Shown here piece by piece: positions 1 through 64,000 of a stretch of DNA of 64,000 nt. Positions within the stretch are counted from its first letter, which is position 1; every line of letters starts with the position of its first letter. Location of the stretch: assembly GCA_963920765.1 (NCBI GenBank), contig OY987244.1, forward strand, positions 8,558,501 through 8,622,500, given 5' to 3'. The notes beneath the pieces were generated by a model. It did no database searches. It saw only the letters and a list, made by a program, of their open reading frames with translations, and was not told where the DNA came from. A program made the translations under genes and the position numbers. This stretch comes from Ulota crispa. Taxonomy: Eukaryota; Streptophyta; Bryopsida; Orthotrichales; Orthotrichaceae.

Positions 1-734
1 TATGGTTGAATGTCTTGCTACACTCTCACGTCTTTTATTTTCAATAATTGTTGCTAGAAAACATCTCCTAGACCAGTGTGCTTTTGTCATATACTAAAAA
101 CCTATTAAAAAAATGCTTTGCTTTGAACATAATACTAGTAATACATAATATGAAATTATTTCCAATCAATGATTGTTTTCTTATGAAGGTAAATTTATAA
201 TAACTCAAACATAAAATTATGTCTTGTCTACTTATCATTATTTATGAGACATTGATTAGGACTCAAAATGAGTCACAATGCCAACAAATATGTCGCCTAA
301 GCCATAGGCCATGACTTGCCTGTTGTTCTAATCAAAAAATGTCCAAAGATATTATGGATAAAAAGAACATATAAGAATATTAGACTTCATACAGAAAGAT
401 CATATTTTCATACATAAAGTATGTATCTTCATACAATCATTATATTTTATGTGATGCATGACTAAAAATGATTTATATTGTATTATTATCATATTGTTTG
501 TAAATAATATTACTGTGTTACTATCCCATTATTTTTAAAAGGTTTGGCAAAAATAAATTAAGCATGGGTTTGTCTATCATAGTCTTGAACAATCAATACA
601 ATCAAGGAACGGCCATTTTCTATGGCATCAAGTCTCTAAAAATAACATTTAGGTGTTTGAGCACAGCATTATGGTATTTGATCACAAAAGCACTATCTTT
701 TTTATTTCCAAGATGTCTTTTTTTTTTTACCAAG
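1..734. other. AT-rich intergenic DNA
   Basis: No gene, RNA or clear repeat boundary is visible. The only open frame, a 75-codon one at 564-791, has low-complexity content and runs into the MITE that begins at 735, so I do not call it. Confidence 0.5.
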
Positions 735-993
735 AACGCCATATTCATTAAAATGGGAAAACAATGGGTACCATTTTGTACCTCACCTTAATCCAAAATA
801 GCCACCTTAAACCAAATTCAAAGATATCAGATTCAATATGAACCACTAAGATTTTTTCCCTCGCAAATTCCTCCTCTAAAGTGAGGGCATGTGTACCCAA
901 AAAAAATGATGGAGCTCAGATTAAGGTGACCACCTTAATCCTTCAAAAGTCCTAAAATGTACTCTTTTTTCCAATTTAACAAATATGGCGTTT
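735..993. mobile_element. MITE, 'CGCCATATT' family, copy 1
   Basis: The ends are inverted repeats: AACGCCATATTCATT on the left and its complement, ending ATATGGCGTT, on the right, 259 bp apart. The same ends bound 32456-32575, 48632-48930, 49929-50195 and 52005-52123. The interior carries the phrase 'accttaa' and a GTGTACCCAAAAAAA block also found in the 49.9-kb copy in the opposite orientation. There is no coding capacity. The superfamily is not assigned because no convincing target duplication is seen. Confidence 0.75.
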
Positions 994-1178
994 AAAATAA
1001 TATGACCTTTTTTTTAGAAATTTGATTGTCAACTTCAAACACATTGTATTTTATAATAAATATCACAATTTAAGGAGACAAAAAGATTAGATTTACTTTA
1101 TTATGCACTTGTTAAAGGTTGGAAATCCAATTACAATGAGTTTTGAAGGAAGTACGCCAACAACATAACATTTAGTAG

Positions 1179-1211
1179 CCTGAAGAGAGGCTGCCTTTCC
1201 CTCTCTTCAGG
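1179..1211. repeat. Perfect 12-bp stem hairpin
   Basis: CCTGAAGAGAGG at 1179-1190 is exactly complementary to 1200-1211, with a 9-nt loop. No poly-T run follows the hairpin directly, so a terminator role is not supported. Confidence 0.7.
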
Positions 1212-1234
1212 TATCATCCACAAACTTCATCATG

Positions 1235-1238
<4 letters not shown>

Positions 1239-1292
<54 letters not shown>
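1239..1292. repeat. (AT)n microsatellite
   Basis: About 54 bp of uninterrupted AT dinucleotides, followed by a T-rich stretch. Confidence 0.95.
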
Positions 1293-1295
<3 letters not shown>

Positions 1296-1429
1296 CTCTT
1301 TTTTTTTCTTTTTTTTAAAATAATTTTTTGACATGGCTGGCCCCACATCGATGTGCACTAAATTGAGCCTCTCTTTCATAAATTTTCTGACAAATTTAGC
1401 CAAGTGTCCTCTAAGCTACTGATGGGTGT

Positions 1430-1481
1430 GGAATATTCCACACTCTTTCATACAGCTGAATGAAAGAGTGTGAAATATTCC
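1430..1481. repeat. 21-bp stem hairpin with one mismatch
   Basis: A 21-nt arm at 1430-1450 and its near-exact complement at 1461-1481 (one mismatch) enclose a 10-nt loop. Part of the arm (ATTCCACACTCTT) recurs just downstream. The length resembles a miRNA or short MITE foldback, but nothing shows that it is transcribed. Confidence 0.6.
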
Positions 1482-2786
1482 ACACTCTTCAGTTGGAAGG
1501 AAGGCAGGCCTGCTAAGTGCTATTGAATGTTATGAATACGCAATCTAAGAACCTGTGAAACTAAAGTCTTTCCAGCACAGGAGCTTTGCAAGGGCCCGGC
1601 CCCGGACCCAGCATTTCACTTTAGAGTGGAAAAATTGCCACAAATTGGCCCTTCCTACTAATCATGTTGAGAAGCTTAAGAAAAAAAAATTAAATGGATT
1701 GGCACCAATGCAAACAATCTCTTTCAATTACTAATTTTCCCAAATATTATTACATACAAATATTTGCACTTGTATGAACTTCAAAGACCATAATACTAGC
1801 AAAATAGTGGTTGTGTCACCCAACAAACTAGCCTTCACCACTTTGGCAGTTTGTATGCCTCTCATTGGTGGAATGGACTTGCTCCTTTTGTTGTGTAAAC
1901 ATGTTGATCCCCATCTTAGAGTGCAAGCATCCATAATGTGGACAATGATTGATTTTGAATGTTTATTGTAGGATTTACATGAAAGAAACGAGGTTTATTC
2001 AAGTATATTTAGAGCAATTAAGATTGCATATAAGAGTTGTGAAAGGGTTTAGGGGCAAATTTACTTGTTAGTTTGGTAGGCTATGTAGGTAGGGGTGAAT
2101 TTGGGGTGAAAAGATCCAAAAATCCATCTATTTATGAGTAACTTGCTTGCATAGAGGGAAGTCTGACACAACAAGCTAGCACCAAGTCTAACTTGTTATA
2201 ACTTGATCAATGACACTAGGGGCTTGACAAAGCAAGTTGGCATTTAAAAATTGACAAGATACTTGACACTAGGGTGAGGGGGAGTTTCAAGCGGGTGAGG
2301 CACTGAGGCTACTCCAAGGAGTTTTAGGAGAGACTCCTAATTCTTCCCTTTCCTTCTTCAAGTAGGCTCAATTGTCATCATGATATTGTTGAGCACATAT
2401 TTTTGCTTCACTTGATGTATGCAATAAACAGATGCAAAATACTGCTTCAAAGCTCTATTTTGGCACACACTCCAATTAGATGCGTTGAAAAGTTGGTCAC
2501 CATTTCCATAGGATCTTGTTTTTCTTATCACCTCCATCTTATTTATATAGGTTCTACATAGTGCATCCACTGAGGCTACTCTTAGAAAGTTGTTTTTGTC
2601 TATTATTCAATTATATGGTTTGGTCAACTCTTGGGTGCTTTGTGATTTTTGTGTAAGAATTTGAATCATTTCATGTTGAGAGTTCACTTTGAGATGGGAA
2701 AAAAAATCACAAAATCAAAGATTTTATTTTTGGAATTTTTGTGGGCCATGTTTGATTTTGCCTACAACAATCCATGTCTACATGTG

Positions 2787-3019
2787 CTTCTCTTAAGGTA
2801 GAAGCACCCAATGCCAACAATGTACCTAATGACATCATTCTCTACACAAGATGGTCATTTTAGAATTTAAATCTATATATATCATAGATAGCTTATTGGT
2901 TGGTCAACAATCAATAAGCTATCTATGGTGTACCTAGATTTAAGTTTTAAAATGACCACCATGTGGAGTGATACCATTAGGTACATTTTTGATATTAGGT
3001 GCTTTTATCTTAAGATAAG
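2787..3019. mobile_element. Foldback MITE, 'GGTAGAAGCACCC' type
   Basis: The 233-bp stretch is almost entirely one inverted repeat. The left arm starts CTTCTCTTAAGGTAGAAGC and the right arm ends with its diverged complement. The arms share blocks such as GTACCTAATG and TAGCTTATTG. The ends resemble the GGTAGGAGCACCCATA family found elsewhere in the window (26.7, 33.5, 43.4 kb). Confidence 0.7.
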
Positions 3020-5140
3020 TTTTTTTGTATTGTTTAATTACTGATTGTGACAATTGGCAACATGCAATTGCACCAAAATTCATGGTTGTCACATTGGGCC
3101 GCCCATCCGATTGCTAGCTCGTACGTCTAAAGTACTCAATTGAGGTCATGTTTTGTCCGATGAAGTTAAATTATAGTTGATTTTAAAAAATGATGAAAAA
3201 TGATAAAAAAACTTATATTGTATATGCTAGTGACACTCATTATTGCCAGCATAAAGTCAAAACATGGATTTAAAGTCATATCACGTAATAAAAATGAAAA
3301 ATAATAATTTGATTCTTTCATTTTTTAGGTAAAAAATCCTAAAAACATGAACGGACGGTGTCGAGTAGAGAGGAGTGCGCCTAGAGAATACGTAGGATGT
3401 CTAGCTGCAATCGTGCGTTGCTAACTAAAATTTGTTGTCAGTCTTCAATCTTCACTCTTCAAATCTTCAATCTTTTGTCTTCCGTTGACCTATTCTGTGA
3501 CTGGCTTTAGGGATATAAAAGTCAAAGAAGGGATAAGAGCCCACGGAATGCAAGACGGGTAGAACGGAACAGCAGACACAAATTACTATCCGAATGATGG
3601 AACTCTAAAATCAAATTCACAATCTGCTGGCTAAAATTTCAGATTGTGAAAACAAAACAAGTCTTGACCATGAGGGTGATCAATCTCACTTTGTCACCAC
3701 AACAATAAATGGAGTTAAGTTTAATTTAACCCAAATTGTCCGTAACAAAGTTTATAAAATATAATGGAAATAAAATGACAGAAAAGCCTCCAAAATTGGC
3801 TAAAAATAACAAATCACATCCTACATATACATAAAAAATAAACTCAAAGCATTCTTTTTGAAATCTTCATATCTTCAAGTCTTCAAGTCTTTATGTTAAA
3901 AAAAGAACTAATGGGAAAATCACAATCAAAAAGTCTTAGAAAGGCTATAACCTTTTGTTTGTGTCACAAATGGCTCAAATATCCAAATGCTAAGTGTTAA
4001 TATTTTAGAAAACCTTCTAATCACCTAATTTCCATCCAAATTTGAGCTCATTTTAAACTAATTTTTAAAAATTATGCGGGTTCAAAGTGGAGGCTCTCAT
4101 CCCTCCTTGCAAATTAATCACTGCCTCTTCAAATTTCTATAACTTTTTATCCATAATTTTCACAAACAAGTATGATATCAATTTGGAAAGATAACACAAC
4201 TGAATACAACTCCTAAAAATTCCATTACAAACTAAAACTCTATCCATAAGTTTTAATTAATCAAAATTTGGATCTTAATTTTTTAGAGAGCACCCAAATT
4301 CTCAACTTCTACACACTATAATCTCTTCAATAAAACTTTAAATGGAATGATTGAAAATAATTTGAAAAGCTATCACAACAATCTATCACTTCTAAAATTT
4401 TGAGAAGAAAATTTTATACCGTTCAAAAGTTGTAGCTCCTCAAAGTTCTAGCATTTTTCTCACAAAAAAGCAACCCACCTCTAATCCTTCATACCTCCAT
4501 AATATTTTTTTTCAAACTCCAAATTACAAGTTTAATAAAATTTTTAAAAAAAAAAAAAAAAAAAAAACTCCCTCTAAATCTAGTCACAAAATGATAAACA
4601 AATCATAAGCTATAGCTTGTCAAATTTTCAGTCTTTTTCATAGTTTGGTTTTCTAACTCCAAAATTCAAACATTCATAACTTTTGCATCCTAACTCCAAA
4701 TCAAACTTGCAAACTCATTTTGGAAATGTAATCACACAAAAAAAAAAATTCAAATTTTAAATCAAAAAAATACATATATAGAATGTTCTCTTACATCAAA
4801 GTTTTGAATTTTTTCTCTTCTTCCAAAAAATACTCATACACTAAACTCCAACATACTAAAGAATCTCTCCTATTATATTTTAACCTTATCCAAGATTTAA
4901 AAGTGGAACACATCAGCTTATACTTCTCTCCATCTTAACCCCACTATAGATATCAAACCTTTTTTTCTTTTACATTTTTCCAAATTCATTCTAAATTTTT
5001 TTAGTATTTTTATTCAAATAAAAATAAAATATATGAGGCTTTCAAAACATCTAGATAAACATATAAAATGAATAAATACAAGATAAACACCACCATAAAA
5101 TGGCCACGTGCCCTTGCGAGCATATAAAAGCGTCAAATAC
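3020..5140. other. AT-rich intergenic DNA
   Basis: No gene or bounded element is recognised. There are simple 'cttcaatcttc' type repeats near 3440-3480 and 3865-3895 and a poly-A run at 4546-4567. No open frame reaches 60 codons. Confidence 0.4.
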
Positions 5141-5160
5141 TTATTTTTAGTTTCCAAGCC

Positions 5161-5240
5161 GTGGACTTGGTTGGCTAGCAAAGCGGTTGTCTTTGATTGC
5201 CTATCGGTCCGGGTTCAAATCCAATTAGACTCGTTGAGCG
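5161..5240 (+). repeat. tRNA-like sequence, probable SINE head
   Basis: A box-A-like stretch (TTGGCTAGCAAAGCGG, 5171-5186) is followed about 26 bp later by a good box B (GGTTCAAATCC, 5212-5222), as in a Pol III promoter. A TATA-like CATATAAAAG at 5131-5140 and CAA at 5143 lie upstream, as in plant tRNA genes. The bases flanking box B do not form a full T-stem and no acceptor stem pairs well, so a functional tRNA is unlikely. The 3' end is not defined; the related-looking GC-richer sequence runs to about 5400. Confidence 0.4.
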
Positions 5241-5587
5241 GTGATGGCGGCCCATAGCTTAGCACGCTAATAAAGCAAGAAATTGGCTCAACCAACTTGA
5301 TATCTATTTCGTTGAGCTCTGCATGTGATAAGACGGCGCAACACCTTGGAATCTATGGCCGCTACTCTGTCATCAAATTCAGGTTCTTACCACGACTACC
5401 ATTTTTGCCTTGATTGTTAATCTATTGAAATAAACACAAACATAGATAAATAGCGTATATCTACATGCTAGAGGCATCTCCATCAGTGCAATAGACGTGT
5501 CTGCCCGTCTGCTTGTCCGGTCTATCCGACAGCCTCAATTTACCTAAAGTAACAATGCTGCCAGAATCTTATGCTAGAATAGTTATT

Positions 5588-6508
5588 TTAACCCCTAAAG
5601 GACCATGGCCTTTATTTTGTCAAAAAAACACTCAAAATTGCCACCTCTATGGCAAAGAGTAAAAAAATTTGAAAATCAATTTTTTTGCACATCTATCGTA
5701 GGATCTTGTATTAGACTACTATAAAAATGTGTCTTACAAAATTCAAGAACTTTGACTACACAGATTGCAAGATATTTGTATTTAAAAAGTAAAAAACAAC
5801 TTTTTTTGCAGCTTGCATGAATAGATTATTTAATTTTGAACATTTTTAACTTAAAATTTTTGCACTACATAGTTTGGAATTCTATTTTTGCATGGTGGAA
5901 AGTTGAGTTGGTAATCTTGGAAAAATAATAATAACAAAAATTAATTAATTTTCATTCTTTAAAAAAAACATTAGGCAGAAGAAGGTATGAGATTGAACAA
6001 AGACTTAAATTGCTAATAACCATGCAATGGAATTGAAATGCAATAGTCTCAACAGTGAGGTTGTTCTAGAAAGCAAACCTCACCTTTTCCAACACTTTTT
6101 TTTTGAAAAATGTTAAGTTTGCATTCAAAAATGAAATTTATAAGTTATTTTTTCAAGAAGATGCTTGAATTGCCCAAAAAACAAGATTGTCCATAACTTT
6201 CTCATAACTAGTCCAAATGGAATGAATCAAAGCTTCAGATGTAGAAAAATATATAATTTATGAGAAAAAAAAATTCAAGTTTTTATAAGAATTTTTTTTG
6301 TTGCCCGGAGTCTTTATATTTGTGCTTATTTGGGCATAACTTTTGCTCTCTGGCATCAAATGGAATAAAAATTAGATGCCCATGTAAATCTTTGAATTCC
6401 CCATTTTTGATAAACGTTTCAAAAAAATATGCAAAGTAGTTTGGCCATAGGTACTTGCTCGAAATCCCATTTGTCTGTTGAACGGACAGTTGGTCCTTTA
6501 GGGGTTAA
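5588..6508. mobile_element. TTAA-flanked element, long family, copy 1
   Basis: TTAA at 5588-5591 and 6505-6508 flank inverted ends ACCCCTAAAGGACCA and TGGTCCTTTAGGGGT. Inside, GTAGGATCTTGTA lies about 110 bp from the left end and GGTACTTGC about 60 bp from the right end; these motifs recur at matching places in the other long copies. The 33610-34535 copy is the same element in reverse orientation. There is no open frame, so it is non-autonomous. TTAA plus CCC-starting ends is piggyBac-like; a TA target with extended preference is the alternative. Confidence 0.8.
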
Positions 6509-6711
6509 TAGGACAAATAATTACTTTATGCAGCCCATATGTGCTCAGTGCACTTTGGGATTAGGTTTGGAGTAGAAGTGTGGTGAATCAAAGTTTGGGC
6601 CACTTTGGGAAGAGTGACATGTAACTTACTCATGTCACTAGCTTCAAGGGAATTAGGGCAGTTTTCCATGCAAGCGAAATTAGCAAAGATCCAATAACTT
6701 ACCTTCACTAA

Positions 6712-7552
6712 TCTACGACATCTCCTATGCAACTGTAAAAGAGGCAAGCAAAAGCTTTGTGCAGTGTTTTCAAACCAGACTTAAGCAAAAACATGGGCTC
6801 CAATGCAACAAGTAAACCAGACTGCATTTTTCAGGGCTCCCCACATAAGAGCCCCTCCCCTGCAAATTTTCACTATTTAGAGAGTCTTGCATACCACTTA
6901 GCTTTGACACTAACGCAATTTCAAGGAATTTCAGATACTTCTAACATGAACTAGCCACACATAAGCACGTAAAAAAGACATTAATTATTAAAACATTGTG
7001 TTTAGTGAGTGTCATAATGTATGTGCATTGGAAGGTGGTAGATTGGGAAATGACCCTGCTTTGTAAGAGAGCCGGCGTCAAGCACGGCCTGACACACTTT
7101 CTGGAGCTCAAATCCAGGCTGGATTGGGGATTAGGGCATCCCAATACAACCAAAAAACAAGTTGGGCAAACTGTGTCAGCCAGTGGCTGACACCAGCTGT
7201 GGTGCAGAGCAGGGGCATTTTCAAGTTAAGCAGTCCTTGATGCACACAAGCTCTGACACTTGCTAAACATGAGTTTTTAATAATTTATGTCTTTTTTAAA
7301 TGCTTATGTGTGGCTGATCCATGTCAGAAGTATATGAAATCCCTTGAAATTGTGTCAGTGTCAAAGCTAGAGTGGTATGCAAGACTCTCCAAATAGTGAA
7401 AATTTGCAAGGGAGGGGCTCTTATGTGGGGAGCCTTGAGAAATGCAATATGATTTACCTGCTGCATTGGAACCCATGTTTTTGCTCAAATCTGGTTTAAA
7501 ACACTGCACAAAGCTTTTGCCTGCCTCTTTTACGGCTGCATTGGGGATGCCC
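6712..7552. mobile_element. Large foldback element with about 280-bp arms
   Basis: The left arm (about 6712-6993) and right arm (about 7272-7552) are inverted copies with scattered differences. They enclose a loop of about 280 bp. The right end, CATTGGGGATGCCC then TTA, matches GGGCATCYCC-type Tourist/Harbinger ends; the left end has diverged. Two 65-80 codon frames on opposite strands (6757-6954, 7324-7566) encode similar peptides only because the arms are complementary. RNA from it would form a long hairpin. Confidence 0.75.
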
Positions 7553-7555
7553 TTA

Positions 7556-8940
7556 GAGATTGGCAAATTTAGTTATATTGCCCAGAGAAAAGTTCCACCA
7601 ACCATAATGTCAGTAGGGAAAAACCAGTGAAGTAATAGGATTGTTTGTTGTAAGAAAATCTCAAAAGTGCTGATTTCTACAATGTATTGCCATCATTTAC
7701 TTGACAAAAAACAATTCACGGGCTCAGTTCTTGAGCAATATGACTGTTGACAACATTGTTTTGATGTTACATATTACATCCTGGCTCATGTGGAACCAAA
7801 CTGCAATTTTAGTACTAGTATTTGCATGCCACAAAACGATGGTGATTTTGCAAGTCAATGTTAAATTCAATCAAGTCTTTAATGGATAAACTCCTTATAA
7901 CAACACACGCTTTAAATAAAAATCATGCTTACCAAATTTGCTTTTTCTTCTTCGATCATTCTTTGATCAAATAGTAGCACTTCCATGCATTAGCAAAAAT
8001 AGTCAACTAGTCACTGTAGCTATTGTGATCTTTACCAAAGTTGGGCACACTTAGAAATCTCCTCTTGCGCAACATAAACAATAAACTACAGGAGGTGAAA
8101 AAGCAGCTTTGTTCATCCCAGGCAAAGAATTAATGCTTTATCAAATGTTGAAACTCACCACTTTGAATCTTTCTTGAAATCCTTTGATTTCCTTTGAAAA
8201 ACAAGTTCTCCGTTTTTTTATAGCTAGAATTTCACCACCTGTTCGTTGAAGTACTTGTGACTAACCTGGTGTTTGCCTACTGTATCATCAGGGATGCCTA
8301 TATTCCTATAACATGCTTCAGCTGCAAATATCCCTGCAGATTCACTGATATTTATCCTGCACACTACAAAAAGTTTTTTGTACTTTCTTGTGGGCACTGG
8401 CTGGTCATTCTCTGATAATTAAAATCACATGAATCCATTTAAAATCACCTGAATCCATTTCAAAAGGCTCCCCGCATGCTGCAGCTCTGCCTGCAAAATG
8501 CATTTGTTCTCAGAAATACTTCAAAGATTCTGTGCAGAAACACTATTTTTGGCCTTCGTCCCGCACGTACGTACTTCATGTAACTTAGCCATGCATTATG
8601 GGCTTCACCGCCTTCACGTAAGTTAATTGTACTTCTCAGTTGCCGTTAGGAATTGGATGCCTTGTAGACATGTGTCCCATGATTTCTATGTAGCATTGTA
8701 CGGGGGGGAGCTTCACCTGATAACTTAATATTTGGAATTTCCCACTCTGAACAGGATTTTCCCAAGCCTATACCTGATATTGCCTGTATTTAATGAATAT
8801 TTTTGAAATCTGGTCAGTGTTTTCTTGTAGTTTTATAGCTTTCTTTCGCATTTAAATCGGCTAAAAATGGACGAATTGCTAGTTCTCCCTTGCACATTGC
8901 TATGTACTCCAGAACAAATAAAGGTCAAATTCTTTTAAGT
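7556..8940. other. Intergenic DNA, no gene recognised
   Basis: I see no coding exon. A short tandem duplication (AAAATCAC.TGAATCCATTT) lies at about 8420-8460. Confidence 0.4.
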
Positions 8941-9174
8941 AAATTGTGAGTAGGGATCTTTGAGCTGTGAGCTTAGATTTTTTGTCAAAATATTAATTTT
9001 CAATTATGGATGCAAACACAAGATTTTATGGTTGTGCACTATAAAGATTTATCTCTTAAAAAACTAGCCATTTTTTAAATTTTTACATTGACTTTGAGCT
9101 CAAAATTGGTTCTCACCCATAAAATCTTGGTTCACGGCTCTCATGGGCTCATTATTTAATGCTCACTAAATAGC
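8941..9174. repeat. 'GTGAGC' inverted-repeat element, copy 1
   Basis: A block holding GTGAGCTTAGATTTTTTG near the left and its loose complement (CATAAAATCTTGGTTCAC) near the right recurs at 19781-20032 with the same order of motifs. Repeated GTGAG or CTCAC words lie at both ends. It is non-coding. hAT-like ends are possible, but no target duplication is clear. Confidence 0.55.
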
Positions 9175-9756
9175 GTTGTCCCATTTTGCACATACCAAAA
9201 TTTTTACGTAGTTGTTATCAAAGAAAGCCCACAACCATTTCATGCGGTAGTACCAAATGAAACTATTATTTCATTGTGATTAAAAATCTGCAACAGAGCT
9301 AGTTTTGTTTGACCTCTAAGGTACATTCACACCATGGATGATGAAAATGGGAGGTGTAAAACATAACTTTGGTGGTTTCATAGGAGTTTTTTTTTTTCAA
9401 GTGACTAAATCTACCCCAGTTGAGAGCTCATTTACACAAAAGGGGAAAGACAACCTTCAAGGGGTGAGCAAGGAAGTAGAAGAGCTCACTCTCTTGGTGG
9501 GATTTAGGGCAGCTTCACACTATGGCCAAAGGTCAAGAGGCCGTTGGTCTTCACCAATTAGATTGCACAAAATTGAGGGTCCGGTCGCTCACGCCTTCAC
9601 ACTAGAGGCCAAACTCCAAAGGCTATCATCCGTCATTTGCCTACATGGCAGCACTTTATCATCCAAAATTGACAGCCTTTGGGCAAGAGTTTGGGTCCAA
9701 CAAAATGCTAGGCCCAAATCTTGCCCAAAGACCGTCAAAAATTTTCAATTTTTTTG

Positions 9757-9765
9757 AATAAAAAA
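9757..9765. repeat. 9-bp target duplication, left
   Basis: AATAAAAAA directly precedes the MULE-like MITE and is repeated exactly at 10281-10289. Confidence 0.85.
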
Positions 9766-10280
9766 GGGAAAATATCAAAAATGCCCATCAGTTCTTTCAA
9801 AATATCAAATATACCCCTATATTATATGAAATATCAAAAATACCCCTGGTTTTGTGTCAAAATATCAATTATACCCTTAATTATCTTTGAAAACATCTAA
9901 TATCTTTAGTTTTTTTTTACTTCTTTAGTACAAATTTTTGTAAATATTGGGATGCCAATGAAAATTACAAATCTAGATGCAATTTGAATGTAAGTAAAAT
10001 CTTGGAAGCAAGCTTCTCAAGTTTTATATAGGGTTTTTTCATTTAAGTTTATTGTGGCCATGTATTGACTAATCTTTGTCACTGTCTTTGGTGCAAATGT
10101 GACTTACAAAAATTTTAGTAAAAAGGCACACAAAAATTAAGAATATTAGATGTTTTCAAAAATGACTAGGGGTGTAATTGATATTTTGACATAAAACCAA
10201 GGGTATTTTTTATATTTCAGATAATATAGGGGTATATTTGATATTTTGAAAGAATTGAGGGGCGTTTTTGATATTTTCCC
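9766..10280. mobile_element. MULE-like MITE nested in the Harbinger element
   Basis: This 515-bp element begins GGGAAAATATCAAAAATGCCC and ends with its complement. Inverted arms of about 140 bp are each built from four to five tandem units of about 30 bp of the form AAATATCAAAxATACCCCT. It is flanked by an exact 9-bp duplication, the size made by Mutator-like transposases. The deleted Harbinger relative at 37.4 kb has the matching sequence around 37670-37690 without the insert, giving an empty site. No coding frame belongs to it. Confidence 0.85.
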
Positions 10281-10289
10281 AATAAAAAA
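10281..10289. repeat. 9-bp target duplication, right
   Basis: Exact second copy of AATAAAAAA flanking the MULE-like MITE. Confidence 0.85.
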
Positions 10290-10478
10290 TCCAAAACTGA
10301 CAAGATCTTGGCCGTTAGATCAAAAACCCTTTTCTTGGAAGGGGGGAAAGGGCCATCTCCTCCTTCTTCTTCCCTCTCTTCTTCCCTCTCTTCATCTCTC
10401 TCTCTTTCAATTTTTGTTGTTTGATAGGGTTTGCTCCTTGTTTTGCAGCTATACTTGTTGTTTTCAAAAGTAGAGAAC

Positions 10479-11718
10479 ATGGAGAATTTTTTTCAAAACC
10501 CCTTCTATTGTAGCCAGCCATCCATGGTAGGGTTAGAAATTTTTTTGACCCCAAGTTCTTATGGAGCATTTCAGCCCTTTTTAGCTAAAGCTAGAGAGAA
10601 AGGAGTGGAAGAGGCAAACATGGAGAGGGTAGAAGAGAGGATTTTTAAAGGAGATGGAGATTGTGAGATTTTGGAGCCCTCTAGAGAGCTCTTCCTAAGC
10701 AAAAGGCTACTCCAAGGAAGAAGGCTGCACCCAAGAAAATGATGGTGAAGATTGAAGGAGAAGGACAAGAAGACAATTCAACGTGAAAGTGGGAGGACTC
10801 AAAGGTGCTTCAATTGATTGCACTCAAGGGAGAGATGGAGCCAGAGTTTGTTCGGCAAGGCAAAAAACAAGGTGAGAAACCCTATTTTTTTTATTTCCCT
10901 CTAATTTTTTCAAAAGGTAAATGGGCCCTTTTATGGGCCATAAGGCCTTGGCCAAGCCAAGCAACGCCCCGTGTCCCGGACCCAAGCCCCCCTTTCCCCC
11001 AAACCACTTGTAAATGGTGGCACCCAGAATGGAACCCTAGTCTCCACCACCACCACCACTGGTGGAGACTATCCACAAGGTGGACGTACTTTCCACCCCC
11101 CTCCTTGGGTGACCAACAAGACATTGTTCTTCCAATTATACACTTCCTATTCCTTATTCAACTATGTGAGCATGTGCTGTCATTTTTTTTTCAAGCCCTT
11201 TTTTGACAATTTCCTTCTAATTTCTTCATGTTGTGTGTGTAGGAATCGATACTTGGGTACGCCTTCATGCTAGGATGATTGTGATATTACCTAAATTCAA
11301 CCGGACTGCTACAGCATGCCGCAAGAAATTCAAGACCATTTTTGATGCATACAAAGAAGACAAAATTGCAAATGGGATTTCAGGCAACAACCGGCAGGAG
11401 AGCATTTTCTATGAAGCAATGGACAAATGGTATAATCAAGACGGGCAAGTCATGAAGCATGTCTCTGCCACAAACACGGATCTACACCAAACCAACTCCT
11501 CTCTGGATGTAGAAAGCGCACCAACATTAGCAACTGTTTCTACACCAACATCTACCCCATCATCATCAAAGGGTGAGGATGCCTTTCACATTAGGGCTAT
11601 TGACATATTCAAAAAAATGGCAAAATCTAGCACAGGTTTGATGAAAAACTTTGAGAGAACAAATGACTTGCTAGAGAATGTAGACTCCCAAATTGATCGT
11701 TTGATCAATAAGCTTTAG
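10479..11718 (+). pseudogene. Harbinger Myb/SANT-like protein gene, decayed
   Basis: This is the second gene of the PIF/Harbinger element; the family protein binds the transposon ends and helps the transposase enter the nucleus. Exon 1 starts at ATG 10479 (MENFFQNPF). It later holds a basic KATPRKKAAPKK stretch and KWEDSKVLQLIALKGEMEP, the start of a Myb_DNA-bind_4-like domain. A GTGAG donor at 10872 and a TGTAG acceptor ending at 11242 frame a 371-bp phase-1 intron. Exon 2 (11243-11718) continues with FNRTATACRKKFKTIFDAYK and ends KLINKL. Exon 1 changes frame near 10740 and has a TGA just before KWED, so this copy is non-functional. It ends 41 bp from the convergent transposase. Confidence 0.8.
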
Positions 11719-11759
11719 AGTACTACCAACTACTCTTCATCCGAGCTACAATGCTCAAA

Positions 11760-13152
11760 CTAAATGTTGGCATTTTTAGCCAAGTGACTTTTATAAAAAT
11801 TCTTTGCTAGCAACAGATGAATTTGGGTTGCTTCAGCCAATATGTTGTTCATTTTGTCTTGCCGTTCCTTTCTTGTTTCTTCACTTCGTGAATTACCTTC
11901 CTCCTCTACTTCTTCCTCTTCTCCTAGTTCTATGAATGGAGTTTCTTCACTTCTTGGATTTTTGTTTTGCAAGTTTTTCATTTCCCTCAATGATAAATGT
12001 AATGAGTGAAACATATCTACTTCATGCATATTTCCTAATGACATGTTAGCTTCATCTTGTAGCTCTTCCTATGCTTCTTTGGCCCAATCCATGGAGAATT
12101 TGTCCTTCTCTAAAATGCATAGGTTGTGAAGACATAGAGAGGCTGCAACAATGTTAGGCACATGTCAAAGTGGCACATCAACTCGCTTTAGTAAAATGCA
12201 CCATCTACCTTTCAAAATTCCAAACTCCCTTTCTACAGCCATACGTGTGCTTGATTGGATGAAGTTCCAATGTGCTTTACTTCTCCTTTGAATAGAGAAT
12301 AAAACTAAGGCCTCATAGGATATGCAGCATCACCAATGAATTTGTAGGGTAAAAAGGCACCTTTCATGGTCCTCTTCCCAATTTAAGATTTTTGAAAAAA
12401 AGGGCCCAATCATGAATCTGGCCAACCCAACCAAAATCATAGTCCCAAAACTTGCATTTTGCATTTACAACCCCTTGTACCAAACAAGAATAATATCCCT
12501 TTTGGCAATGGTATGCTACAGGATCATGAGAAGGTGCCAAAATAGGAATATGGCTACCATCTATAGCCCCTAAAGTATAAGAGATGCCATGCAATGCCTC
12601 AAACCCCTTTAGTATCTCTTTCATCCAAAGAAGAGTAGGTTTCTTAAAAACTAATGGTCCCAAATGAATTTTAATGGCCTCACAACATTCTCTTACAATG
12701 ATATAAGTTGTGCTCAAACCTATGCCAAATAAATCACCAATTGTTTGCAAAGAATTGCCAATTGCCAATCTTGAAAGAGTTATTGCAATCCTTTGCTCCA
12801 CACTAATACTTTTTCTGAAATGTGTATCCTCTTTCTTCAAAATATGGCCTAAAAGAGTACACAAATATTGAAAAGTAGATGTACTCACCCTCATCCGCTT
12901 TTGAAATTCACCATCTAAAGAAGATCCCGTAAGTGTTTGCTCCAAAAAACCTCCATATCTCTTAAATTGCCAACATACCCTCTGAGAAACCCTCCTCCTC
13001 CGTCTTTGGGCAGTATACATTGCCATCATCATTGCTTGGGCATTGTGCTGAAAAATTGCAAGTTTTTGCAATGCCAAAATGCCCACAATGACATACTTCA
13101 AAACCATGAAAATCGAAAATAGAACAAGAGTGTGCTCTTTGTTGAGTTCCAT
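11760..13152 (-). pseudogene. PIF/Harbinger DDE transposase gene, decayed
   Basis: It encodes the catalytic transposase of the element (DDE_Tnp_4 type). The likely start is ATG at 13152 (MELNKEHTLVL); the open frame runs on upstream to 13392, but those codons lie in the terminal repeat and its flank. Motifs in order: RLAIGNSLQTIGDLFGIG (helix-turn-helix-like), GAIDGSHIPI with the first Asp, FGWVGQIHDW near the second Asp, GDAAYPMRP, and AVEREFGILKGRW with the catalytic Glu (codon at 12231-12233). The frame stops at 12364, and the later motifs lie in other frames broken by more stops. An acidic Glu-rich C-terminal region ends at 11760. This copy cannot make the whole enzyme. Confidence 0.85.
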
Positions 13153-13397
13153 GATTGGTGAAGGTGAGAGAAGGATTTTAGAGATTGTAAGGATACATGT
13201 AGGACTACACAAGGGTAGAGGTTTGACAAATGTTATGGGGTTGACTTTTGGAGGCTTCACACCAAGGTGGGCCAAGGCATTAACAAACAATTTTTTATTA
13301 ATTTTTTTCAGCCCATTTTGTTGGCCCCTCACCAAAATTTGGCCACTCAAATCCACGGCCTCTCGACTTGACCAGTCATGGTGTGAAGCCACCCTTA

Positions 13398-14588
13398 AGT
13401 ACCCTCATAGTTCCCTTTAAATACCTAAATATTTGAAGAATACAATCTCATGGGAGCAAATGAAATTTAAATATAACCCCTGGCCATGTCATATGGCAAA
13501 TTGGATCAAGGTTAGAATTAAACCCTCTGGTGCAAACACTCAATGAGAATTTGAAGTTTTATCCTCATAAGTTTTGTGTTTCCTCATTTGGTGTAAACGT
13601 ACTGTAAGAGTGAGGGGGAGCATGAGAGCATGAGGGGGACGCATTTAGATCTAGAGTTTTTGAAATTACGATTCAAGAAGATTCTAAACACAAAATTTTC
13701 ATCTTTACAAGCTTTTGTTCATCCATCTAAATTTGATTTGATTTAGAAAGATTTGCACAAACATCATTGAGCATTCAATGATCAAATTAGTCACATGGTT
13801 GATGAATAGATCAAAATAGTTTTCTAAGTATGCTTGACATACTTCCTGAGTCATTGAGCTGTAAACTTTAGAAATCATTTACTCTCCACATTGTAAATGC
13901 CTACATGCTTAGGGTTAAAGGACTCTTGTAGTGGTGTGCATTACATGAATTGCATTGTAATAAGAAGGTGGGAATCCCACCTCGGGGAGAAATTTCAACT
14001 TCACTGGCTAAAATCCAGCATTTCTCAATTTCAACCAGATTTTCACTAGCATGGATGGGTTATTCTTTGTAAAATTTCTAAAAATATATTATAATATTCT
14101 ATAATTAGATTTTGGGAGAAAAATAGCCGGTTTTATATCTAGTAGTTTCATTTTCAACGTGCTTTTTTGCAATTTCAACTGGCTCACAATATACTAACCG
14201 CCGGTTCTCCCGGATCATTGGGTGGGATGATCCAAAAGTAAGCCAATACATATTCTGGATATTTTGTTAAAAGAATATTCAACAACAAGTTTGCATTGTG
14301 TACATATTCCAAAATGTTCAACATTGAAAAGTTGAGACTAGGTTCAAGACTAGAAGATCTACCCACATATAAATATCTTACTATTGATTTTTATAACATT
14401 GAAATGCTATTTCTGAATCTCGTTAATTTTTGAAGAGATTTCTGTGTTTTATCATTTAAAAAATTAAAGCTCCTTGACAGAGAATCAAGGATCTTAAAGG
14501 AATTTAACTAGACAGGAAAGCAAAAAAAAATTAATATTATTTTTCGTTGGTTAAAACATGCATAATGAAGGAAACACGGAGAAGCATG
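13398..14588. other. Intergenic DNA
   Basis: No gene recognised. A block at 13993-14056 (ATTTCAACTTCACTGGCT and ATTTCAACCAGATTTTCAC) recurs, diverged, at about 21005-21065, so an old repeat is present whose ends I cannot place. Confidence 0.4.
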
Positions 14589-14602
14589 CACGTGTACACG
14601 TG
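14589..14602. promoter_or_regulatory. Double G-box palindrome
   Basis: CACGTGTACACGTG is a perfect 14-nt palindrome made of two CACGTG cores, the binding site of plant bHLH/bZIP factors. It lies about 240 bp upstream of a run of open frames (14829-15126) that I cannot identify. Its promoter role is inferred only from the motif. Confidence 0.4.
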
Positions 14603-15232
14603 TATCCACCAAATCACACTAGTACTGGCAAATCTAATGCTTTTTCCAAGAGACTTGGCTATTTCATCCATTTTTCAGCCAGTTATTTTAGTGTTATGGT
14701 TGCCACTGTCAAAACGAGGTAACTAAAGATTGTTGTAAAAAATTGCCTACGAAAATGGGCTGCTTGCAAAGTCGAGAGTCTGGCTGCAGACATTAGGCTT
14801 CATACTTCTGGAGTCAAGAGAATAGACATTGCCAAGGTATTCTGGAGTACTGTACAGAATATTCTCATGTTTTGAAAATCCCAGAAATGCTTACAACTCA
14901 GAGTTGCCATATGTTCACAAATATTTTGCATTCAACTGTCCCCGGACGCTCCGAGTTTTTCCCTCAAAGGGGCTTTTTCAAATATTTTGTATTCAACCAT
15001 GCACTTGGGGAGCATACTTCCAAGTGCAGGAAATGTTGGCTGAAGTCCAAGACCTACGTTGGTGTTGATAAAACATATTTTTACATGGGCAAACAAAAGT
15101 TTTGTTGGTCACGTCCATATGCATAATTATGGAGGATATAAGTGAAAGAGTTGGAATACCTTGTTGTCAATTTTTTAAATTGTACTATGTTCACAAATGC
15201 GTTGACATCAATTCCTTCGTAGAGTCATACAA

Positions 15233-15562
15233 GTGGATTTTTTAGTCCAATCCGGATACAAAATATATAAGTTATTGTTCAAAAACTCTCAACAACACAT
15301 TTCCAATGGTGTAAACATGCTCCTTATGAAACCAACGTCAAATTTTAGTAACAGTCATAGCATTTTGTATGATATTTATGACCTTCTACTGCTGGTCACA
15401 TTCAGTGGCCAAATTCGGCCTTTTGCCAGACAGTCAGACTTCCATGCATGGCTACCAGGTCTACTATTTGTGAATTCCCATACTTTATCAGAATCAGACT
15501 CACAAATAAATCCGTCAGAAAGAGCTAAACAATTTATCAAAACTTGTTGGAAGTATTTATAG
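15233..15562 (+). CDS. Uncertain 109-codon open frame
   Basis: ATG at 15233 opens a 109-residue frame (MDFLVQSGYKIYKLLF... ending FIKTCWKYL). It is among the longer frames outside recognised transposons. It has no motif I know, no signal peptide and no membrane helix beyond a short hydrophobic run near residue 50. A 115-codon frame lies opposite it. It could be chance, or an exon of a gene starting near the G-boxes at 14.6 kb. Confidence 0.15.
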   Translation: MDFLVQSGYKIYKLLFKNSQQHISNGVNMLLMKPTSNFSNSHSILYDIYDLLLLVTFSGQIRPFARQSDFHAWLPGLLFVNSHTLSESDSQINPSERAKQFIKTCWKYL

Positions 15563-15805
15563 GTGTTGATAGATTTTGTAGCTAAGTTATACAAAGAAAG
15601 TCTGTAGTACATGTTAGTAAATCGAAACTGTTCTTGACTTTTGACTAGTACAAACAACAAACACAGTAAGGTAGGAGGCTCTAATTCGGAGCGGTCATTT
15701 TGAATGAACCATGGAGAGATCATAAAAACAGTGCAGAGAGGTTTTTAAATGGATCACATTTTTTATGTTCAAATATTGTAATTGTGCATGCTTCATTTTA
15801 GGAAC

Positions 15806-16054
15806 TTAATCCGTAAGCGCACAGTCTTTGAACCTAAAATGTCCAACATGCTTGCAATCAAAATGCTCTTGTGAATTGAAAAATACAATCCACAAGATCG
15901 GACCATATGAATTGTTAGTGGAAAGCGTCTCCATTGTGTTGGGCTCAATTGGAGGTAGTTTCATGGAAGGAGCAATGAGATTATATTGGTAAAAATTGTA
16001 TTAACCTAGCTTTTTGAGAGACATTATAATGTCTCTCGGGCGCTCAAGGGTTAA
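15806..16054. mobile_element. TTAA-flanked short element, 'GGGCGCTC' family, copy 1
   Basis: TTAA at 15806 and 16051 bound 249 bp ending CGGGCGCTCAAGGG. A GAGACATTATAATGTCTC palindrome lies near the right end. The 35699-35946 copy is the same element in reverse orientation and one base shorter. It is non-coding. Confidence 0.75.
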
Positions 16055-16590
16055 GAGAGTGACATGAGCCATTGTTGAGTGTGCTTATTGGACATAGTTG
16101 TGTTCAAATTTGTCTTTCAGTATAATATAAATACTTGATGTCATACTAAAATAAATGAAAACTTGTTCTCAATCATGATTTGAGTATTAGAATATGGAAT
16201 GGGTGCTTGCACGCTTTAAGAGCCTTATTGGAGCATCCTTGGCTTTGTAGTTTATAGTGGTTGCTTTTAGGACTCATGTGCTCCATTTACAAGTCGCCTT
16301 TGCATCATGAATGCTACCACCTATGATCAAGAGTAGCTACCTATGCACCTTTTGCTTTGATAAATTGTAGTTAATTCATACTAACTCAAAAATTAAATGG
16401 CCATAGAATTATCTCTTCTTTGACTTTCTACCAAAAATGTTTCCATTTTACCAAGCTGCCCTCCTTTTTCCACAAAAGCTCACTTTCCCTTAGTTGCTCC
16501 ATTTACAAGCCCTATTTTTCCCCGTAAGGGGTTTTTTGTAAATGCAAAAGTATCGTTATGGTCTTGAAAATTGCTTTGGATTGGGGTTTG

Positions 16591-17334
16591 TTAACCCTTA
16601 GAGGACGGGTTTACAACCATGGATTTTCTATGGAATTACAATCATCTTCTAGAAGTGATTTTGGCAATGTAATTAACATCAAAATTCAATGCCTCCATTT
16701 TAGTAGAAGAAGGTATGTGCATACTACTTGTATAGAAAATATTCATAGATTTTGATGAAATATTGAAATTATTGTAGTTTTTTTAAACAAATGTTAAAAA
16801 AAATCAATTACAAAGTGCATTCAATTATGCAATTTTTTTTACCATGGATGCAATTCACAATGAAGATCATCATGGTGGAATTTTTCTTCCCATGTTAATA
16901 GACTTAAAAAAAGTAGCCATCCCATGGTAATAGGTGTTCAACTTAGGAATTGTGATAATAATATATTTTTCAAAAAATACTTTTTTCCAAAAACTTAAAG
17001 AACAAGAAGAAACTAGATTTGGTAAACTTTTTATTGCTAGTTAAGCTCAAACTCAAAACACATCATCTTAAGAGCTCACACTAAGTTTTGGTAAAAGACC
17101 CTCAAAACTTAAAATACACTACACATGGGTGTATCTTTACTTACTCAAATGGCAAGTGGGACCCTTGTTTGAACATTGTACATGCAAAAGCTATCCATGT
17201 ACTATACATGTACTAGATTACATTATGTATATCTCAGTAGAATGTAGGATGAGAAACAATGTTATTCCACTTCCACAATAACATTTAGTCATTTAAAAAG
17301 CCATAAAATAGTCTCAACGACATTGAAAGGTTAA
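16591..17334. mobile_element. Possible TTAA-flanked element
   Basis: TTAACCCTTAGAGGACGGG at the left fits the superfamily ends. The proposed right end (ATTGAAAGGTTAA, 17322-17334) is a weak match, and no second copy was found. The boundaries are tentative. Confidence 0.3.
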
Positions 17335-17626
17335 TGTTTGGAAGTATATTCTTTTGCATCTCTAATGAGCTAGAAATGTACACATGATTAAGAGCATTTA
17401 TCACTTGTCAAATTTGACACACTAAAAGTTTACATCAAATTTTTATGAGCTCTAAAACTTTTATCCCCACTTTTTCTTACCAAATGTGCCTCATAAATCA
17501 TCACTCGATAGTGATTTGAAATGCCATTGCTTGACACACTACGATTGCGCAGCATGGGAACATTTCAAGGGGCAGAAGCACTTGATATCCAAGTTTGGCA
17601 GTGTGCCGGACCCTAGAGAATCACTA

Positions 17627-18595
17627 TTAACCCCCAAAGGACCAAGGGTGTTTTTTGAGAAAAAATCTCAGAAACTGCCGACTTGAAGTGCATTGTCCAA
17701 AATTGAAAATATAAACTTTTTTTCTCAACTCCAACCGTACAAAAGTGTGTCAAATATATGAATTAATGTGTGCAAAAAATTTCAGCCCATTTGATCGCAC
17801 GGATCGTAAGATTATAACGCTTGAAGTGAGAAAAAAAGCTTTTTTTCATTCCTGCAAAACAAGGTCAGTAGACTTTGAATCTTTGTAGAGTAAAAATTTT
17901 GGTCTACACAAATTTGAGCTTTTTGACCATTCACAAGTAAATGATGTTAGGTTCACTCATGAAAATTTTCAAATGCAAAGATAGAATCTAGATTATTCTA
18001 AATCACCATGCAATGCAAGGAGGTTTAGTGAATTGGCAATACATTAGTCATTCTTTCATGATTTCTTGTGCAATGAGGAAGTTTTTTATTTGAAATCTTG
18101 AAATGTGAAAAGTTAGAGACAATCATTTGGAATATGTGAAAAAAAATTTCAAGAGTTTTGAATTTCTAAATTGAAAGATAATAGAGCCTAAAGTTAGAGG
18201 ATTTTTTTTTTTTTTTCTTGAAACTACCCAAACATAGTTAACAAAGTTTGACTCCCTTATAAATGTGATGTGAGAGTTTGATTATAATTACTTTTTTGCC
18301 AATTGTACATTATACATTTTTAGTTACATACTTGCCAAATTTCAAAAGTTGATGAGAGTTTTAACATAAGATTCTCCAAAGATGCCCAAGCTGCCCAAGC
18401 TGCCCAAATTCTTTTGGGTAACATAACTTTTGAACTGGGCATCTGATTGAGGAAAAAATTTCACCTCCACTTACAAGATACATATTTGCACCTTGTGTAA
18501 CAATTTTGAGAACATCCAATAAAAATTAACTTCATATAACCCTACCCAAATTCTCAAATGGCTATTGAACAGCCACTTGATCCTTTAGGAGTTAA
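17627..18595. mobile_element. TTAA-flanked element, long family, copy 2
   Basis: TTAACCCCCAAAGGACCA opens the element and TGATCCTTTAGGAGTTAA closes it (969 bp). The interior shares phrases with the other long copies, such as GGATCGTAAGAT about 175 bp from the left end and GCCCAAGCTGCCCAA near the right. There is no coding frame. Confidence 0.75.
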
Positions 18596-18894
18596 GATGT
18601 TCAAAGCTAATAAATCAAATCAACAACACACTCAAAATACACTTTATTTCATTAGGATAATAAGGGCTTTTTTACACTAGTGACCAATAAATGTAACCAA
18701 AACATTTGAAGCATTCAGTTGTGATTGGAGGAGAAGAAACAATTTATCCATTCTCACTTTTTTTCCACTAGTTACCATAAATGAAGAGAAACAAGACTCC
18801 AAATGGATGATGAGATGGCGTATAGTCCTGCTTGTCTTAAAAGGAATAAAGTTTTATGATTACCCAAAATTGCGGCAAAGCAATCTCTAAAGGT

Positions 18895-18950
18895 TCTCTT
18901 GTTAAACTTTTAGGATGACCAATCTCTTGTTAAACTTTTAGGATGACCAA
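18895..18950. repeat. Tandem duplication, 28-bp unit
   Basis: TCTCTTGTTAAACTTTTAGG followed by ATGACCAA occurs twice in direct tandem with no differences, which suggests a recent duplication. Confidence 0.9.
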
Positions 18951-18952
18951 GC

Positions 18953-19228
18953 TAGCGTTTAATTAGTTGGCGAATTTTTGCCTAAATCTTACCTCAAAAG
19001 TTAGCTAGCTACCATAACACTAAGAAATCAGCGTGAAAAACTCAATGAAATTGCCAAATTTTTCCTGGAGCAAATCCCAATTTATCAAAATTTAGATAAA
19101 AGTAGCTTATATTAGAAGTTTTTTGGATGAATATCTGTGTATCATTCATTTGTTCCAATTTTAACTAAAATTTTCCTTACCTACCTGCATTCTGGAATGT
19201 TGGTCGCTCTACCCTGACGAAAACCCTG
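18953..19228. mobile_element. hAT-like MITE, diverged copy
   Basis: It shares an ordered set of motifs with the hAT-type MITEs at 45469-45754 and 50961-51265: GGCGAATTTTTGCC near the left, AGTAGCTTATATTAG and TTGGATGAA in the middle, GGTCGCTCTACCC and AAACCCTG at the right. The left end has lost the CAGGG start and no target duplication is seen, so it is older than the other two. Confidence 0.55.
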
Positions 19229-19780
19229 ATGAAAACAAAAATTAAATCCTGGACCAAGCTGTTTCAAGAAAGTTGATTGGTCTATATTGTCAATCTTTAA
19301 TGCTACTTACTACTGGAGATGCTATTTTACTATTGTTTTACTACTATAAACGCAGCTTTTATTGTTCATAAGCTATTTTATTGCTAACTTGTTATTTGAT
19401 TGCCAAAAATATATTTTTCTGGTTATTCCAATTTTGTTGCAATGAAAAAATCTTATTGAAGTACTTAATGTCGTAAATGATGCTTTCTTTTTAATGTCAT
19501 ATTTTATATATGCTAATTCCAATGTAAAAAGGCATTAAAATTATGGCATGGTCATTTTCTAGTGAGTGTCAATGAGTAAAGCTTCAAGAGAAAATTTTGT
19601 ATGCTTCTTAGTTACAAGTTTTTTTCCTAATCTCTTAGCATCCTAATTTTTGAAATTTTACTAGGTGTGGCAAAAAAAAAGAGAGAGGGAGAGTAGGAAT
19701 AAAGAGAGTAAAATTGAGGGAAAGTATAGAATAAATAGTCAAGCATGTTTTTTTAGTTCTCACGGGATTGCTCTATGGAA

Positions 19781-20032
19781 TGCTAATTTGTGAGTGGAGA
19801 TCCGTTAGTTATGAGCAATGAGTAGTGAGCTTAGATTTTTTGTCAAAATATTAGAATTCACCTATAATTATGTATATAAAGTTCTATAATTGTACATTTT
19901 CTCAACTATAATATTTTGAAAAACTAACAAATTCTTTGATTTTTTCATTGATTTTGAGTTGAAAATTAGTTCCTGCTCATAGAATCTTAGCTCACCACTC
20001 ATGGCTCACCCTTTTACGCTCACAAAATAGCC
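19781..20032. repeat. 'GTGAGC' inverted-repeat element, copy 2
   Basis: Second copy of the repeat at 8941-9174. AGTGAGCTTAGATTTTTTG is nearly identical in both, and the right side ends in repeated CTCAC words. It is non-coding. Confidence 0.6.
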
Positions 20033-20108
20033 TTCACCTGTCTAGACCACTCTATATTCATTGTTGAAGACGACCGATTGATGATAGCATTGGCTTGGTC
20101 CCGACCGA

Positions 20109-20217
20109 CCCTTGACCAAAAATTACAACCAAGAAAATATTTGGACTGGTTCTTGGTCACAACCCCTGACCAAAAACCATAACCACAAGAATCATTTGGA
20201 CCGGTTCTTGGTCACCA
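20109..20217. repeat. Tandem repeat, about 54-bp unit, two copies
   Basis: Two adjacent units share CCTGACCAAAAA-like starts and GGTTCTTGGTCAC ends, differing at scattered sites. Confidence 0.75.
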
Positions 20218-20369
20218 ACGAAAGAGACCCTAAGAATTACACAGCCAAGCAGTGTTCATGCTATAGTAAATTAATTAATTAATTGGCTCCCTTCCGGTTG
20301 GTCTACTACTTCTGGAGGAGTTGCGTGCTGTGAGTCATAGCACAGTGGCCAGTGTTCACAAATGTGTTT

Positions 20370-20500
20370 GGGTGCATTCACACTTGGTGTTAAGAGAGGC
20401 AATATGAATAGATATGAATGCAGTCTAAAAGTGTGTCCAAATGCATCTAATTTTTCTTTGCTACTACCGCTTTTAACACCAAGTGTAAACATATCCTTAA
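20370..20500. repeat. Short foldback
   Basis: CACTTGGTGTTAAGAG near 20381-20396 is complementary to CTTTTAACACCAAGTG at about 20470-20485, with partial pairing outside. It is a probable small MITE remnant. Confidence 0.5.
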
Positions 20501-21561
20501 AGGTATGATTATCAAACATCTTTACAAAATATTTTTAAAACAATAGTGTTAAACTAGTTGGCACATATAGCATTGTAAGTAGAAATTTGGGATATCAATG
20601 ATAATCATAGTTTGGGATTGTCAATGGTGCTTGCCTCTTATTGTCACTAATTTCTAGGTTGCATGCTCTCTACTTACACTTTCTGTACGTAAACCACCAC
20701 ATAGATGCTTCCCGTTCATTCCCTGGGCGGATTCTATTGCAAAATTAGGGGTTTTGAAGCATTTTGCAGGAAAATCCAAGAAAATTGGGGATTATGGATT
20801 CTTCATTAGGGATTATGAATTCTTCATCTAGAACTCATAAATTCGTCCACATTCCTGCAATGGTGTACAATAAGCAATGCCCCTTGTTATTGAGGATTGT
20901 GCAAAATAAAGGGCCTCCTTATTGGGCTCCAAGCTCCTTGTTGGCTCTTTATTTTGCGCAATCCCCCCTCCTCCGACATTGCCCTATACTTCAAAGTTTG
21001 GGAATGAATTTCAACTTCCCTGGCTAATGTCAAGTATTTCCCGTTTTCAACCAGGTTTTCACATTGATTATTTTTTATATTTATACCGTAATACACCATA
21101 AATTTTTTTTTGTAGAACTTCAATGGTATTTTGTGTGCTGTATTCAAATTCATCCAATATTTTAGAATTTCAATTGACTGGGAATACATTAAATGCCACT
21201 TCTCCCCAAACATTGCTTCAAAGTTTTTTGATCTAGTTTTTGAATAAAATTCCGTATTCCACATTTATGCTCAAGTTTGCAAAGGTGTGTTGTCTGAGTT
21301 TCAATGCTTTTCACTCTTACCCTTCAGTGACATACTCAGCCCCACGAGCCTCATGATATTCTCATAATATTTCTTTGTGCAAGAGGATCACTTAGTTGTG
21401 GTAGGCTGGTAGCCTATGCAAGAGTCTTTCAATTCACCTCACTCCAAGTCATTCAATGTACTCATAAGCAGTAAACATATTATTGTTTGCATAGGTTACG
21501 CTTTGAGACCCACACTCGGATTAACTTGTCATAAAACAACAAGTTAAACCAAGTGAGGGAC

Positions 21562-22484
21562 TTAACCCCTAAAGGTCTTCGTTTTTTTTTTTTAAATAAC
21601 TAAAAACTACCACATTTAGGAGAATGAGTAGAAAGGTAGGAAAATAGTTGTTTTTGAAAATCCAATCATAGAATGTTGTCATAGATTACGGGAGGTATTT
21701 GTTGAAAAAAATTTAACTCATCTCAAATGGAGAGGAGTAAGATATTGACATCTGAAGGTAAAGATAAAAAGCTTTTTCTTTTCCTGTCTAATTTTTTAAT
21801 TTTTTGATTGTCCTTATAGTAAAATATTACTCTACACAAAGTTGAGATTTAATTGCTCCATGTAGAAGACTAGGTTAGGTATTTGTGGGAGAATTTTCAA
21901 ATGAATTGGAGGTGTAAAACATACTTCAAAAAATCTTTGAATGTTGAAAGGTCACTAAAATTTGCAAACACACTACGCAAAATTGAAGGATTATATAAAA
22001 TTCAAAAGTTTGGATTGCACATATCCTAAAGGTAAAAAACAAGGAATGTTAGCTCACTACAAATTGGCAAAAAAATAAACTAAAAAACAAATACACAAAT
22101 TGCTCACATATTTAAAATAATTTTTTTTACAAGGGGCAAAAGGAATGGAGGGTTGGAAGTTCTCTAACACAAGCTCCTTCCACTCCACTTCCCTTTGCGT
22201 AAGTGTCCACACTTTGTGCCCATCAAGGCTAACCCTCTTTGGAATCAACATCTATACATAAGAGAGGCCTTGCCCAAATTGCCCCTCCTCCCTTCTTTTG
22301 ATAAATTCTTGCATACCTTCTTTTCTAAATGTTGGAATGAAGAAAAAATGAGATGCCCACGTAGGTTTTTGAATTCCCATTTTCAATGAAAAGTTAAAAA
22401 AATTGTTCAAACTAGTACAACTATAGGTACATTCCCAAAATTCCTATTTGTAGCTCAAGAAGATAATGGTATTTTAGGGATTAA
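21562..22484. mobile_element. TTAA-flanked element, long family, copy 3
   Basis: TTAACCCCTAAAGG on the left and TTTTAGGGATTAA on the right bound 923 bp. GGTACATTCCCAAAATTCC near the right matches the subterminal motif of the other long copies. There is no credible open frame. Confidence 0.75.
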
Positions 22485-22765
22485 GAAAACTCAATATAGA
22501 GACGTGAACAAAAAGATCCATTCTTCACTCAAACTCATGCCATGTAATTAATTCTTCACCAAATCTAAAACTAATTACACATTTTAAAAGCATATAAAGG
22601 GGATATAATATGCAAGAAAATTTGAAGAGTAAGCTATTCCAACTCTATGCTTTTATACCAAATGCAATTATGCACTATCAAACATGCTATATTTATCAAC
22701 TTCTAGTCTTCCACCAAAAGTTTTTTAGCTTTTAACTACCTTTTAGTGTTTAAAATTGCCTCAAC

Positions 22766-23666
22766 TTAACCCCTTAGGCCCGGAGGAGGTAGAAACTACC
22801 TTCTTAGGTTTTGAAATGAAATTTAGGTCTGTTATCAATTTTGGATCAGGGGTTGACCAATTACAAACATGTAAGGAATGAAGTCTATTTTCACTCGCAC
22901 TTGTTTGATCAAAGTTAGGAATTACATCTTGTTGTAGAGAGAGTGATTCATCAAAAAATTTGAGTGTTAAGTACAAATCACTCACTGAAACACCAACAAG
23001 AGGATGACATCACTTGACGTCTTTAGGGACCAAGTAAATAGTGCCATGACAACAACCAACCCAATTATTCTTTGGCTTTGCACACCCTACTTGAGCTTTT
23101 TAGTCCTTTTAGCATTGCACGGTCAAAATTACTTGTATACTATCACACTTCATTTGAAAAAACACATGGTCATAGATCAATACTATTCAAATAGCTTGTC
23201 TAGTTGGATTTTCTAACCATGCAAATCTCATTTTTCTAGAAATGATCAAGATTTTATGATCTTTTCCACAATTTCTGCACCCTTACCACCCATGCCTTTC
23301 CTTCATCTAATACAGCAAATGGTACAACTTTTTCTCAAAATCTTAAGTTCAAGTGCTTCAACATATCACATATGAGAAAAGTCCACAATTTCAAAATCTA
23401 ATTTAATGGTAGTTGCTTGTAGGAGCCATTCATTCAACTTGTACAATCCAAACTTAATCCAATGCACCACCTTTCACTTAACCAATGTAGCACATATCAT
23501 AAGCAAATAGGTCCAAAAAATCTATGTGCTTATCTTCCAAGAGTGCAGTTTACATTGGTACAGTTGGATTGTGCTTTTTACATCTAAGTGAATTGCAAAA
23601 ATGCTTGAAGCAATTAGTTTCCAAAAGAATGACCAGCTCGGAAAGCAGGCGGCCCTAAAGGATTAA
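22766..23666. mobile_element. TTAA-flanked element, diverged long family
   Basis: TTAACCCCTTAGGCCCGG opens and GGCGGCCCTAAAGGATTAA closes a 901-bp stretch. The ends fit the superfamily, but the interior lacks the GTAGGATCTTGTA motif. It contains only short frames. Confidence 0.6.
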
Positions 23667-23756
23667 GTAAGCCCCTTGTAGATAGAAAGAGGGACACAAT
23701 GCACTCAAACTTGACATGAATCAAATGAGAAGAAGTGTTAATAAAAAACATTTGAA

Positions 23757-24510
23757 TTACCCTTAAGCGCCCTAGCGACCAGATTATGATTGGTCTAGAT
23801 TTCAAAGGCATGTTTGTGGTACTCGATCTAATTTTTTGATCTTGCTATAAACTACAACTATGAAGGCATTCAAGTTGTTTATGTCAATGGAGTAATGGCA
23901 AGGAAAGTCAAATGTTGTACAAGTGTTGCAAGAGATTTGATTGGGTGAAATGCCATACGGGGCGTGGTGGCAGGCAACATCTTACAAGCTACAACCGGTC
24001 AATATCCCATACAAGCTTCCTTGTGTAAGCTTTGCAGTAGCGGGGAAGTTATTGGCAAAGGGTTCAAGCATGTTCTAAACCCTTATTATGGCAACCTAAA
24101 CCGACTCTGCCGGTCATTGTTTTCTATGCAATAGCCATTTGAAACCCTAAAACTTGACATAAAAAGAAGCTCAATCTTCAAAAATTTACAAGTGTGTGCA
24201 TTCACAGCAAATCTTGCTACTCACAAAATTTGAGATGAATCCGGGAATTTTGTAAAAATCATCAAATAGTAACTACCTACCAAAAATTGAGGTTTTGTCA
24301 TCACGTGTTGTTTGATCAAATGTTATAATCTCCCATCTCTTGCGGTGAATTGTTCCCAAAATTTGTAAGCCATTTTCTAAGTAGGTATTCCATTATTTTC
24401 AGTGGTCACTTTTTGTGGATCATCCGATTGAATGAGATATGATGCATCAAAGTTGTCAATCTCCAAAATCCCTAATTTTGGTGAATACGGCATGGGCACT
24501 CAGTGGTTAA
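23757..24510. mobile_element. TTAA-type element, 'AAGCGCCC' family, copy 1
   Basis: The right end GGCACTCAGTGGTTAA carries TTAA, and the left end TTACCCTTAAGCGCCC is slightly altered. The 754-bp interior matches 46396-47179 in reverse order over most of its length (for example TTCAAGTTGTT and CTTACACAAGGAAGC read on opposite strands). Confidence 0.7.
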
Positions 24511-26752
24511 GTACCAAATTGTGATTAAAATGCTTTTAAATCACTAAAAGTACACCATCAATCTATCACCAATATGTTCTCAATTTGTTCTTAAGAGCTT
24601 TCAAGATATGTGATTTAAAATTTAGTGAAATATTGATTGCATAGGAAGTTCTCTTTTGAGGTCAACTTTGATTGCAAATTTCAAGAAAGTATAAAAATTA
24701 AGAAATGGAAAATCCTAATACTTGAAGAATTTTTGTAAGTGATCAAAAATGCATCATACATAAGAAATAGGTGAAATTTAACTACTTGAAGTTGAAAATG
24801 TTTCTTAGATTTGAGAATTGTATGTTGAAAAATTAGTAGTGAGTGTACGTCAAGGTTTTTTTTTCTAACAAAATGAAGCCAATTGGTGACAGTTTTGACA
24901 AATTTAGACCAATATGGGTTGATCCCTTCATTTATCACCCAAAAAATGTGAACAACAAATAAATGACTATTGTGACAGTGGTGAGCGTGTATCCAAATGT
25001 GTGCCCTAATAAATTACAAATAAACAGATTGTCATTGTTGAACATTGAACAATATCAATACTAAATTACTTGGACCTTGATTTCTTATGACTTTTAATAT
25101 CCAAAATTCAAATACTATTTCTGACCCTATGACATTTTATGCAAATGCGTGGAAGTTCGTTTGGCTTTACTAATATGCATTACCTCCCAACACTTGGATA
25201 GACTTGTTCATAAAATTTCCAAATGTGTTTCATACTTTGGTTTACTTAATTTAAAGTGCATCCTCTAAATTAAAGTAAACCATCCAAGCATTCAAACAAA
25301 GAGTTCCCAAGAAAACAGTGCCCAAATTAACTAAACTTGTTCAAATTGACAAAAAAATGTTTGAATTAACACATCCAAAATTTCAAATCTACAAAAAATG
25401 ACCAAATTAACAGCGATTTTTTGTAAACTGCATAATGAGCATATATATTATCAAGGGAGTTTAAAGACAACAATTAATTTTTGTCATGATTGCCTAAATT
25501 TAGCTGTGAATTGTTCATGTACAATTAAGAAATTAAAGTCCACTAACAAAATCATGGTTGTTTGGGAGATTTGCTTGATGATACATTCTTTTGACTTGAG
25601 CCATAAGTGGTACAAGACATCATGGTTGTTACTTTGGGCAAGATTTGGCTATCAAACAACACATGCGGACACACAAAACAAACATCACAAGCAAACATGT
25701 CCATCCTTTGTTATTTTTAGGCCATTTTTAGGGTTTTAACCTAAAATAGGAAGAATCAAATGATTATTCTTCATTTCCAATAGATGATATGACTTTAAAT
25801 CTACGCTGTGACTTTGTGTTCACAACAATGAGTGTATATAACATGTATAAAATAAGTTTTTCTTTTGTCAAATTTTATCATGTTTTCAAATCAACTATGA
25901 GTTAACTACATCAAATGGACCATATGCTCAATTGGGCACTTTGGACTTATGGGCAAGTGGGCAAACAAGCTGTCCAATTTAACAACCATGCAAGATATGT
26001 TTTGCTTCTTGCCACACAAGGAGTAATTTGAACACAAAATTTTGCATAAAAGGGTCGAAACCTCTAGTTAATACAAAAATTTCTTTGTAGCAAGAATATC
26101 TTTTTACACAACACGGTAAAATTCATGATTTGTTTGAACTTTGTTGTACAAGTGATAAAAAAACTCTATGCCCATGAATGAATCCAAAATGCAAGAAAAT
26201 TGTGTACAAAGTGACTTTTTTCAACTCTAGACCATCTTTATTGACGGCATGTCACAACAACAGGCTAGTCATGCTACAAGTCCAACCACCATCTTCTCCA
26301 AATATCTTGATACCTTCTCCTTCTAAATACACAAAAGCTACTCACAATATGCTTTGCTTAGTATGGTGTCTCTACGGTCCCATTACGCATGCCACAAACT
26401 CTCCATATGCATGTAGATCTTTTTTCCTACTCATCAAAAAACCCAAACAATTATTCAATTCATGTCAAGTTTAGATGCTAATGCAAACATAACAACTTTT
26501 TAGTTTTGGAGAATCTCTTGGCCACAATAGTAGAAAACAAGGCCGTGATCAAAACTTTATGAGTCCTTATCAACACAAAATGTTTTACTCAACACAATTG
26601 TGCTAAAAATGTCAAAATCAAAATTGTTTGAATCAACATGATTTGAGTCCGGTTTTCTCTGCAAGTGCCAAAATACGTGCAATGAGTGAATGCACCAGTT
26701 AGGGGCTAACTTACAGTGAATCAACTTACATTATGAATGGGTCTCTGGGTGA
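24511..26752. other. AT-rich intergenic DNA
   Basis: No gene recognised. Frames of 98-113 codons at 25398-25739 and 26178-26474 carry no motif and their composition matches the surroundings. No bounded repeat was found. Confidence 0.4.
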
Positions 26753-27070
26753 TAAGGTAGGAGCACCCATAAGCAACGCTGTCCCCATAACTGTCAGCTA
26801 TGAAATCTTGAAAAATCTTTGGAATCAAATAGATGTAATGACAAGGATGTATACTATGGGAACATGAGATCTTGATAGTGGTTATGGATACAATGGCAAT
26901 TTGCTTTTTAAGAATTCACAACTTATTCTCACAGTATCCAAATAATACATTCAAAATTGCAAACTCATTATTTTTCTGTTCCTAATAGGATCCTATAATT
27001 TGCTAGCTGTTTATTAAAACTCATCATGTTCAAAACTCTTAGATTGACGCTTATGGGTGCTCCTACCTGA
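26753..27070. mobile_element. MITE, 'GGTAGGAGCACCCATA' family, copy 1
   Basis: TAAGGTAGGAGCACCCATAA on the left and its complement ending GGGTGCTCCTACCT on the right enclose 318 bp. It lacks the insertions found in the copies at 33.5 and 43.5 kb, so it serves as an empty-site reference for both. Confidence 0.85.
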
Positions 27071-27094
27071 AGGTACGCAGTAAGCCTAAGTTAC

Positions 27095-28013
27095 TTAACT
27101 CTTAAAAGACTAAGCAAAGTTTTCACCAAAAACTTCAAAACTGCCATTTTTAGAGCATCAACCAAATTTGAAAACAAAAACATTTTTATGTATATGTGAT
27201 TGTAGGATCTTGTAGAAGTATGGTTTTAGAAAATGTGGAAAAAATTTCAAAGTTTTCCACTAAGTGGATTGGAAGTTAGAATGGTTTGAATATTCAAACA
27301 CGTTGTGTGAAAAACTAGGCAGCTACCTTTCTGAAGGTGAAATTCTTAAGGAAAAAAGGCCATGTGGGTGGTGCTTCTCTAAACTCCTTATTCCTCCTAA
27401 GTAAAGTACATGTCAAAAAAGTTTCAAATCATTTGGAGTTGCACAACATATGGAAAAAAATTAGTAAGCAAAAAGAAGTAGAGAATGATTCAAAACACTA
27501 AATTTTTTAGAATTTAATTATGGAAATGAAAAATGCCAATCCCAATGGTCATAATGTTGTCATAAACAATATTCATCTTTTGGTTTTGTTTTTTCCCAAG
27601 ATGTTGAAAATTGAGTAAAATAAAGGACTTCAAAGTTTATTTTGGAGTAGAGAATCCATAACTGCCCGCAAACTAAAAATCCTCATAACTTTCATTTAGT
27701 TGATCCAAATGGTATGATTCAAAACTTCCTACATTCACACAAATCTCCTAAACCAATTTAATCTTTTTGTTTTTGAAAAAAGTAACTTTTAAAAATCTGC
27801 CTAGGCTGCCCGTCGAACGTAAAAAATAACATATTAGGTCATAACTTTTTACTCATAATTCCAAATGTCATGAAATTTAATGCATATGAAAGATAAACCT
27901 TGTCCCCACATTCTGTTTAAAATTTCAGCCTAAAATATGAAAAGCTCCAATCACAGGTACCTACCCAAAATCACTGTGTTTCTAAAAACGGGGTCTGGTC
28001 CTTTAGGGGTTAA
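27095..28013. mobile_element. TTAA-flanked element, long family, copy 4
   Basis: TTAACTCTTAAAAGACTAAG opens and GGTCCTTTAGGGGTTAA closes 919 bp. GTAGGATCTTGTA lies about 110 bp from the left end and GGTACCTACCCAAAATC about 60 bp from the right, as in the other long copies. Confidence 0.8.
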
Positions 28014-28290
28014 GGGGGAAACCCCAATTTGCCAAATTTCGGTGTGTTCATTATGAACTACGTAGCTCCAAAGTTCAAGAGTGGTAGCATTAAGTAGCAA
28101 GGGAGCGAGGTGCAGAGGCCCAGCCGTCAAACCAGAACTTCAGATCTGCAGCCGAATCTGATGCAGGAGTCCTTGACATGTCTTGAGCCGTCACATGCCG
28201 GCACTCTGAGGCAGGAGTAAGTTATTAACCTAATAGGGAGTAGCTGTTGTCATCACTTTGGTTATTGCACACATAATGTAGGAGCACACA

Positions 28291-29048
28291 TAAGGTGGGA
28301 GCACCCATACCTGGTAACAACCTACAAAGAGTTTGAGGAAACAAAGATTTCTCATGTAGGAAGATAAGAAATATTGGCATTACAAATTTTTATAATTTTG
28401 TTTGCAAAATTGAGATTTTTGTGAATTTTGGGAGTCAAAAAGTGAGCTTTGAACCCATTGCCAACCTCTAAACTCATGCCCAATAATAACCAAACTAAGG
28501 TAGGAATACCATAAACTGTTGAAACAAGCATTTTAGCTTGTAAAATATGGGGAATTTCTTGAGAAATTGAGCTTAGTAAGTGCAGAAACAAGGATGAGGA
28601 GGAATGCAAAATAAAATAAAATAAAATAATCCTTAAGAATGAATTTTTTAAGCAATAAAAATGTGGATTCTTCATTTGAACCCATTCTTGTTTCATAGGT
28701 TCACCTAAAACGGCTATCTCTAGACCTTTGTTCAAAAACAAGTGTGAACCAATCAAATGCAAGAAAATTGTATCTTTTCAAGATGTTTTTCAAAACCAGC
28801 TATTGTTGGTTTCATACGGTCTACTCTGCCATTAGAGGGGGTAACGGTTTATGGTACTCCTACCTTACTTTCCACTCATTACTTCCTACTTCACTTTGGA
28901 ACACTTGGCATGATTAAGTGGTCCCAACCTTGAAAAGTCCTCCATACAAAAAAACGCATTCCAAAGCACCGATCCTTGTTGGGATTGGAAATAATGCACC
29001 TCATTGGTTGGATATGGGGCGTTGTTAACTATAGATGCTTCCACCTTA
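28291..29048. mobile_element. MITE, 'GGTGGGAGCACCC' family, copy 1, interrupted
   Basis: TAAGGTGGGAGCACCCATAC on the left and GATGCTTCCACCTTA on the right. The flanks of the nested element (28496-28867) align with 32274-32813: both have CATGTAGGAAGATAAGAA near the left and CACTCATTACTTC-like text near the right. Without the nested insert it would be about 390 bp. Confidence 0.75.
28496..28867. mobile_element. MITE, 'GGTAGGAATACCATAAA' family, copy 1 (nested)
   Basis: TAAGGTAGGAATACCATAAA and its complement TTTATGGTACTCCTACCTTA bound 372 bp inserted in the 28291-29048 MITE. Two more copies lie at 44339-44842 (reverse) and 45458-46130. Comparison with the uninterrupted host copy suggests a TA or 3-bp TA-containing target. 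The 136-codon minus-strand frame across it is not a gene. Confidence 0.8.
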
Positions 29049-31109
29049 GCCCCTAAAATAGCATGAAATTACTAGAGAAGATGACCTCTTAAAATAGCAT
29101 GAAGGTCATTTTTTCAAATAAGATTCTTTTTTTACAAATTAAATAATAATAATATTTGATTCACAACTCAAGGTGGTGAACTCTAAAAATACATAAATTG
29201 TTTGCTTGCAAAAGGGCACGGTTGTTGTCGTTTACCTAATTAAGCAATCAGGTTTATTATATTAATTTATTAAAATACATTCTTGCATAAAATCCTTAAT
29301 TGAAGAATGTGTCAAATAGAATTTGGTCAACTTAAGCTTAATATTAGAAATGATTAAAGGTTTCTTATAGGGAGACAAGTATTGTGAACAACAAAGGGAA
29401 TGTCCCTGGTCTTTCAAGTCTTATTTTGAGTCCTTTTCCCAATCAATTTCTTATCAAAAAATTTAAGATGTAAAAAGTTAGTTGGAGCCTTGGCCCATGA
29501 CAAATTTATTACAAACAGCATTTCAATCTGGCTTTTTGCTCCAAGTTGGGCATGTTGATCTTCAAAATGTCACCATTTTGCATGTAATTACATTGTTTTG
29601 TACCTTTGGCTATAGGAAGATGGAATGAAGTGCTATTAGAACATGCACGGTGCACCAGATCATGCACAAGGAAAGGTGGCAATGAGTGTAATTTCTTTAT
29701 TCTTTATAGGATTTATTTTCTCATTCTTGAGAAATTAATCAATCTTTGTTTGAGCAACGGTAAGTATTTATTGCTGCCAATGTTTGAATGAGGTAAGAGA
29801 ATTTGAAGCTCAGTGCAAGTAAAATCACAAATTTTGAAGCACTATTAACTTAATTATAAATTTTCATGGTCAACACTTGTAACTTCTAAAGAAGAACATT
29901 GATTGGGTGGGCTCTTTTTGAGACAAAAGGACCTTGCTTTTCATAAATACAATGACAAGAAATAAAAATCCGAAAACAAATTGGTAAATAATGAAGGTAT
30001 TGTCTAGACGTCATGAGTTAAAACTCAAGATAACTTAGTATAAATATTCAATATTTTGTCAAACGTACAATCATCAAGTCCAAAAGTCCATGTTTTACCT
30101 CTTTTGAAACAAATAATTGAAATCATCATATTCTCCATTACAAGGAAAATTTGTTCCAACCCATGTAACTTGCATACATGATGCTAGATAGTGCTTGGTG
30201 ACACTTGCAAGATTAAAATGAATAATTTTGGAGTAGAACAAAAAACTAGATGTTTGATCTAATTACTAATGCTAAATTACAACATCAATAAATTCAATAA
30301 GAGTGAATTTCTATAGGAGAACTAAACCTCCCATCTATAGTAAAGACTTTCAATGAGTGCTTGCCTTCTAGTTCTTTAAAGCTTAAAATACACACATTTT
30401 GCACAATAAGCAATTAATGCAATCACTCTCCATGATAATGGATTTGGGCCATTTGACACCTTGCAAAATGAAGGGCCAAATTCCCAATGAATCCTTCGCT
30501 CATGCTACCTTTGCAATGGTAAAGCTTTTGGTTGGTGGTTTTGAACACAAGCATTTAATATGCAAATGCTCGGAGTCATAATAATTTTGCAAGTACAAAT
30601 TAGTGCAATTGTTTGCACTTACAGTTGCATTCTCTATCTTTTTTTTGTTTAAATTTAATTGCACAATTTTTTATGTTGAGTAATTTGTTTTGTTTTCACT
30701 TCTTTGCCTCCAATTCTAAAAGCCAAACTACACATGGAGTTGAGGATGTGTTTGAGCCCAACAAGGTCATAAGTTACTCCTTGATTGACAGTGATCAAAT
30801 CTCCAAAATCACCTCTAAATCAAGTTCACACTAGGAGTGGAAGAAGCCACGATGTATTGATTATTATTCTTCAAGGAAAAGATCTAACATGGCCTCCATT
30901 CCAAGAACCTACTTCATTGAGAAACATAACCAGCTCCTTATCTCTAGGTTGTTGTTAGATTTCAATCAAATTTAATAAATATTACCAAAGAAGAGTTGTT
31001 TTTCATTTATATGCCAGCACCGTATAACGTGGTACAAATCTCACAGATCTACAGACTCGGTCTTCTTCATTCTGTTCTTTTGAAAATTAAAGGCGCGGAG
31101 TTCTGGCCT
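29049..31109. other. AT-rich intergenic DNA
   Basis: No gene or bounded repeat recognised. Open frames of 60-73 codons (29606, 30399, 30613) have no motif. Confidence 0.4.
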
Positions 31110-31355
31110 TTAACCCTAGACCGCCCAACCCTTGTTTGCATGAAGGACATGTTTCTGTACTTTAAACTGCAAAGAATCACGTTCCCACATCGATGTGGAT
31201 GAAATTTTCAATGAGTACAATTGCCAAGGGAACGGGGGCACTGTGAAATTTGTTGTCAAATTAAAAGAGCTGATGTGATTCATAGTCATTGCAAAAAAGG
31301 GTGCTCTTCAAGTCCATGCAGACATTTTTCATACGCTTGGGTGGCCTAGGATTAA
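31110..31355. mobile_element. TTAA-flanked short element, 'TAGACCGCCCA' type
   Basis: TTAACCCTAGACCGCCCAA and the diverged complement TTGGGTGGCCTAGGATTAA bound 246 bp. It is a single copy in this window and non-coding. Confidence 0.6.
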
Positions 31356-32273
31356 GGACCACGCGACCATATTTTGGTCGCTGGAGGTGGTTTTTGGCTT
31401 GTAGGTTGAAATCGCTTAATAATTTGGAATTTGGTCTTGAAGAATGCATGTGATCACAAGAATTTTGCATCCATCTAAAAAAATAACAATGCAATTGGGT
31501 ATGTGAGTTGATAAATAATGGTGTTTATACAACATGGCTTCAAAATACATATCCAATTTTTGTCAAAGATGGATCAAAGCAACAACACAATACATCAAGT
31601 ATGCAAGAAGAATGTCAAATCTCAATTGCACAATTCTAAAAAATATATAAATTGCTCAAGAAATACACTTGTATTGTTTTCATATACAATAGTAGTATAA
31701 TTGTAGTATTTGAAGATCTACTAAAATATTGTTGTCATTTTGGCTTTAAAAATTGTCATCCTACATTTAAGGCCAATTCTTGATTGTTTTCACCAATTGG
31801 ATTTTCTAGAATAATTATCAAATTTCTTGTAGAACCGTTTTAGGGTAGCAAAGAAAGTGGATTTTTTGACCCTTTTTGTCCACTTAGCTACACCTTGTGA
31901 TTGCTATTTTTGTCTATTTTGTGTGAAACCAGTCTTATTGTAAAGGTGGGAAACCTTGCTTTTAGAATGTAAGGCTCTTTTCAATCAAAGCTTGCATGAA
32001 GCCTTAACATTCAAAGCCACACTAGCACAAAACACAAGAGATTTTCCACATACGGATTACTCAATCATTATAATGTTTCACCTCCAAGGATAAATCTAGC
32101 TAAAATTTTGGTGCTTTATAGTAAACAAGGTGTACTTCCCATTTGTATGGTTGGATTACTGAAAATGGGTCCATATTTGAGTCACTTGCACATCTAAGCT
32201 TACATCCCTTGTTTTTAGTGGATTTTGTGAAAATGGATCAGTGGTCCTTAAAGGGCCAAGTTAGGTTATGCGG
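31356..32273. other. AT-rich intergenic DNA
   Basis: Nothing recognisable beyond scattered words resembling TTAA-element ends near 32245-32265 (GGTCCTTAAAGGGCC). Confidence 0.35.
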
Positions 32274-32813
32274 TTAAGGTGAAAGCACTTGTACCCAATA
32301 ACTTAAACTCTTTTTAGTTTGTTGCATAATTGCTTTAAGGCAACAAATATTTTTCACATGTAGGAAGATAAGAATTATTGGGATAGTAAAATTTTCATAA
32401 TTTTATTTTGCAAAACTGAAATTACTCTAAATTTTGGGAGTTAAATTGTGTTTTGAACACCATATTCATTATATTGGAAAAACTGCATTCCCAAGTTGTA
32501 CCCTGATGGTCAATTTAAGTTGGTCACCTTAAACCCAAAATGTTACAAAATTCCCAATTTAATGAATATGGTGTTTTTGGTTTCATGGTCAATGTCTAAA
32601 CTCATATAATTCACATAATAAACAAATTATTTTCAACTCATTACTTCTTACTTCACTTTGGGACATATGATGTGACTTAAGTGGTCCTAACCTTAAAAAG
32701 GATAAAAAAACACATTCCAAAGCACCTATCTCTATTGATGTTGGAAATAGTACACCCTATTGGTTGGGTATGGCCGTATGGGGAGTTGGTTGCAATGGGT
32801 GCTTCCACCTTAT
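32274..32813. mobile_element. MITE, 'GGTGGGAGCACCC' family, copy 2
   Basis: GTTAAGGTGAAAGCAC on the left and GTGCTTCCACCTTA on the right. The interior aligns with both flanks of the insert in the 28.3-kb copy. It carries its own nested MITE at 32456-32575. Confidence 0.7.
32456..32575. mobile_element. MITE, 'CGCCATATT' family, copy 2 (nested)
   Basis: AACACCATATTCATTATATT and its complement ending GAATATGGTGTT bound 120 bp inside the 32.3-kb MITE. The interior matches the 52-kb copy in reverse (ACCTTAAACCCA, TGTTACAAAATTC). Confidence 0.8.
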
Positions 32814-32820
32814 GCCCTTA

Positions 32821-33133
32821 GGGCATCTCCATAGGTGGCTCAAACACGCTCAAAGTGGATGAAAAGTGTTAAGGCCCCACTCAAAAGCCTCTCAAGCCAC
32901 TTTGCCCTACCGTGTTTAGCAAGGGCCCCTCAACACACTATTCATCCTAAGTTTAGTGAACTTTATCCTCTACCTTCCTTGGTAAGTGGTCAATTGATAA
33001 TTTATGACGCGTGTTGGAGTGCAAGGTCACCTTTTTGAAAAGTAAGCTTATGGGTGGAGATCAAGGGGCTTGAAGGCCAGCCAAAATAATTTAGATGGTA
33101 AATTTTGAAGAGTCCCAACCAATTGAGATGCTC
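32821..33133. mobile_element. Tourist-like MITE, 313 bp, copy 1
   Basis: The ends GGGCATCTCCATAGGTGG and CAATTGAGATGCTC are inverted repeats flanked by TTA at 32818-32820 and 33134-33136, as for PIF/Harbinger-mobilised MITEs. The interior matches copy 2 (GTGGATGAAAAGTGT, CACTATTCA.CC.AAGTTTAGTGA). Confidence 0.9.
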
Positions 33134-33212
33134 TTAGAGTGAAAAGCAGATGTTCAAATCAACTTGAAAAGTACATACATGACTATTGAAATGACAATGG
33201 TTTCAAGAGTTA

Positions 33213-33525
33213 GGGCATCTCCACCCGTGGCTCGGACTTGCTTAAAGTGGATGAAAAGTGTCCAAGCCTCTCTCAAAACCCTCTCAAACTCTCTTATTTA
33301 GCGAGTCTAGCAAGCCACTCTTCAAGCCACTATTTGTGCACTATTCACCCCAAGTTTAGTGAGCTTTATCCTCTACTTCCCTAGATAAGTGGTCAATACT
33401 TATTTATGGGGCGTGTTGGAGTGTAAGACCACTTTTTCAAAGAGCATGGATGGAGATTGAGAGCCTTCACGCCTCGCCAAACCAAATGGAAAACTTTGAG
33501 CAAGCCTAGACCGGTGGAGATGCCC
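33213..33525. mobile_element. Tourist-like MITE, 313 bp, copy 2
   Basis: GGGCATCTCCACCCGTGG and CCGGTGGAGATGCCC ends flanked by TTA at 33210-33212 and 33526-33528. It has the same length and orientation as copy 1, only 79 bp away. Confidence 0.92.
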
Positions 33526-34797
33526 TTAAGGTAGGAGCACCCATAAGCATCAGGTTAAAGGTTTTGACCATGATGAGTATTAATAAACAACTAGCAAATA
33601 TGATGAGTATTAACCCCTAAAGGACCATTTGTCCGTTCAACAGACAAATGGGATTTTGGGCAGGTACCTACTGCCTCAATTTTTGTCCTGATTTTTTAAA
33701 TTTTTTTTGAAGATAGAAAAACACATTAGCTTTTGGGGAATCTAATTTTTATTCCAATTGATGTCAGGGAGCAAAAGTTATGCCCAAATAAGCACAAATT
33801 TGGGGACTCCGGGCAAAAAAAAAATTCTTATAGAAACTTGAAGAAAAGTTGATTTTTTTTCTCATAGATTATATCTTTGTCTAAATCTGAAGCTTTAATT
33901 CATTCCATTTGGACTAGTTATGAGAAAGTTATGGACAATCTTGTTTTTTGGGCAATTCAAGCATCTTCTTGAAAAAAAGACTTATAAACTTCAGTTTTGA
34001 ATGCAAGTATAACATTTTTTTCAAAAAAATTGTTTGAGAGTTTAAAATTTGCTTTCTAGAATAATCTCACCATTGGGATTATTACGTTTCAATTCCAGTG
34101 CAGGGTTATTAGCAATTTAAGTATTTGTTCAATCTCATACCTTCTTCTACCTAATGTTTTTTTTAAAGAATGAAAGTTTTTTTTTTTTGTTATTTTTTTC
34201 CCCAAGATTACCTACTCAACTTCCCACCATGCATAAATAGAATTCCAAACTTTGTGGTGCAAAAATTTTAAGTTAAAAAAAGTTCAAAGTCAAATAATCT
34301 TGTTAGGCAAGGTGCAAAAGAAGCTGTTTTTTACTTTTTAAACGCAAATATCTTGGAATCTGTGCGATCAAAGTTCTAGAGTTTTCTATGACACACTCCT
34401 ATACTAGTCTAGTACAAGATTCTAAGATCAAATATGCAAAAAGATTAGTTTTCAATATTTTTTACTCTTCTCCATAGAAGTGGCAGTTTTGAGTGTCTTT
34501 TGACAAAATAAAGGCCATGGTCTTTTAGGGGTTAATGAACAACTAGCAAATTATAGAATCCTATTAGGAACAAAAAAAATAATGAGTTTGCACTTTTGAA
34601 TGTATTATTTGGATACTATGAAAATAATTGTGACTTTTTAAAGAGCAAACTGCCATTGCACCCATAACCAATACTAAGGTTTCATGTTCACATGTTGTAC
34701 ATCCTTGTAATCACATCTGTTTACTTCTACAAATTTTCTAGGATTTTAAAGGTGATGGTTATGGGGACACTAACGCTTATGGGTGTTTCTACCTTAA
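33526..34797. mobile_element. MITE, 'GGTAGGAGCACCCATA' family, copy 2, interrupted
   Basis: TTAAGGTAGGAGCACCCATA opens directly at the end of the Tourist-like MITE, and ATGGGTGTTTCTACCTTAA closes it. It is split by the TTAA element at 33610-34535. A stretch of about 30 bp (ATGATGAGTATTAA...GCAAAT) is duplicated beside the insertion. Without the insert it matches the 26.8-kb copy in reverse orientation. Confidence 0.8.
33610..34535. mobile_element. TTAA-flanked element, long family, copy 5 (nested)
   Basis: TTAACCCCTAAAGGACCA opens and ATGGTCTTTTAGGGGTTAA closes 926 bp inserted in the 33.5-kb MITE. It is the reverse complement of the 5.6-kb copy, with GGGCAGGTACCTAC near its left end. Comparison with the unoccupied 26.8-kb MITE puts the target within TATTAATAAA, consistent with TTAA. 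Confidence 0.85.
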
Positions 34798-35702
34798 TCC
34801 TTAAAGGACCAAGTACATTTTTTCTTAGAAAACACTCAAAATTGTCATTTCTAGTGAATTGATCCCCAAAACAATCTTTTTCAAAAAATATCACGTCTAA
34901 ACTTAGGATCTTGTACTAGACTCATTTAAGAACATACCATGAAATTTTGTGAAGTTTGACCGTAACGGATCGAGAGATATGATCATGTAAAGGTAGTACA
35001 TAAAGTTTTTCTACCTTTGCCCAAAATTTTGAGTGCCTTTGACCACATGTGATGAACAATTTTTGTACTATAGGTGTTGAAGAGATTTGTCCAACATGCT
35101 CTAAATCATGTTAGGCATATCTCTCCAAGTTTTTGTGATCAACCAAGAGATGGAATACACCCTCCATGCAATCCACGGCCCTGCATTGCAAACATGTGCT
35201 TGAAATTCACATTACATTGAGGTTTTTTGCCAACCAAGTTTTCTAAAAAGATATTAAAGAATATAAAAATCTAAGCGATGGATTAGAAGAGTTTAGCTTC
35301 ATTGACAATCTCAAGAAAGAAAATTGGAAAAAAAAACTAAATCTCTAATAGCTATTGCAATTCAAAGGTTAATGTATTTATAAATACAATAATGTATTTA
35401 TTTAGTACACTATTGCTTTGGATAGATTCCATAGAGGGGCATCCCTTCAATGGTTCCCCTTGGGAGAAGTCAACAGAAAATGGCATGCCCAAGCTGCCCC
35501 TTTAACTAAAATTCACATGTTTACCCTTATAACTTTTGAACCGGAAATTGGAATTTAGTATAGGTTGTTCTCCCATGTAACTTTTGCAAAATTCTACCTT
35601 TGGAGAAAAAATTATAGAATTTGGTCATAAATTTTAGTAACATGACCTTGCCCCAAATTCCCATTTGTCCTTCGTAGGGACAAGTGGTCCTTTAGGGGTT
35701 AA
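34794..35702. mobile_element. TTAA-flanked element, long family, copy 6
   Basis: TTAATCCTTAAAGGACCAAG opens and GTGGTCCTTTAGGGGTTAA closes 909 bp. TAGGATCTTGTACTAGA lies about 115 bp inside. The left TTAA is also the end of the 33.5-kb MITE and the right TTAA is shared with the next element. Confidence 0.85.
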
Positions 35703-35946
35703 CCCATGAGCACCCAAGAGACATTATAATGTCTTTGAAAAAGCTGGGTCAACTCCATTTGACCAATATAATCTCATTGCACATTTAGTGAAACCACTTC
35801 CAATCTAGTTCATCATGATGGAGACGCTTTCCACTAACAATACATATGGTCCAATCTTGTGGATTGTATTTTTCAATCCACAAGGGCACTTTGATTGCAC
35901 ACAAGTCAAGCATTTTTCATTTCAACTCTGGGCGCTCAGGGGTTAA
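35699..35946. mobile_element. TTAA-flanked short element, 'GGGCGCTC' family, copy 2
   Basis: 248 bp from TTAACCCATGAGCACCC to GGGCGCTCAGGGGTTAA. It is the reverse complement of the 15.8-kb copy. It shares its left TTAA with the element before and its right TTAA with the one after. Confidence 0.85.
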
Positions 35947-36572
35947 CCCCTCATTGCCCATTGTAGTTTGGAGTATCTTAGAATTTGCTTGAAAGTGAAC
36001 AAAATGCAAGCATTTTGATCAATCTTATTAAATTTCTTTGAAGCGCAACCATACAAATTCAGAGTAGACATGTTATAGATCACATAGGAAAAGAAATCAC
36101 AACAATATCATTTATGGATTGAAAGATTATAATGTTTGATCATGAAGGTGTTAAAACTGCGAAAGTGATTTGAAGCCTTTCAATCCTCTTTTTGCATCTC
36201 AAACCTAAAATTGAGGGTACCAAAAAAATATGAGTATGTAAAGTATAACATGTTTAACTCCAATCAATTTACGGCTTCTCAAAAATCTATTTTACAATTT
36301 TTTAAATTGAAATTTTAATGTGATTTTTTCTCCAAGTTCTACTGTACTTGAAGCTCATTTCCAAGAATCTTCAACACTAGAAAGTGAAGATTTGCAACAG
36401 ACACTCTTGCACAAAATTTTGAACAGCCAAATCACTTTAATTCATTTTCAGAATCAAACTCTTGATGCTAAAACTAGACTTCAAAATAATAATAATCACT
36501 AAAAAGAATCAGAAAGGTTGTGCATCAATTCAAAGAAGACCGATTTGAGCCCCTTCGGCGGGTAGGGGTTAA
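35943..36572. mobile_element. TTAA-flanked element, 'CTCACTGCCCA' family, copy 1
   Basis: TTAACCCCTCATTGCCCA opens and GGCGGGTAGGGGTTAA closes 630 bp. The 57955-58597 copy has the same interior in the same orientation (GTAGACATGTTATAGATCAC, TTTACGGCTTCTCAAAA). It is non-coding. Confidence 0.85.
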
Positions 36573-37226
36573 GGCTCAAATTATGCAGCAACAGTTAAAA
36601 TCAGAAGTAAAAACAGACCCCACTCTAATTGGTGGGCACCCAAATCCAACTACATGTAAGTAGCAGACATAGTTAAATGAAAAAAAAAGGCTGCTGGAGG
36701 CTGTCCATTCAGCCTATGGCGGTTGCTTTGATTGCACTTGGCCAGGGCGGTGATCGGGGAGAACCGGCAATTAAGCCTAGTGTCTCGAAACCCGGTTGGA
36801 ATTTAAATTTATAGGTTGTAAAACAGTACATAAATATATAAAGATTAGAAAGTAATTTACCCAGTTAATATTATGAAGGGGGCAGATTTTTGCTTGCTTG
36901 TTCCCTAAAATATCCGACTTACGCTTGTTCTAATAATAAACAACTGGCTAACAACAAGGGCTGAAAATTGAAATTTGCTCAAACTTTTGAAACAGCTTGG
37001 TTTCAATATGTGAGTATGATTACATGTGAAAGGATTTTCTCTATGCAAAACAATATTTAAACAAAAGCAAGGTAATTGCATGATTATTACAAATTTAGAA
37101 AGTTTTATATGTGTAACAAGATATGTCAATTGATTACAATGACTTTTTGATTGATGCAATTATTTTGAGTAAGAATGCAACAAACTTTTAATATTTTATA
37201 GCAAACCCTCAAAAATTAGTTTAAAG
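36573..37226. other. Intergenic DNA
   Basis: No gene recognised. A GC-richer patch at 36690-36790 has no identifiable product. Confidence 0.4.
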
Positions 37227-37430
37227 TTAACCCTTAAATGATCATAGGGCATAGTATATATGCCGTCATATATATTTGCTACCAATAAGAAGTTTTAATT
37301 TGGAATTTCAAGTAGCTCTCTAAAATCACTTTAATCTATTCTCCAACTTCTTTTTTGATCTCAAATGTAATAAAGGTGTGAATCTACTCCAAATACAAGA
37401 AAAACACCTTGTACAGTGGTGCCTGGCTAA
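37227..37430. mobile_element. TTAA element, 'CATAGTATATATGC' family, left part
   Basis: TTAACCCTTAAATGATCATAG begins a sequence matching the left about 200 bp of the 57456-57689 and 38174-38423 copies (GCATAGTATATATGCC, TTGCTACCAATAAG). It is cut by the Harbinger derivative at 37431. The expected right end with TTTAGGGGTTAA is not found after it, so this copy has lost its right end. Confidence 0.65.
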
Positions 37431-37986
37431 GGCGGCTTCACACTATGGCCAAAGGTTGAGAGGCCGTTAGTTTGCACCAATCAGATTGTAAGAAACCCAA
37501 AGTTTGGCCACTCAACCCTTCACACTAGTGGCCAAACTCCAAAGGCCGTCATCCTCCAAATGTCTACATGGCAGCACTTTATCATTCAAGGTTGACGGCC
37601 TCTTCGCAATAGTTTGGGTCAAGCAAAAATGGAGACCCAAACTATGGTTGAGAGGCTGTCACATTGTTTTCATAAAATAATCAAAAGCTTACAAGATTTT
37701 GGCCATTAGATTTGGAAGGTCTCATAAATGCTATGGCTTTGGACTTTGGGCTTGGCCTTTGGAGGCTTCACACTATGGCCATTCAAGTTGAGAGTCCGTG
37801 GAAGCTCATTGCCAAGAGTTTGGCCTTTGAAATTGGCCTTTGGAGGCTTCACACTAAAGTCAGCCAAAGGTGTCAAAAACAATATTTTAATACCTATTTT
37901 CAGCCCATTTTGTTGGCCTCTCACCAAAGTTTGGCCACTCAATCCCACGGACTCTTGACTTGGCCAGTCATAGTGTGAAGCCGCCC
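37431..37986. mobile_element. Non-autonomous Harbinger derivative
   Basis: GGCGGCTTCACACTATGGCC and TCATAGTGTGAAGCCGCCC ends are flanked by TAA (37428-37430 and 37987-37989). About 270 bp on the left and 150 bp on the right match the 9.5-13.4 kb element, with both genes deleted. The middle carries two more copies of GGAGGCTTCACACTA (at about 37760 and 37845), so terminal sequence is repeated internally. It lacks the MULE-like MITE. Frames of 76-100 codons crossing it are not genes. Confidence 0.92.
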
Positions 37987-38173
37987 TAAGATTAACCTCT
38001 CCGGACAAAAAAAGAGTTCACCTTAGAAAGCATTAATCTTAACTAGTTGCAGGGCTACTTTGAGCTAAGTCAATGAGATGCCAAGCTGGGACAGTAATCT
38101 TAGCAAATCGTTTTTCTTACAGGGTTAACCTTAGCCAGGTATCATTGTATTCTACAGTTGCATGCTCAAACAT

Positions 38174-38423
38174 TTGACCCTTAGTTAAAGGATTGAGCTA
38201 CCATAATACATAGTATGTTTGTTGCTATATAACTGGCATTTGCTACCAACAAAAAGTTTTAGTTTGAGATCTTAACTACCTCACTTGAACAACATTGATC
38301 TATATTCTAATTTCTTTGTTGATCTCAAATGTAATAAAGGTGTGGATGCACTCCAAATACAAGAAAAATACCCCATATTGCAGTGGTCGCAAAGGGCTGC
38401 TTAGTTGGTCCTTTAGGGGTTAA
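38174..38423. mobile_element. TTAA element, 'CATAGTATATATGC' family, copy 2
   Basis: The right end TTGGTCCTTTAGGGGTTAA is intact and the left end (TTGACCCTTAGTTAAAGG) has diverged. The 250-bp interior matches the other copies (TTGATCTCAAATGTAATAAAGG, written here with more than one variable base, and CTCCAAATACAAGAAAAA). Confidence 0.65.
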
Positions 38424-39594
38424 GGGTAATAGGAGATTTTGAATTTTCACTTGATGAAAGTGATAAATCTAAAATCTATGTTTTGACATTGATTTATTAT
38501 AAAGATTACTATTTTCAATCCCATTTCCGTTTTTTGGAATCGGGCAAACTTTTGGTCTTTTCATGGTGAAGGCCTGAAGGGCTGTGTTAGGTTCAATTTT
38601 TGGTTAAGGATGAGTTACAACAAAATAATCAATCATAAGCAAACTTTTTTATCGACATCATTTAGAAAGAAAATGACAGGAGGTTGTTGGACAGCCAAAT
38701 CCGCCCAACGTATTGAAAATCCGGTTGAATCCACCAAGCAGCATAAATTAGCCGGCAGAGCCGAAATTTCTTCCTTCTCTCTGGTACAGGCTTATGAACT
38801 TAATTCGCAGCGCTGATCATTGAGCGCATGTCCTTCAGCTGCGTTTGCTAGAATCGTACAGTCCATCCTCAATTAACTTCACTTAAGTTGCTGCACCGCA
38901 GCTCCAATTGCACCAACACTTTCATCTTCTCTAGACTCAAATGCTCACCTGAGCTTTTGGGACCACTTGTTGGAAATTCGTTGTCAATAAGGTAAGTTAC
39001 GGCTCTTGACTGTGCTGCTGCTTGTGTGGAAGAGATTTGCTTCTGAAAGGAAGGCATTTCATGTCACATGTTCTACTGCAGCCAACGCTCTTGTCCACAA
39101 CTCTTTCATGGTTTTTTCTGAAAGCTAGACAGTGACGGTGTTGGGAAACAATAGTCTTCGCAAACTGAGAAGATAGTTGGCCCACCTATTGATAGATTGG
39201 TCAAGCCGCCTGATAAGACCCCCACCTGTTTCTAAACTAAATTTTCTGCTTGATTTTTGCTCTAGTAAGAGTCCTGTTCCTGTTCCATTTCGCCATTGTG
39301 CCAATATTTGGTGGAACTTTGTTGCACTTCCTTAACCACGTCGAAAGTTCGAGCACAGATCTCGGTGTGAAATAGTGTATCTTAAGCACTGAGGAGCCCT
39401 GTCGGAAGCACGTCCCCATCATGCTCGAATAGCAGTGAGCCTTGTTCCCTGGTGAAAACAGCAGCGAAGCCCTATAGCAATCAGTCTTGCTCATGTCGAA
39501 GTTATCAGGCTTTTTGCCGAGAGTAGATTGTCTTTCAACGTTTACTGATAGAGGTGGTTGAATTGTGGGCAGGATTTCCAGTGTGTTGGAAACT
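38424..39594. other. Upstream region of the HMA gene
   Basis: This is less repetitive and less AT-rich than the DNA before it. It presumably holds the promoter and 5' leader of the HMA gene. Several overlapping frames (for example 38610-38816 plus, 39237-39608 minus) show no motif. I could not place a TATA box or transcription start with confidence. Confidence 0.35.
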
Positions 39595-41384
39595 ATGTGG
39601 ACAATCAATGAGGTGTGTGCTCTGTTCTAAAGCTACCCTTTTTTCTGAAGTAACTTTGTTGCGTGGTAACAAGTTCAAGTTAGTTAACTTCATAAACTCT
39701 CGTGAGGGAAAAACTGCAAGTTCATCGGATTTGGCCAGCTCTCAAGTACAAATTTGGTGGTTCTTCTTTGTATTTGCAGTTGTTCTATGGACCAGAGCCG
39801 GCACTCACACGAATATATGAGTATTCTAAACCTGTTGAAGTTGGGGTCGTTAAGGAGCAGAATCATGCTAAAGACAAGGTGATCCAAAAACGTTACTCCT
39901 GGTGTTAAAAAACCGTCCTTCAAGCTTAATCTTCCCTGAGTGAGAGTTGTTCACTTAGATTCATTTTGATAGTGCTAACCCATTTTAGTATGAAGCTCGG
40001 CTCCTCAATTTGCTCTTTTGCTTTTTCTCATTGCAGAAGGGCAACCATGGTGAACTTCATCTGAAAGTGGACATGTGTTGTGAGGCTTGCGTGAAGAAGG
40101 TCCGGCGTGTCCTCATCGAGTTGAACGGTAAAGTTCGCATGTTTGGAAATCCTCTGTGATGGTCCTGCTTGTCTCAAGAGGGCCCTAAGATCTGCAGTAC
40201 CTGGCAAAAACTCCAAAGAAGTTGTACACTGAAATATAAACAGTCCTTGAATAATCCAAACTTCGCTTAATTCTAGCAGTCGAATATTTCCATCTTCCGC
40301 GAGTTCAGAAATTGTTTATTATCTCCTTTGTATTTAAAAACACTCTAAGGTCCGACTATGCTTCTCAGCGTTTCCTCGGAAGTGTGCGCTGTCAAAATCT
40401 GAACATGTCCCACTCATATGATTAACTTTCTTACTACTGGACTTAAGTTTTTTTTTCAAAGATCAGTTAGCTAGATATACTGTCTTTTAGCACGAATTTA
40501 GTCGTAAGAGATAAATATACATTCACACTGTGCATGTAGGAGGTCTGCGAAGGTGTTTACTAAAAGACACGTGCGCAGAATTCCGAGACAATGATGCTTG
40601 CTTTCCCGATGTGAAAACATCTGCCTTTCACGTCTCTCGTGAATTTTTAAAACCTATTGTGATCCGTACTGCTCAAGTGTCACCACGCTTTGAGACCTAC
40701 ACCTTTAAAAAGTTATTCGTAGAGATAAGCACATTAAATGTTCACGAATACGCCATTCGATTGCACAAGCCTGGAGTTTGTATCTGAGAGTAATATCCAT
40801 AGTTACGTCCATTGCTGTGTATTTTTTATCTATATTTCCTTAGCTTTACCTCCGGTAAAATATCTTATATTTCTTACCCGTACTGAGGACGTCTAGACAG
40901 TATTGTTTAGAGAAGTTGGCCAAAAGCTTCTAGCGAAGTCCGGAGGAGCCGCGTCGTTCTACTCTCGAACACATCAACCAGTCTCGTTACTTCCGTACAC
41001 ATGAAGTAAGATTGTTTGGATGTTTCCGTGAATTCTCCCACGTTTTCCACAGAGCTCTCTCCTAAAGCTCAAGCGAATTTTCAGTACTTAGTCACGAGAA
41101 ATTCGAGCCAGTTAAAATGAAGTTTTCATCCTGAGTCCTGATCCAGTTTACCTATTATTCTGTTTTTATTTGCGGTGTCTGTTTCAGATGTGAAAGGCAT
41201 AACCATCGATGTGCCTATCAAGAAGGTGACGGTCACAGGGGACGTGAAACCGGAGGCTTGTTTGAAAGCCATGGCGAAGATTCGGAGGCGCGCTTCGCTG
41301 TGGGCGGGTGCTGAAGGTGGTGAGAAGGGCGGGAAGAAGAACAACAAGAAGGACGGAAAACAAGCATACTCTGATCAGAAATGA
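39595..41384 (+). CDS. Heavy-metal-associated (HMA) domain plant protein, four exons
   Basis: This is a probable copper/metal-binding HMA protein of the plant HPP/HIPP type, which are small cytosolic or nuclear metallochaperone-like proteins. Exons: 39595-39612, 39780-39878, 40037-40127 and 41188-41384, all with GT-AG introns in consistent phases, giving about 134 residues. The HMA fold starts near residue 45 (ELHLKVDMCCEACVKKVRRV) with the metal motif M52-x-C54-x-x-C57. It continues through DVKGITIDVPIKKVTVTG and KPEACLKAMAKIRR. A Gly/Lys-rich basic tail (GGKKNNKKDGK) ends SDQK. There is no C-terminal CaaX box, so it is not isoprenylated and fits HPP rather than HIPP. Exons 3 and 4 are firm; the six-codon first exon is the least certain, chosen because its ATG and phase fit. 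Confidence 0.82.
40128..41187 (+). other. Third intron of the HMA gene, 1060 bp
   Basis: It starts GTAAAG and ends GTTTCAG and splits the Asp codon of LNDVKG (phase 1), inside the HMA domain. It is much longer than the first two introns (167 and 158 bp). An 85-codon frame inside it (40530-40787) has no known motif. Confidence 0.75.
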
Positions 41385-43037
41385 TCTGGCTATAAATTCG
41401 GACCAATATAAAGTGCGGTGTAGTGTAATAAAACCTCTACAATCGAAACGCTCTTTGTGCTCAACCCAAGTGAGCTGGGTTAAGCTGTTTTCTCTTCCGA
41501 AGAGAAATTTCTGCAAGCTATGTATTTGGTGCTCAATGGATAGCTGAAGCACCATGGGAGCAAATGTGCATGTGACCGCACTGGCTAAATGGCCCAAGAC
41601 CGTGTGTTGTTTACCTCTCTCTTGGGTGCGATCTTCACAACTACGAACACAGGGACTTGTAAGTAGGAGCTATGTTTAACCTTGTTAGCTCCATATGAGA
41701 ATGAAAGTTTGGTCATACCGTATATGTACGACACAAGTATGGGTGGCTTTCGGTGCCATGGCGCTACAACCCTGTCGAAGCTTGTAGCTTTGGTTACATA
41801 TAGTTTATTGCTTATTTTCTCGTGCTGTGTTTGCGTTGGCACTCTTGCATGAATTTTTTGGATGAGGATCTTGGTTCCTGATGTCACCCGATTGGATGGG
41901 AATTGCAGTTGGGGAGAAGGATTCTATTGCCGATAAAGTTTACTTCAGGGAAACTTGTTGCACTCAATTTTTCCACGGCAAAGCAATGGAGTGCAAGTCT
42001 CTCGTGGCATGTCTTTCGAGTGTAGTAATCTGAATAGATTGGGTATTTTCTAAATTGGCAGATGAAACTGAACGTACTCAAGTACTCTGGTAAGAATCTG
42101 GCTGGGTATCACTTTCTGGACACACTAATTAGGTTGTTTTTGTTTAGATTCTCCAAAGTTTGTCTAATTTGTTCATATTGATCAAGTAAAAATCCTAAAA
42201 TGAGAAAATAAATTGTGCACCTCAATGGAATTAAGATTTATATGTCTAATTTTTTTTATTAAATTTATTAAATTTTTTGGATCCATTCACAGCTGTCAAT
42301 AAAAATCCTGAATTGTGAGATTTGCAGGCATTATAGTGCACAATTTATTAGATTTTTATTGATAAATTGAATTATTTTGTAATCTACACAAGTAATTGTA
42401 GGTCATATTCAAAAAAGATATTAAAATAAAGTTGTTTGATTTTTTAAATGCTTGATTTTGGGGATTCTAGGTAAGTGTGACAAAACTTATTTTTTCAACA
42501 AAAAAGGTAAATAAAATTACTTATAAATCTTTGGTTGTAATCAAATTTTTTTTCTTGATATGTTGTAAGTGTGTAGAAAACTAAAATCACAGTTGGTGAA
42601 GTCTTACTTTATTCTAATTAAAAACTGGATGTGTTTGACACACCAACACATAGTGACATTGTAAGTTGGACAGCTTTTTTGAGTACCCCAACCAGACACT
42701 TGCCACTTTAGTAACAACGTTCGCTGAAACCGATTGGCCGATTTCTTTTCTAATAAAAGTATTAATTCTGACCTCTGTTTAGTACTTAGGACCTCAAATG
42801 TTATATATACTTGTGACTTATAAAAATTGCTATTCAACAGTAAAATAGTTGCAGATATCAATATGGAGAAGACACGGTTGATGGAGTATCAGGGTGTAGG
42901 GAATTGATTCGAATGTCACTCACTGTTAGATAATTATAATCCGAAGATGTTATCAGAAGTGCCCATCGGATACTGTCATTATGTTCGATTAGGAAGGAGA
43001 GAGGTTTCACTCGGAGAACTTCCTGAGCATCTGGTTC
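41385..43037. other. 3' region of the HMA gene and intergenic DNA
   Basis: An AATAAAA at about 41429 lies about 45 bp after the stop codon and may be the poly-A signal. Further on there is a small foldback (listed) and no recognised gene. Confidence 0.4.
42180..42363. repeat. Foldback, about 30-bp arms
   Basis: ATCAAGTAAAAATCCTAAAA...AATTGTGCAC at the left is complementary to GTGCACAATTTATTAGATTT... at the right. It may be a small MITE; no target duplication is clear. Confidence 0.5.
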
Positions 43038-43409
43038 TTGTTAATCAGATCTAACATGCACGCTGAAATTGCCTCGGTAATTGTTGTTAGTGAAGCTCCA
43101 TTGCCAATCAAGTGCATGAGCAGATTCTATGTGCATATATCGGCGTTGTCGAAGGTAGTCGGCGACGTTTCTGGTTCTTCACCCTCTCTGGGGCCTGGGC
43201 TAGCCAGTGTGGGCCAAAACGACCCGAATGTCATCGTATTTCGGTTTCTTAATACAAGCGTAGGCAGCCGTGTCGTGCATGGAGTCGAAGAGAGATTAGG
43301 AGTGAAGGCTCGTGTCGGGGTCGTCTACGCCGGTATCGTTCTCGATGAGGGCTTAGCCAATGGCGATGTTCAGTGGATAATCCCGCAAAGGAAAGTATGG
43401 GTAAGGTAG
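43038..43409 (+). CDS. Uncertain 123-codon open frame in GC-richer DNA
   Basis: The frame (MLIRSNMHAEIASVIVVSEA...) is one of the longest here and lies in DNA clearly GC-richer than the surroundings. It ends inside the MITE starting at 43402, so its last codons are transposon-derived. I recognise no domain. The opposite strand also has fairly open reading with a few stops. It may be a decayed gene fragment or an exon read on the wrong strand. Confidence 0.2.
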   Translation: MLIRSNMHAEIASVIVVSEAPLPIKCMSRFYVHISALSKVVGDVSGSSPSLGPGLASVGQNDPNVIVFRFLNTSVGSRVVHGVEERLGVKARVGVVYAGIVLDEGLANGDVQWIIPQRKVWVR

Positions 43410-43481
43410 GCGCACCCATAAGCGTGGAAATAAGTGTTTTGGAGTAGGTGAAATAATTGGCTAACTTTGAAAAAAATACTA

Positions 43482-43985
43482 TAAAGTAGGAACATCCATA
43501 AGCGTCAGTGTCCCCATAATTGTCATTTCTGAAATCTTGGAAAATTTGTGGAAATGAATAAATGTAATTACAAGGATGTACAACATGTGAATATGAAATC
43601 TTGAAAGTGGTTATGGGTGCAATGGCAATTTACTCTTTAAAAATTCACAACTTATTCTCAAAGTATCCACTAGAAGAAGAACAAGGATAAACGACTCCAC
43701 AAATCACAACGACTAGGTCACCAGAACTGCCTTGCAACTCCACAAACAACTGCTGGACTAGATTGTAGTTGTGCAAATGTTGTGGAGTTGTTGTGCAATT
43801 GCAAGGTAGTTTTGGTGACCTAGTCGTTTATCCTTGTTTTTCTTCTAATGATCCAAATAATGCATTCAAAAGTGCAAACTCATTTTTTTATTATTCCTAA
43901 TAGGATCCTATAATTTGCTAGTTGTTTATTAATAGTCATCATGTTCAAAACCCTTAGTTTGACGTTTATGGGTGCTCCTACCTTA
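43482..43985. mobile_element. MITE, 'GGTAGGAGCACCCATA' family, copy 3, interrupted
   Basis: TAAAGTAGGAACATCCATAA opens and ATGGGTGCTCCTACCTTAA closes it. It aligns with the 26753-27070 copy throughout in the same orientation, apart from the 183-bp CACTA-type insert at 43668-43850. Confidence 0.85.
43668..43850. mobile_element. CACTA-type MITE (nested)
   Basis: It begins CACTAGAAGAAGAACAAGG and ends in the complement, TTTTTCTTCTAATG. It is flanked by the 3-bp duplication ATC (43665-43667 and 43851-43853). CACTA starts and 3-bp duplications define the CACTA/EnSpm superfamily. Almost all of its 183 bp pairs with itself (arms of about 80 bp). The 26.8-kb MITE has the unfilled site, reading GTATCCAAATAAT. 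Confidence 0.88.
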
Positions 43986-44338
43986 AGTTAGGAAGTGGAA
44001 ACCAAAAATATTGGCATCAATTTCAAGGTTTCAACTGCAAGCATTTGTTCACAAAGATTTTTTAAAGTCCAAAACCATTGAAATTGTAGAAACCATGTGT
44101 AAGAGATGCCAAAAACAATGCTTGTTGGTTCTTAAATAGTGAGACGAGTACTCAAAAACGTCATGCCAATCACCCACAACCATCACTTTGTCACCCATAA
44201 CTATCACATAAGTACCCATAGCCATTTGCTTTTCTACTTATGACTCCCTAACTTTGTGATGCCCACAAGGACATGACGCCTATGGGTGCTCCTATATTAT
44301 ATGTTTACCGCAAAGTTGCAACATGTGAGCTTCAACTA

Positions 44339-44842
44339 ACGTAAAAATTCCATAAACTGTTCCTCCTCAATAATGGCAGAGTGGACTATTCTAAAAAAGA
44401 TTCTAAAAAGATGCTATATTTGAGCTGGATTGGTTCACCCTTGTTTCTTGATACAAGTTCTAGAGGTAGTCGTTTTAGATGAATCATTGAAACAAGAATA
44501 GGTACAAATGAATAATCCACATTTATATTGCATAAAATAATCATTCTTGAGGATTTTTTTGTTTTTTTTTTTTCATTCTTCTTTATTCTTGTTTTTGCAG
44601 AGATTGAGCTCAGTTTCTCAAGAAATTCCTTACATCTTACAGACTAAGGGCCTTCTTCCATGCTCACCTGATGACTAGTTGAACTAAAAATACTACACCG
44701 ATAATCGGTTGAATCGGTCTCCAGGAAAACGAGAATCCCATACGACCGATTATCAATGGAGTATATTTAGTTTGACAGGGCACTGGGGGAGCATGGAAGG
44801 AGCTAAGTACCTTATTTTAACGGTTTATGGTATTTCACCTTA
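44339..44842. mobile_element. MITE, 'GGTAGGAATACCATAAA' family, copy 2, interrupted
   Basis: AATTCCATAAACTGTT at the left and AACGGTTTATGGTATTTCACC at the right. The interior reads as the reverse complement of the 28.5-kb copy (TTTCTCAAGAAATTCC). A 156-bp element is nested at 44648. Confidence 0.7.
44648..44803. mobile_element. Small TAA-flanked MITE (nested)
   Basis: GGGCCTTCTTCCATGCTCACC and the complement GGGGGAGCATGGAAGGAGC are flanked by TAA (44645-44647 and 44804-44806), as for Harbinger-type MITEs. It contains CCGATTATC...GATTATC palindromic blocks. The host MITE continues on both sides. Confidence 0.75.
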
Positions 44843-44844
44843 CT

Positions 44845-45457
44845 CCAGAGCCCAGAAGAGGCCTCACTATGGAGGGTCCGTCGTCGTCTCGGAACGCGCA
44901 TGGTCTCTAAATCAGTAAGACATCATCCAAATGAAGGAGATGTGTAAAAGACCTGGCGAATAGTCCGTTTCCTTTCCAGTGGAATTAGGCGGGGAGGGGC
45001 TCTAAGTACAGTACCCGTGGAGAGGGGCAACGAGATTTTGGTCTCGCATGCACTGCAGGTGGAAATATGCAAGACAGCGCTGAGTGGAGCTGCCACATCG
45101 CGATCACAAGTGCAGGCAAGAGGTCCGAGGAAATGTCGTTGCCCACTCATGGCTATGGTGGTAATGTTGGGGACCGGCCCTCCCGAAAGCACGTCATCGT
45201 CCTCGTGAACCCAAGTCTTGGCTGTGCCTGCCCTGTCGGTACTCTCGGTAAGGTTGACGATTTCTTGGTTGGGGTCACAAATCAATTGTCACTCCAATGC
45301 CGGTGTCGTGTCGTCGAAGGCTGTGACCCCTTCAACGCGACAGTCCGAGGTTTTGACTCGGTGAACTTGCGTTGCCACTTCCTCAGGCCTGGGGAACAGT
45401 GCTGCATTTTGACGGGTGGAACGTGAATTTCGGTCACTGTGGAGTTGCGCTTTATAG
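44845..45457. other. GC-richer segment of unknown identity
   Basis: This roughly 600-bp stretch between two MITEs is markedly GC-richer than its flanks and open on both strands (45067-45426 plus, 119 codons; 44923-45285 minus, 120 codons). Both frames are Cys-containing, but neither shows a domain I know. It could be a decayed or captured gene fragment. Confidence 0.35.
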
Positions 45458-46130
45458 TAAGGTAGGAACAGGGTTTTTTTTTTGGCAAATTTTCGATGGA
45501 ATCTTACCTGAAATTGTCACCGGCTCCCAATACATTAAGAAATTTCAGGAAAAAAGTAGATGAATTCGCCAAGTCTCTCCTTCCTCACACACTAGATTCA
45601 CCAATTTTTGGATGAAAGTAGCTTGTATTAGCAATATATTGGATGAACAAGCACACATCATTCATTCTTTCCAATTATAGACAATTTTTCCTTACTTGCG
45701 TGAGGTCCAAAGTGCGGGTCGCTCTACCTCGACAAATACAAAAAATAAACCTTGGGTAGGAATACCACAAATCGTTAAAATAAGCATCTTAGCCCGTAAG
45801 ATATGGGGAATTTCTTGAGAAATTGTGCTCAATATGTACAAAAACAAGGATAAGGAAGGATGCAAACCAAATAGTTGTTTTTTTCCTCAAGAATGAAGTT
45901 TTTATGTGTAAATGTGGATTCTTCATTTGGACCCGTTTTTGTTTCATAGGTTCACCTAAAGCATCTACCTTTAGAACCTTGTTCCAAAACAAGTGTGAAC
46001 CAATCAAATGCAAAAAAATTGTATCTTTTCAAAATCTTTCAAAATCTTTTTCAAAATCCACTATTGTTGGTTTCAAAACAATCTACTCTGCCATTAGAGG
46101 GGGATAACGCTTTATGGTATTACTACCTTA
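45458..46130. mobile_element. MITE, 'GGTAGGAATACCATAAA' family, copy 3, interrupted
   Basis: TAAGGTAGGAA at the left, then the hAT-type insert, then GGTAGGAATACCACAAATCG to TATGGTATTACTACCTTA. The interior is the same orientation as the 28.5-kb copy and closely similar (TGGGGAATTTCTTGAGAAATT, ACAAGTGTGAACCAATCAAA). The 74-codon minus-strand frame resembling that of the 28-kb copy reflects this similarity only. Confidence 0.85.
45469..45754. mobile_element. hAT-type MITE (nested)
   Basis: It begins CAGGGTTTTTTTTTGGC and ends AAATAAACCTTG. It is flanked by the exact 8-bp duplication GGTAGGAA (45461-45468 and 45755-45762), the hAT hallmark. The host bases GGTAGGAA belong to the terminal repeat of the surrounding MITE. 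The interior matches 50961-51265 in reverse orientation. Confidence 0.9.
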
Positions 46131-46395
46131 TATAGAGTGTATATGTACCAAACTACCAATACAATGTTGAAATACATTCCATACATAACATTGATCAAAA
46201 TTCACTTTTTGGGTTCAACCTTTATATGAACCTAGCATGCCCTATAATTGCTTTGTTGCCATGTCTTTATTTTCATAAGATTTTCCATCCTCTCTTTTCC
46301 TATCTTTTCCTCTCCTTTTTGTCCTCAAATTTTCTTCCATGCCTTTTCCTCTTCCTCCCTTCCCTAATTTTGGGTGACAAGGAGACACTTGATAC

Positions 46396-47179
46396 ATAAC
46401 CCCTAAGCGCCCAAGCTAATTTCACCAAAATCAGGGTTTTGGGATACCTCCAACTTTGATGTTTTGTATCTCAGTCAATTGATGATCCACAAAAAGTGAC
46501 CATTGAAAACAGTGGAACACCTACTTAGAAAATGGCTTACAAATTTTGGGAATAGTTCGCCGTAGGAGATGGGAGATTATAACATATGATCAAACAACAT
46601 GTGATGACAAAATCTCATTTTTTGGTAGGTAGTTGCTAACTTATAATTTTTACAATATTCCATAAGCCCTCGGATTCATCTCAAATTTTGTGTGTAGCAA
46701 AATTAGATGTGAATGCACACACTTGTAAATTATTGAAGATTGCACTTCTTTTTAAGTTAAGTTTTAGGGCTTCAAATCACTATTGCACCAAAAACAATGA
46801 CCAGCACAATTGGTGAGAATTGCCATTATAAGGGTTTAGTATATGCTTGAACCCTTGCCAATAACTTTCCCGTTACCACAAAGCTTACACAAGGAAGCTT
46901 GCAAGGGATTTTGATTGGTTGCAGCTTGTAAAATGCTCCTTGCCACCATGCCCCATATGCTTGCCACCACTCTCCATATGGTGTTTCACTTAATCAAATC
47001 TCTTGCAACACTTGTACAACATTTGACTTTCCTTGCCATTACTCCATTGGCATGAACAACTTGAATGCCTTCATAATTGTAGTTTATAGCAAGATCAAAA
47101 AGTTAAATCCAATCCCTCAAAACAAGGCTTTGAAATCGTGGGAGGCAATATATGAGACGCTGGAGCACTTAGAGATTAA
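46396..47179. mobile_element. TTAA-type element, 'AAGCGCCC' family, copy 2
   Basis: The left end is CATAACCCCTAAGCGCCCAA and the right end CACTTAGAGATTAA; 784 bp. It is the reverse complement of the 23.8-kb copy over most of its length. The 100-codon frame at 47052-47354 overlaps its right end and is not a gene. Confidence 0.7.
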
Positions 47180-47921
47180 CACCCAATATTTTATGACAAA
47201 AAAGTTCAAACTTATAAAAGAGAATTTAGAAAAAAAATCAAGGACTTTTCACTTGCATATTGGTTGCCTTTTCCTCTTACTACTCTCTTCTTTAATAGAA
47301 CTTGTAATGTTAATAGAGAATCATATCATGACACGTACAGCCCACACTTCATAATATAAGTGTTGAAATTTGAACTGCCTTTTTCTTTTTGCAAAGTTGC
47401 CTGCGTAGCTGGTCTTGGCAATAAAATTGGGCATGCAGTGCACAAGCAGGATAGTAAAAGTAAGTTTAAAAAAAAAACTTTGTTGAAAGTCACACATAGA
47501 ATAAAATTTCATTGAATTCACATAGTTCAACAAAGTATGCTTGAAAATTCAAATATAAACAGTGCATTAATGAATGTAATTCACCAAAATATAAGTGTTA
47601 CTATTTTATCATGGCCGATCTTAGTCTATGTTCAACTCAACTACTATAAAATGCTTCATGCCACTTCAAATGTATAAAAAACTACAACAATCCATAATTG
47701 CAATTTCATTTCCACATAAAGACACCCTTGTAAGTGCACCCAATGTTCTAAGCTAAAAGTAAAAGGGGAATTATAAAACTAAGTTGCTTTGGGCTTTTAG
47801 CAATGTAACCTCTTAGCCTTTGGCTATGCACTCGTGCTACAATATCCCTAAAACTCTCTTTGGACATTATCCATGTATTGTATAAATATACTATTGTATA
47901 TGCATTTGGTTCATATTAGCC
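47180..47921. other. AT-rich intergenic DNA
   Basis: Nothing recognisable. Confidence 0.4.
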
Positions 47922-49133
47922 TTGGCCCTTAAAGGATCAAACACTAATTTTTTTGGCAACATAGTAATTTTGGGCAATCTATTATTTGTAGAATAACAAA
48001 AAAAAAGCCCACAAAAACTTTAGAGGATGTGCACCCAAGGAGCATCTTTCAATGTAATGATTTTCAAACTATTTTCAATTTGCAAAAAAAAAATGTTATG
48101 ATAAAGTATGTAATTTTGCTTGCTTGTAGGATAGGATAGGCACAACTATTAACATTGTGATTTTGGGATTTTGCCCAAAAGTTGAGGGGCTGAAAGTTAT
48201 TTCATTGTTAGTCCTTGACCCAACCTCATTTTGTTAAGGCAATTAATTTTGCTTACTACCCTTTACTTCACATTAGGTGGATGTGGCCTGTGTTGATCAA
48301 ACTTGTCAAAGTTACAAATTTTTGATGATTTGATTTTTTTTCCCTTCTTCTAAAGCTAGCTAAAATTTGAAGTCCCACCTTGCACATTTTGAAAGATTAT
48401 TGTATGTGAAAACCAAAAATTGTTGAAAAATGGCTTTATATGAGAATTTTCCTAAAGCAAGTTTCCTATCCAATTTTTTTAGTACACGTTCCTTAATCCA
48501 AATTTTATTGAAAGTTATTAAGCATATGGCTAGCTTTATTCCAAAAATCAATTAAAAAGAGTCCAAACATATAAGTGCTATCAAGTTGTGCAAAAGCCTC
48601 CCCAAACGAGAGCTTCCTTAAACACTACCTCACACCATATTCGTTATGATGAGAGAATGGGGACCTCTCAAAATAAACATGTTGATCTTGACCAAAATCA
48701 CCAATTTTCATTAAAATGAGAATTTTCAATTCAACTTAAGCTAAACTAACCTAAAATCTTTCAATTTTAAGTTTAATCTAAAAGATTTTATGCCAATTTA
48801 GCTCAATCCAAGTTGAATTGACCTAAAACCTTTTGTCAAATTGACCTAAAACTTTTTAATTTCAAGTTGTATTTCCTTTAAATTGCCTCTCATTTCACTA
48901 AAAAACTCACATTATAACAAATATGGTGTGTTTTCTCACTTCCAACCCTATATCTTATAATTTGAGTGACCATAATCTCTCATCTTTTTATATAGCATAA
49001 TGAAGTAGTTTACTACTAAATACTATAATAAATTGCACCAAGATTTCATTTGTCATTTATTTTTATTTTTGATCAAAACAAGTCATTCTAAATTTTTTTT
49101 GGTGAGACATAGTCAAAGAACTTTAGGGGTTAA
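47922..49133. mobile_element. TTAA-type element, diverged long family, interrupted
   Basis: The right end ACTTTAGGGGTTAA is good. The left end TTGGCCCTTAAAGGATCA is a mutated match. The 1212-bp length is explained in part by the nested MITE at 48632-48930. Confidence 0.5.
48632..48930. mobile_element. MITE, 'CGCCATATT' family, copy 3 (nested)
   Basis: ACACCATATTCGTTATGATG and the complement CATTATAACAAATATGGTGT bound 299 bp inside the 47.9-kb element. The interior is rich in CCTAAAA and TTCAATTT repeats. Confidence 0.65.
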
Positions 49134-49928
49134 TTGCTCCACTTTCCTAAAAATTTCAAAAGCAAGGTTTTAATATTGATACCCAAAGAAACTCTTCATT
49201 TTTCCTTCAATTTTTTAAGCTATCTTTCTAAGTGCAAGATCACATTCTTTCCACCCTTTGTAATTGCAGGGTCATTTATTTATTTATGCCTGAGTTGCAC
49301 AACGCCAGACTTGAAGCTTAGCACATAATTTTGTTCATGCCAAAATAATTTCAATAAAATTTTCCATGCTTGTGACTCATCATGTCGTTTCTGGGATTTT
49401 GTTTCTTCCAAGGACCCAAACTTTTGTGTTAATTGTTGCGTCATCTTGTGATAAACTTAACTTAATTCAGAGGTGATGCCAAATTTGATTTTGGCAGCAA
49501 AGTGTTGAGGACGACCTGGGATATGCGCTTGATGAGTTCTAAATATTGAATTGTAGCTTCTGAACAACACATAAAAAAACTTAGAAAACAAAGCATGAAG
49601 TTTTGATTAAGATTGAAAGACGAGGTGAAATCGTTTTAAATTTTTTGCCCAAGGACAGTGTAAGGGATTTGCAAGAATCATTCAAAAACCAATAAAACAA
49701 AACAAGTTGGGTTATTCAATACTCTGTTAGGGATTTAAATTAGTGGTTTGACATTCATCAAAACTAATACAAAACTCTAATTAAATAAAACAGTTGCATT
49801 TTCTGAAAGCAATTGTAGAATAATTCTCACCAAGAGTGCAATAACGTACATAAATACCATTTGCCTCCAAACAATATCTAGTAGATAAATTGAATTTCCG
49901 GAACACATAGATGAGCACATTAGTTTTA
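49134..49928. other. Intergenic DNA
   Basis: No gene or bounded element recognised. Confidence 0.4.
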
Positions 49929-50195
49929 AACGCCATATTTGTTAATTTGGGAAGTATGTTTGAATTTGGGACTTCTGAAGGTTTGAGGTGATTACCTTAA
50001 ACCCAGTTTTAAGTTTAAGCAACGTTTTTTTGGGTACATGTGCCCCCACTTGAGATGAGGAATTTGTAAGGGAAAAAATCTTAGTGGCTCAAAGTGAATT
50101 TGATACCTTCAAATCTGATTTAAAGTAACTTTTTGAGTTTAAGATGAAGTTCAATTTGGGAACCGCATTTTTCCAATTTAACGAATATGGCGTTT
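49929..50195. mobile_element. MITE, 'CGCCATATT' family, copy 4
   Basis: AAACGCCATATTTGTTAATT and the complement CAATTTAACGAATATGGCGTTT bound 267 bp. The interior is homologous to the 735-993 copy in reverse. Confidence 0.8.
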
Positions 50196-50960
50196 TTAGT
50201 GTTAGTGCAAAGATGAGCCATTTTGGTTCTTTTAGAATAATACCCGACTTGAAAATTTCTACGGGGAGCAACAAACTCGGTTTCTATACTTTTAGTTGGT
50301 TATTCACCATGAACCAAGAATAGCTATGCTAGGTTAGTGTAATTATTTAATGCACAATATGATATGAACCACAAAGTGGCATTAATGTTTAGTAGAGGCT
50401 GTAGCGCAATCTGAATAATAGTCAATGATAAAGGATCTAATTAAATTGTCGAAATGAGTTACTGAAAGACATATATTATGCTCGCTATAGTTTTGTATAC
50501 AACTATAAGAAGTTTCCTAAGCCCTGAGGAAATCCCCGATTGTGTTTGTAAAATATCTAACCACCAAACAAATAAAAATAGGAATAAAGAAATAACAAAA
50601 AATCCCGTAACAAGGTAAGAATTTGAACATTTTCTAATGTTGTGACATGTTCTTCTTCTTTGCAGGCTTCTCTCTCTCAATGTCTCCTCTCCTCAACCAC
50701 GTTTCTGTAACAATTGAGCCTTCTAAGGCGCCAAAGTTTGATTTTTTCAGTACAAAGTGATCCATGTCTTGACTCTTGAGCAGCAATTGAAAAATTAAAA
50801 CCAGTTTCCAGTTTGCAGACTTTGAAGTGATATGAGCGATTGCGTGAGTAAATCAACGAATAGAGCCCTAAACATTTGCAACTTGTTTCCCTTTTTGGAA
50901 TACTAAGAGCATCTCCTGGTTGCAACCCTCCAAATGTCCAGGACTCCAGGCCCCTCTGAG

Positions 50961-51265
50961 CAGGGTTTTTTTTTTTTTTTTTCTTCTTTCTTTCTGTATT
51001 TGTCGAGGTAGAGCGACCCGCACCCTGAATATCACAAAGGCAAGGAAAAATCGCCTATAATTGGAAAGAATGAATGAGATGTGATTTTCATCCAATTTAT
51101 TTACTAATATAAGCTACGTTCATCCAAAAATTGGTGAAACTGGTGTTTGAGGAAGGAGGGACTTGGCAAATTCATCCACATTTTCCCTGAAATTTCAGTG
51201 TATTAGGAGCCAGTGACAATTTCAAATAAGAATCCGGCAAAAATTTGCCAAGAAAAAAAACCCTG
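50961..51265. mobile_element. hAT-type MITE (nested), second copy
   Basis: It runs from CAGGGTTTTTTTTTTTTTTT to AAAAAAACCCTG, 305 bp. The flanks are CCTCTGAG (50953-50960) and CCTTTGAG (51266-51273), an 8-bp duplication with one mismatch. The interior holds GGTAGAGCGACCCGCACC and the other motifs of the 45.5-kb copy on the opposite strand. Confidence 0.87.
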
Positions 51266-51503
51266 CCTTTGAGATCCAAATGAAAAGCAACCAATTCTAG
51301 AGTGTGTCAGCCTCTTTGTTTACCTTCCCATTCAAATAAGCCATATTTGAAGGGGTCTCTAAACTCTCTACAAGGCTATATTTTTTGGTCGTCATAGCTT
51401 ATTTTATCACTTTTGGAATATCCTTAACTTGTGATTGGTTGGCAACTTGGCACTATACTTAGGGGTTGCATTGTTGAGACACAATACAAGTGGCCATCCC
51501 CTT

Positions 51504-51735
51504 TCAACCCTTGAAGGGCCCTTGGGCTCTGGAGCTACGGTACCAAATATGGTCACAACCAATATTCAGAAGTTTGAATCAGCCGGAAATTAAGTGTTAC
51601 AACCATACATATTGAAGGGTTGTATGATGGTGGGTACATAATTTTTTTTGGAAAACCCTCAAAGCAACTCAAATATGTTTGTACATACGGCCATATATAC
51701 GACCCCAAAGGGCTTTCATGATGTTCAAGGGTTAA
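51504..51735. mobile_element. TTAA-type short element, 'GGGCCCTT' family, left of pair
   Basis: It starts TTCAACCCTTGAAGGGCCC (first site altered to TCAA) and ends GTTCAAGGGTTAA. Its 232-bp interior is the reverse complement of the neighbour (ATTGAAGGGTTGTATGATGG, TTTGTACATACG). Confidence 0.75.
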
Positions 51736-51973
51736 CGCTTAAACGTCACAAAAGCCCTTTGTGGCCCTTTGCGCCCATATGTATGGACGTATGTACAAAC
51801 ATATTTAAGCTGCTTTGAGGGCTTTCCAAATTTTTTTATGCACCTACCATCATACAACCCTTCAATATGTATGATTGTAAAACTTGATTTCTAGCTGATT
51901 CAAACTTTTGAATACTAGTTGCGACCGTATTTGGTACCATAACTCCAAAGCCCAAGGGCCCTTTAGAGGTTAA
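51732..51973. mobile_element. TTAA-flanked short element, 'GGGCCCTT' family, right of pair
   Basis: It starts TTAACGCTTAAACGTC and ends AGGGCCCTTTAGAGGTTAA, 242 bp. It shares the central TTAA with the left copy, so the two form a palindrome of about 470 bp. Confidence 0.78.
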
Positions 51974-52004
51974 GCAGACATGTAGAGAATAAATGATTGA
52001 AAGG

Positions 52005-52123
52005 AGTGCCATATTCATTAAATTGAGAATTTTGTAACATTTTGGGATTAAGATGACTACCTTAAACCCAGCATTAGGGTACAACTAGGGAATGTGGTTT
52101 TCCCAATTTAATGAATATGGCTT
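52005..52123. mobile_element. MITE, 'CGCCATATT' family, copy 5 (nested)
   Basis: AGTGCCATATTCATTAAATT and the complement ending CAATTTAATGAATATGGCTT bound about 119 bp. It is nearly the reverse of the 32.5-kb copy. Confidence 0.8.
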
Positions 52124-52171
52124 CAGGGACCTAGGTAATTGCATGGTTGTGGAGATGCTCTAAGTTGATCA

Positions 52172-53108
52172 TTAACCCCTAAAGGACTATTGTCCCTTCA
52201 GAGACAGGTGGGAGTTTGGGCATGTACCTTTGGATAAGCTACTTTGTGTGATTTTCTAAAACATTTATTAAAGGTGGGGAATTCAAAGATCTACGCGGGC
52301 ATCTAATTTTTTCCTCATTCCAACAATTATTGAAGAACTTATGCATGAAAATTTGAAAAACAAGGGAGGACTGCCCGCTCAAGCAACCCAAAAACTTCTT
52401 TAAAAATATATATATATTTTGAATTAAAATTTGAAATTGGTTCTTTAGATTTTTTTATAGGTGACAAGATTTGAATCATTCAATTTCAATCAATGACATG
52501 AAAGTTATGAGGAGTTTTTGATTGCAGGCAGTTCTAGAATCTCTACTCTAAAATAAACTTTGAAGTCCTTTATTTTACTCAATTTTTATTACTTTGGAAA
52601 AAAAACAAAACCAAAGGATGTAGATTGTTTATCACAACATTATGACCGTTGGGATTTGCAATTTTCATTTTAATAATTAAATTCTTAACAATTTAGTGAT
52701 TTGACTCATTCTCTACTTCTTTTTACTTAGTGATTTTTCCTATGTGTTGTGTAATTCCCAATGATTTGAAAATTCTCCCACACATGACTAACTTGATCTC
52801 CTACATGGGAAAAATAAAGCGCAAAGTTGCGTAGAGAAATTATTTTCATGTAAGAATGGTCATAAGCTTCTAAAATTTTGTGGCAACATGAAAAAAAACT
52901 TTTCTTTTCACTTTAGTTGTAAATATCTTACTCATGTCCATCTAGAATGACCTGATTTTTTCTCCACAAGTACCTAATCCAAGCTAGAGCAAGATCCTAT
53001 AGTTGAATTTCCCAAATTTTCAAAAAAATTACCTTCTTACTAACCCCCCAAAAGTGGCAGTTTTGAGTGATTTTCACTGAAAAAATGGCTCAGTTATTTA
53101 GGGGTTAA
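52172..53108. mobile_element. TTAA-flanked element, long family, copy 7
   Basis: TTAACCCCTAAAGGACTA opens and GGCTCAGTTATTTAGGGGTTAA closes 937 bp. The orientation is reversed: TTTGGGCATGTACC lies near the left and CAAGATCCTATAG about 120 bp from the right. There is no coding frame. Confidence 0.8.
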
Positions 53109-53806
53109 AAAATTTCGCCTGAAACTTCTGGAGCCAGTAGATATAATGCATATTCGTGACTGTCGGTATACTAAGTATGTCTGTATTCCAGATGCTCCCA
53201 GCAACCTCGAAATTTCACATTCAAAAGAGAGCGCAAGCAGCAGGTAAGCTCTCAAAAAAATGAATGAACCAGAAAATACAATCTGCACAGTAAGAATATA
53301 CGCGGAACTCTTTAAAGTGGGCAAAGAATAAACAGTAATGGAATCGGCAATTCCACCAACTGATACCAACTAAAGAGCAAGACAAGATTTAGATCGTCTG
53401 CAATTCACTCTTCTTGCAGTGGTGAATGCCACATCTATCTAAGTATGCACCATTCAAATCCCATAAGTACTACTCTCGTAACTGGTTTGGTTTGCAAAAC
53501 TTCGAGAGATGTGTCCAAAATTGAAGTCATGCAAAACTTTGGGAGAAACGTATGCAAAATACTGGAAATTAAAATCTCCAATGTTTACCTAGGACATAAA
53601 AGTCCATATTTGTACATGAATAGTAAGTAGTTTAATGAGTCATGTTGGCAACTCTGCACAAATCAATTGACGCACTATGTTAACATTCTCCTAAACAGCC
53701 AGGCTTGGATTCATTGCACTTCCACGGTTCCACCAGGAGTCCATTGAACAACCTCCAGCCCCTAGCTCTTTACTTGTAAAAGAATATTTAAAAGACATGA
53801 TTTTAG

Positions 53807-54340
53807 TCAAGTCACTAGATGCTTCTCGCTCTTGCGTACCCGGATGTCCATGCTGAGCAAATCCTTGCAGCTAGCTTGCAGAGTTCGTGAGGTTCTAGGA
53901 CAATCAAGCTTCGGTTCAAAGTGAGGCTCCAGGGTACCAACTTCGATCACAATCTCGGTGACAATATATATACCAGAATCATGTACACGTGTCTTCACTA
54001 TTATGTAAATCGTCGTTGCTAGGCTCCTGAATGTCAAAAGGAACCGAACCGAACTCAGTGAGTGTCTGTTGTATTTACCAGCATGCTCAGGAGCTAGATG
54101 CAGTATTGGCTTCGTCTTGCAGGCTGCGTAGTCTTCTCAACCGGTACGTCAAATACGAGACAACATGTACGAGCTAGTATCGAATTTCATCGCAGCTGGC
54201 GTCTCTCCAATCTCAGTTGCAGAAGAGTACTTGTGAGAAGCCTTCTCCCTCGTTGCAGGAAGGGAGTCGTAAGCATCAGATGCCTTTATCTCGAACAGCC
54301 ACCTGAACACGGATACGACTCTACTCTTGAACGCTGCCAT
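53807..54340 (-). CDS. Candidate spliced gene of unknown function
   Basis: A promoter-like layout lies on the minus strand: TATATAA at 54558-54564, a CT-rich leader (54481-54506) and ATG at 54340. The first frame (MAAFKSRVVSVFRWLFEIKA...) runs to a stop at 54149. A second frame downstream (SLATTIYIIVKTRVHDSGIY... to HLVT) ends at 53807 and could be joined by an intron ending CATTCAG near 54033; the donor is uncertain (a GTACAT near 54168 fits the phase). I recognise no domain. Base composition is GC-richer than the flanks. Confidence 0.35.
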
Positions 54341-54557
54341 GATTGGGCAACAACCAAAGAAATAGCCCAAGTTGAATTGGTGTGACGGAGCAGAATCGTT
54401 GGCTGAGCGATGGAAATGGAGCGACCAATGAAGTGTTTGACAGACTGCAGGGAGAGAAGAATGGAATTCAAGCGGGAGTGAGAGCGAGCGAGAGAGAGAG
54501 AGAGATGGAGTGTGTGAAGATCGAAGAATGTGTGAGAAGAGTGAACAAACGGGGTCA

Positions 54558-54564
54558 TTATATA
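54558..54564 (-). promoter_or_regulatory. TATA box candidate
   Basis: TATATAA on the minus strand lies about 220 bp upstream of the ATG at 54340, with a pyrimidine-rich leader between, as in many plant promoters. No mapped transcript is available. Confidence 0.4.
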
Positions 54565-54870
54565 AGAGCGTGTGTGTGGGATTGTGGTGCAAGGCAGGGA
54601 TGTATGAAATCCGGTTCGCGAAGTGCGTTGCGACTTGCGAGGGGCGTGGGCCAAGGATGAGAAGTGGGCGGTATTGCAGGAATGCAGGTGGCTACGTTGT
54701 GGGGGTGTATCGGCATGGCCGCAGGTCGCGGGTGCTGGTCAAACATGCGCTGCAGAAGGCGTGTGCGCGACGCCTTCGTTTTCTGGAGTAGGAAATACGA
54801 ATGCGGCTCTGGGTACTTAGGGCCAGTTTCCACGACGCGTGAGGACCATGAAAATCCGCGACCAAATCCC

Positions 54871-55225
54871 ATATAAAATAGGGAAAATTTCATGGTTACC
54901 CCCCAAGTTTGCAATATTTTCGTAGATACCCCTGCTTTTTCAGAAATTTCACAAACACCCTTGGATCAAAAAATTGAGGCATTTGTTTTGTTGTGCATGT
55001 CACTTCCCTTTTTTCTCTGTGAGTTGATACTTTTCTTTCTTGTTGTGGGTGCATAACTGCACACAAAGAAAGAAGGGAAGTGGCATGCGCAACAAAACAA
55101 ACGCCTAATTCTTTGGTCCAAGGGTATTTGTGATATACTTCTGAAAAAGCAGGGATACATATGAAAATATTGCAAACTTCAAGGGTATTTCTTGGGGTAT
55201 TTATGAACTTTTCTCTATTTTATAT
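54871..55225. mobile_element. Foldback MITE with tandem-unit arms
   Basis: ATATAAAATAGGGAAAATTT at the left and the complement ending TTTTCTCTATTTTATAT at the right bound a 355-bp palindrome. Each arm holds about three units of roughly 28 bp of the form AATTTCxxxxxTACCCCTxx, the same plan as the MULE-like MITE at 9766. The centre pairs GGAAGTGGCATGCGCAAC-type text with its complement. No target duplication is clear. Confidence 0.7.
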
Positions 55226-55254
55226 GCTGTTGTATTCAAGAATGCTTTGAAGTA

Positions 55255-56391
55255 TTAACCTCTAAATGTCCACGGGTGTTTTTCTTGTTTGTGGAAAGAA
55301 GTTTTGAAATTTCTGAATTTATGTTGTAGGATCATTATTAACCATCAAAACAAAATTGTAATTGTTATAATTTTTGCTAATTATGAAAAAAGGATACATT
55401 TTGGGACTTTTGAATTTTTCCTTTTTGAGAATAATTGGGTGATTTAAAGTGAATTTTACAATGATTTTTCCAAGATCTTACATCATTGTTGTCAGATCTT
55501 GAAGGAATTATCATAAAAAGGCACATCAAATCACCAAAATACTCTCACATACGCAAAATTCAGAAGTCCCAACATGTATTCCTTTTCCAATTTAACTAAT
55601 ATGGCATTAACATTAGGATCTTGAACATGAAGGCTACTAGATGGTGCTCCCAAAAAATCTCCAAAAAGGCCACACATTTTTAAGATATTTGTGATTATGT
55701 GTAGATGAGTATGGAATTTTTTGGTTTTTTTGGTTGCATAAATCTTTTAATATAAAAGTGGCAACTTTTTTGTATAGAAATGGGAAACAACTACTTATGA
55801 CTGCATAATATATTTTATTGTTACTATAAAACTAATGACCTCCTTTCCAAATCTATTATCTCAATTTCACAAATAAATGTGCAAGACAATTGTCAAAAAG
55901 CTACTACCTAATAATATAAAGGAAACTTTTAACTCCAATTTTTGACCAAACATCATTATAAATGAGAGAAAATCCCACAGTGAATGAACTCTAACTTGTA
56001 TAATTAAAGACATTCCAAGTGAAATTAGCTCAAAAACACATTTGAATTTTATTAAATGATGAATTTTCAATGGAAGGACCCTCACTGCCCATTGGAGTGC
56101 CCTAAGGAAATCTTCATTTTATTCTCAACTTGATACTTGTCATTCCAGTGTGGCAGCTTGTCATAGGCTTTTTAGTGACACTATTCATCACACTTCTTGG
56201 TGTGCAAGAGGTATCAACTTGTGGTTTAGCTTCCACAAAAAAGAATGGAATATAGTATGGAGGAAGTTAAATTTGAACGCTAAAGCTAACTTCAGCATAC
56301 AATTTCTCAAAAAAAAAAAAACCTTAAAACAATCAATCTTTGCCTTCATCTTGAAAACCAAAATTTGATGCCTTGGATATTGAGGGATTAA
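55255..56391. mobile_element. TTAA-flanked element, 'CTAAATGTCCA' family, copy 1
   Basis: TTAACCTCTAAATGTCCA opens and CCTTGGATATTGAGGGATTAA is the proposed right end (1137 bp). The first 140 bp match the right end of the 62127-63007 copy in reverse (GTAGGATCATTATTAA, CAAAACAAAATTGTAA). A half CGCCATATT end lies at about 55570-55605. The right boundary is less sure. Confidence 0.6.
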
Positions 56392-57455
56392 TATTTTAGT
56401 TGGTCTCAACTCCTAGTCTAAAGTTCTTGGGATCAATTGTGAGTCCAATTTGAATGCTACAAAGATTTCATGAAACCTCCAAACAATGGAATAAGAGGCA
56501 AATGAATGTAACCAAAATTATGAGACTCTCTTAGAGCATTCAATAAAAGAAGAAGAGAGAAGACAAGGAGAAAAGCAAAAGTAGAGGGGGGAGGGAGAGG
56601 AAGGCATGGAGGACGGGAGGGGAAAGAAGAGGAGGAGGGGAGGGGTTTTACCAATGAGAATGTTTGAAGAGTATTTTAGATTATATTTAGTGTACCTCAA
56701 TTCCAAAGTGGGAGTTTGGTTCAGAAATTGATAAGAATATTTTGTTGGGCTATAACCACGATAATTTGTGATGCCATTTAGTCTCCGTGTCATTTTCTCA
56801 TTCGTGATTCCAACTCTTAGTGTGAAGTCCTTTGAACCCATTTTTAGGTCTCTATTAACAAGATCACTCAGTTTTTAAGTTTCGTTGGTCTTAACTTCCA
56901 ATGCAAAGTGGCCCTATCCATATCAATATGTGGACCTTGGCTATGCAACCTCCATTTCCTCTTCACCAAAATTAAACACCTGCCTCAATTTAGTAGTTGG
57001 TTAGTTTATTTCTTTTATTACCTTCATAATGCAAATCACAAGGTAATTTAGAGTTTTTAAAACGCATTTGGTTAATTATAAACTGTCCAAAATTTTAACC
57101 AATGAATGCTTGAATTTTTTGGTGCACTTTCTCTTTACCTCCATTTTTGATGACATTTGGTATGCAAAGCCTAAGGATATTGCCCATTGTTACAGAGACA
57201 TATATATAATTTAGAATCATGTGAATAGTCCAAAATTAGTTCAATACATCATTTGTGCAGTGAAAAATAATCTCAAAATATTTACATTTGATCATTTTAT
57301 GAAAAAGCAAAACTTTTTACATTTTGAATCAACATTATAGACATAGAAATATCTACACTAAAGTCCACCATAAAAATTGTTGCCATTTGCCATTTGCCAC
57401 AATCACATATTTTGATAAGTAGTTGTAGTGAAAATGAAGAAAATTATCAAATTGA
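56392..57455. other. Intergenic DNA with a purine-rich tract
   Basis: A strongly purine-rich plus-strand tract lies at about 56545-56645 (GGGAGGAAG-type). The open frames opposite it are low-complexity Pro/Ser/Leu and not credible genes. Confidence 0.45.
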
Positions 57456-57689
57456 TTAACCCTTAAATGTCCATAGGGCATAGTATATATGCTAACGTAT
57501 AATTGTCATTTGCTAACAATAAGAAATTTTAATTGGGATCTCAAATAGCTCACTAGAACCGTATTGATCTATTCTCCAACTTCTTTGTTGGTCTCAAATG
57601 TGGTAGAGTTGTGGATCCATTCCAAATACAAGAAAAAAAAACCCGTATTGGACTAGTCGGAGCGGCAAGCTCACGCATTTAGGGGTTAA
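57456..57689. mobile_element. TTAA-flanked short element, 'CATAGTATATATGC' family, copy 3
   Basis: TTAACCCTTAAATGTCCATA opens and CACGCATTTAGGGGTTAA closes 234 bp. It is the most intact of the three copies and gives the reference for the broken one at 37.2 kb. Confidence 0.85.
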
Positions 57690-57954
57690 TTTTGTAGCTT
57701 TTTCTTTAAGTTATAATGAAGGATTTGTATATCATAAGTTAAACAATTTTCAATTGGCTCTTGTCATGCCAATTTGAGATTATTTCTATACAAAGATTGT
57801 TAAATTTTATATCATTCACAAGATGAAATTGAGTGAATGTTTCACAATCACTTACACTTGTGGTATGTATTATAAAATTTACATAAATGAAATACTGATA
57901 CTTGACAATAAGATTCTTAACAATATTATTGGACCATACTATTTTGCATTTGAC

Positions 57955-58597
57955 TTAACCCCTCACTGCCCACGGTACATTTGAGTATCTCAAAATTTGT
58001 TTGAAAGTGAACAAAATGTCGGCATTTTGATCAATCTTATCAATTTTCTTTGAAGCGTAACCATACAAATTCAAAGTAGACATGTTATAGATCACATAAG
58101 AAAAGAAATCACAATAATATCACTTGTGGATTGAAAGATCATAATGTTTAATCATGAGGGTGTTAAAAGTGCAAAGTGATTTGAAGTCTTTCAATCCTCT
58201 TTTTTCATCTCAAACCTAAAGTTGAGGGTACCAAAAAATATGAGTATGCAAAGTATAACCCAATCAATTTACGGCTTCTCAAAATCTATTCTACAATATT
58301 TTTTAAATGAATTTTTAATGTGATTTTTTCTCCAAGTTCTAGTGTACTAAGAGGCTCATTTCCAAGAGCCTTCAACACTAGAAAGTAAAGATTTGCAATG
58401 GATACCCTTGCACAAAATCTTGAATAGACAAATCATGTTAATTCATTTTCAAAATCAAACTCTTGATGCTGAAACTAGACTTCAATAAGAATTTAAAAAT
58501 AATAATAATCACTAGAAAAATCTTGAAAAAAGGTCGCGCTACTCTGAATAAAATTCAAAGAGGCCCGATTTGGGCCCCTTGGGCGGTGAGGGGTTAA
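57955..58597. mobile_element. TTAA-flanked element, 'CTCACTGCCCA' family, copy 2
   Basis: TTAACCCCTCACTGCCCA opens and TTGGGCGGTGAGGGGTTAA closes 643 bp. The ends are near-perfect inverted repeats. The interior aligns end to end with 35943-36572. Confidence 0.88.
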
Positions 58598-60628
58598 ATG
58601 AGAATGATTTGATTTGATCAAGAAACAGTGTATAAAAACTCTTTCACATAAAATTGAAACACGCTTTAAATTGGCAAAAAAAATCATGTGCATTATTGTG
58701 CTTTAGTAGTTGGTACGAACCTTCAATCATTTTGGTTATCATAATAAAAGTACTATCCACCTTGCACTTGAACTTATAATGCACCAATGGCCAATGAAAT
58801 AAATATGACCCAAATAGGTAACAACTCTTGGGTCTCCAATGGCCACCACCTTTGAGCACCAATATGAAGCAACTACTCATACTTCTTCTTGAAGGAGGTT
58901 CCCTAATTTAAGCTCTTATTATGACAATGATGAGGGAACACTTACACAAGTGAACAAGAAAATCCGTGTTTGTCGTTATGAGGTTGGTCATTTTCAAACA
59001 ATAACTAATTCTTTTATCATGAGCTTGGTTGTAAAAGCACATCGAGTAAGAAAAAACTTAGATTGAGCTCTCTGTATTGGTTGCATTAGAATTGTTCTTT
59101 AATTTATGTGTATTTAGATAATGAGTAAATTCTACAATTGCTTATTGCTTTTTTGCCACAGTAAAGTGCACAACTTCTTTTTAAGAAAATAATGAAAGTT
59201 AAAAATAAATGTTGTGTTTTCTAAGTTTTCTTTGGATCTCGCTTATAAATGCTCATCACCTCTTTCTAGTATTATTGTTATCACAAGTAAAGATAAGTCA
59301 AAAGTTTTGGTTCAACTTCATTTGACTGATTATGCTAAAACCAACATATTTTTGTTTTTAGGTAGCGTAGCAATTCCACTCAAAGAATGTTATGTAAAAT
59401 TTTCAATCCTTCCAGTAACACTTCCCGTAACTTTATCTTAAATTTGAATTTTAGATCATGTAGATAAATGGATTTCTTTTTGGGCATTTGAAATAGCTTA
59501 ATAGGGCATTCGAAACATTCCTTGTCTCGTGAATGATTCCATCATGTGATGGCAAGTGAAAAAACACCAGTTGCCATGTGATCAGCTGCCAACAAGTAGT
59601 GAGTGTACAATTTGGAGAGGACAAAAGTTCCTTTGAAGACAACCTTCATGAAAACCTGATGCATGGCAAATGATATTTGGTGTCAGAAACTGAATGGGTC
59701 TTCAAAAAGTTGCATTCTCAAGATTTACTGCCCAAAGTAACAATATTAGTATCAAGAAAGAAAATGACAGGAAGGTGTGTAGGGTTAATGTAGAAAAAGG
59801 TAATTTATCCACTAACTTGGAAATGCTAACAAGTGAAGAAACCATGTTTAATTGTTTTCATTTACTCCTTCACTAAAAAGTAAAAGACAAACGTCTAACT
59901 TGCTCCCTTGATTCAGTGATGGTGGGGGTATCTTCCAGTTTACTTGTAATTTTGAATTTCCAACACTTGAAGACCGTTTAATATTTAGATTTTGGTTCTA
60001 TGTTACAAGTAACTTTTTTGCTTTCCTATATATTAAACTTGTGAACTTCGAAGAAGAGCTTAGGTTTATACTCATGTAGAATGCTAAGCTGTGAGTGAGC
60101 TGCAATTGGTGTCACCACTACGGCAAAAGTAAGTCAAAAAAAAGAAAAGCCAAAACAAGAAAGGAAAAAAAACTAAACTAAAAGGGATAAAACTCCTTAG
60201 CACGGTGAGTAACAAAAATAACTAGCAAAATAATTAACCCTTCAAGTGTTCCTTAATTTGTGATTCTCTGAAAATGCATTGAGTCTAGGCCAAATATATT
60301 AGAAATATGTGGGAAGTGTTGCTACCTTGTATGACTTCTTTATTGTACAAGTATTACATGTTACAAGGCATGGATTTAATATGGTGTCCCCAAACTTGAG
60401 TTGACACAATCAAGTACCATGTCACAAATTTTTAATGATTTTTTGGTGTTGTGCACCATCATGATTGAATGATTGCCTTGTTCCCATTGAAACCCAAGGC
60501 TCTTTAGCCATCATTGCACTCAAAGTTTTGAATTGGGAAAAGTAGGTTGCAAGGTATTTTCCATATTTCATATAAATTAAAACCTTTATCAAGGTCCCCT
60601 AAAAAGGGCATAGAAGGGGCATCTAAGG
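58598..60628. other. AT-rich intergenic DNA
   Basis: No gene or bounded repeat recognised; open frames of 60-78 codons have no motif. Confidence 0.4.
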
Positions 60629-60766
60629 TAAGAGGTTCTAAAAACGTGCATCTCCAAGATGGTGCACCTCCTCAAATGTACTGTATTTGTGCATGTTGTT
60701 TTTTCCTAACCCTCCAAAAATGTACAAACAATATACATTTAAGGAGGTGCACCATTTTAGAGCCTT
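60629..60766. repeat. Foldback, probable small MITE
   Basis: GAGGTTCTAAAA...GGTGCACCTCCTCAAATGTA at the left pairs with TACATTTAAGGAGGTGCACC...TTTTAGAGCC at the right. TAA and TTA words lie outside. It is non-coding. Confidence 0.6.
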
Positions 60767-61308
60767 ATGCCATTTCAACTTCAGATTTTCATAAGTAATT
60801 CCACAAAACTTCAAATAATATGAAACAACTTGGATTAGATGCCAATTCCTCTTTTCTTTCAAGAAAAATATACTGAAAGATATTTCAAGAAGTTTCACCT
60901 CCCCAAAATTTAGTTTCAGCCCTCAGATGGTCCATTCATGAGCCTCCTACCTTACAAGGTTCATTATTTTGCTAATGCATGCCACCCCTGACGCATTAAA
61001 ATGCATTCGAACACTCTGGCGGTCCTGGGATTTCCAAAAACGAGAAACTCAACAAGGCGGCGTCCATAACTGCTAGCACCTCGTGAAGGCCCGTAGAAAC
61101 TGGCAAGGCAGTGATGGCGGTAAACGTGAAGCTTGAAGCACACTCCCTCTACACTCACTCCACTCTCCACCCTCCACTCTCCACCCCCATGGCTTAGCTC
61201 CTCAGCTTGCTTGCACTCTCGCCTCCTTGTATGCTTTTCTTGCTGTTTGATTGATTGTTGAAAGACCCGGTTCTCACCCAAGTTTTGCTCTTGGTCCAGA
61301 CACTTCAA

Positions 61309-61326
61309 GCTGCTGCTGCTGCTGCA
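61309..61326. repeat. (CTG)n tract
   Basis: Six CTG-type triplets lie in the probable leader of the gene candidate at 61657. Confidence 0.8.
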
Positions 61327-61656
61327 GGCTGATCTATTTTTGGCTTTGGTTTGCTGAGGAGAAAGCCTGGTATTGACATACGCCGTGTCTGCAGTGGGGA
61401 GATTGCTACTCTACAAGTTCGCCAGTGCTGCAGCTTGCTTGAGCCTCTTGTAGCATAGTTGCTGAGGCCCAAGGGGAGATGGTGGCCTGCTTCAGCTCGT
61501 GTTGGCTTAAGAGGGAAGGGGAGGTGAGGAGGTTAAAGCTGCAATTGTAGTGAATATCAGGAAGCTGGATTGACTCGGTTGGTTGTTTCTCAAATAGCAA
61601 GTGAAGCTAGTGGTTCTGTGTGCTAGAGCTGTTTTATGTTACTAGAGAGGTTAGGG

Positions 61657-61851
61657 ATGGGCTCTGAGAGCAGCAATGGCAAGGAGAGCTCACCAGTGGG
61701 AATCACACCCGAGGAGCTGCACAAGGAGCGCAAGCACTTTCGATCCCCTCTCAAATGGTTCCGAGCCTCCAGCGATGGCCACGCTTCCAGGCCTAAGCCG
61801 CCCGTGGTGGTGAACTACTTCCCTTGTGGCCACCGTTTGAGTCTGTCCTGA
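61657..61851 (+). CDS. Candidate first exon of an unknown gene
   Basis: ATG at 61657 (or 61636 in the same frame) opens MGSESSNGKESSPVGITPEE, followed by LHKERKHFRSPLKWFRASSD and a Pro-rich stretch. The DNA is GC-richer, and a pyrimidine-rich, CTG-containing leader precedes it from about 61140. The frame closes at 61851. A GTGAAC near 61810 could be a splice donor, but no matching downstream exon is evident before the TTAA element at 62127. No domain is recognised. It could be a real gene start, or a fragment. Confidence 0.35.
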   Translation: MGSESSNGKESSPVGITPEELHKERKHFRSPLKWFRASSDGHASRPKPPVVVNYFPCGHRLSLS

Positions 61852-61933
61852 GTGACCATTCAGCAGCAGCACCACTTTCACTGGCATCTGCAAAAACACG
61901 TTGGCTCCCCTTTGGATCAAATGAGAGGCATTG

Positions 61934-61973
61934 CATCAACAACACTGGAGTGACATCAACAACACTGGAGTGC
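61934..61973. repeat. Tandem duplication, 20-bp unit
   Basis: CATCAACAACACTGGAGTG plus one variable base occurs twice without a gap. Confidence 0.9.
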
Positions 61974-62126
61974 AAGAGTTCTTACGCAATTGGCCATCGC
62001 ATTGTTTTCCCATGTACAGTCAGTGTGCTTGGTGCATTGTACAAGCAAGATAAGTGTCACTTGTTGGACTCTAATATTTGATTAGGCTCAAAGCTTGACA
62101 GTTGTGAAACATTTTGCCTCCAGTCA

Positions 62127-63007
62127 TTAACCCCTAAATGCCCAAGGCACCAAAACCTGGTGTCCAAAAAATTTCAAAAAACTTTGAAACCTTGTTGAAG
62201 GCATAGATGTTTTTTTTGTAGTTTTTTTTTTTGGAAAATTTGCATGCTGAAGTTACCTTCACCGTTCAAATTCAACTTCCTCCATATCTTATTCCATTTG
62301 TTTTTGGTGGAAGGTTAACTACAAGCATACATTTTCTATCATGAATAGTGTTGTGAATAGTGTCACAGAGCCTATGAGAAGTTGCCACATTGAAAAGACG
62401 GGCATCAAGTCGAGCAAAAGGTGAAGATTTCTCTTGGGCACTCCCTTGGGCAATAAGGGCCTTTTTTATGAAATTTTGACATCTAACAAAATCTAAAAGT
62501 GCTTTTGGACTAATTTCACTTGGAATGTCTTTGTTATACTAATTAGAATCTATTCACCATTGAAAATTCTTTCATTTGAAGCTGAAATTTTTCTTTGTAT
62601 TAGAAGGTTGTGTTTTTACAATTGCATTGCAGGCTCATTTGTGAAATTGTGGTCATGGATTTGGAAGAGGGGCCATTGGTTTTGAAGTAACAACAATAAA
62701 CACTAAAACATCCTAAGTGGTTGTTTCCCAATTTTGAATCCAAAAGTCACCAATTTACATTAGAAGTTTTGGGCAGCTCCAAAAAAAGCAAAAAATTTCA
62801 TACTCATCATTCAATCACAAATATCTTGAAATCTGTGCGGCCATTTTGGATTCTTTTTGGGTAGTGCTATCTAGAAACCTTGAAGTTCAAGATTCAACAG
62901 TTACAATTTTGTTTTGATGTTTAATAATGATCTTACAAGAACAATTCAAAAACTTCAAAACTACCACCTAAAAACAAGAAAAACACCCTTGGGCATTTAG
63001 GGGTTAA
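62127..63007. mobile_element. TTAA-flanked element, 'CTAAATGCCCA' family, copy 2
   Basis: TTAACCCCTAAATGCCCAAG opens and CTTGGGCATTTAGGGGTTAA closes 881 bp with near-perfect inverted ends. AATGATCTTACAAG about 80 bp from the right matches the subterminal motif of the 55.3-kb copy. It is non-coding. Confidence 0.88.
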
Positions 63008-64000
63008 TTGTGTAATTGAACGTCTTGACTTGCAGAGTTATGTTCTTGAGCCCTTATCCCTAACATGCACACTTATACTACGGCATCTGTTACAAAGTCT
63101 CTCGTAGCTTAGCTGCGATAAAGCTTCCCATGGCAGGACTACGTGTTCAGTTGAGGGGATTTCGTCTGTGCCAGTATCGGAGCATCTCCAGACAAATTTT
63201 CAAGGAGCCATATCTTGATGGTTGAGGATAATAGGCTTAGACATGAGTGACATTACGATCAGAGGTATATTTGGAGTGTAAGCTTTAGACGTCGTCAAGT
63301 CGTGTAAACAACGGAGGATATATAACAATTACGGGCCTGACCTGGTCTCTTAAACTGACCCCTGACACTTGTCCGGTCACGTGGTTATTCTTCAATTAGC
63401 ACAGCAAGTTGGGTGTAAGTACTACCGCACCCCTCACATGCGCTTAAAGTGATGCAAATAAAATCCTCGATCTTACTAGCTAGAAGTTACGCACACAAGT
63501 CTCGAGGGGCGTTCAAAAATGAAGATTCGAGTAAAAACAAGATGAAGCGCTCAGAAAAGTAATTGAGATGGCGAGGAATCCCGGCTTTAGGAGTACCAAA
63601 CACTGAATCGTTCTTTGTAACCAATTTGTAGTACTCGTCCTGTAGATGTTTTAGGGCAGAACACTGCACATTGTACACAGTGAGAAGTGCTAAAACCATC
63701 TAATATGTAGACTTCGACAACTTCGTCGGGTTTTCCCCTCGAGATTCTTTTTGACAACATAATGTTCGTATAGAGCTTGCACCTTTTCTGCTGTAGCACG
63801 AAAGGAATTTGGAGCACAAATACATTGAAGAATTAGCCCTCTTCTGAAGGAATTTCTTCCATTACCATGTCTACATTCAATGTCGGATGCATTCGCATCA
63901 AAAATGTCACGCAGCAAACACAACACGAGCTGAATATTGTGTTCACAAAACGCCTAGATTCTGTTTCTTAGTTCATTGATCAGTGACTTTTATGGATATT
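63008..64000. other. GC-moderate DNA at the right edge
   Basis: Less AT-rich than average. Overlapping minus-strand frames of 70-78 codons (63487-63926) could belong to a gene cut by the window end, but I see no motif or convincing splice pattern. Confidence 0.3.

What the first reader, a model, noticed from the sequence alone, without database searches (positions are those of the whole stretch)
5588..63007. A diverse TTAA-flanked MITE superfamily fills the window
About 17 segments are bounded on both sides by TTAA directly joined to inverted ends of the form CCCCTNANNGNCCA; about six more have one mutated or lost end. They fall in at least six families by length and interior (about 234, 242, 248, 640, 770 and 900-1200 bp). 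The long ones share GTAGGATCTTGTA about 110 bp from one end and GGTACxTxCCCAAAATCCC about 60 bp from the other. TTAA targets with CCC-starting ends are typical of piggyBac, a superfamily I know as rare or unreported in land plants. No transposase is present here, so the assignment is inference.
Basis: partly seen in the sequence, partly recalled or inferred. Interest (0 to 1): 0.82.

Follow-up and report, generated by a model that had tools for sequence, protein, structure and literature searches.

The report
PiggyBac-like mini-transposons, probably in plant
A stretch of what is most likely land-plant DNA is about one-fifth filled with short, gene-less jumping elements whose tips, TTAA target and one-sided internal palindrome resemble the piggyBac family, which is well documented in animals but hardly reported from land plants.

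Summary
The end motif joined to TTAA occurs 30 times against 0.32 expected; with TTAA left out of the query, 13 of 14 exact cores still have TTAA directly before them. I delimit 14 two-ended and six damaged elements in seven families, 13.1 kb or 20.5% of the window. One insertion splits a repeat whose two other copies each hold a single TTAA there.

The piggyBac reading is strengthened. Over six families, one end carries a palindrome about 25 bp from the transposon tip (0 of 311 other positions score as high). It is clear in three families, moderate in a fourth, weak in two. piggyBac's left end has its transposase-binding palindrome at bp 17-33, centred near bp 25 (PMC7351741).

CAG/CTG stands at 0.56 of expectation, 0.41 inside the elements, which points to a land-plant host.

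Against: no piggyBac transposase was found and no genome is held, so membership is inferred; the opposite end has no copy of the palindrome. The resident PIF/Harbinger transposon has different ends and a TTA duplication, so it is not the evident partner.

The parts
5588..6508 (+). E1, ~920-bp family, A end left, B end right
   Evidence: TTAA and inverted ends at both sides; 83.6% to E7
6467..6493 (-). B-end palindrome of E1, partly decayed (dyad score 6 at bp 25.0)
15806..16054 (-). E2, 248-bp family, B end at 16054
16016..16037 (-). B-end palindrome of E2 (dyad score 10 at bp 24.5)
17627..18595 (+). E3, ~920-bp family
18554..18580 (-). B-end palindrome of E3 (dyad score 8 at bp 25.0)
21562..22484 (+). 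E4, ~920-bp family; no palindrome at bp 25
23757..24510 (-). E5, ~750-bp family; left TTAA damaged; weak palindrome at 23777-23795
27095..28013 (+). E6, ~920-bp family; no palindrome at bp 25
33610..34535 (-). E7, ~920-bp family, inserted into a copy of repeat R
   Evidence: one TTAA in each of the two other R copies
33625..33651 (+). B-end palindrome of E7 (dyad score 10 at bp 25.0)
34794..35702 (+). E8, ~920-bp family
35661..35687 (-). B-end palindrome of E8 (dyad score 8 at bp 25.0)
35699..35946 (+). E9, 248-bp family; shares TTAA 35699-35702 with E8 and 35943-35946 with E10
35716..35737 (+). B-end palindrome of E9 (dyad score 7 at bp 24.5)
35943..36572 (+). E10, 640-bp family; palindrome decayed
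   Evidence: 84.6% to E15
37227..37424 (+). E11a, 234-bp family, right part lost at the Harbinger MITE
38185..38423 (+). E11b, 234-bp family, left tip degenerate
46396..47137 (-). E5b, ~750-bp family, one end ATAA, other end lost
48932..49133 (-). lone A-type end (marginal)
   Evidence: nhmmer E 0.034, aligned
51504..51973 (.). 470-bp fully palindromic element, TCAA at one end, TTAA at the other
52172..53108 (-). E12, ~920-bp family; no clear palindrome at bp 25
55255..56391 (-). E13, 880-bp family with an extra inverted duplication 55295-55681
57456..57689 (+). E14, 234-bp family; palindrome 57478-57492 (dyad score 5 at bp 26)
57955..58597 (+). E15, 640-bp family
58558..58580 (-). B-end palindrome of E15 (dyad score 7 at bp 25.0)
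62127..63007 (+). E16, 880-bp family; its right end is homologous to the A end of the ~920-bp family
   Evidence: nhmmer E 3.1e-6

Best explanation
These are old, non-autonomous cut-and-paste DNA transposons (MITEs and longer gene-less relatives) of a piggyBac-type system, most likely in a land-plant genome. A transposase encoded elsewhere recognised the shared 14-bp inverted tips (CCCCTNANNGNCCA) and, on one end, a palindrome centred about 25 bp in; it cut the elements out and put them into TTAA, so that TTAA stands on both sides. Shown here: tips, TTAA target, an empty site with one TTAA, the position of the palindrome, and no recognisable coding capacity. Inferred: the identity of the transposase, that it binds the palindrome as the piggyBac cysteine-rich domain dimer does, and the plant host.
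For: Tips fused to TTAA far above chance. Empty site. Seven family tips score like 14 distinct published piggyBac-type coral tips on positions 4-14 (random-tail p 0.0011-0.0126; the two control tips 0.84 and 0.14). Dyad symmetry peaks at bp 24.5-26 over six families: 0 of 311 other positions as high, also with any one family left out; it is the top dyad within bp 15-65 in 7 of 16 B ends, from three families. In piggyBac the palindromic internal repeat spans left-end bp 17-33, with the bound minor groove centred near bp 25 (PMC7351741, passages and section 9). piggyBac-type definition of TTAA duplication plus CC[C/T]T tips: PMC2872659.
Against: No piggyBac transposase or remnant among the ORFs scanned; no genome to look in. 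Most tips read CCCCT, not the common CCCTT, although one coral piggyBac-type family reads CCCCT. The opposite end has no copy of the palindrome (13 elements, best p 0.073), whereas piggyBac has one in both ends. The palindrome is weak in the 750 and 880 families and absent or decayed in 3 of 7 long copies. A first, cruder palindrome test was negative. The published tips come from one coral study. TTAA, TTA and TA duplications inside TTAA leave the same sequence.
Confidence: 0.68

Rival explanations
1. They belong to another TTAA-targeting superfamily, such as Sola3 or an undescribed plant one, whose tips happen to start with CCC.
For: Sola3 exists as a MITE superfamily in insects (PMC5199201); that it uses TTAA is recalled. 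No transposase ties the elements to piggyBac. The A end lacks the second palindrome.
Against: The tips and the one-ended palindrome fit piggyBac. Sola3 tips could not be checked: the defining paper is not held.
Confidence: 0.18
2. They are PIF/Harbinger or Tc1/mariner MITEs with a strong preference for TTAA, duplicating only TTA or TA.
For: A PIF/Harbinger transposon is present, one of its MITEs is nested in E11a, and these superfamilies are standard in plants (PMC2528002). The empty site alone cannot exclude it.
Against: The two ends are symmetric about TTAA and the outer T is kept in 13 of 14 exact cores. The Harbinger tip matches no more than 3 of 14 positions of any published piggyBac-type tip and is unlike the elements' tips.
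Confidence: 0.08
3. They are Kolobok elements, the other well-described TTAA superfamily.
For: TTAA duplication is shared (PMC9587614).
Against: Kolobok termini are 5'-RR and YY-3', and its known green-lineage hosts in that paper are algae; here 26 of 30 ends start with C and 4 with T.
Confidence: 0.03
4. The elements are piggyBac-type but the host is an animal or another organism in which they are ordinary.
For: Nothing names the host; no own genome is held. CAG and CCG cytosines do not stand out in the pairwise comparison (17.0% and 11.0% against 14.3% at CHH).
Against: CAG/CTG is at 0.56 of expectation, 0.41 inside and 0.59 outside the elements, and C/T differences reach 37.7% at CTG: the mark expected from decay of CHG methylation, which chromomethylases maintain; these are described from land plants and some green algae (PMC5410703). 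That animals lack such depletion is recalled.
Confidence: 0.07

Closest known systems
piggyBac of Trichoplusia ni, left and right ends as described in PMC7351741 (passages and section 9)
   Same: TTAA target; short CCC-starting tips; asymmetric ends; a palindrome in one end at about bp 17-33, centred near bp 25.
   Different: No transposase gene here; tips mostly CCCCT; palindrome sequence differs between families; no second palindrome copy in the other end.
piggyBac-type MITEs of Acropora corals (CMITE, PMC2872659, passages)
   Same: Gene-less, TTAA-flanked, 14-bp tips; CMITE III tip CCCCTCAGTGTCCG matches the 640 family at 11 of 14 and five of the other six at up to 10 of 14.
   Different: Coral elements are about 100 bp; these are 234-1137 bp and the host is probably a plant.
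Tourist and Stowaway MITEs of plants (PIF/Harbinger and Tc1/mariner)
   Same: Abundant gene-less inverted-repeat elements of plant DNA.
   Different: TAA/TTA or TA duplications (PMC10004981) rather than TTAA; different tips (recalled; the resident Harbinger's tip tested).
Kolobok (PMC9587614, passages)
   Same: TTAA duplication.
   Different: 5'-RR termini, not met here.

Membership tests
piggyBac superfamily | TTAA target, TTAA on both sides | tested here: met
   13 of 14 exact cores preceded by TTAA; empty site with one TTAA. Four-base stagger itself cannot be told from sequence.
piggyBac superfamily | 12-19 bp inverted tips with CC[C/T]T (PMC2872659) | tested here: met
   14-bp tips, CCCCT or CCCTT in most ends; scores. 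Read strictly, CCCCT holds the motif one base in.
piggyBac superfamily | Palindromic internal repeat just inside one tip, centred near bp 25 (PMC7351741) | tested here: met
   Over six families jointly; clear in three, moderate in one, weak in two.
piggyBac superfamily | Second copy of the internal repeat further inside the other end | tested here: not met
   13 elements, best p 0.073. Described for piggyBac itself; not shown to define the superfamily.
piggyBac superfamily | Transposase of 500 aa or more with the piggyBac domain, in the element or a partner | not testable with these tools
   No genome held; no such domain in 269 ORFs of 55 aa or more and 81 of 144 shorter ORFs in elements.
piggyBac superfamily | Footprint-free excision | not testable with these tools
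   Needs orthologous loci or an assay.
Kolobok | 5'-RR and YY-3' termini | tested here: not met
   26 of 30 ends start with C, 4 with T (definition).
PIF/Harbinger | TTA/TAA duplication, Harbinger-type tips and partner | tested here: inconclusive
   Tips unlike those of the resident Harbinger; a TTA duplication inside TTAA is not excluded by sequence.
Tc1/mariner | TA duplication with variable outer bases | tested here: not met
   Outer T kept in 13 of 14 and outer A in 14 of 14 exact cores.
Sola3 | Its terminal sequence and transposase | not tested
   Defining paper not held.

The most novel reading that the evidence does not exclude
Land plants host, or until recently hosted, an overlooked piggyBac-class transposon lineage. 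Its autonomous copies are rare or extinct, but its gene-less derivatives diversified into at least seven families and keep a one-ended, family-specific transposase-binding palindrome at bp 25 from the tip, so the asymmetric end recognition known from piggyBac would be much older and wider than its animal examples.
Probability: 0.45. Interest if true: 0.78.

Novelty: new variant of a known kind. Interest (0 to 1): 0.6.

Why it matters
A December 2025 paper describes piggyBac as widespread in animals, fungi and protists with only occasional plant cases such as red algae (PMC12732532, passages); a 2008 grapevine survey lists five cut-and-paste superfamilies described in plants, without it (PMC2528002, passages). 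If a land plant carries a fifth of a 64-kb window as piggyBac-type elements, plant transposon catalogues are missing or misfiling a superfamily, and a plant-adapted, TTAA-specific transposase may be waiting to be found. The one-ended palindrome would also be a way to class TTAA MITEs when no transposase is left.

Tried and rejected
Harbinger as partner: the first lead was DNA shared between 37227-38423 and the transposase-bearing 9507-13394. It proved to be a separate Harbinger MITE nested in E11a; rejected.

One 1.2-kb element at 37227-38423: rejected; two copies of the ~234-bp family.

Relatives elsewhere: viral-contig scans for the 18-bp end, for a short paired-end element and for the Harbinger transposase (6 pattern matches, none confirmed), and one genome-contig scan, gave nothing. 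These collections are viral and prokaryotic, so this says little.

Coding remnants: Pfam on 10 ORFs, on 269 ORFs of 55 aa or more and on the 81 longest (39 aa or more) of 144 ORFs of 33-54 aa inside elements. Low-complexity ORFs were dropped beforehand. I took as meaningful DDE_Tnp_4 (E 3.9e-6), Myb_DNA-bind_4 (E 2.4e-4, below its curated cut-off) and, weakly, HMA (E 0.0015). The other matches (SidD_C 0.0034, NADH-G_4Fe-4S_3 0.0029, DUF4010 0.0082, SopA 0.015, ASFV_p49 0.011 and the rest at 0.015-0.047) I took as chance.

RNA families and tRNAs: none at gathering threshold or by ARAGORN.

Palindrome tests: the first version was negative (503 of 1000 null sets as high), with its maximum at another centre (66.5). 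A local helix score compared with other positions of the same elements gave the reported result. The register was noticed, before PMC7351741 was read; I already recalled then that piggyBac has such a repeat. The 470-bp palindromic element, the lone end 49133 and the degenerate left end of E11b were left out. The 'best copy' centres were sought only within bp 23.5-26.5; the free search is. The 311 positions overlap and are not independent. In the 750 family one A-end copy scores higher than the B end (5 against 4). The eight folded palindromes (z -2.45 to -7.60) were hand-picked and illustrate only. Stem covariation is mixed: 14 of 500 shuffles have as many two-sided pairs, but a +3 slide scores higher.

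Full report
What is there. TTAACCCCTNANNGNCCA occurs 30 times at up to two mismatches against 0.32 expected. Because that pattern contains TTAA, I repeated the search with the 14-base core alone: 14 exact hits, 13 preceded by TTAA and one by ATAA; 18 of 22 at one mismatch; 29 of 67 at two, where chance hits enter. Over 30 ends (34 listed, four that share a TTAA left out) conservation begins at the first T of TTAA and runs 14 bases inward; of the 15 flanking positions -1 is clearly biased and -7 mildly.

Delimitation. End listing and self-comparison give 14 elements with TTAA at both ends and six damaged ones, in seven families: ~920 bp (seven copies), 248, 640, 234, 880-1137, ~750 and a fully palindromic 470 bp. 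With the boundaries of this report they cover 13,123 bp, 20.5%. The seven long elements share polarity: the A end has CAAAACTGCCA near +41 to +46 and GTAGGATCTTGTA near +110 (6 of 7), the B end GGGATTTTGGGNAGGTACC near +41 (5 of 7 with up to 3 mismatches). Their pairwise identity is 43-84%. Copy pairs of other families are 80-85% identical, E13/E16 72%, so the insertions are old. The right end of E16 is homologous to the long-family A end (nhmmer E 3.1e-6).

Insertion evidence. E7 sits in a repeat (R) with two other copies in the window; each has one TTAA where E7's copy has TTAA-element-TTAA. E7's copy also holds an extra 30-bp tandem unit beside the element, which I cannot explain. E8, E9 and E10 stand end to end and share single TTAAs, as successive insertions into a flanking TTAA would leave. 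The empty site alone does not tell a TTAA duplication from TA or TTA within TTAA; the symmetry of the ends and the constancy of the outer bases favour TTAA. The base outside TTAA is C or A in 25 of 30 ends against 46% at background TTAA sites (Fisher p 5.1e-5).

The one-ended palindrome. Folding the bases behind each of 37 tips showed hairpins on one end at a common register. I scored local dyad symmetry at every centre from +17 to +180 in six families (the fully palindromic one left out), taking the better end per family and the mean over copies. At 24.5-26 bp from the first transposon base the score is 5.36 against 2.92 (sd 0.36) elsewhere; 0 of 311 other positions reach it, nor does any with one family left out. 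Family by family, 0, 4, 20 and 4 of 311 positions are as good in long920, 248, 640 and 234, but 46 and 38 in 880 and 750. In a free search within bp 15-65 the top dyad lies at bp 24.5-25.0 in 7 of 16 B ends (E7, E3, E8, E1, E2, E9, E15), at bp 27 in one (E5), at bp 26 as a tied-top or lower dyad in E14 and E11a, and elsewhere in the others. The palindromes differ in sequence between families. A cruder first test was negative, and stem covariation in the long family is mixed. In piggyBac a palindromic 19-bp internal repeat lies at left-end bp 17-33, a CRD dimer binds it on one end in the structure, and the minor groove narrows near bp 25 (PMC7351741, passages and section 9). Unlike piggyBac, the other end here shows no copy of it (13 elements).

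Tip sequence. A position matrix from 14 distinct published piggyBac-type coral tips (PMC2872659, passages) was scored on positions 4-14 of seven family consensus tips: p 0.0011-0.0126 against random tails and 0.0003-0.0126 against shuffled ones; control tips from the resident Harbinger and from repeat R gave 0.84 and 0.14 (0.94 and 0.043 against shuffled tails). The families are related, so these values are not independent, and the yardstick is one study. Kolobok, the other TTAA superfamily whose definition I could read, has 5'-RR termini (PMC9587614, passages); not met.

No partner seen. No own genome is held. The recognisable transposon genes of the window, DDE_Tnp_4 at 12367-13404 (-) and a Myb/SANT-like domain at 11221-11715 (+), lie in a PIF/Harbinger transposon, 9507-13394, flanked by TTA. 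ORF scans gave no piggyBac domain.

Host. Nothing names it. CAG plus CTG stands at 0.56 of a first-order expectation (888 against 1593.9), 0.41 inside and 0.59 outside the elements; CpG 0.30 and 0.43. In 17 repeat pairs (two overlap in part) C/T differences occur at 30.2% of CG, 37.7% of CTG, 17.0% of CAG, 11.0% of CCG and 14.3% of CHH cytosines. Chromomethylases, which maintain CHG methylation, are described from land plants and some algae (PMC5410703, passages). I infer a land plant; CAG and CCG not standing out weakens the pairwise part.

Literature. Ten searches of the held library listed no paper that I could recognise as describing TTAA piggyBac-type MITEs in a land plant. I opened 15 papers, as passages only apart from one section of PMC7351741; most listed papers were not opened. 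Three review-type papers name plants or angiosperms as piggyBac hosts without details that I saw (PMC2874221; PMC10004981; PMC10813416). MITE Digger mentions piggyBac only in its method (PMC3680318); the Mikania and common-bean papers do not bear on it. Repeat databases and most subscription journals are not covered, so an earlier listing is possible.

Verdict. The piggyBac reading is likely, but inferred. The probable plant host is what makes it interesting.

Noticed in passing
window 9507-13394: A PIF/Harbinger transposon with DDE_Tnp_4 ORF (12367-13404, -) and Myb/SANT-like ORF (11221-11715, +), TTA on both sides, ends GGGCRGCTTCACAC, holding a ~515-bp imperfect palindrome (9766-10280).
   Followed up: partly
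window about 37430-37986: A non-autonomous relative of that Harbinger transposon, nested in a TTAA element.
   Followed up: partly
window 26752-27081, 33524-34796, 43481-43996: Repeat R (~330 bp, ends GGTAGGAGCACCCAT): one copy intact, one split by E7, one split by a ~183-bp palindromic insertion at 43668-43850.
   Followed up: partly
window 33580-33613: An extra 30-bp tandem unit of the target region directly beside E7, unexplained.
   Followed up: no
window 6719-7549: A large imperfect palindrome (831 bp, 79.6% self-complementary) with CATCTCC-type ends; smaller ones at 2787-3019 and 54897-55187.
   Followed up: no
window 39989-40156: ORF fragment with a CxxC motif that probably gives the weak HMA-domain match (E 0.0015); looks like a plant HMA gene piece, by recall.
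   Followed up: no
whole window: CAG/CTG trinucleotides at 0.56 of expectation, deeper inside the TTAA elements (0.41), a likely trace of CHG methylation.
   Followed up: yes
window 32818-33287: Two 78-bp direct repeats 392 bp apart starting TTAGGGCATCTCCA, probably another MITE family.
   Followed up: no
TTAA element ends throughout the window: The base just outside TTAA is C or A in 25 of 30 ends against 46% at background TTAA sites, an extended target preference.
   Followed up: partly
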